This document shows positions 1 through 25,750 of a stretch of 25,750 nt of DNA, in pieces. Origin of the DNA: a virus; the IMG/VR virus record IMGVR_UViG_3300044295_000254, positions 1 to 25,750 of that record. One strand, given 5' to 3'. Positions within the stretch are counted from its first letter, which is position 1. Every line of letters begins with the position of its first letter. The position numbers and the translations under genes were made by a program. The notes under the pieces were generated by a model. That model did no database searches. It was not told where the DNA came from and saw nothing but the letters and a program-made list of their open reading frames with translations.

Positions 1-412
1 GTACAGCCCCAGAGAGACTCCTTGCATGACTGGAAAAAGTACTAAACCCTGCCGTTCCTGCATGGTCAGCAGCCTCTCTGTGTGCAGTTTCAGCATCAGA
101 GTGAGCGAAAGCTAGCTCACCCTCGCCTGCTTTATGCCACTTCTTAAACTGGGCCGCATGATATTTGGCGGCAGCTTTGTGGGCCTTGGCCGTATTAGCC
201 CCCTCGGCGTCTGCCCCAGCTTGGCTAAACTTCTCCCTGTCGGGATAGAGTAAATTTGCCGGATGCTCTTTAGGTGCAGGCTTGGAATCCCCAGAACCAG
301 AACCACCTGGAGCATCAGCAAACCTGCCCTCGCTATCATGGTTCGGGTTGAATTTCTGAACAGCCGAAATTTCCATCTTCAAAATTCTTGCAGATAGTTT
401 GTCTAATGCCAT
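1..412 (-). CDS. Scaffold-like head protein, truncated by the window edge
   Basis: The reading frame runs from an ATG at 412 off the left edge, so only the first 137 codons are visible. A run of six G residues just before the ATG serves as ribosome site, and the upstream protease gene ends 7 bases earlier. The visible protein starts with a short helix, then KFNPNHDSEGRFADA, a motif I know from N-termini of phage structural or protease-associated proteins. A Gly/Ser/Pro-rich linker follows, then an Ala/Lys/His-rich helical stretch from about residue 60. The low-complexity helical composition and the place directly after the head protease suit a scaffold or minor capsid protein. That role is inferred from position; no catalytic motif is visible. 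Confidence 0.6.
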   Translation of the reverse strand, partial: MALDKLSARILKMEISAVQKFNPNHDSEGRFADAPGGSGSGDSKPAPKEHPANLLYPDREKFSQAGADAEGANTAKAHKAAAKYHAAQFKKWHKAGEGELAFAHSDAETAHREAADHAGTAGFSTFSSHARSLSGAV

Positions 413-419
413 GTCCCCC

Positions 420-998
420 CTAAGCAATCACAAGCTTGTCAACAGCAGAAAAACGATGGGAGTGCCCCTCGTCTTTGGTGGTGTGTGTACCATGCAAAAT
501 CTTGTGGCTATGGCCGTTCACGAAATCCGTCTTCCCACCACGAAAGGCACCATTCTCGTCATAACTTACAAAAAAGGTATGCTCATGGTCATCCGACTTA
601 CTAGTTCTTCCAGTAACCACAGGAGGAATCTCAATTTCAACTTCCTTCTCACTGCGACTTACGAACGCCTCCATGGAAAAACCATTTATCTCGCCCTTCT
701 TCACCTTACCCCACAAGTCGGCGTCAGGAATGTGGATACCCACTACCCAGGAACCTGGAAGAAAAACAGGGTCATCGTCTCGTGCAATGAAAGACTCAAC
801 CACCGAGCAACCCTTGACTACTTTGTTGTCGTGCATCACATCAATCTGATCCATACGACCAGATCGAATGAACTCATGGGCGGATTTCTGGATCTCCTCA
901 CGGTTCATGTACTCGCCTTGGGCATCAGGACGATCAGGGGCGTACACTTCCCCATAGACTAGATGCTGCTCTTGTTCGGATTTGCAGACAATGGGCAT
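420..998 (-). CDS. XkdF-like phage head maturation serine protease
   Basis: This 192-residue protein resembles the XkdF-type phage protease family (Pfam Peptidase_S78_2), which processes scaffold and capsid proteins during head assembly. Visible family features are GEVYAPDRPDAQGEYM near residue 16, then IDVMHDNKVVKGCSVVESFIA at about 52-72. The block GSWVVGIHIPDADLW follows, and then GEINGFSMEAF at about 102-112. The C-terminal third is rich in His (DDHEHTF, NGHSHKI, EGHSHRF), as is common in this family. The ATG at 998 is preceded by AGGT about ten bases upstream. It lies between the Mu F-like gene and the truncated scaffold-like gene, the expected order portal, Mu F, protease, scaffold. A 14-bp TGCAA-N4-TTGCA palindrome sits just upstream of its start. 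Confidence 0.82.
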   Translation of the reverse strand: MPIVCKSEQEQHLVYGEVYAPDRPDAQGEYMNREEIQKSAHEFIRSGRMDQIDVMHDNKVVKGCSVVESFIARDDDPVFLPGSWVVGIHIPDADLWGKVKKGEINGFSMEAFVSRSEKEVEIEIPPVVTGRTSKSDDHEHTFFVSYDENGAFRGGKTDFVNGHSHKILHGTHTTKDEGHSHRFSAVDKLVIA

Positions 999-1013
999 GC
1001 GGTTATCTACCTA

Positions 1014-1027
1014 TGCAACTGATTGCA
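1014..1027. repeat. Dispersed palindrome, site 1
   Basis: TGCAACTGATTGCA, a perfect TGCAA-N4-TTGCA. It lies in the gap between a 55-codon gene and the head protease gene, 16 bp upstream of the protease ATG. Confidence 0.85.
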
Positions 1028-1062
1028 AAACCAGGGTACCTTACCCTTGCGGCAATTGCAAA

Positions 1063-1230
1063 CTATTTTGTTAGAAGAAACTCAGCCCGTGGCCTGGTGA
1101 CTCCCAATCTGGTCATCAAGATCTTTATAGACAAGGAATTAAGGGCTTCCGTATTGCCTTTAGAACGACTTAGGAGACTTTGGGGAGTTTCCTTGGGATG
1201 GTTGAGTAGGGTTACTGGTCTAGTCTTCAT
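1063..1230 (-). CDS. Small hypothetical protein, 55 aa, coupled to the Mu F-like gene
   Basis: The ATG at 1230 overlaps the TGA of the upstream Mu F-like gene (ATGA) and is preceded by GAGGGG with a five-base spacer. This is a strong ribosome site and the typical layout of translational coupling. The product begins MKTRPVTLLNHPKETPQSLL and ends with RLGVTRPRAEFLLTK. It is basic, with no membrane segment and no motif I recognise; the C-terminal third could form a short helix-turn-helix. It fills an otherwise empty 228-base gap between two head genes. The start context is the main argument that it is real. It is short enough that chance cannot be excluded. Confidence 0.5.
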   Translation of the reverse strand: MKTRPVTLLNHPKETPQSLLSRSKGNTEALNSLSIKILMTRLGVTRPRAEFLLTK

Positions 1231-3329
1231 GACAACCCCTCTCGTGCAACTCCCACTCTTTCTTTGTCACCAACTGCTAAGGAAACCATCGGCAAAACCA
1301 TCCCAGACAACAACTCAGTGATAGCAGGAGACAAGCTGGAAGCAGCAGCGCCAATCAACACCTCTGGCTCCGTACTCTCGAAAATATGGCGCACAAGAAG
1401 CTGGTCAGCGTCAGACAACTTAGCCATTGAATCTTTACCACTAGTATCCATCTTAGCCAAAACATCCTGTCTAAGATAGTCCCAAGCATGAGGCGACGGC
1501 AGGAACCCTAAACTAGCGTAGGCCAGGAGGTCATCTCCAGGGTGCAAAGACACTTCTTTCAATCCAACACTGGTTGCTGTATCCACTAAAGACCCCAAAA
1601 CACCCTTGACCATTTTCTTTTGGGAGTCTACGGAACCAGCAGAAGACTCTAACATCGACAAAACTGCAATACCTAGCAGCGGGTCAAGAGAGGCTCGTAA
1701 CTTGTACTTAGCCCCTTCCCGCACTCCATCCAGAGCAATATCAACCTCCCCGCTATCTGGGGAAATAGTTAGGGCTTTATAGTTCTTCTCCTTTACCACG
1801 TCTAAGGGATCAGACCCGGATAAGGAGGACAGCATCTCCGTAGGAGAGACGCCCACGTACCTATTCCAAAACTCTACCTGCGTTTGGGATGTCGTAATGC
1901 CGAGTTCTTGAAACGTGCTTTCCGACACAACTTGCGTAGGTAAGATTTGGTCTTCTGGTGAAACCTCTGGCTTCGCAGTACGAATTTCACTTTCTTCTCC
2001 TGCTAATACGCAGATAGTACGACAGCTTGGATGGAACGGGGGCAAGTGAAACCCTCTTGCCGCCAAGTCATCGGTTGACATACCACGGAACTCCTTCATG
2101 GAATCAACCGTCTGTTTAGGCCAAGGCTGTATGGCTTTTAGGTCATCGGGGCTTGCACCATTCACAGCTTTGATTATCGTGGTTCGAGCATCCTCAACTT
2201 TAAACTCCTTGCCGTGGATCATGCGACAGAACTTGGAGGTGCGACCGTCCAATGTCGCCTCCAAACGGTAGGTCTTTACACCACGAAAGTAGGCTTCCTG
2301 AATGAATCCCCAGGAAGTGAGTCTTGATGCGTTGAGGGTGGCCCCAAGGAGTATGGCGTCTTCTCCCTGTTTTCCGAAATCCAGCTTCACATACTGGTCT
2401 TTCTTTGCTACAAGCTGAGCGTCTTCCAGGGGGACAGTCTTACGATAATTCTGGTTGTCCCTAACTTCCACGGTGGTAGCGACATAGGAGACTTCGTTTA
2501 CGAGCAGAGAACTGTACTTCCCAGCCTCACTCTCTTTCACGTAAGCCAGAGTTATGTGGGGTGTGTACTCAGCAAAAGAACGCTTGTTCCACACTCCGTA
2601 GTCATCTATCTTGTTGTTGATGGCAACTAGGTCATTGGAAGTGATCTGGACAACCAATGGGCAAGCACCTTCACTGTGCTCGGTGGCGTCGAAAACCTTA
2701 ATACCAGACGTGACTAGTACACAGGGTTTCTGAGATCTAAGGTACCCCTCTAACTGATCCTCGCCTCCAAGCAAGCCATATCTGACAGTAACGTGGTCCT
2801 CTCCAACATCTTTCCCTTTACCAGCAAGGTCGTCGTCAGAAACAAGGCTTCTAAGCCTAGCAATTTCTTCAGCAAGAGCAGACTTGGGGTCAATAACAAC
2901 CATGGCTATCCCATAGCTGTGATCTGCCTTGACAGTGCTGTTCTCCAACTCATGCTGTGCAATCAGTTGCAAAAAACTTTCTTGGGTTGTGGTGGTGGCG
3001 TTATGCTCAAGGTACTGAAGGAACACTGAAGCCACGTTGTTCAGCATGGAATCAAACCATCCCACGCCAACAAAACTAGGCTTGTCTTTCGATACTAGGG
3101 AAGCTCCAAAGACAGCGAACGTTCGGAGGTAGTACTTAATCCACTCCGCGTTTCTTTGCCCCACATCAGTAAGGTCGATAGAGGATACTAGGAGTCTGGC
3201 CTCATCCCACTTACGGTCCTTGCATAAGGACTCAATGCGGTCACACACATCTGCGTGCTCTTTTTTCCAAGAGTCAACCAAACGGCCCGTGAAAGAGGAC
3301 TCTAGCTTTAGGTAAGTCCTGAAATCCAC
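1227..3329 (-). CDS. Mu F-like minor head protein with embedded 2H phosphoesterase domain
   Basis: This 700-residue protein is a fusion. Residues about 355-445 form a Mu F/SPP1 gp7-type head morphogenesis domain: DGRTSKFCRMIHGKEF at 361-376 and FHPSCRTIC at 432-440. Residues about 135-300 carry a 2H phosphoesterase (LigT / 2'-5' RNA ligase-like) domain, with paired motifs HVTVRYGL (H179, T181) and HITLAYV (H258, T260). The N-terminal 130 residues are helical and unrecognised. The C-terminal 250 residues include LLAYASLGFLP near 601-611, which faintly recalls the end of a GNAT acetyltransferase fold. The start is a GTG at 3329, one base after the portal stop, with AAGGTG upstream. The Mu F domain implies a few copies in the capsid. 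A virion-delivered 2H activity is inference. Confidence 0.85.
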   Translation of the reverse strand: MDFRTYLKLESSFTGRLVDSWKKEHADVCDRIESLCKDRKWDEARLLVSSIDLTDVGQRNAEWIKYYLRTFAVFGASLVSKDKPSFVGVGWFDSMLNNVASVFLQYLEHNATTTTQESFLQLIAQHELENSTVKADHSYGIAMVVIDPKSALAEEIARLRSLVSDDDLAGKGKDVGEDHVTVRYGLLGGEDQLEGYLRSQKPCVLVTSGIKVFDATEHSEGACPLVVQITSNDLVAINNKIDDYGVWNKRSFAEYTPHITLAYVKESEAGKYSSLLVNEVSYVATTVEVRDNQNYRKTVPLEDAQLVAKKDQYVKLDFGKQGEDAILLGATLNASRLTSWGFIQEAYFRGVKTYRLEATLDGRTSKFCRMIHGKEFKVEDARTTIIKAVNGASPDDLKAIQPWPKQTVDSMKEFRGMSTDDLAARGFHLPPFHPSCRTICVLAGEESEIRTAKPEVSPEDQILPTQVVSESTFQELGITTSQTQVEFWNRYVGVSPTEMLSSLSGSDPLDVVKEKNYKALTISPDSGEVDIALDGVREGAKYKLRASLDPLLGIAVLSMLESSAGSVDSQKKMVKGVLGSLVDTATSVGLKEVSLHPGDDLLAYASLGFLPSPHAWDYLRQDVLAKMDTSGKDSMAKLSDADQLLVRHIFESTEPEVLIGAAASSLSPAITELLSGMVLPMVSLAVGDKERVGVAREGLS
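2958..2971. repeat. Dispersed palindrome, site 2
   Basis: TGCAATCAGTTGCA, a perfect TGCAA-N4-TTGCA, inside the Mu F-like gene near the N-terminal edge of its 2H domain. Confidence 0.85.
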
Positions 3330-3330
3330 A

Positions 3331-5160
3331 CTACACCTTCACTAACGAAATCAAGTTAGGATCAGAGCTACCAAAAGCATACTGCGCCAGAAGAGTGTTA
3401 AAAGCGTCCCGATCTTCCGTAAGTAGGGTGTCTACTTCAGCCTTAACTACTAACGCTCGCTCCGGGCTGGCATCAGCTTTGCGAAGCAACCCCTTCGCAG
3501 AAGCATAACTTTCTACCAACTCAATGATCTCCATAGCACTCTTACGCATAGGTGCTTTAGGAGGCGTGCCAGGAGTCTTACCAACAACCTTAGGAGGCTC
3601 CGGGGTAGGTTGCGGAGAAGACACAGAGGCTGGCTTGGTGGAAGCCGGAAGCTTCTCGTGCGGAGTCTCCGCAACAGTCGGTACACCGGGATGCTCTTGA
3701 TCCCCAGCAACGTTCGGATGGGGTACAGTGGACAACTCAAGGGACATGCCCGTAGAGTCATTGACTTCTTTAAGGAAGCTCTCTCTGGTAGCCAGATCTT
3801 TAACCATGCCCATGGCCGTAATCTGGTTGGAAACATCCTTCAGAGTGATGGGCCTAGACTTAATCTTCAAAGTCTTAATCCCAAGTGCCTTCATAATAGT
3901 CTTGTTGATAACTTCATCAAACTCGTTACGTTCGGGCTGGAACACTTGCTCCTCAGCCACCATGTACGCAGTGATGGCAGTAGCCATGTTGTAGTCTGCT
4001 GGCTTACCAAGAAACAACGGGGGGAGACGGAAACCTACTCTAGTGTGCTCTTCAGTAAGGACATCATACTTCCCAAACATACTATCTTGAGCACTGGCAG
4101 GACCAAACCGCTCAGTCTTGATGTTCACTGTACCATTGGAGTCCAGAGAGCCAGAAGCAGCCATAGCCTCAACCACAACAGCACGATACTTGTTCTTGTT
4201 CTTCCCACTCAGGTAGTTCTTCAACTGGTCAGCAGAGTCTTTAGCCACCGACCCACCCTGAACAAAGATGATGGCGGGAGGCAAACCACCACTATCCAGA
4301 AACTCTAGGTTCTGCTCTTCTGCCTTACGTGAGCCGACCACAGACGGCATCTGATTGATCCATCTGGGTAGGAAGTAGGGGGTTGCGTTGTCGGGATGGA
4401 TACCAAACACTAAAAGCTCAGTGCCACGGTTTTCCGGCGCAATAGTCTCCCCGTCCTTAGCCCAATCCCCAGTATTACGGTTGATGTCACGAGTGGAACC
4501 AAACTCCCGATAATACACGAGAGTCTTCATGGCTACTCTCTGTGCGTAAGCCCTCTCACGCTCCCAAAGTTGAAGCTCCACTTCTTTCCCGCCACGCATC
4601 ACCTTCTTCTTTACCAGCACAGGAGCACCCAACTTGACGAAACGGACATGGTGTGTGTCAACGTTTCTCAAGCCAACAACGTCACCCGCCACATTTCTCA
4701 AGACTTCTAGGAAGGCGTAACCAGTGGACTCTAGCTGCCTACGCAGCTTACGACGAATCTTGACAAAACTGGTGTTTGGATACGGCTCATTGAAAAAAGC
4801 CTGAGCAGCAGCGAGTTCTGCCTTATCCATGTCTTTTCCGTCTTCAGACGGTACGAAATCATGGCCTGTGCCGTCGATATTTACTTCCATCGCTTCGACA
4901 CACTGGTTCAAAACGTTATTGGTCTGCGTCAAATTCAACAGAACCGTGGGGTCAAACGGGGGCATCAGAAACAGATTGTTCTGATTTGCTGCGGTGTAGT
5001 ACAAACTAGAGAACTCATCCTCTAGCTGAACAGCAGACTGAGCCATCACCAAATAGGTATCGTTGCCAATAACCTTTTGTACAAAGTGCATCTTAGGCTC
5101 ATTCTTCTTTACCTTCGACACAACTTCGGTGGTCTTGCCAGACTGCTTCATTGTTAACAT
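3331..5160 (-). CDS. Phage portal protein, PBSX family
   Basis: The portal forms the dodecameric ring at the capsid vertex through which DNA is packaged and ejected. This 609-residue protein shows PBSX-type features: PPFDPTVLLNLTQTNNVL and the VEAMEVNIDGTGHDFVP segment in the first 120 residues, then ESTGYAFLEVLRN and NVDTHHVRFVK. Later come LDSGGLPPAIIFVQGG, a TRVGFRLPPLFLGK segment and TAYMVAEEQVFQPER. About 110 C-terminal residues are Pro/Ser/Thr-rich followed by a helical tail. The listed start is the ATG at 5160; a second ATG at 5151 is equally possible because neither has a strong ribosome site. An inverted repeat with a -10-like element and a 14-bp palindrome lie directly upstream, and a terminator isolates it from the preceding operon. 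Confidence 0.9.
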   Translation of the reverse strand: MLTMKQSGKTTEVVSKVKKNEPKMHFVQKVIGNDTYLVMAQSAVQLEDEFSSLYYTAANQNNLFLMPPFDPTVLLNLTQTNNVLNQCVEAMEVNIDGTGHDFVPSEDGKDMDKAELAAAQAFFNEPYPNTSFVKIRRKLRRQLESTGYAFLEVLRNVAGDVVGLRNVDTHHVRFVKLGAPVLVKKKVMRGGKEVELQLWERERAYAQRVAMKTLVYYREFGSTRDINRNTGDWAKDGETIAPENRGTELLVFGIHPDNATPYFLPRWINQMPSVVGSRKAEEQNLEFLDSGGLPPAIIFVQGGSVAKDSADQLKNYLSGKNKNKYRAVVVEAMAASGSLDSNGTVNIKTERFGPASAQDSMFGKYDVLTEEHTRVGFRLPPLFLGKPADYNMATAITAYMVAEEQVFQPERNEFDEVINKTIMKALGIKTLKIKSRPITLKDVSNQITAMGMVKDLATRESFLKEVNDSTGMSLELSTVPHPNVAGDQEHPGVPTVAETPHEKLPASTKPASVSSPQPTPEPPKVVGKTPGTPPKAPMRKSAMEIIELVESYASAKGLLRKADASPERALVVKAEVDTLLTEDRDAFNTLLAQYAFGSSDPNLISLVKV

Positions 5161-5164
5161 ATTC

Positions 5165-5184
5165 GTCTTTAGTGTCCTAAAGAC
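5165..5184 (-). promoter_or_regulatory. Perfect inverted repeat over a -10-like box upstream of portal
   Basis: GTCTTTAG and CTAAAGAC flank a 4-base centre. On the minus strand the repeat contains GACACTAAAGA (-10 at 5171-5176), matching the -10 and start region of the other promoters here. No TTGACA lies 17 bp upstream; instead a TGCAA-type palindrome begins 22 bp upstream of the -10. This suggests an activator-dependent or operator-controlled promoter for the head genes. Its activity is inferred. Confidence 0.45.
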
Positions 5185-5198
5185 AGGATACTAGTCTT

Positions 5199-5212
5199 TG
5201 CAATCAAGTGCA
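5199..5212. repeat. Dispersed palindrome, site 3 (one change)
   Basis: TGCAATCAAGTGCA, one mismatch to TGCAA-N4-TTGCA. It occupies the region upstream of the portal gene where a -35 box would be expected. Confidence 0.75.
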
Positions 5213-5218
5213 ATAGCC

Positions 5219-5254
5219 AAAAAAATCGGGGGATGGTTGGATGGCCCATCCCCC
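5219..5254 (-). terminator. Rho-independent terminator
   Basis: On the minus strand a 9-bp perfect GC-rich stem (GGGGGATGG with CCATCCCCC, 5228-5254) is followed after two bases by seven T residues. It ends transcription from the small-gene operon at 5.3-7.9 kb before the portal operon. A second inverted repeat, TGCGTA/TACGCA at 5272-5294, lies just upstream of it. The stretch 5255-5328 holds nothing else I can identify. Confidence 0.85.
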
Positions 5255-5328
5255 AGGAACAGTTCTGAATCTGCGTAAGAAGGAAACCTACGCAATCCCA
5301 CTGTATCAAAACTAAAAAGTCCCTACAC

Positions 5329-5790
5329 CTATTCTTCTACCCCAGAAACCCTCTTAAGATCCCTTATGGTGTTCAGGACAGATCGAGAATTTTCTACGCC
5401 ATTACCCACGGTGATCTTAGCCCCATTGGGAAGCTGATACACCTTATGCTTCTTATGACGAACCAGCATGGCCCCAGTCTTCCGAAGCAGATTCTGTAGG
5501 CGCTGCTCCGGCGACCCTAGAGTGTCTTTTGGCTTTCCAGGTCCAGGACGGAAAGTATGGTCTTGAGGGGTTTCTTGTACTTGAGGACTAATTCGTGTAG
5601 TGCTTCTTTCTGGGACAATCCCAGGTCTATCCAGTCCCTGTACTCCGTCCTTATGGAGTCCTTCTCCACTGGACTCAATCGTGGGGAGTACACTCTTTGG
5701 AGGCTCTGGATTTGATTCTCTTGGTTTCTCTTTGGGCTTTCCAGACCCCTCACTGGTGGTGGGGGCGGCAGTTGGGCGAAAGGGGGATTC
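5329..5790 (-). CDS. Open -1 reading frame overlapping and extending past the 139-aa gene
   Basis: Relative to the gene at 5517-5936, the -1 frame is free of stops from 5790 to the TAG at 5329 (153 codons). It has no ATG or GTG until the ATG at 5469, which alone would give 46 residues with GGAAG nine bases upstream. The C-terminal part (LLRKTGAMLVRHKKHKVYQL, then LPNGAKITVGNG and an Asn/Arg/Lys-rich helix) looks like a small dsRBD/HicA-type fold. The ATG at 5469 would start inside its first helix. Possible ways in are a -1 slip at CCCTTTC (complement of 5778-5784) or at CAAAAG just before the stop at 5517. The 46-residue version, or a sequencing indel, are simpler alternatives. Confidence 0.4.
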   Translation of the reverse strand, partial: ESPFRPTAAPTTSEGSGKPKEKPRESNPEPPKSVLPTIESSGEGLHKDGVQGLDRPGIVPERSTTRISPQVQETPQDHTFRPGPGKPKDTLGSPEQRLQNLLRKTGAMLVRHKKHKVYQLPNGAKITVGNGVENSRSVLNTIRDLKRVSGVEE

Positions 5791-5936
5791 TCAGCGAGTC
5801 CACCTCCAAACAACTGAGCAATCTTCAGGAGTTGAGATGGGTCGAAACTTGCAAAGGACTCCAACTCATCTGCTCCTTGATTCAACATGATTGCCATTGA
5901 ACGCATGTCTGCGGCAATTTCTTTGATGGATCTCAC
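5517..5936 (-). CDS. Hypothetical protein with proline run, 139 aa
   Basis: This starts at a GTG (5936) that overlaps the TGA of the upstream gene as GTGA, with AAGGTGA about eight bases before it, so translation is coupled. The first 45 residues are helical (MRSIKEIAADMRSMAIMLNQ). A Gly-rich turn and a run of five prolines follow at about 58-62, then a charged C-terminal region with a likely amphipathic helix pair (YRDWIDLGLSQKEALHELVL). I do not recognise the family. The layout of two helical parts joined by a Pro linker suits an adaptor or regulatory protein. Its last 90 codons overlap a second open frame that continues beyond its stop. Confidence 0.65.
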   Translation of the reverse strand: MRSIKEIAADMRSMAIMLNQGADELESFASFDPSQLLKIAQLFGGGLAENPPFAQLPPPPPVRGLESPKRNQENQIQSLQRVYSPRLSPVEKDSIRTEYRDWIDLGLSQKEALHELVLKYKKPLKTILSVLDLESQKTL

Positions 5937-6427
5937 TTCTTCACCTTCTCTTTCTTCAAGACTGGCATCTCAATCTCGAACGGCTTGTCCCCTTCTCCAG
6001 AACTATCAAAAAAGAAGGCACAAACATCCTTCACATCAGTGGCCATATCAAACCCCTCCTCTTTCAGGACGCCCTCCAGCCAATCACGAATGGCGTCCCC
6101 ACCCTTCCCAAGCATAAATCCATAAAGCTCGGCCTTGGTGGAACGCTTAAATCGAACGAGCACAGTAAACTTGTTCAACCGAACACCAGTAAACTTGGTG
6201 CCACTAAGAGTGGAGAACTCCCCAACCTCTCTGCCAGACATCACCTTCAGGTTCGGGGTTTTTTCCGTGGTGCTTCGGTAAACAAACCTGAAGACCAGTT
6301 CTGTTGCGGCTAAAGCAAGCCCATCCCGAAGGTTAATGGAGATAAACTCCGTCCCGTTATTCCTTGACCCAACATCCACATACTGGTGCTTCGTAGTGGA
6401 AGAAAAAATCCGGTCGTCTGAAATCAT
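5933..6427 (-). CDS. Hypothetical protein, 164 aa
   Basis: ATG at 6427 has a perfect AGGAGG ribosome site four bases upstream. The product looks like a mixed alpha/beta cytosolic protein: beta-rich to about residue 95 (EFISINLRDGLALAATELVF and FTVLVRFKRS), then a helical segment GGDAIRDWLEGVLKEEGFDM. It ends in a Lys-rich tail (PVLKKEKVKK). No motif is known to me. It lies eight bases downstream of a small membrane protein gene and overlaps the next gene by four bases, so it belongs to the operon that starts at the promoter near 6.95 kb. Confidence 0.7.
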   Translation of the reverse strand: MISDDRIFSSTTKHQYVDVGSRNNGTEFISINLRDGLALAATELVFRFVYRSTTEKTPNLKVMSGREVGEFSTLSGTKFTGVRLNKFTVLVRFKRSTKAELYGFMLGKGGDAIRDWLEGVLKEEGFDMATDVKDVCAFFFDSSGEGDKPFEIEMPVLKKEKVKK

Positions 6428-6435
6428 CTGTCCTC

Positions 6436-6657
6436 CTAGAACAGCAAAGCGAACGTAATGACGGCAAGCAGGAAGATGGCTGCATCCACCGCCTCAGCAA
6501 AAGACACGTACTTACGCATGAAGCCGACAACCATGTTTTCTACAGGGTCCTCGTGACGCCACAGTACCAACTCAATCAAGTTCCAGGCGAACATGCTTCC
6601 GCGAAGGGTCAGCACAACCAACCACGCACTGATGATAAACCAAGGGTTGAAGTTCAT
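6436..6657 (-). CDS. Small membrane protein, two predicted segments, 73 aa
   Basis: The ATG at 6657 overlaps the stop of the upstream WGR-like gene (TAATG), so it is translationally coupled. Hydrophobic segments lie at about residues 5-32 (PWFIISAWLVVLTL and following) and 55-73 (AVDAAIFLLAVITFALLF), joined by a charged loop with RHEDP. No lysis-protein hallmark is visible. Small two-span proteins in phage operons can be holins or superinfection-exclusion proteins. That is only a possibility here, because no endolysin gene is adjacent. Confidence 0.65.
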   Translation of the reverse strand: MNFNPWFIISAWLVVLTLRGSMFAWNLIELVLWRHEDPVENMVVGFMRKYVSFAEAVDAAIFLLAVITFALLF

Positions 6658-6893
6658 TACGCCACCTGCAAGTAACCGTGTTGGAGTCTGGTACGCTTAG
6701 CTTTGCTGAACTCACGTTCAGCGGTGAGCAAGTCCACATCCTCGGCTTGGATATGGGTGCGTTGGCGAGAGCCTCGGCGTCCGTAATCAGCGAACACGCT
6801 GAACGTGCCGTTCGGCCCCTCCATCATGTACAGGCTGTACACCTTGTCGGTGTTGGTGCTGGGGTTGAAGTTCTCGAATTTTGCGAATCTCAT
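6657..6893 (-). CDS. WGR-domain-like small protein, 78 aa
   Basis: The sequence VYSLYMMEGPNGTFSVFADY followed by GRRGSRQRTHIQ and then TAEREFSKAKRTRLQHGY matches the pattern of WGR domains. In those, beta strands lead to a W/Y-G-R turn and a helix ends in Lys/Arg then GY. WGR domains occur in PARP-type and DNA-associated proteins and bind nucleic acid. Here the domain is the whole protein and the Trp is replaced by Tyr. It is the first gene after a strong promoter (6936-6964), and its ribosome site lies in a conserved hairpin loop. The operon continues with the membrane protein and two unknown genes. Confidence 0.6.
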   Translation of the reverse strand: MRFAKFENFNPSTNTDKVYSLYMMEGPNGTFSVFADYGRRGSRQRTHIQAEDVDLLTAEREFSKAKRTRLQHGYLQVA

Positions 6894-6897
6894 TTGT

Positions 6898-6913
6898 CCT
6901 CACTCCTTTGAGG
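6898..6913 (-). promoter_or_regulatory. Ribosome-site hairpin of the WGR-like gene
   Basis: CCTCA-[AAGGAG]-TGAGG: a 5-bp stem presenting the ribosome site in a 6-base loop of the A-N-GGA-N type. It is one of seven such leaders in the window. Confidence 0.7.
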
Positions 6914-6935
6914 TTTTTGTGTTGCTTACATCTTT

Positions 6936-6964
6936 AGTATCGCACTATGGCAGGAGTTTGTCAA
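6936..6964 (-). promoter_or_regulatory. Sigma70-type promoter of the WGR operon
   Basis: TTGACA at 6959-6964, 17-bp spacer, GATACT at 6936-6941, then AAAGATGTAA as at the sister promoters. A dispersed palindrome lies 7 bp upstream of the -35 box. Confidence 0.85.
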
Positions 6965-6971
6965 GAGAAAT

Positions 6972-6985
6972 TGCACTCAATTGCA
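6972..6985. repeat. Dispersed palindrome, site 4 (one change)
   Basis: TGCACTCAATTGCA, one mismatch to TGCAA-N4-TTGCA, 7 bp upstream of the -35 box of the WGR operon promoter. Confidence 0.8.
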
Positions 6986-6988
6986 ATT

Positions 6989-7267
6989 TTAGTCTTGTCC
7001 AGTCATCTGAAGGTACACAGGAGACGAGCAGTGGGTGGCTAGCGTTCCGTACCCCTTACGGTAGGTGGCTTTGTTGAAGGCCACGGCTGCCTTCATAGAC
7101 TTGATCTCGATGGTGGGGGCGGTCTTGTGGTCGTACACCATGTTCCCACCTAGCTTGGGGACATCATCAGCACAGTCTTCACATTGGTTAATGAAGCCCG
7201 GTTTTCCTGGACGGTACTCAAATTCCGTCCTGCAATCTCGACAAACGATCATCGTTGGTTTCGGCAT
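6989..7267 (-). CDS. Zinc-ribbon-like small protein, 92 aa
   Basis: Residues 9-32 contain two CxxC knuckles (CRDC at 9-12 and CEDC at 29-32) separated by a basic linker ending PGKPGFINQ, a typical treble-clef or ribbon zinc site. The remaining 60 residues are beta/alpha with no known motif. The ATG at 7267 lies four bases after GGAG, and the start codon itself falls within the 3' arm of the leader hairpin. It is the last gene of the 7.9-7.0 kb group. Its function is unknown; nucleic-acid or protein binding is the usual role of such ribbons. Confidence 0.7.
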   Translation of the reverse strand: MPKPTMIVCRDCRTEFEYRPGKPGFINQCEDCADDVPKLGGNMVYDHKTAPTIEIKSMKAAVAFNKATYRKGYGTLATHCSSPVYLQMTGQD

Positions 7268-7283
7268 CTCACTCCTTTGAAAT
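7266..7283 (-). promoter_or_regulatory. Ribosome-site hairpin overlapping a start codon
   Basis: ATTTCA-[AAGGAG]-TGAGAT: a 6-bp stem with one G-U pair. The AUG of the zinc-ribbon gene begins within the 3' arm, so folding or protein binding would hide both ribosome site and start. Confidence 0.65.
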
Positions 7284-7513
7284 CACATCTCAACCACATC
7301 TTCGGGGGCGTGATTAAGAACCTTCCAGTAAGGCTTTTCACCACCCCCAGGAACCATCAAAAAGTGCAACTCATCGTAATCAGGCAGTCTGATGGAGGAC
7401 TGAGCCTTAAAGAGCACACCATACTGCGACTTTAGAACATACGCCGCCCCATCCTTGATACCGATGGCAATGTAGCTGGCGTGGAGATACTGTAACCGGG
7501 GCACGCCACGCAT
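7283..7513 (-). CDS. Hypothetical protein, 76 aa
   Basis: I place the start at the ATG at 7513 rather than an earlier ATG inside the upstream gene. It lies one base after the upstream stop (TAG, T, ATG) with GAGGGG about nine bases before it. The product is mainly beta: an opening strand LQYLHASYIAIGIKDGAAYV, then LKSQYGVLFKAQ. A C-terminal part follows with LPDYDELHFLMVPGGG. No family is recognised. Small barrel-like proteins of this composition are common in phage early operons. It is followed after a short gap by the zinc-ribbon gene. Confidence 0.65.
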   Translation of the reverse strand: MRGVPRLQYLHASYIAIGIKDGAAYVLKSQYGVLFKAQSSIRLPDYDELHFLMVPGGGEKPYWKVLNHAPEDVVEM

Positions 7514-7514
7514 A

Positions 7515-7892
7515 CTACTTGTACCCCTCTTCCTTACACCAGGCAAGCATGCGGCCAACATCATCACCCTCGAACTTAATCAAGGCTTCCCCCTGCTTAA
7601 AGCAGAGAGTGAGGGGGCTTTCCAGAATCTTCACTACAACCCCACCAATGGTGGTACGGTGAACCCCAGGAATCGTAATCTCCTTAGCAGGAGCAGCAGG
7701 GGCTGGAGGCTCTGGGGCCTCAACCACAACTTCAAGAGGTACAGGCTTGATGCAAGCAAAACCGGGAATCAAAGACTCAGCCTTCTTATCAATGGTGAAG
7801 GTGGCACCACAGGTGTACCCTACACGACTGTCTTGGATATAGGAACGAACTCTGCCGCAAGCAGGACACCCTTCTGGAATCACAAATGACAT
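7515..7892 (-). CDS. Hypothetical protein with N-terminal zinc knuckle, 125 aa
   Basis: The first 30 residues contain CPACGR (9-14) and a later Cys at 28 in GYTCGATF, a probable zinc-binding knuckle. A long Ala/Pro linker (EAPEPPAPAAPA) joins it to a C-terminal beta domain of about 55 residues, VHRTTIGGVVVKILESPLTL and onwards. The linker suggests two independently folded parts. It is the first gene after a strong promoter (7921-7949) and its ribosome site, AAAGGAG, lies in a short hairpin loop. Function unknown. Confidence 0.65.
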   Translation of the reverse strand: MSFVIPEGCPACGRVRSYIQDSRVGYTCGATFTIDKKAESLIPGFACIKPVPLEVVVEAPEPPAPAAPAKEITIPGVHRTTIGGVVVKILESPLTLCFKQGEALIKFEGDDVGRMLAWCKEEGYK

Positions 7893-7895
7893 CTC

Positions 7896-7907
7896 ACACT
7901 CCTTTGT
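7896..7907 (-). promoter_or_regulatory. Ribosome-site hairpin, short stem
   Basis: ACA-[AAGGAG]-TGT: only a 3-bp stem, the weakest of the seven. Its third pair is A-U where the others have U-A, a compensating change that keeps the pairing. Confidence 0.45.
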
Positions 7908-7920
7908 TTTTTACAGTCTT

Positions 7921-7949
7921 AGTATGTACCAAAATGGTACGTTTGTCAA
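7921..7949 (-). promoter_or_regulatory. Sigma70-type promoter with operator-like palindrome in the spacer
   Basis: TTGACA at 7944-7949, 17-bp spacer, CATACT at 7921-7926. The spacer and last -10 base hold the perfect inverted repeat GTACCAAAATGGTAC (7926-7940), placed where a repressor would block RNA polymerase. A dispersed palindrome lies 8 bp upstream of the -35. Confidence 0.85.
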
Positions 7950-7957
7950 GAGAAAAG

Positions 7958-7971
7958 TGCAATCAATTGCA
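7958..7971. repeat. Dispersed palindrome, site 5
   Basis: TGCAATCAATTGCA, perfect TGCAA-N4-TTGCA, between the polymerase stop and the promoter of the next operon, 8 bp from the -35 box. Confidence 0.9.
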
Positions 7972-7973
7972 GC

Positions 7974-10900
7974 CTACACTTCTTTCATATCGGCCATGTT
8001 CGGACCCAACTTAGCGTCAGCCGGGAAGTTCAACTGAGGCGTCCAGCCCACCTTCTCAAAAGGCAGGTTCTCCATGACTTGCGTATGCTGCTTTGCAATG
8101 TCCAAAGCATTATCTTCCGGCACGTAGTTATAGGCGGCATCATGAACAGCACCAAAAGCAGGGGCTATAGAGGTAAGGCCCATCCGGTGCTCAATCGACA
8201 ACGCCCACAGCAGCATGTCTGACAAGCATCCCTGGATCGGAGAGTTGATGGCTCGACGCTCTTCCTTGGCCGCAATCTCACGTTGGGGGGAGTCGATCAT
8301 AGGCAAGTGCCGAACGCGCCCAAGGGGACTACGAACGTACTTGTACTGCCGTGCAAACTCTTTGTAGATTCGATGGTACTCCAGCAAGATCGGGTAGGAC
8401 CGGAAGAACGCTTCTCTAGCCTCTCTAGCTAGATCCAAGGTCAAATTCTTAACCTTGTAGTTCGCAATGGCGTAGTCTAAGAACCCCTCAGCCCCCATGC
8501 CATACAGCAGACCGAAGTTCATGGCCTTTGCTAGCTGACGGTACTCAGCGAACCGTTCCTTATCAGCCAGCTTCAACTCCATCATCTGCTCATAGGTTAG
8601 GCCAGCACGACCACCCCCAGTCAGAGCATGAAGATCCATGCCATTCTTATAGGCTTGGATCATGTTGGTTTCATTGGCTACACAGGCAACTACCCGCAAC
8701 TCTCCTTGGGAGTAGTCGCGTTCCATCACCAGATAACCGGGGGGAGCAGGGAAACATCTACGAATCCTCTTTGCCCATTTCGTGTGTTTTGGGATGGTGT
8801 TATGAACAACAATACCGTTAGCCACAAAAGAATGGCTGTCTTCGATGGTGAGATCGAATGTCTCACGTTCTCCGTCGTACTCTATGCTGGCAATCTCTTC
8901 TAAACCGTAGCCTGCTGCTTGGGCTTGACTGGCGTGGTAAGGGCTGCTGTCAGGCTCCACCCCCTCTTCAATCGAATCGCCAAGGTGTTTGGATGAAGGC
9001 CATGCTCCTTCGCCACATCGTTTAAGTGCCGAGAAACGCCCCCAATATCTATCCAGATCGAGTTGCGGCGGTTTCTCGCTTGCTCCTGCGCCGTGGCCCA
9101 CCTGCAATTGGTTGCAGCGTAATCCCCATTCACGTCCAACCTCTCCAAAGACAAGCCGGGAGGTTTCTCCCCCATATCTTTTAGAAAATTCTTGAAGGAT
9201 TCTCTCCAAGAAGAACAGACGCCAATCCCCCTCCCCCCATAGTTGGCGTACTCCTTGTCCTTGGGATCGTAACAGCGTGCAATCATGTGCTGCCAGCACC
9301 AGTAGGTCTTGGATACGTGCCCTCTGCGGCTGTGACCATGCGTAGTGAGCAGCTGACTCCTGTAGCAGCCACAAGACATGCTCGGATTCTTCCCAGTGAG
9401 ATTCGCTGCGAACTTCTCCTTCACCGTGCCGCACTCGCATAGGCAAAGGTACTTGCGATGCCCTTTGTTCACTGTCCCCAAATCCTGAAACACCTCCCAA
9501 CGCCCGATCTTGCTGCCTACCACCACTATCTGCTTCTGCATATACCGGAACCCCTACTTTCAAATGCTCTTGTCGAACGAATCCCCAAGGGGTAAGCCAT
9601 GGGTGGTTAGTAGTACAAATAAGGCTCTTACCAGAACGGGTGGTTACTTTCCAAGTTGGACGCACCCCATTACGATATACGCCTGTGACAGGCTTAACCT
9701 CTCCGGTGTGTGTAGGCACATTAAACTTCTCCCCGGCCTCAAACCTCTCCACCAAGTCACGCAACTCCAGTGTAGCATCTTGGGTACAGATTGAACTAGC
9801 GCCGTCTAAACACTGGAACGCCGGATCTACGCAACTCAATCTTCCGGTATTCGTGCCGCCTTCCCCAGCATCCCTGTTGCCAGCAAACAGGTAGTAGGTT
9901 GGGTGGAACCGACTATCCGGCCTGAGATGCTCAAGGAACCCAACCACGTAGGTCGAGTACGTCTTTACTACGCTCTGGTACTCCTTGAAAATACTAATGA
10001 ACTCAGTAGCCTCAGGGACATCAGAAAACATTACTACGTGCTCCAAGGCAGTTGATGGTTTCTTATTACCGTCTTTGTCTTCCTTGGCCGTCCACATCTT
10101 AGGCTTCAAGTTCAAGCCCATCTGGCTAAACAGGAAGTCACTTAAGAGCGCGGCCTTAGTCAGGTTGATGCCGCCCTTCTTTGTGGAATCGTAATGCTTA
10201 GCTACTATACGCCCACCGATGATTCTGGAGGCTTCCTTAACAAGCCGTAACTGCTCAGCCTCAAGGTCGGACTTCAACTCTTGGTAAGCGTTTCCATCAA
10301 CCAGAATTCCACCCTGCTCCAATTCCTCAAATGCCCGTGCAGCAGGGTGCATGATGTTAACGTAAAACCCAGCAAGCTGCGGGTCTTGTAGGATCTCAGC
10401 ACGCTGGTTCATGGCTACTTCTAACCCAGCATCAACGTCCCCAGCAGCGTAAGGAAGCAGGGTGGCAGGAGGCACCAAATCCATGCGACTCTTATCTACG
10501 GTGCGATCAAACTCATCCGAATAACCACCCATACGAGGGGCGTAAATCTTGGCGTGTACGTCTAGGCTATTGGACCTGTTCTCATCTAAAAGCGACCCTA
10601 CTATGGTGGTGTCAAAGACAAAATTCCGACACTTCTTCTTGGCTCTTACGTGCATCCAGTGAAGGTCGTACTTGAAGTTTGCGCCCTTCATCTTGATCTT
10701 TGGTGAGCCTAGCAGGTAGTCAAGTTGGTCTGAGATCTCAGGAGACTTCAGCCTCTCTATTTCTTCTTCACGGTTAGAGAAGCGAACAACATCAGCCACC
10801 CCAATCCTATGTGTGGCTTGCATAGTCACGATATAGGCCCCCGGAAACTTTCCTTCGGGTAGGGCGTAGGGGTTGAGTCCCAAAGTCTCCGTGTCCATCA

Positions 10901-11366
10901 TTACATCCACAGGGGACTGGGTTTCTTCGTACTGTTTTTCGATGGCAGCGCACAGTTCTGAGAAATCTGGAGTGTACCGATACACCCCATACTGTGGCTT
11001 CATGTGCCCTGTCAGAAAAAACCGGGACACCAAACTGAAGTCAGTCAGCAAGTCAATGTAATACCCGTGGTTGATATCCCCAACGTCTGCGCTGTAACTG
11101 AACATGAGGGGCACAGTACCGACAAAAACGGGCACTGCTCGAAGGGAGGTAACGGTTCTGTTCTTTGCTACGAAGCCTAGTTGCTGGGCGTGCTGTAGGG
11201 CTTTAGAGCCTAAAGCGAAAACAATCTTGGCCTCAGGGAGAACCTCAAAAGCAGATGACACCTCTATCTGCAAACCCTGAGAGGACTTCAGGATGGGAGA
11301 CAGGGCGTCAAATACTTTGTTCTTTTTGGTGTCGGTCCAAATCTGTATCAAGAAATCTTGCTCCAC
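7974..11366 (-). CDS. polA: DNA polymerase I (family A) with 3'-5' exonuclease, interrupted by an intein
   Basis: This is the phage replicative polymerase. The precursor is 1130 residues; after removal of the intein (519-856) the enzyme would be 792 residues. The exonuclease motifs are intact: D158-T-E160, N230-FKY-D234 and Y306-AAG-D310. The polymerase motifs are motif A DYSQGELR (884-891, usual Ile replaced by Gly) and motif B R943-K947-F951-Y955. Motif C is VHDAA (1074-1078), where the usual HDE glutamate is Ala. There is no 5' nuclease domain. The first 130 residues, with ALGSKALQHA and a later VPLMFSYSA, faintly resemble a uracil-DNA-glycosylase-like fold without its motifs. The start is a GTG at 11366 overlapping the upstream gene by 19 bases. 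The intein sits at GRLSCVDPAFQ before TIPKHTK, within a conserved nucleotide-binding region. Confidence 0.93.
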   Translation of the reverse strand: MEQDFLIQIWTDTKKNKVFDALSPILKSSQGLQIEVSSAFEVLPEAKIVFALGSKALQHAQQLGFVAKNRTVTSLRAVPVFVGTVPLMFSYSADVGDINHGYYIDLLTDFSLVSRFFLTGHMKPQYGVYRYTPDFSELCAAIEKQYEETQSPVDVMMDTETLGLNPYALPEGKFPGAYIVTMQATHRIGVADVVRFSNREEEIERLKSPEISDQLDYLLGSPKIKMKGANFKYDLHWMHVRAKKKCRNFVFDTTIVGSLLDENRSNSLDVHAKIYAPRMGGYSDEFDRTVDKSRMDLVPPATLLPYAAGDVDAGLEVAMNQRAEILQDPQLAGFYVNIMHPAARAFEELEQGGILVDGNAYQELKSDLEAEQLRLVKEASRIIGGRIVAKHYDSTKKGGINLTKAALLSDFLFSQMGLNLKPKMWTAKEDKDGNKKPSTALEHVVMFSDVPEATEFISIFKEYQSVVKTYSTYVVGFLEHLRPDSRFHPTYYLFAGNRDAGEGGTNTGRLSCVDPAFQCLDGASSICTQDATLELRDLVERFEAGEKFNVPTHTGEVKPVTGVYRNGVRPTWKVTTRSGKSLICTTNHPWLTPWGFVRQEHLKVGVPVYAEADSGGRQQDRALGGVSGFGDSEQRASQVPLPMRVRHGEGEVRSESHWEESEHVLWLLQESAAHYAWSQPQRARIQDLLVLAAHDCTLLRSQGQGVRQLWGEGDWRLFFLERILQEFSKRYGGETSRLVFGEVGREWGLRCNQLQVGHGAGASEKPPQLDLDRYWGRFSALKRCGEGAWPSSKHLGDSIEEGVEPDSSPYHASQAQAAGYGLEEIASIEYDGERETFDLTIEDSHSFVANGIVVHNTIPKHTKWAKRIRRCFPAPPGYLVMERDYSQGELRVVACVANETNMIQAYKNGMDLHALTGGGRAGLTYEQMMELKLADKERFAEYRQLAKAMNFGLLYGMGAEGFLDYAIANYKVKNLTLDLAREAREAFFRSYPILLEYHRIYKEFARQYKYVRSPLGRVRHLPMIDSPQREIAAKEERRAINSPIQGCLSDMLLWALSIEHRMGLTSIAPAFGAVHDAAYNYVPEDNALDIAKQHTQVMENLPFEKVGWTPQLNFPADAKLGPNMADMKEV
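8900..9541 (-). CDS. HNH homing endonuclease nested out of frame inside the intein
   Basis: A complete 213-residue free-standing phage HNH endonuclease. Residues 6-65 form a Cys-rich domain (IGRWEVFQDLG, CLCECG at 33-38, SCGC at 56-59). The nuclease core has ARCYDPKDKEYANYGGRGIG (88-107), W112, SLERLD (131-136) and DYAATNCRWAT (140-150). The C-terminus (VSRHLNDVAKEHGLHPNTLA then LKRGWSLTAALTTP) is a NUMOD-like helix-turn-helix. It has its own ATG at 9541 with AGGGG nine bases upstream. Relative to the polymerase/intein frame it is in +1, so both frames are open for 642 bases. It presumably spreads the intein, or itself, by cutting intein-free polymerase genes; that role is inferred from the family. 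Confidence 0.9.
   Translation of the reverse strand: MQKQIVVVGSKIGRWEVFQDLGTVNKGHRKYLCLCECGTVKEKFAANLTGKNPSMSCGCYRSQLLTTHGHSRRGHVSKTYWCWQHMIARCYDPKDKEYANYGGRGIGVCSSWRESFKNFLKDMGEKPPGLSLERLDVNGDYAATNCRWATAQEQARNRRNSIWIDIGGVSRHLNDVAKEHGLHPNTLAIRLKRGWSLTAALTTPVKPKQQATV
9103..9116. repeat. Dispersed palindrome, site 6
   Basis: TGCAATTGGTTGCA, perfect TGCAA-N4-TTGCA, inside the HNH gene and the intein at once. Confidence 0.8.
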
Positions 11367-11722
11367 TTGTTCTTCTGAGAAGTGTACTCGAAGATGGCTT
11401 TCACTTTTGTCTGCACCTCCGCAAAAGCAAAGTCTTTGCAGTTTTCCACGGTGATACCAACCTCTTGGGCATTAAAGAAGGCCAGCTTGGTGGAGTTGTA
11501 GGACAGATCGAGATAGCCCCACAAGCTATCTGTAAAAGACACCCACATGCAAACACGGTTCTCCTTCACCACGGCTGAACGGGTCTGCAAGAAGATGGGC
11601 AAGTCAAAGGGGCCAAACTGGAAGGTCTTTCTCCCGCTTCCCCACAAAATCTCTTTCTTATCATCCCCACCATGCAGGATAGGGATGCCTAAGGTGTCAG
11701 CAACCAAACAGTCAGCAGCCAT
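11348..11722 (-). CDS. Hypothetical protein upstream of DNA polymerase, 124 aa
   Basis: ATG at 11722 has AAGGAG upstream and begins one base after the stop of the preceding gene. The 3' end overlaps the GTG start of the polymerase by 19 bases, so the two are probably co-translated. The product is mixed alpha/beta with aromatic-rich strands (FQFGPFDLPIFLQTRSAVV, VCMWVSFTDSLWGYLDLSY) and a helical C-terminus ending TSQKNKWSKIS. No motif is known to me. Position suggests a replication accessory protein, which is inference only. Confidence 0.68.
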   Translation of the reverse strand: MAADCLVADTLGIPILHGGDDKKEILWGSGRKTFQFGPFDLPIFLQTRSAVVKENRVCMWVSFTDSLWGYLDLSYNSTKLAFFNAQEVGITVENCKDFAFAEVQTKVKAIFEYTSQKNKWSKIS

Positions 11723-11723
11723 T

Positions 11724-12008
11724 CTAGCTCTCCTTCGGGGGGAGGATCATCAGCTTGATGCCTCCACTAGGACCAACATCCAACTTAAGCTTGTAAACAG
11801 GAATACCGCAGAACAACCCCTCGAACACCCAGCCTGTCATGATATTCGATGACTTGGTACTTTGACGGCAAATCCAAGACACGTCCTCTGGTATTCCAGG
11901 CATCAGGGGCATCTTTAGAATCGAGTTGACCCCCACGTTACTCAACAACCGTTTAAGGCTGTCACACTTCTCACTCCCGTTCTCCAGGAAACCACCAACC
12001 ATCGACAT
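11724..12008 (-). CDS. Hypothetical protein, 94 aa
   Basis: The ATG at 12008 overlaps the stop of the upstream L7/L12-like gene (TGATG), with GGGGGTGA close upstream; a second ATG lies two codons later. The protein has an N-terminal helix (EKCDSLKRLLSNVGVNSILK), a Pro/Met-rich loop and a beta C-terminal half that includes GWVFEGLFCGIPVYKLKLDV. It contains three Cys residues but no recognisable metal motif. It lies third from the polymerase in the operon beginning at the promoter near 13.04 kb. Function unknown. Confidence 0.65.
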   Translation of the reverse strand: MSMVGGFLENGSEKCDSLKRLLSNVGVNSILKMPLMPGIPEDVSWICRQSTKSSNIMTGWVFEGLFCGIPVYKLKLDVGPSGGIKLMILPPKES

Positions 12009-12991
12009 CAGTTCACCCCCACTAGCTGCTTAGCACTCGTCACTTGATCGGAGAACTCCATCCCAAGACCCATCAAAAAGGCCCCAACAACACGAGCAGG
12101 AGGTACGCCATTCAAAGCTAGGTGCAAGCTAGCGTATTTCTCAGTCACCTTCATACCGTTGGAAGCCAAGAGGGATACCTCAGAAGGAATCTTCTTCTTC
12201 CACTCAGCACGCAGAGAGACTTCGTGCCCACTAAACCGGGCTGCAATCTTGAGATTGCTGTTATAGGCGATGCAGTAATAAACGCTCCCGGCGCTCGTAC
12301 CACTCACCTTTTGCCCCAATGCCAAAGCATCGACCAACTTAACCACCGAGTTTACAGGCTTAGTGGCGACAGGCTCAGAAAAGGAACCCTGCTTAGACTG
12401 CGTTATTGCAAGAGCCTCAACCACCAACCCGTCCTGCTCACAGAAGAGCACAAACTTACCCTTCGTCTCCACCATGGCCTTCGTAAGAACAGCCGAAGCT
12501 TCTTTATAGGACAACCCCGTTTGGTAAACAAAAGGCTTCCCGTTAGAAGCCGCGTCAACTATGTCTTTGGCTTCTTTCAAAGAGATGCCAAGCTGCATAC
12601 GCAAGAACTTGATGATGGGGATTTTCACCGCTCCATCAGCAGGAACGTCCATCAGCTTGATGGAGTACGTCTTCTCTTTGACGGGCGGGACTTCCTCTTT
12701 CTTGTCTAAGCCCACCTGCTTGCCCAAGACGGTAAGCCAGTCACCGACCTCTTTACCAACTAGGGCGTAGTCTTCTGGGGTAGCGGCAGACTTCAAGATG
12801 TTGGTCGGAGAAACTTTTAGGGCCACTTTCTCTGTGATGCCCTTGTAGGTGAACTCGACGCTAAAAAGCGTCAGGGAAAACACACCCCCCACATCATTGA
12901 GATCTTGGGCCAGCTTGTAGTACGGAGATTCAACCCCGAACAACTTCTGGAAGAAAACCAACTGAACATTTTTTGCCATGTAAAGTGCCAT
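12008..12991 (-). CDS. Hypothetical protein with ribosomal L7/L12 C-terminal-like domain, 327 aa
   Basis: Residues about 107-187 match the pattern of the ribosomal L7/L12 C-terminal domain: YSIKLMDVPADGAVKIPIIK, then FLRMQLGISLKEAKDIVDAA with the hallmark LKEAKD at 138-143. A later helix LSYKEASAVLTKAMVETKG and the closing strand KFVLF complete it. In ribosomes this domain docks translation factors. Flanking regions of about 100 and 140 residues are unrecognised; the N-terminal one is beta-rich and the C-terminal one mixed. There is no ribosomal dimerisation domain, so this is a phage protein that has taken up the fold. It is the first gene of the polymerase operon, with promoter 13031-13059 and a ribosome-site hairpin at 12999-13016. 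The ATG at 12991 is the first start after it. Confidence 0.72.
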   Translation of the reverse strand: MALYMAKNVQLVFFQKLFGVESPYYKLAQDLNDVGGVFSLTLFSVEFTYKGITEKVALKVSPTNILKSAATPEDYALVGKEVGDWLTVLGKQVGLDKKEEVPPVKEKTYSIKLMDVPADGAVKIPIIKFLRMQLGISLKEAKDIVDAASNGKPFVYQTGLSYKEASAVLTKAMVETKGKFVLFCEQDGLVVEALAITQSKQGSFSEPVATKPVNSVVKLVDALALGQKVSGTSAGSVYYCIAYNSNLKIAARFSGHEVSLRAEWKKKIPSEVSLLASNGMKVTEKYASLHLALNGVPPARVVGAFLMGLGMEFSDQVTSAKQLVGVN

Positions 12992-12998
12992 TTTCGAT

Positions 12999-13016
12999 TT
13001 CTCACTCCATTGAGAA
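12999..13016 (-). promoter_or_regulatory. Ribosome-site hairpin of the L7/L12-like gene
   Basis: TTCTCA-[ATGGAG]-TGAGAA: a perfect 6-bp stem with the A-N-GGA-G loop. The distance from GGAG to the ATG is 13 bases, longer than at the sister genes. Confidence 0.75.
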
Positions 13017-13030
13017 TTGCTTACACTTTT

Positions 13031-13059
13031 AGTGTCTCACAAAGGGAGTGTTTTGTCAA
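13031..13059 (-). promoter_or_regulatory. Sigma70-type promoter of the polymerase operon
   Basis: TTGACA at 13054-13059, 17-bp spacer, GACACT at 13031-13036. The -10 and start region read ACACTAAAAGTGT, an inverted repeat that could be an operator. Confidence 0.88.
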
Positions 13060-13067
13060 CAAAAAAA

Positions 13068-13814
13068 TCACTGCTTCCCCCAAATACACCGTGTACTTGA
13101 GATAGGCTGGTGCGTCTTGCGAACTATTACAGCAGGAACGGCAGGGGTGGGGGAGCTAGTCGAGGCTACCGCCACCCGCTCATCACTAAACAACTTGCGT
13201 TGCTTCTTCTGTCTGTACTCTTCAAAATTCTTGGAAACGTTATGCTTCTTATCGAACCCGGAAGAGGCAGACACGAAACCACTCGTAGACTTGTTCCGAT
13301 CATGGTACGTGGTGCCCACGTCCCCAAAATCATACTGCCGTTCCAAGTGCGCCTTACTAGGCTCTGCCTTTGAAACCCCGTAATGCTTCACTAGGAAGGC
13401 TATCTGAGGGGAGGATTCCACGGCCTTCTTACAGTAGTTCTCACGAACGTACTGAATGGCATCCTTTTCTTTCAAGAACTCAGAAGTGATAGCAGCAAGC
13501 ACAAGACCAGTTCTTCCGTGGCCTCCGATGCACCCCACATGGATCTTCTTCCCCTCCTGCAATTGATTGCAGAGCCAAGTAATCATGGACTTGAACCGTG
13601 GGATGTTCTCAGGGATGGCGCAGTCAACAATCGGGAACTTCACTTCCAGATGAGGTTTCTCGTCCCAAGGGTTGAACAACAGGCCGCAAGTGCTACCCCC
13701 TTGCAAAGACACGTAGATATCTGCGTCTTTGTGTACTGGAGAAGAAGCACTCCCACCATAGATCATGAAGTCTCCTAACTTCAAAGATGGGTGACTCTGG
13801 TAACAGGATGACAT
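13068..13814 (-). CDS. PTP-loop phosphatase-like protein 1, 248 aa
   Basis: The Cys-based phosphatase loop is clear: HVGCIGGHGRTG at 92-103, with nucleophile C95 and R101 in the C-x5-R signature. A following helix and the YVRENY...AVE segment are shared with the second phosphatase at 14911-15426. An upstream Asp (VDCAIP near 63-68) may act as general acid, but I cannot prove it. The catalytic domain ends near residue 150. About 100 further residues are Ser/Lys-rich, probably disordered, and absent from the paralogue. Family members hydrolyse phosphotyrosine, phosphoserine, nucleotides or lipids, so the substrate is unknown. The ATG overlaps the stop of the upstream 351-residue gene (TAATG). 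Confidence 0.85.
   Translation of the reverse strand: MSSCYQSHPSLKLGDFMIYGGSASSPVHKDADIYVSLQGGSTCGLLFNPWDEKPHLEVKFPIVDCAIPENIPRFKSMITWLCNQLQEGKKIHVGCIGGHGRTGLVLAAITSEFLKEKDAIQYVRENYCKKAVESSPQIAFLVKHYGVSKAEPSKAHLERQYDFGDVGTTYHDRNKSTSGFVSASSGFDKKHNVSKNFEEYRQKKQRKLFSDERVAVASTSSPTPAVPAVIVRKTHQPISSTRCIWGKQ
13558..13571. repeat. Dispersed palindrome, site 7
   Basis: TGCAATTGATTGCA, perfect TGCAA-N4-TTGCA, inside the first PTP-loop phosphatase gene just upstream (in coding order) of its active-site codons. Confidence 0.85.
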
Positions 13815-14869
13815 TAGGCTTTCACTCTTTCATAAACTTGAACCGTCTGTCCGGGGAACACATCCCAGGTTCCGGCAGGAATAACCTTCTTGCCGTTGAT
13901 CTGTGTGACCATCGCAGCCTTCTTCTCAGGGCTTGCAGCAGCAACCTTGTGCTTATTCTGAGCCTCTTTGAATTGCGGGTACTTGTGAACAGACCCCAAA
14001 GCTTCAACTTTGTACCAATCCACGTACCCCGTAAACTCCTCTGGCATGTGTTCCCTAGCCATTTTCACGAGGTTAACAACGTTATTGGGCTTAGACAACC
14101 CTCCGTAAGACTCTGAATCCAGCAGCATATCGGGTATCTGCCCACTCCGCTGAATGTCAAGAAGCGTAATCAGGTTATGGGTGTAGCCGCTATACATCAT
14201 CCCTTTGTTGAAGATGGGGCCTCCATTGTGAGCCAGCGTGTAACTGGTATCAATCATGGCTTCCATGGAGGTCTTTCCGTGTACGAAAGCATCACAGGCG
14301 TCTGTCACGATGCCCCACTTCTTTCCACCGTAAGCACTGTTCCAAGAACCTTGGTGGAAGGCATAGGACAACCCGCTGGTGTACTTCCCAACACTACACT
14401 TTGGAGAACTCGACATGTAAGCACTAACGGCTTGCGTCTCGTTCATCTTCAAGATGTTCTTTAAAAACTCTGTGAACTCTGGCCCAAACTTACTCTCAAC
14501 CGTCTGCCAGAAACCAGCCTTACAAGTGGTCCCCTTCAGGTGACGCATCTCCCTGGTCGTAATCGACATGAGGTAGTGGAACGCTCTCAACCCCTGGCTG
14601 TTCAGCACATCACGATAGAACTCCATGATATTGAACGCCCACCCAGGAAGAGCCTCACTGGGAGTGAATCTGTTGCGAACCAGGGCTGCAAGGTGGTTGG
14701 CTGCATAGAAGATCACAGCCTCTTCATCAGCAACCACTTGCCCACAATTAACCCGGTAATGCTTGGTAGCAACACCAAAATGTTCAACAGGGATAGCACT
14801 GATGTCCACTTTTTGCAACTGTGGCAACATCGAATGATGCTTTAACGTGTAACTCGGAAGATATTTCAT
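13814..14869 (-). CDS. Hypothetical protein between two phosphatase genes, 351 aa
   Basis: I do not recognise this family. It is a soluble mixed protein with conserved-looking blocks: HYRVNCGQVVADEEAVIFYA near 37-56, GGKKWGIVTDACDAFVHGKT at about 181-200, and LAHNGGPIFNKGMMYSG at about 212-228. Several His, Asp and Asn residues cluster in the middle, as in an enzyme. The C-terminal 60 residues (EAQNKHKVAAASPEKKAAMV, then a short beta tail) look like a linker plus small domain. It starts at 14869 with GGAG seven bases upstream in a leader hairpin, has its own promoter, and overlaps the following phosphatase gene. Shared context with the two phosphatases suggests a common substrate or pathway. 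Confidence 0.72.
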   Translation of the reverse strand: MKYLPSYTLKHHSMLPQLQKVDISAIPVEHFGVATKHYRVNCGQVVADEEAVIFYAANHLAALVRNRFTPSEALPGWAFNIMEFYRDVLNSQGLRAFHYLMSITTREMRHLKGTTCKAGFWQTVESKFGPEFTEFLKNILKMNETQAVSAYMSSSPKCSVGKYTSGLSYAFHQGSWNSAYGGKKWGIVTDACDAFVHGKTSMEAMIDTSYTLAHNGGPIFNKGMMYSGYTHNLITLLDIQRSGQIPDMLLDSESYGGLSKPNNVVNLVKMAREHMPEEFTGYVDWYKVEALGSVHKYPQFKEAQNKHKVAAASPEKKAAMVTQINGKKVIPAGTWDVFPGQTVQVYERVKA

Positions 14870-14870
14870 T

Positions 14871-14888
14871 CCCTCACTCCATTGAGAA
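14871..14888 (-). promoter_or_regulatory. Ribosome-site hairpin of the 351-aa gene
   Basis: TTCTCA-[ATGGAG]-TGAGGG: four Watson-Crick pairs next to the loop plus two G-U pairs. Confidence 0.65.
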
Positions 14889-14901
14889 TCAGTACATCTT
14901 T

Positions 14902-14930
14902 AGTGTACTGCTAACGAGTCAGTTTGTCAA
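14902..14930 (-). promoter_or_regulatory. Sigma70-type promoter of the 351-aa/phosphatase 1 operon
   Basis: TTGACA at 14925-14930, 17-bp spacer, TACACT at 14902-14907. GTACACTAAAGATGTAC around the -10 is an imperfect inverted repeat. The promoter overlaps the 3' end of the preceding phosphatase gene. Confidence 0.88.
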
Positions 14931-15426
14931 GAGGAGGGTACCGGGTAATTCGCCCTTTCTTGAAGAAAAACCGGAACTTTGCCGCAAGAATCAGCACTCG
15001 AACGTGGGGAGTAACTGCGAAGGACGAAACGAAAGCGTACTGCTCTTCCGTCTCAACCGCATGACGGTAGTAGTTCTTACGAACATACTCCACAGGGTTC
15101 TTCACTCCGAACGCTTTGGCAAGCACAGCGAGGAACAGTCCGGTGCGTCCACGACCGCCCCAGCACCCCACGTACAGCGGCTCTCCAGCACAGATCTGTG
15201 CCACTGCCTTAATCAACCCGTTCCGAAGAACTTTGACATCAGGGACTTGAAAATCTCTGGTGGGAATGTCAACTTCACACGGAAGGTTGATCTCCTCTGC
15301 CATCTTCACTCCCTTGATGTATGCTGGCTTTTCTCGATACGGTCCACCGTAAACGGTGACGTGGTTCTTGGAGGTAACGGGCAGGTCCAAAGACCCAAGA
15401 CCGATAAGACCTTTGTTCAGTTTCAT
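14911..15426 (-). CDS. PTP-loop phosphatase-like protein 2, 171 aa
   Basis: The loop LYVGCWGGRGRTGLFLAV (nucleophile C88, R94 counted from the ATG at 15426) is the C-x5-R signature of Cys-based phosphatases. EYVRKNYYRHAVETEEQYAF is shared with phosphatase 1, so the two are paralogues; this one lacks the long tail. VDIPTRDFQVPDV may supply the general-acid Asp. I choose the ATG at 15426 over an in-frame GTG at 15435 because the GTG overlaps the GGAG ribosome site. The last 40 residues are basic and aromatic (ILAAKFRFFFKKGR). It has its own promoter at 15460-15488. Substrate unknown. Confidence 0.85.
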   Translation of the reverse strand: MKLNKGLIGLGSLDLPVTSKNHVTVYGGPYREKPAYIKGVKMAEEINLPCEVDIPTRDFQVPDVKVLRNGLIKAVAQICAGEPLYVGCWGGRGRTGLFLAVLAKAFGVKNPVEYVRKNYYRHAVETEEQYAFVSSFAVTPHVRVLILAAKFRFFFKKGRITRYPPLDKLTR

Positions 15427-15428
15427 TT

Positions 15429-15446
15429 CTTTCACTCCGTTGAAAA
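15429..15446 (-). promoter_or_regulatory. Ribosome-site hairpin of phosphatase 2
   Basis: TTTTCA-[ACGGAG]-TGAAAG: five pairs plus a G-U. The fourth pair is U-A where most sisters have C-G, a compensating change. Confidence 0.7.
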
Positions 15447-15459
15447 TTACTACAGCTTT

Positions 15460-15488
15460 AAGATAGCACTAAACGAAAAGTTTGTCAA
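15460..15488 (-). promoter_or_regulatory. Sigma70-type promoter of phosphatase 2
   Basis: TTGACA at 15483-15488, 17-bp spacer, TATCTT at 15460-15465. The TGA stop of the small upstream gene lies within the -35 box. A dispersed palindrome is 9 bp further upstream. Confidence 0.82.
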
Positions 15489-15637
15489 TGGTGTTGCTGC
15501 AATTGAGTGCAAAACTGCATCAATTTAGCCGACTCATCAACGAAACCCTTCCACACTCCCATGCCGAACGCAAGGAACATCACAGCAGACACAACGAACC
15601 CTAGCAGCAGTCCGCTCATGAACGCTAAACTCTTCAC
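15485..15637 (-). CDS. Small single-span membrane protein, 50 aa
   Basis: A short frame starts at GTG 15637 (or ATG 15619, giving 44 residues) just after the stop of the preceding gene. The product opens with KSLAFMSGLLLGFVVSAVMF and then LAFGMGVW: one strong hydrophobic segment of about 22 residues with positive charge before it. A polar tail of about 20 residues follows, ending CTQLQQHH. Its last codons are built from a dispersed palindrome and its stop is shared with the -35 box of the next promoter. No strong ribosome site is visible, so expression would depend on coupling to the upstream gene. The membrane pattern is the main evidence. Confidence 0.5.
   Translation of the reverse strand: MKSLAFMSGLLLGFVVSAVMFLAFGMGVWKGFVDESAKLMQFCTQLQQHH
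15498..15511. repeat. Dispersed palindrome, site 8 (one change)
   Basis: TGCAATTGAGTGCA, one mismatch to TGCAA-N4-TTGCA. It is 9 bp upstream of the -35 box of the phosphatase 2 promoter, within the 3' end of the small membrane protein gene. Confidence 0.8.
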
Positions 15638-15638
15638 C

Positions 15639-16061
15639 CTACCATTGTAGCCCAGGATTGTTGGATCTCAGATGGTCCATCGTCTCTTTTAGCAGGGTAG
15701 AGGACACGACATAACTATTGGCCTGGAACATCGAAACGAGCATAGCCCCCAAAAGAGAAGGGCCTTGCTTGGTAATCTCCTCGAACACCCTCTTTCCCAT
15801 CTCATCCTTGTGGTCAGCCATGTACTTAGTGACGACATCACGTATCTGAGAGGTTAGAGCAGTTCTAACTGCCTCTTCAAACCAAGAGTAGCTGGGATTG
15901 TTGTAGTACCCGCCTTTAGTAAAAAAGACCTTCTCAATGGCTCTCTTAACTAGCTCTGCCAACGCCTCTTCAGGAATCAACTCACCGATGTCGGCTCTGA
16001 TCTTCTCTTCTAACTTCTTTTCAAATGCTTGTTGGGGGGTTAGGGAGGTATTCGACTCCAT
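15639..16061 (-). CDS. Hypothetical helical protein, 140 aa
   Basis: ATG at 16061 with GAGG upstream. The protein is almost entirely helical and charged, opening with LTPQQAFEKKLEEKIRADIG. An aromatic patch follows (GGYYNNPSYSWFEEAVRTAL), then ITKQGPSLLGAMLVSMFQAN, which is amphipathic rather than membrane-spanning. No motif is known to me. It lies about 50 bases from the zinc-knuckle gene before it and one base from the small membrane gene after it. It probably belongs to the operon led by the dikinase-like gene. Confidence 0.65.
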   Translation of the reverse strand: MESNTSLTPQQAFEKKLEEKIRADIGELIPEEALAELVKRAIEKVFFTKGGYYNNPSYSWFEEAVRTALTSQIRDVVTKYMADHKDEMGKRVFEEITKQGPSLLGAMLVSMFQANSYVVSSTLLKETMDHLRSNNPGLQW

Positions 16062-16108
16062 TCTTCGCCTCGTTATAGCTCGTTTGTACTTCTTGTTTTT
16101 TGACTTGT

Positions 16109-16441
16109 CTATCTTCGCAGCAGCAAAGGCTCATGTTTAGGGAGGGGCTTATCTTTCACCCACCTCTTCACTTGACCTATCCAACCGCAAGCTTTACATC
16201 CAGCACCATCACAGGCATCGTGGTCCTCAAACATAACAGTATCCCCCTTGCCCGTCTCCAGGTGTTTCTCATGCTGCATGTCTACCAGCACGTCACCGCT
16301 CACCTTGAACAGCCAATGGAAGTACCGTCTGTTGAAACCACGAACACTAGTGATGGCCGCTGAGTCCAACATCAGACACAACTCTTCCTCTGCGATCTTC
16401 TCAGTGGCGAGAATAGCCAATACCCTCTTGCTTAACTGCAC
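16109..16441 (-). CDS. Hypothetical protein with Cys knuckle, 110 aa
   Basis: GTG start at 16441 with a strong GGAGGAG upstream. Residues 74-85 (HDACDGAGCKAC; C77, C82, C85 plus H74) resemble a DnaJ-like or ribbon-type zinc knuckle, followed by GWIGQVKRWVKDKPLP. The N-terminal 60 residues include a helix (RVLAILATEKIAEEELCLML) and an aromatic beta segment (NRRYFHWLFKV). Function unknown; a small metal-binding regulator or adaptor fits. It follows the CsrA-like gene closely, so the two are likely on one transcript. Confidence 0.65.
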   Translation of the reverse strand: MQLSKRVLAILATEKIAEEELCLMLDSAAITSVRGFNRRYFHWLFKVSGDVLVDMQHEKHLETGKGDTVMFEDHDACDGAGCKACGWIGQVKRWVKDKPLPKHEPLLLRR

Positions 16442-16453
16442 ACCGTCTCCTCC

Positions 16454-16702
16454 TTACTTGCGAGTGATGGGAATACTTCTCGGAGCATCAAACGCTAACC
16501 TACTACCCGTCCCGGTAGAGCCTACGCCTAAAGACACGTAAACTTCATCCAAGATCTTCTCTCTTTTCTGTTCAGTCACTAGCACAGGAGAGCCGCCGTC
16601 CACGCTAATCTCGATGATGTCAGCAGACACCGAGAGCACTTTTACTGCGTGCTCCCCAACATGAATCAAACTGCCTACCTTAATCCCTAATGACAACGCC
16701 AT
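16454..16702 (-). CDS. CsrA/RsmA-like RNA-binding protein, 82 aa
   Basis: The C-terminus RLAFDAPRSIPITRK matches the beta4-beta5 RNA-binding edge of CsrA (pattern R-L-G-[IFV]-x-A-P-x-x-[VI]-x-[VI]-x-R), and R81 corresponds to the key CsrA Arg44. The N-terminal part, KVGSLIHVGEHAVKVLSV, matches the beta2-beta3 segment VGE-x-x-x-IGD-x-V-x-V-x-V-L. Between them lie about 40 extra residues, so the protein is 82 residues rather than the usual ~60. The first strand with the LTRR motif is not evident. CsrA binds GGA in hairpin loops and represses or stabilises mRNAs. The ATG overlaps the stop of the dikinase-like gene (TAATG). Seven leaders in this window have matching loops. The assignment rests on motif matching, not a search. 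Confidence 0.55.
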   Translation of the reverse strand: MALSLGIKVGSLIHVGEHAVKVLSVSADIIEISVDGGSPVLVTEQKREKILDEVYVSLGVGSTGTGSRLAFDAPRSIPITRK

Positions 16703-18675
16703 TATTTTGTCCCACTCTCTGCCGTGTGAAGCAAGCTCTCAACAGACACCATGGAAGTGAGTTCCGGCACAAAAGCGCCTACGGAGAGGAACTTAACACC
16801 CTCATCCATCTTCCACTTCATCACCTTCTTAACAGCGGCGTCAGGCTTAGCCGAAACTACCACCCCATCCTTAGCCAAGATCAGAGACTTCAAATCATCT
16901 GCTGTCCCCAAAGTCTTGAACTTGCTGCTAGTAACACCCACTAAAACAAGATTCTTCAGAACAGGATACTTCGGCAGGAGGGCGGCCAACTCGTCCATGA
17001 CTTTATACTGTGGATTAAAGGTAGCACAAATCGAGAAGAATGGCACCTCTGGCTCAGCAATCGACAAATCCACGTACAGCGTGCCACTACACTTCCCGAC
17101 AGTCTTCAGGATCATGTCTGCTGCCATTTCAGGCTCAAGGATCTTGTTTCCAAGCACAAGCAGTGCAGAGTCGTGGTTACGCTTCGGAACACCGTACAGC
17201 ACCGGGATGGCCCCAAGGGACTTAAACAGCATCTCGGAGTACACAGCCAGGATTTCGGAGTTTCCGTTAGCGGAGATCGGCACTTCCTCCAACCAGATAT
17301 TGCCAGTGGAGCCGTCAAAACTCACCTTATCACAGCCCTCGAAAACGGTAAGGCTTGCCCCCACCCCTGTAACGCAAGGAATGTTCTCCCCTCTTGCAAC
17401 CACAGCAGCATGGGAAGTCAAACCGCCTTCCATAGTGATTACCCCCTTCGCTGCAAGCATGCCAGCGTAGTCTTCAGGGGTCGTCTCCTTGGTAATGAGG
17501 ATACAGGGTTCTTTGCAAGCAATTGCAGCCTTGGCAGAGAACACAGGCTTGCCAGTAACAACACCGGAGCAAGCGGCAATTCCCTTTAAATTGGGAGCCT
17601 TCTTGAAACCGGAAGCGAGAGTGGGAAGCTGCGCCAGATCATACTGACGAGCAGTCACTCTCAGCAAGATCTTAGCCTTTTCGGCATCGGTCGGTGCTGC
17701 CTTAGCCATATCGACAGCGATACGCACAGCAGCTTGAGCACTGCGCTTTGCGTTACGGGTCTGGAGAATGTACAGCTTGCCATCCTGTACAGTGAACTCG
17801 ATGTCTTGAACATCCTTCTTGCGATGCTCCAAGTCGTAGGCCACCAAACAAAGGTTGGCATACACCGTAGCATTCCACTTTTCCATGTCTTGAAGGTTGA
17901 GCGGAGTGCGGATACCAGCAACCACGTCCTCGCCTTGGGCGTTCACCAGGAACTCACCCTTGATGTGCTGTTCTCCAGTGTCTGGATTGCGGGTGAACAA
18001 AACCCCGGTAGCAGACTGATCGTTCAGATTGCCAAACACCATGGACTGTACCGTAACAGCGGTCCCCCATTCACGAGGGATGTCATGCTGCTTGCGGTAC
18101 ACCTTAGCACGTTCATTGTCCCAGGACTTAAACACCGCCTCGATAGCCCCAAGGACCTGGCCCGAAGCATTGGGAAACTTCTCTCCAGTCTCGGAGACGT
18201 AGTAAGCCAAGGCATCAACCGAAAAACCCTTCTCTAGCTGATGACGGTCAAGACCCATGACAACAGAGCCGTACATGGTGATAAGGCGATGATAGCTGTC
18301 CTCAAAGCACTTGGCCCCCAGCTTGCTCTTCCAGAAGTCTTTGTTCTCTTCGTCAATTCCGACGTTCAGAATCGTGTCCATCATACCGGGGCAGGAAACA
18401 CGAGCGCCAGAACGAACAGAAACCAGGGGCATGTACCCGAAGTGCTTAATCAACTGCTCACAGTAGTTGCCCAGGGAATTCTTGATCGTCTGCATCGTGT
18501 ACCCAGGCATACTGTCATAGGCTTCCCACACGCCCGTAGGAATCACGAAGCCGGGGGGAACAGGAATGTTGGCCTTGTCCATCCAAACAAGACCTGCGCC
18601 CTTGCCACCGAGAATTTCAACGCCCGGAGCATCCTTCATTTTTTCCGAGAACCCGAAAGGGTAGAACTGGTACAT
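16702..18675 (-). CDS. Pyruvate phosphate dikinase-like enzyme with non-standard C-terminus
   Basis: Residues 1-320 (counting the GTG at 18678 as 1) are the ATP-grasp part of the PPDK/PEP synthase family: ILGGKGAGL (22-30), PVPPGFVIPTG, SVRSGARVSCPGMMDTILNV (87-106), FPNASGQ (168-174), SATGVLFTRNPDTGE and LYILQTRNAKR. Residues 365-470 are the swivelling phosphohistidine domain with EGGLTSHAAVVARGENIPCV and active-site H423. Standard PPDK (about 875 residues) then has a ~350-residue TIM barrel that binds pyruvate/PEP. Here only about 185 residues follow, and they show none of its motifs. The acceptor of the phosphate may therefore be something else. I prefer the ATG at 18675, six bases after GGAGTG, giving 657 residues. 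Promoter and leader hairpin lie directly upstream. Confidence 0.88.
   Translation of the reverse strand: MYQFYPFGFSEKMKDAPGVEILGGKGAGLVWMDKANIPVPPGFVIPTGVWEAYDSMPGYTMQTIKNSLGNYCEQLIKHFGYMPLVSVRSGARVSCPGMMDTILNVGIDEENKDFWKSKLGAKCFEDSYHRLITMYGSVVMGLDRHQLEKGFSVDALAYYVSETGEKFPNASGQVLGAIEAVFKSWDNERAKVYRKQHDIPREWGTAVTVQSMVFGNLNDQSATGVLFTRNPDTGEQHIKGEFLVNAQGEDVVAGIRTPLNLQDMEKWNATVYANLCLVAYDLEHRKKDVQDIEFTVQDGKLYILQTRNAKRSAQAAVRIAVDMAKAAPTDAEKAKILLRVTARQYDLAQLPTLASGFKKAPNLKGIAACSGVVTGKPVFSAKAAIACKEPCILITKETTPEDYAGMLAAKGVITMEGGLTSHAAVVARGENIPCVTGVGASLTVFEGCDKVSFDGSTGNIWLEEVPISANGNSEILAVYSEMLFKSLGAIPVLYGVPKRNHDSALLVLGNKILEPEMAADMILKTVGKCSGTLYVDLSIAEPEVPFFSICATFNPQYKVMDELAALLPKYPVLKNLVLVGVTSSKFKTLGTADDLKSLILAKDGVVVSAKPDAAVKKVMKWKMDEGVKFLSVGAFVPELTSMVSVESLLHTAESGTK
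17514..17527. repeat. Dispersed palindrome, site 9
   Basis: TGCAAGCAATTGCA, perfect in the ten fixed positions of TGCAA-N4-TTGCA, within the dikinase-like gene at the codons for the AAIAC segment. Confidence 0.8.
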
Positions 18676-18677
18676 CA

Positions 18678-18691
18678 CTCACTCCTTTGAG
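18678..18691 (-). promoter_or_regulatory. Ribosome-site hairpin of the dikinase-like gene
   Basis: CTCA-[AAGGAG]-TGAG: a 4-bp stem with the A-N-GGA-G loop. The leader also precedes the CsrA-like gene on the same transcript, so feedback control is possible. Confidence 0.6.
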
Positions 18692-18708
18692 ATTTTTGTT
18701 ACATCTTT

Positions 18709-18737
18709 AGTGTCACACAGTACGAGCAGTTTGTCAA
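18709..18737 (-). promoter_or_regulatory. Sigma70-type promoter of the dikinase/CsrA-like operon
   Basis: TTGACA at 18732-18737, 17-bp spacer, GACACT at 18709-18714, then AAAGATGTAA. It overlaps the 3' end of the LuxR-type gene. Confidence 0.88.
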
Positions 18738-19069
18738 GAGTTTTTTGTCTCTACGAAAACAGCCACATCGTTTTCCACAGAATAATGCGCTAAACCTAAT
18801 CCTAACATGGTTAAGGTCATTTTTGCATTGTTTTCGCCAGAAATGTTCAGCCTCTTGCAAGCATAGGTGCGGTGAGCCTGTACCGTCTTCACAGACAAAC
18901 CCATTGCTGTAGCCACCTCTTTCATAGACAGGCCATTCATAAGATGCAGCACAACTTGTAGCTGCTGCTTAGGCAACCCCTTACGATACTCCGTACATTT
19001 ACAGGACAGCCAATTACAAAAACCGCCCTTATGCCTGTCTTTCAAGTGACCACAATTAAGACACTCCAT
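18734..19069 (-). CDS. LuxR/GerE-type helix-turn-helix protein with zinc knuckle, 111 aa
   Basis: The C-terminal half is a clear LuxR-family DNA-binding domain: LPKQQLQVVLHLMNGLSMKE, then EVATAMGLSVKTVQAHRTYA with a turn and recognition helix at SVKTVQAHRTYACKRL. The N-terminal 30 residues (CLNCGH, then FCNWLSCKC) form a Cys/His cluster that may bind zinc. I choose the ATG at 19069, nine bases after GAGG and one base after the stop of the tail gene, over an upstream TTG. Transcription of this regulator with the tail genes would make it a late product. It ends on top of the promoter for the dikinase-like operon. A target site is not shown by sequence alone. Confidence 0.82.
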   Translation of the reverse strand: MECLNCGHLKDRHKGGFCNWLSCKCTEYRKGLPKQQLQVVLHLMNGLSMKEVATAMGLSVKTVQAHRTYACKRLNISGENNAKMTLTMLGLGLAHYSVENDVAVFVETKNS

Positions 19070-19070
19070 G

Positions 19071-22000
19071 CTACTGATCCTCAATTCTCAGAGCAATCGT
19101 CGCCTCCAAAATCTGACCACTGGTAAGAGTGACAGTATTCTTTGCCTTAAGGGTCTTACCAGCCGTGCCACCAGACAAACGAACTCTGGTCTTGGTCCCC
19201 AGGATGGAATCCGTCTCCACCACCATGGGGGTGTCAGCAGTCCAGGTGCTTTCAACGATGGCATCACCAGAGGCGCGGTTAACCCAATCAATTTCAAAAT
19301 CTTCCGTGCTATTGGGGTCTTTAGTTCCAGTGAACATCATCTCTCCTTTAATCTGTGCAATCCATTTTCTCACCTGAGCCAAAACTTTCCAAGAAGTTTC
19401 TGCTTTGTCTATCCAACTATTGACTTGAGGCAGAACCTTCCAAGAAGATTCCTTGCTAGGCATCACCCAATCACGGGTCTGCTCCAGGACAACAAAAACC
19501 TTCTTGGGGAACAACCCAGTCAATCGTGCAGAGGACTGAATGGTGCGTAAAACACCAACAACCCGCACCGCAGCACGAGCTAACTGTGTGCTAGAAACGC
19601 TCTTCTGCACCCTAGCATCAGAGTTGAGGCTACGAGCAGAAACCACTCTAATAACAGCGTCAGCAGACTGATACTGCTGTGCCGGAATAGCAATTGAGGC
19701 GTCAGAGTACTGCGTAACAACCACCGACGCCTGAACCCTAGAATCAGAATAGGTGTCAGCCTCTCTGTGAACCTGAACACGAGCATCAGCATAGGTGTAC
19801 TTGCTTGCAATCAGTTGCAGTCTTGCCGAAGCATCCTGCGTGTGTGCAGAAGAAACTTGAACTCTTCCCGCTGCGGTGATGGTGACAACCGCCGAGGCTT
19901 GGAACCGCGCCGTGGACGTAATCTGATAAGATCTAGTCCGTTGAACACGAATCGTGGCACTCTGAGTCTGAGTGCTAGTTACTTGCACTCTTGAATCTGC
20001 GGTGACTTCCTTACTTGCAGCAGCAGTGACCCTAGAAATCGCACTTAGCGTCTGCTGCGTATGGATGGTGACACGAGCAACTGCCGTGCTTGTCTGAGAG
20101 GAAACAAGCTGAATCCTGGTCCTACCAGTCAAAGTCTGCTGGTAATTCGTTTGAATTCTAGCCTGAGCAGAACTCTCCTGAACGGTGGTACCTGTTACGG
20201 TGATACGAGACACCGCAAACTGCTGCTTAGTGGTGGTCGCAATTACACGAGTAACCGCACCTAAAGTCTGACTTTGAACAACCTGGATACGAGCATCAGC
20301 AGTTTGCAGCTTCTCTTTAGCGCCAGTAACTTTAGCCGTAGCTGTCGTGGTCTGGCTACTATGCCCGGTAATACGGGACACCGCCGTAATGGTTACAGCG
20401 TTTCCAGTAACGGTAATGCGAGACTCTGAGGTGGTGCTTTGAGAACTGGTGTTCTGCACCCTCGAATCAGCAGAGGTGGTCTGCGATTGAGTCTTTCTAA
20501 GGAGCGTATCAGTGCTATGGGCAGCGGTGAAGGTGGCCCTAAACACAGAACTGGTGGTGTGAGAAACACTAGTAACCGCTTGAATTACGGTCGAAGTGGT
20601 GTGGCTCACAGCAGACACAGCCTGAAGCACAGTGCTGGTGCTGTGGCTAGCCTCAAAAGTAGCTTTGAGTGCAGTGTCGGTAGAGTGGCTGGCCGTGTAG
20701 GTCGCCTTTAAAGCTACGTCCGTGGTGTGGGCACGAGTCTGCTCCTTCAACAGAGCCGTGTCTGTGGTATGAGACGCGGTGAAGGTGGCCCTTAATACTA
20801 GGCTGGTGCTATGAGAAGCCTCAAAAGTGGCCTTAACAGCAGTATCGGTGGTGTGAGTCTTGGTTTGCGTCTTACGGAGGCTGATATCAGTGCTGTGCTG
20901 CACTGTAACCGTAACCGTGGAGAACGAAACGTCAAAATAGTCTGCATCTAAAGACCCTGCCGCATCCAGGTAAACATCCGTGGTGTGGGAGGCTGTAAAA
21001 CTAGCCTTAACCACAACACTAGTAGTGTGGGCAACACTCTGCTGCTTCCAAAGTCTGGTATCGGTAGAGTGGCTTGCGGTTACAACGGCTTGCAGGGTTG
21101 TATCTGTGCTATGGGAAACACTACTCTGCTTCCAAAGTCTGGTGTCCGTCGAGTGGCTGGCAGTAAACGTGGCTCTTAAAACAGCACTCGTGGTATGGGA
21201 TGCGGTTAAGGTAGCCCGTAAAGCTGAGTTGGTGGTGTGAGCAACAGTACTTCTTGCATAAAAAGCTGAATCCGTGGTGTGGGCAGCGGAAAAACTCTTA
21301 TAAACAGCCGTATCTGTACTATGCGATTTTACTAAAGTGGCCCGTAAAGCCGAGTCGGTGGTGTGAGCTTTGGTCGTGGTGGCACGGAGAAGCGTATCCG
21401 TGCTGTGGCTTGCAGTAACCACAACCTTTAAAACCGTGCTAGTGGTGTGGGTTACAGAAGTACGGGCCTGTACAGCAAGGCTAGTGGTGTGGCTCACCGT
21501 AGACTGCAATTTAACCACTATGCTCGTGGTGTGCGAGGCAGTAACTACATTCTTAATGGCTACGTCAGTGGTGTGGGCGGCAGTACTCTGCTTCCACAGA
21601 ACTGAATCCGTGGTGTGGGAAATCGTGGCGTTTGCATGAACCACAACGATACTTGTGGTGTGAGAAACCGTCTGACGTTTCCAGGCAGCTATGTCGGTGG
21701 TATGGTTAACCCTCACCGAACCGTACAGCTTGATGTCCGTGGTGTGGTACACATACGGAGAACCAAGGTACGAATAACCCAACGGGGCGTCACCCAAAAT
21801 GAAGGGGGTGACTAGATACAAGTCTGTCGTATGGGACACCGAGGCTCTGCCCGTAAGCAGCGTATCGGTGGTGTGGGTCTTGGTTAATGTGCCACGTAAA
21901 GCCGTATCAGAGGTGTGGCTTGCTGTGTACCGACGCACCAAGTAGGTGTCGGTGGTGTGAGTCTTGCTTACAACAACCTTGATGGTGGCGGTTGCAGTTA

Positions 22001-23483
22001 CAGTGCTGCTGGACGTGTTCTGAAGACGTGCCGTGGAGGTGGAGGTCTGCGGAACAGATACCCGCACACGAGAAACCGCGCTTTGCGTCTGTGTGACGGT
22101 TTTTCTTAAAGCAGCGTTAGCCGTTATGGTTCTAGGCTGAGTAGCCCGAATATCTGCAACAGCCGTTTGGGTCTTGGTCGTTGCCCCACTAATACGGGCG
22201 TCGGCTGTAGTGGTCTTAGTAGCAGCAGCAGTCAGTCTTGACACTGCCGTACTGGTCTTAGCAGACGTTACACGAACCCGTGCAATTGATTGCAGAGTTT
22301 GAGAGCTTGTGGCCGTCAACTTAGCAGTGGCCGTAACGCTCTGGGTGGAAGTATTTTGTACCCTAGAAACTGCCGTAGTTGTCTTCGTAGTAGTAACAGC
22401 CGCTGAAATCAAGCTACTAACTGCGGTTAGAGTCCTACTAGTGGTTACTTGAACCCTAGAAACAGCAGTAAGTGTGCTTTGCGCCGTTGCTCTAACCCTG
22501 GCTACGGAAGTAGTTGTTTTCTGGGATGTAGCTTGGACCTTAGAAATACTAGTGATAGTACTCTGGGTCGTTACTTGAATTCTGGAAACACTTGTAGTGG
22601 TTGCCTGGGATGTAACCCTTAAGCGAGCTACTGATTGAATCGTGTTCTGCGTAGTAGCAGTTACTTTAGCTACTGAAGTGGTTGTTTTCTGGGCGGTTGC
22701 CTGAACACGAGAAACAGCAGTAGTAGTCCTCTGTACAGTAACCATCAACCTGGAAATCGCGGTTGTGGTCTTCTGGGTTGTGTTTCTAACGCTAGAAACT
22801 GAGGTAGTGGTTTTTTGGGTGGTTGCCGTTACCCTTGAAACTGCGGTGGTGGTCTTTTGGGTAGTAGTAGAACCTTCTATAACACCAACAAGAAGGTTAG
22901 ACCCGTTGGTACCTGAAGCCCCGGTAAACGTTGTACTATAGGTGCCCGTAGAACTGACAATACGGTACCCAGAACTAATCATTTTAGCGGAAGCGCCTGA
23001 GCCAGTCTGATTAGCATGAACCAACGTAAAACTGTTGGTCAGGGACGAAGCGGCTGTAGAAGTTCCACCAAGCAAGGCCAACAGAAGAACATTGGCTACG
23101 GTTGTGGTGTAGTTGCCAGTGACGTTACTTGTAGCAGCCGTTACTTCCGTAACGTGCTTAACAAGATTAGACCCTACTGTGTACTCAGCAACAGAAATGT
23201 ACCCAAGGGTTGGAGCCGTACCGCTCCAGTTAACAGTGATTCCGGTCCCTGGAGAAGAGCCAACCACACCAACAGCGACAGCAACAGAAGAGTTAACGCC
23301 ACTGGTATACGTGGCAATAACCGTCCACGTTACATTAGTCTGAGTTACGGAGGTTACAACAGACGAAGAGCTTCTGCCCTCGATCCAGGCTATGAGATTT
23401 CTGCCAGCCGTCGGTGTGGCACTAAGGGTGCCAGACGTGTTGCTGGTTATGAGGGTAAAATTTCGCTGCCAAGTGATTGCCAT
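19071..23483 (-). CDS. Giant repeat-built tail protein, 1470 aa
   Basis: Residues 1-205 form a beta-rich N-terminal domain (TPTAGRNLIAWIEG, then ISVAEY) resembling the first domain of the neighbouring 590-residue protein. Residues about 207-1324 are about 77 tandem 14-residue repeats in three blocks: 21 of the type TQKTTTAVSRVTAT, 33 of the type SHTTDTALRATFTA, and about 23 diverged copies of the first type. Next come repeats of SWKVLxQVxxWI. A final domain (DFEIDWVNRASGDAIVEST, then VRLSGGTAGKTLKAKN) resembles phage fibre-tail adaptor proteins of the Pam3 gp18 kind. This suggests a long extended fibre or tail appendage. The start is the ATG at 23483 in a sequence shared with the upstream paralogue; no strong ribosome site is present. 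Confidence 0.85.
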   Translation of the reverse strand: MAITWQRNFTLITSNTSGTLSATPTAGRNLIAWIEGRSSSSVVTSVTQTNVTWTVIATYTSGVNSSVAVAVGVVGSSPGTGITVNWSGTAPTLGYISVAEYTVGSNLVKHVTEVTAATSNVTGNYTTTVANVLLLALLGGTSTAASSLTNSFTLVHANQTGSGASAKMISSGYRIVSSTGTYSTTFTGASGTNGSNLLVGVIEGSTTTQKTTTAVSRVTATTQKTTTSVSSVRNTTQKTTTAISRLMVTVQRTTTAVSRVQATAQKTTTSVAKVTATTQNTIQSVARLRVTSQATTTSVSRIQVTTQSTITSISKVQATSQKTTTSVARVRATAQSTLTAVSRVQVTTSRTLTAVSSLISAAVTTTKTTTAVSRVQNTSTQSVTATAKLTATSSQTLQSIARVRVTSAKTSTAVSRLTAAATKTTTADARISGATTKTQTAVADIRATQPRTITANAALRKTVTQTQSAVSRVRVSVPQTSTSTARLQNTSSSTVTATATIKVVVSKTHTTDTYLVRRYTASHTSDTALRGTLTKTHTTDTLLTGRASVSHTTDLYLVTPFILGDAPLGYSYLGSPYVYHTTDIKLYGSVRVNHTTDIAAWKRQTVSHTTSIVVVHANATISHTTDSVLWKQSTAAHTTDVAIKNVVTASHTTSIVVKLQSTVSHTTSLAVQARTSVTHTTSTVLKVVVTASHSTDTLLRATTTKAHTTDSALRATLVKSHSTDTAVYKSFSAAHTTDSAFYARSTVAHTTNSALRATLTASHTTSAVLRATFTASHSTDTRLWKQSSVSHSTDTTLQAVVTASHSTDTRLWKQQSVAHTTSVVVKASFTASHTTDVYLDAAGSLDADYFDVSFSTVTVTVQHSTDISLRKTQTKTHTTDTAVKATFEASHSTSLVLRATFTASHTTDTALLKEQTRAHTTDVALKATYTASHSTDTALKATFEASHSTSTVLQAVSAVSHTTSTVIQAVTSVSHTTSSVFRATFTAAHSTDTLLRKTQSQTTSADSRVQNTSSQSTTSESRITVTGNAVTITAVSRITGHSSQTTTATAKVTGAKEKLQTADARIQVVQSQTLGAVTRVIATTTKQQFAVSRITVTGTTVQESSAQARIQTNYQQTLTGRTRIQLVSSQTSTAVARVTIHTQQTLSAISRVTAAASKEVTADSRVQVTSTQTQSATIRVQRTRSYQITSTARFQASAVVTITAAGRVQVSSAHTQDASARLQLIASKYTYADARVQVHREADTYSDSRVQASVVVTQYSDASIAIPAQQYQSADAVIRVVSARSLNSDARVQKSVSSTQLARAAVRVVGVLRTIQSSARLTGLFPKKVFVVLEQTRDWVMPSKESSWKVLPQVNSWIDKAETSWKVLAQVRKWIAQIKGEMMFTGTKDPNSTEDFEIDWVNRASGDAIVESTWTADTPMVVETDSILGTKTRVRLSGGTAGKTLKAKNTVTLTSGQILEATIALRIEDQ
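19806..19819. repeat. Dispersed palindrome, site 10
   Basis: TGCAATCAGTTGCA, perfect TGCAA-N4-TTGCA, in the third repeat block of the 1470-residue tail gene. It departs from the local 42-bp repeat unit. Confidence 0.85.
22281..22294. repeat. Dispersed palindrome, site 11
   Basis: TGCAATTGATTGCA, perfect TGCAA-N4-TTGCA, in the first repeat block of the 1470-residue tail gene, encoding part of an SSQTLQSIARVR repeat. Neighbouring repeats do not have it. Confidence 0.85.
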
Positions 23484-23492
23484 TGTATTGGC

Positions 23493-25265
23493 TTATGCCT
23501 CTTGCCACACTCTAAAAGAGAGCCAGTTGCTCCCATCAAAATAATCTGACAGATTCGAGTTTACAGACCCTACCAACGTGAAATCAACATAAGATCCGCT
23601 GGTGTTATCTGAGTCTATAGCCTCCCACAAACCAGAAGTCCTGTTGTAAACTTCCAAAGTAACAGGTTTCAAAATGGTGGGAATCTTAGCTTGCCCTGTC
23701 CAAGTAGCAGTAAAAGGACTAACATTATTCCCACGCTGCTTATACTGGTGGATCATGTACCCAGAACGGTAAAAACTTGATCCAGGCTGAAGCACCAGAT
23801 CTGTGTCGTCAGCAGACACTTTCCCGTAATCCGACCCAACATACAAAGTGGACAACTCTGCGTCGGTAGATGGCAGGGTTCCTCTCTGCTGACGGCTATA
23901 CAACTTTCCATCAACAGCCAACAAAACGTCTGTGGTGTGTGAAACCGTGGCTTGAACAACAGACGCCGCCAAATACGTGTCTGTCGTATGAGAAACGGTC
24001 TTGGTAGCACGCAGAACAGAGTCAGTAGTATGACTCTTGGTTGCAACCAATTGCAAAACTGAACTGGTGGTGTGAGAAACCGTGCTAACAACCTGGAGAG
24101 TGGCCGTAGCGGCTTGGGTTCTTTGGGTTGTTGCTCTCAACCTAGCGACTGCGGTGGTGGTTTGGGTGGCGTACCCGCCTACCCTAGCCACTGAACTCAG
24201 GGTCTGAGAGGTAGTTTTTCTTACCGCTGTGGCGGCAGTGATGGTACTAGAAGAAACCACCTGCACTCTTGTCTGAGCGGTGGATGTTCTTTGCACCGTA
24301 GACCGCACCGCTGCAACAGAGGTGGTGGTCTTGGTAGTGGTCGCCTGAACCTTAGCAACAGCGGTTGTGGTGGCACTACTAGTGCCCTGAACTTTTGCAA
24401 CTGCGGTGGTGGTCTTTGTAGACGTTAAGACCAGCCTAGAATCAGAACTCTGGGTGCTAGAGGCGGTCTTCTGTATCCGAGCAACTGCGGTAGTTGTCTT
24501 AGTTGTCGTGGCTGTAACACGAGCAGCCGCAGTTATGGTGCTTGATACGGTCTTCCGTAATCTTGAAACAGCCGTGAGGGTTTGGGTAGCAGTAACACTA
24601 ACCTTAGATACAGCAGTAGTTGTCTTGCTGGTTGTGGCTCTTACATCACCAGCAGAAGTTGTCGTTTTAGTGGTGGTTACAGGATCTGCTATTAGCTCTA
24701 AAACCCAAGAATTCCACCCAGAAGAAGTGCCAGCAACGGACACGTCAGTAGAAGACCAAGAAGACACCCCGCCATTAGTATCATGCCCAGATGCCTCATC
24801 TGTAGCATCTAAAACATTAGCCCTATTAATCATTCCTGCTGGAGCAGTTTCAAGGGTAGTATTAACAGACCTGTGGCCTGCCATCGCAATAACCCAGGAA
24901 GTCCCAGAAGAAACAGACATGGTTACAGCAGGGTAAGTAACAGTTGTGCTAGCCGCCTGACTAGTGGCACTTCCTCCTATAGCACTAGTCGAGTGACACC
25001 CTCTATAAACTAAGAAAACTACAGAGGTGGCATTTGTCCAAGTTCCACTTACCGTTCCACTACCACTAGCACGTATCCAAGCTAACCTGGAAGAAGTAGA
25101 AGTGGCTGCGGTGTTAGTACCTATGCTAGTCCAACCACCCACCAACGTTGGAGCAGTAGTACTACCATCCCTAAAAGCAAAGCAAACAATTATATCCCCA
25201 CTTTGATGGGTTGGGAGGGTGGCGCTAGTTACCCCAGTAGCTTGACCAACAAAAGTAATAGCCAT
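23493..25265 (-). CDS. Repeat-built tail protein, 590 aa, paralogue of the 1470-aa protein
   Basis: Residues 1-195 form a beta-rich, possibly lectin-like or jelly-roll domain with short conserved blocks (GDIIVCFAFRDGS, SGTSWVIAMAG, GWNSWVLELIA). This pattern is known from phage and bacterial surface proteins. Residues about 197-450 hold about 18 repeats of 14 residues, 14 of the TTTKTTTAVSRV type followed by four of the SHTTDTYL type. The C-terminal 135 residues (SRQQRGTLPSTDAELSTLYV, then SGYMIHQYKQRG and a beta-rich end) are distinct from the C-terminus of the paralogue. They could be a trimerisation or assembly domain. It is followed after nine bases by the 1470-residue gene. Both probably form a fibre or whisker on the tail. 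Confidence 0.82.
   Translation of the reverse strand: MAITFVGQATGVTSATLPTHQSGDIIVCFAFRDGSTTAPTLVGGWTSIGTNTAATSTSSRLAWIRASGSGTVSGTWTNATSVVFLVYRGCHSTSAIGGSATSQAASTTVTYPAVTMSVSSGTSWVIAMAGHRSVNTTLETAPAGMINRANVLDATDEASGHDTNGGVSSWSSTDVSVAGTSSGWNSWVLELIADPVTTTKTTTSAGDVRATTSKTTTAVSKVSVTATQTLTAVSRLRKTVSSTITAAARVTATTTKTTTAVARIQKTASSTQSSDSRLVLTSTKTTTAVAKVQGTSSATTTAVAKVQATTTKTTTSVAAVRSTVQRTSTAQTRVQVVSSSTITAATAVRKTTSQTLSSVARVGGYATQTTTAVARLRATTQRTQAATATLQVVSTVSHTTSSVLQLVATKSHTTDSVLRATKTVSHTTDTYLAASVVQATVSHTTDVLLAVDGKLYSRQQRGTLPSTDAELSTLYVGSDYGKVSADDTDLVLQPGSSFYRSGYMIHQYKQRGNNVSPFTATWTGQAKIPTILKPVTLEVYNRTSGLWEAIDSDNTSGSYVDFTLVGSVNSNLSDYFDGSNWLSFRVWQEA
23919..24677 (-). repeat. About 18 tandem 42-bp coding repeats
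   Basis: Same 14-residue unit as in the downstream tail gene: TTT-x-AVSRV copies first, then four HTTD copies, so the order of block types is conserved between the two genes. Confidence 0.85.
24042..24055. repeat. Dispersed palindrome, site 12
   Basis: TGCAACCAATTGCA, perfect TGCAA-N4-TTGCA, within the HTTD repeats of the 590-residue tail gene. Confidence 0.8.
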
Positions 25266-25300
25266 TGTATTGGCGACCTACTGGTAAGGGTACTACCTGT

Positions 25301-25314
25301 TGCAATCAGTTGCA
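25301..25314. repeat. Dispersed palindrome, site 13
   Basis: TGCAATCAGTTGCA, perfect TGCAA-N4-TTGCA, in the 57-base gap between the right-edge gene and the 590-residue tail gene. No promoter or terminator is evident in that gap. Confidence 0.9.
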
Positions 25315-25322
25315 ACGACCTT

Positions 25323-25750
25323 TTAAGGGGTGAGAATCTCCGTGGCACGTTCAGGAGTAAGCAATCCAGCTTGTGCCAAATAATTGACTCCGAAGATAGT
25401 GGCTTGGTTGGTCAAATCAACCTCTTGGGCGGCATCGAAACTCTTCATTACAGTGTTCAGTACAGCCCTCTGCTCACTGGTGAGTTCCATATTGTAAACT
25501 GCGTTATCGCAAGCCACAAGCTCCTCTATCGTAAAGCGGTTACGGAACCCAAACTTAGTGAAAATGGAAATGGGTGGAGGGGCAGGCTCCAGAGGCTTGG
25601 GGGAAAACTCCCCGTTAGCATAGAGCCACCCAATCCCAGGAGTGGGGGTCAGGTTATCCACTCGGACAGCACCTGGATAGTGCTCGTCCACGAAATCCTG
25701 ATCCGCAACAATCACATTACCAACTACTCCGTTGTTGATGATTGCAAAAT
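25323..25750 (-). CDS. Small virion-associated protein, truncated at the right edge
   Basis: The frame stays open to the window edge: before the GTG at 25715 it reads FAIINNGVVGN and then VIVADQDFVDEHYPGAVRVD. This matches the usual N-terminal pattern of a small phage tail-region protein, so the true start lies beyond base 25750. The middle has GIGWLYANGEFSP followed by a Pro-rich linker. The C-terminal half has FRNRFTIEELVACDNA and LTSEQRAVLNTVMKSFDAAQ, ending GLLTPERATEIL, typical of small phage proteins encoded next to tail fibre genes. Its exact role is unknown to me; assembly or structural function is inferred from position. Confidence 0.75.
   Translation of the reverse strand, partial: FAIINNGVVGNVIVADQDFVDEHYPGAVRVDNLTPTPGIGWLYANGEFSPKPLEPAPPPISIFTKFGFRNRFTIEELVACDNAVYNMELTSEQRAVLNTVMKSFDAAQEVDLTNQATIFGVNYLAQAGLLTPERATEILTP

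Follow-up and report, generated by a model that had tools for sequence, protein, structure and literature searches.

A CsrA-related protein and A-N-GGA-G leaders in a phage family: a likely translational regulon of the phage's own genes

CsrA genes carried by phages have been recognized for years without a demonstrated role, and the published proposals considered here face outward, towards host targets and CRISPR-Cas. The family described here points inward, in that a phage may direct a CsrA-type protein at its own transcripts. The window, the whole stretch of 25,750 nt that was analysed (positions 1 to 25,750 of IMG/VR virus record IMGVR_UViG_3300044295_000254), has its genes on the minus strand. 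The first-pass annotation, made from the sequence alone, had claimed seven leaders with the ribosome site in an A-N-GGA-G loop, compensating changes in the stems, variation at the second loop base only and a promoter directly ahead of six of the seven leader-bearing genes. All seven leaders were present, as follows.

6898..6913, minus strand: leader CCTCA-AAGGAG-TGAGG, before a 78-aa WGR-domain gene (covariance model E=2.4e-6)
7266..7283, minus strand: leader ATTTCA-AAGGAG-TGAGAT, before a 92-aa gene (covariance model E=1.1e-4)
7896..7907, minus strand: leader ACA-AAGGAG-TGT, before a 125-aa gene (covariance model E=9.7e-6)
12999..13016, minus strand: leader TTCTCA-ATGGAG-TGAGAA, before a 327-aa gene (covariance model E=8.3e-7)
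14871..14888, minus strand: leader TTCTCA-ATGGAG-TGAGGG, before a 351-aa gene, phrog_20946 (covariance model E=5.1e-6)
15429..15446, minus strand: leader TTTTCA-ACGGAG-TGAAAG, before a 171-aa phosphatase gene (covariance model E=8.7e-7)
18678..18691, minus strand: leader CTCA-AAGGAG-TGAG, before the PPDK gene (covariance model E=9.7e-7)

The claim about the loop held, the second base (A, T or C) being its sole variable position across the seven leaders. The claim of compensating stem changes held as well: four stem pairs changed on both sides, which was matched by 4 of 500 shuffles, and the total stem length gave an exact permutation P of 0.0052, although the permutation tests carry no correction for kinship among the leaders. 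Two of the seven stems are short, with 3 and 4 pairs. The covariance model of the seven leaders, which had been named as a check, was run on the window and recovered those seven at E < 2e-4, the next match having E = 0.026. The core CAANGGAGTG occurs 8 times in the window, always on the minus strand, against 0.32 copies expected, and none of 100 shuffles reached 8; the eighth copy lies at 15307-15316, within the phosphatase gene. The likely start of the PPDK gene is the ATG at 18675 and that of the phosphatase gene is an ATG 16 nt past the C of the leader core, while the 3' arm of the 7266..7283 hairpin extends into the ATG of the 92-aa gene. The 327-aa gene encodes an L7/L12 C-terminal-like domain and heads the DNA polymerase operon, and the PPDK operon behind the 18678..18691 leader includes the CsrA-like gene.

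The claim about promoters also held. A promoter with TTGACA and a 17 nt spacer was found upstream of six of the seven leaders, the sole exception being the leader at 7266, which has none ahead of it.

18709..18737, minus strand: sigma70-type promoter TTGACA-17-GACACT, before the PPDK leader
15460..15488, minus strand: promoter TTGACA-17-TATCTT (TTGACA-17 pattern)
14902..14930, minus strand: promoter TTGACA-17-TACACT (TTGACA-17 pattern)
13031..13059, minus strand: promoter TTGACA-17-GACACT (TTGACA-17 pattern)
7921..7949, minus strand: promoter TTGACA-17-CATACT (TTGACA-17 pattern)
6936..6964, minus strand: promoter TTGACA-17-GATACT (TTGACA-17 pattern)

The leaders start near the inferred transcript start. 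Within the window the promoters resemble one another, as do the leaders.

The putative regulator is encoded in the PPDK operon, and its ATG start shares bases with the stop of the PPDK gene ahead of it (TAATG).

16454..16702, minus strand: ORF of the 82-aa CsrA-like protein (Pfam CsrA E=2.6e-4; PHROG; hhalign; AlphaFold)
16702..18675, minus strand: PPDK/PEP-utilising-like gene (Pfam PPDK_N 4e-44), a marker of the conserved module

The last 22 residues of the protein match positions 24-45 of Pfam CsrA (PF02599) with E = 2.6e-4, at a score of 21.3 bits that is below the curated gathering cut-off of 27, and PHROG CsrA-like regulators match it over residues 1-46 and 60-81. Two CsrA-like halves were delimited, an N-terminal one at about 1-46 and a C-terminal one at about 36-82, in which Arg81 corresponds to CsrA Arg44. 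In hhalign comparisons with CsrA, the N half gave P = 3e-5 (score 25.3) and the C half P = 1.3e-4 (score 23.6), against scores of at most 14 for 40 column-shuffled controls; the fold and Pfam results are independent of the CsrA sequences used in these comparisons. The protein belongs to a phage family without annotation, from which 21 members of 82-113 aa were aligned. Pfam CsrA was matched by 8 of the 21 (E up to 0.1, best 4.9e-7) and was the only family matched by more than one member, and the only matches of the family profile in the PDB were two CsrA chains, both weak.

AlphaFold predicted a confident nine-strand fold for the window protein (pLDDT 90). Foldseek with this model placed no CsrA among its top matches, and VIA-align gave no clear CsrA match for it (RsmN Z 3.7, CsrA Z 3.1). 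The model of a second family member (L027; pLDDT 93) returned RsmF at Foldseek rank 1 (prob 1.00, E 0.034), and VIA-align superposed it on RsmN (Z 5.2, 1.9 A over 51 residues) and on RsmE (Z 4.4, 53/53 residues, 2.0 A, model residues 38-91), Z values that are middling (4-5). The model of this relative rested on a deeper alignment and gave better matches than the window model. The CsrA beta-strand fold of the PF02599 family is present at the level of a predicted model, as is, from the alignment, an RNA-binding Arg44 in beta5 beside the beta1 hydrophobics: at the position equivalent to Arg44, 20 of 21 C halves have Arg while 20 of 21 N halves have Asp or Glu, and the Leu4 position holds Leu or Ile in all 21 members. 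Retention of Arg44 in the C half with an acidic residue in the N half suggests that the protein is a fused pseudo-dimer, roughly a double CsrA, probably with one RNA site; we regard this as likely, RNA binding and the single site per chain being inferred. The first-pass annotation had described a CsrA-like edge with the RNA-binding Arg, which held at Arg81 with RNA binding itself inferred, and had named the predicted fold as a check, which came out in favour as CsrA/Rsm-like. Its description of the protein as a CsrA homologue held only in part: sequence and predicted fold show that the 82-aa protein is related to CsrA, yet is not an ordinary CsrA.

Relatives found via another gene, phrog_20946, had the CsrA-like gene at the same place wherever the stretch reached that far. 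Family members adjoin the same PPDK/phosphatase/DNA-polymerase module, which is conserved in Stenotrophomonas, Rhizobium, Rhodobacter and Vibrio phages. Only one metagenome-assembled genome matched when bacterial genome contigs were searched for the neighbouring gene. The single match of the first viral scan (L001) was a chance 15-residue match and was dropped.

Further sites with a non-random distribution, another of the proposed checks, were found across the family. In the complete genome of Stenotrophomonas phage DLP3, 15 of 15 CAANGGAGTG sites lay on the coding strand 14-17 nt before annotated starts. The opposite strand had no site, nor did the first 29 kb, where the virion genes lie; for this absence from virion genes P is about 0.03, from a rough count only. 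Other DLP3 genes have plain GGAG/AGGA sites without the element. Across 24 related loci the sites reached a density of 3.2 per 10 kb, compared with 0-1.0 for four controls. The stems covary across the family too: 161 of 262 pairs adjoining the core were complementary in register, where permutation gave 108.7 (z = 7.8), whereas shifted registers gave z of about -1 to -0.5, and several pair types occur within a single phage (T-A, C-G and G-C in L010; A-T, C-G and T-A in L025). The alignment of all clades was too diverse for a pattern search. The hairpin is not universal in the family, since four relatives (L002, of DLP3's genus, L012, L028 and L035) retain the sequence with the stem absent. One relative (L029) has TAAGGAGTG instead, and the leaders of Vibrio phage J26 have no such element despite a CsrA-annotated gene at the same place. 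ANGGA in a hexaloop over the ribosome site, the mark of a CsrA/RsmA-family target, is present at the level of sequence, with the stem absent in some relatives. The element contains a Shine-Dalgarno sequence, so some conservation of it is expected anyway.

The core changes with the protein, CAANGGAGTG/CAAGGAGTG accompanying one protein clade and CANGGAGG, which fits the CsrA/RsmE target pattern, the other (79:13 vs 6:40); host taxonomy is confounded with this match. The first-pass annotation had left the choice between the phage's own CsrA homologue and that of the host. The phage's own protein is the better candidate, given that site cores track protein clades, with RNA binding, direction and timing inferred.

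The best reading, and a likely one, is translational repression of the phage's own non-virion operons, a RegA-like role with CsrA-like chemistry. The data show a protein family related to CsrA, a leader element placed before starts, stems that covary and sites that change with the protein; the steps that follow are inferred, without binding or expression data. The fused double protein would have a single RNA-binding edge, in which the N-terminal strand 1 lies beside the C-terminal strand 9 with Arg81. Its target would be the A-N-GGA-G element of the short leaders at the 5' ends of the phage's non-virion transcription units, in most relatives within the six-base loop of a weak hairpin. Because the element is also the Shine-Dalgarno sequence, bound protein would exclude the 30S ribosome and repress translation. 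The circuit may be self-limiting, because the CsrA-like start overlaps the stop of a leader-bearing gene and five relatives (L005, L009, L031, L035 and L036) have a site directly before the CsrA-like gene: early and middle genes would be active until the protein accumulates and would then be silenced together, while virion genes, without the site, would continue.

Of the alternatives, the one that survives best, though it is unlikely, is a CsrA-type interaction that activates or stabilizes, with binding at the 5' end protecting short mRNAs or opening the hairpin. In its favour, CsrA stabilizes flhDC mRNA from 5'-end sites and activates ymdA (PMC7652899), and the leaders begin near the inferred transcript start. 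Against it, the stems are short, and the GGA in the loop is the ribosome site and would be hidden under bound protein.

It is very unlikely that the leaders are there for host CsrA/RsmA, which the phage would exploit or titrate, with the phage protein acting elsewhere (on host mRNAs or CRISPR-Cas) or modulating host CsrA. Host CsrA does recognize the same ANGGA loops, and phage-borne RsmA has been proposed to act on host targets (PMC8450108; PMC12038007). However, the two phage protein clades have different site cores, and the gene adjoins its putative targets in relatives, five of which have a site directly before the gene. Both gene and sites are also present in Rhizobium and Rhodobacter phages, and Sinorhizobium meliloti, a stand-in for the hosts themselves, is reported to lack a chromosomal csrA (PMC7366521).

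Also very unlikely is that the element is merely a strong ribosome-binding site with a favoured flanking sequence, multiplied as promoter-leader cassettes were duplicated, with covariation by descent. GGAG is present at the right spacing, and the promoters and leaders of the window are alike. However, a free base before GGAG with a fixed A preceding it is a CsrA and not a Shine-Dalgarno pattern, pairing occurs in register only and with several pair types within one phage, and other DLP3 genes use plain sites without the element. A GGAG-specific nuclease like T4 RegB, which cleaves GGAG in the translation initiation regions of early mRNAs (PMC3014915), or another RNA-binding protein reading the leaders, is the least likely alternative, since secondary structure shields RNA from RegB (PMC3014915) while the loops here sit in covarying stems, and no such nuclease was found among the window proteins scanned (a partial genome, with some small ORFs outside the scan). 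Reading the element as a DNA operator was rejected: compensatory changes, strict strand use, ribosome-site overlap and promoter-less copies (7266) point to RNA.

Repression by the phage's own protein can be compared with several known systems. The closest fold match is RsmN/RsmF of Pseudomonas aeruginosa (PDB 4kji, 4krw, 4k59; PMC3791407), likewise CsrA-derived, with a segment inserted between beta2 and beta3 and a conserved beta1/beta5 RNA edge with Arg; it binds ANGGA in hairpins and in unstructured RNA (PMC3791407). In RsmN two short chains dimerize and the insert is an alpha helix, whereas the extra segment of the phage protein is a second CsrA-like half made of strands. The leaders and the Arg44-type edge resemble CsrA/RsmA/RsmE on the hcnA ribosome-site hairpin (PDB 2jpp), with an ANGGAN hexaloop over the ribosome site, and RsmE superposes with all 53 residues on one half of the phage protein model. 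Canonical CsrA/RsmA/RsmE proteins are domain-swapped homodimers of about 60 aa with two RNA sites; the phage chain, in contrast, has 82-113 aa, two CsrA-like halves and apparently one site, and its leaders have one site each.

CsrA-type genes are also carried by other phages (PMC8450108; PMC7366521; PMC12038007), in Vibrio phage J26 (ORF99, PMC12038007) at the same place after PPDK. The reported phage RsmA homologues show high similarity to bacterial RsmA, and the roles suggested for them concern host functions such as CRISPR-Cas; the relevant sections of PMC8450108, PMC7366521 and PMC12038007 do not describe a regulon made up of phage genes. T4 RegA (PMC3014915), small and phage-encoded, represses by competing with the ribosome for many early and middle mRNAs, as is inferred for the phage protein. 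It has an unrelated fold, and its sites are A+U-rich and unstructured rather than GGA hairpins (PMC3014915); the RegA family was not among the Pfam/PHROG matches of the window proteins, which include a CsrA-like fold instead.

We lean, without much margin, towards a bolder reading, that these proteins form a new class of CsrA derivative, a single-chain pseudo-dimer in which one RNA edge is live, with a dedicated regulon of one-site leaders in the phage's own genome, and that protein and sites co-evolved into at least two recognition codes (CAANGGAGTG, CANGGAGG), some using a hairpin and others a linear site, also in hosts that possibly lack CsrA. The phage group carrying the doubled CsrA and matching sites seems widespread, and its set of sites would probably let a phage switch off genes jointly, regulation being inferred. 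This would be a post-transcriptional regulon of viral origin, with many sites in each genome, and would give a putative function to a gene now annotated as hypothetical. The fused one-site CsrA offers a means to study the importance of the two RNA sites in normal CsrA. The family also provides natural series of proteins with their sites, RNA structure having been traded for sequence, in phages that infect culturable hosts (Stenotrophomonas, Rhizobium and Rhodobacter).

It was found that the seven 5′ hairpin leaders described in the first-pass annotation, each with its ribosome site in an A-N-GGA-G loop (6898, 7266, 7896, 12999, 14871, 15429 and 18678), were all present as described and at correct coordinates in this virus record of 25,750 bases, whose main genes lie on the minus strand. 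The core CAANGGAGTG occurred in eight window copies, all on the minus strand, against 0.32 expected; seven were 12–21 nt upstream of a start codon (measured from the C of the core) and the remaining copy was intragenic. The summed stem length of the seven leaders exceeded that of permuted pairings (exact P 0.0052), the stem changed on both sides at four of six pairs, and a covariance model built on the leaders scored strongly in the window for those seven alone. The claim that six of the seven belong to promoter-first genes was supported, with a TTGACA-17-nt promoter before six and none in front of the leader at 7266. The leader was short, with a single ANGGAG in the promoter-to-start interval of each of the six promoter-bearing cases.

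Five or six window promoters also had CTAAAGATGTA in common around the inferred transcript start, just past the -10, a similarity exceeding the sigma70 requirement. Examples are:
18713-18701, minus strand, CTAAAGATGTA
14906-14894, minus strand, CTAAAGATGTA
6940-6928, minus strand, CTAAAGATGTA
The resembling ACACTAAAGACGA lies upstream of the portal gene at 5160, which is without a Csr-type site.

The seven-leader model gave 32 matches (E up to 5) in 12 related phages, 31 of them on the coding strand, and none in the four control phages of that search. The leader element occurred 144 times in 24 related loci, a density of 3.2 per 10 kb; the density in four control phages was 0–1.0 per 10 kb. 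Among 131 leaders of the related loci, Watson–Crick pairs at the two positions outside the core numbered 161/262 vs 108.7 by within-phage permutation (z 7.8), and registers shifted by 1–3 gave z of -0.5 to -1.0. Single positions showed several pair types, namely T-A, C-G and G-C in one related locus (L010) and A-T, C-G and T-A in another (L025). The complete genome of Stenotrophomonas phage DLP3 had 15 copies of CAANGGAGTG, all on the coding strand and 14–17 nt upstream of an annotated start, preceding genes that include an AAA ATPase, PPDK, phrog_20946 and the one that follows the second phosphatase; its first 29 kb, comprising virion genes, had none.

In Summit (L002) and three other loci (L012, L028 and L035) the core was kept with outside pairing almost absent, and in L029 the core was TAAGGAGTG. 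Since the affinity of RsmN for unstructured ANGGA RNA is only 2–3-fold below that for a hairpin (PMC3791407), a linear class of sites is plausible, though the hairpin then cannot count as a defining feature of the regulon.

The putative regulator and its surroundings in the window are:
16454-16702, minus strand, 82-residue CsrA-like protein, directly after the PPDK gene (16702-18675)
14871-14888, leader before the 351-residue phrog_20946 gene
The last 22 residues of the protein matched Pfam CsrA (E 2.6e-4, under the cut-off) and both ends matched PHROG CsrA-like regulators. It belongs to a phage family without annotation, with relatives in Stenotrophomonas phages DLP3, DLP5 and Summit, eight IMG/VR loci, Rhizobium RHph_Y1_11 and RHph_TM16, and Rhodobacter RcZahn. 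The module common to all was terL (where visible), PPDK, CsrA-like, tyrosine phosphatase, phrog_20946, the second phosphatase, a gene that is either L7/L12-like or hypothetical, and DNA polymerase A. Loci fetched by the phrog_20946 homologue alone had the CsrA-like gene upstream wherever the stretch reached that far.

Residues 1-46 aligned to CsrA 1-46 (P 3e-5, score 25.3) and residues 45-82 to CsrA 9-45 (P 1.3e-4, score 23.6), with column-shuffled controls scoring <=14. AlphaFold predicted nine strands for both the window protein (pLDDT 90.4) and the member from related locus L027 (pLDDT 93.3). The top Foldseek match of the L027 model was RsmF (prob 1.00, E 0.034); by VIA-align, RsmE placed 53/53 residues on 38-91 at 2.0 A and RsmN spanned 1-86. 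Fold-match Z values were modest (4–5) and the window protein's own model gave weaker structural matches, so the fold call was based on sequence, Foldseek and VIA-align jointly. The strand at 38-42 would be shared by the two halves, acting as beta5 in the first and as beta1 in the second. The Arg44 equivalent was Arg in 20/21 C halves and Asp/Glu in 20/21 N halves. Because the CsrA RNA site combines beta1 of one protomer with beta5 of the other (PMC7652899), we infer, without binding data, that the protein is probably a single-chain pseudo-dimer in which only one RNA edge works.

Core type tracked protein clade over both clades, CAANGGAGTG or CAAGGAGTG accompanying MALSIG...RLAFEAPR proteins in 79/92 and CANGGAGG accompanying LVLSL...IEAPR..RG proteins in 40/46, a match that host taxonomy may confound.

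In the favoured reading, the protein would occupy the ribosome site and repress translation of a set of non-virion operons. T4 RegA likewise represses translation at the ribosome site, but its fold is different. Of the rivals, activation or mRNA protection in place of repression remains possible. Use of the sites by host CsrA is less likely. That the sites are a mere ribosome-site cassette is unlikely, and a RegB-like nuclease acting there is very improbable. Under repression by the CsrA-like protein, negative feedback is predicted, an inference from the sites directly upstream of its gene in five related loci (L005, L009, L031, L035 and L036) and from the window, where its start overlaps the stop of the site-bearing PPDK.

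Phage csrA genes catalogued in 2020–2021 were reported to resemble bacterial RsmA closely, and the roles proposed for them concern the host and CRISPR (PMC7366521, PMC8450108). A 2025 paper on Vibrio phage J26 annotated CsrA at the equivalent position, again with a host-directed idea (PMC12038007), and in the DLP3 paper the homologue appears as a hypothetical protein, with no mention of CsrA or ribosome sites (PMC7326821). In the passages searched, all from open-access papers, neither a comparable phage regulon nor a fused CsrA was described. The J26 protein (L013:18066-18548) has 161 residues and follows PPDK; the leader element was not found in the leaders of that phage.

The 14 bp near-palindrome TGCAATYRATTGCA had 13 window copies with <=1 mismatch (0 in 100 shuffles), spaced by about 2 kb and lying in coding as well as non-coding DNA:
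1014, 2958, 5199, 6972, 7958, 9103, 13558, 15498, 17514, 19806, 22281, 24042 and 25301, copies of TGCAATYRATTGCA
The DLP3 genome had 24 copies, and the element was also present in related loci L018, L028, L007 and L009; the outer bases vary palindromically in L009 (GGCAATCAATTGCC) and L035 (TCCAATTGATTGGA). No paper containing the sequence was found in the literature searched. ParB-like genes occur in the family and DLP5 has a phagemid lifestyle (PMC5834331), so parS-like partition sites are one tentative guess.

Further features observed in the window were:
12008-12991, minus strand, 327-residue early-type protein with a ribosomal L7/L12 C-terminal-like domain (2.9e-6), first in the DNA polymerase operon
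7974-11366, minus strand, DNA polymerase ORF with an intein (Pfam Intein_splicing 1.2e-10)
8900-9541, minus strand, 213-residue ORF nested in the polymerase ORF in another frame of the same strand, HNH-type endonuclease-like by eye
1227-3329, minus strand, Mu F-like head protein, part of which resembles a 2H phosphoesterase and matches anti-CBASS Acb1 (1.5e-4, under the cut-off)
19071-23483 and 23493-25265, minus strand, two long proteins built from degenerate repeats of short length (TTTAVSRV.. and SHTTD..), likely virion surface proteins
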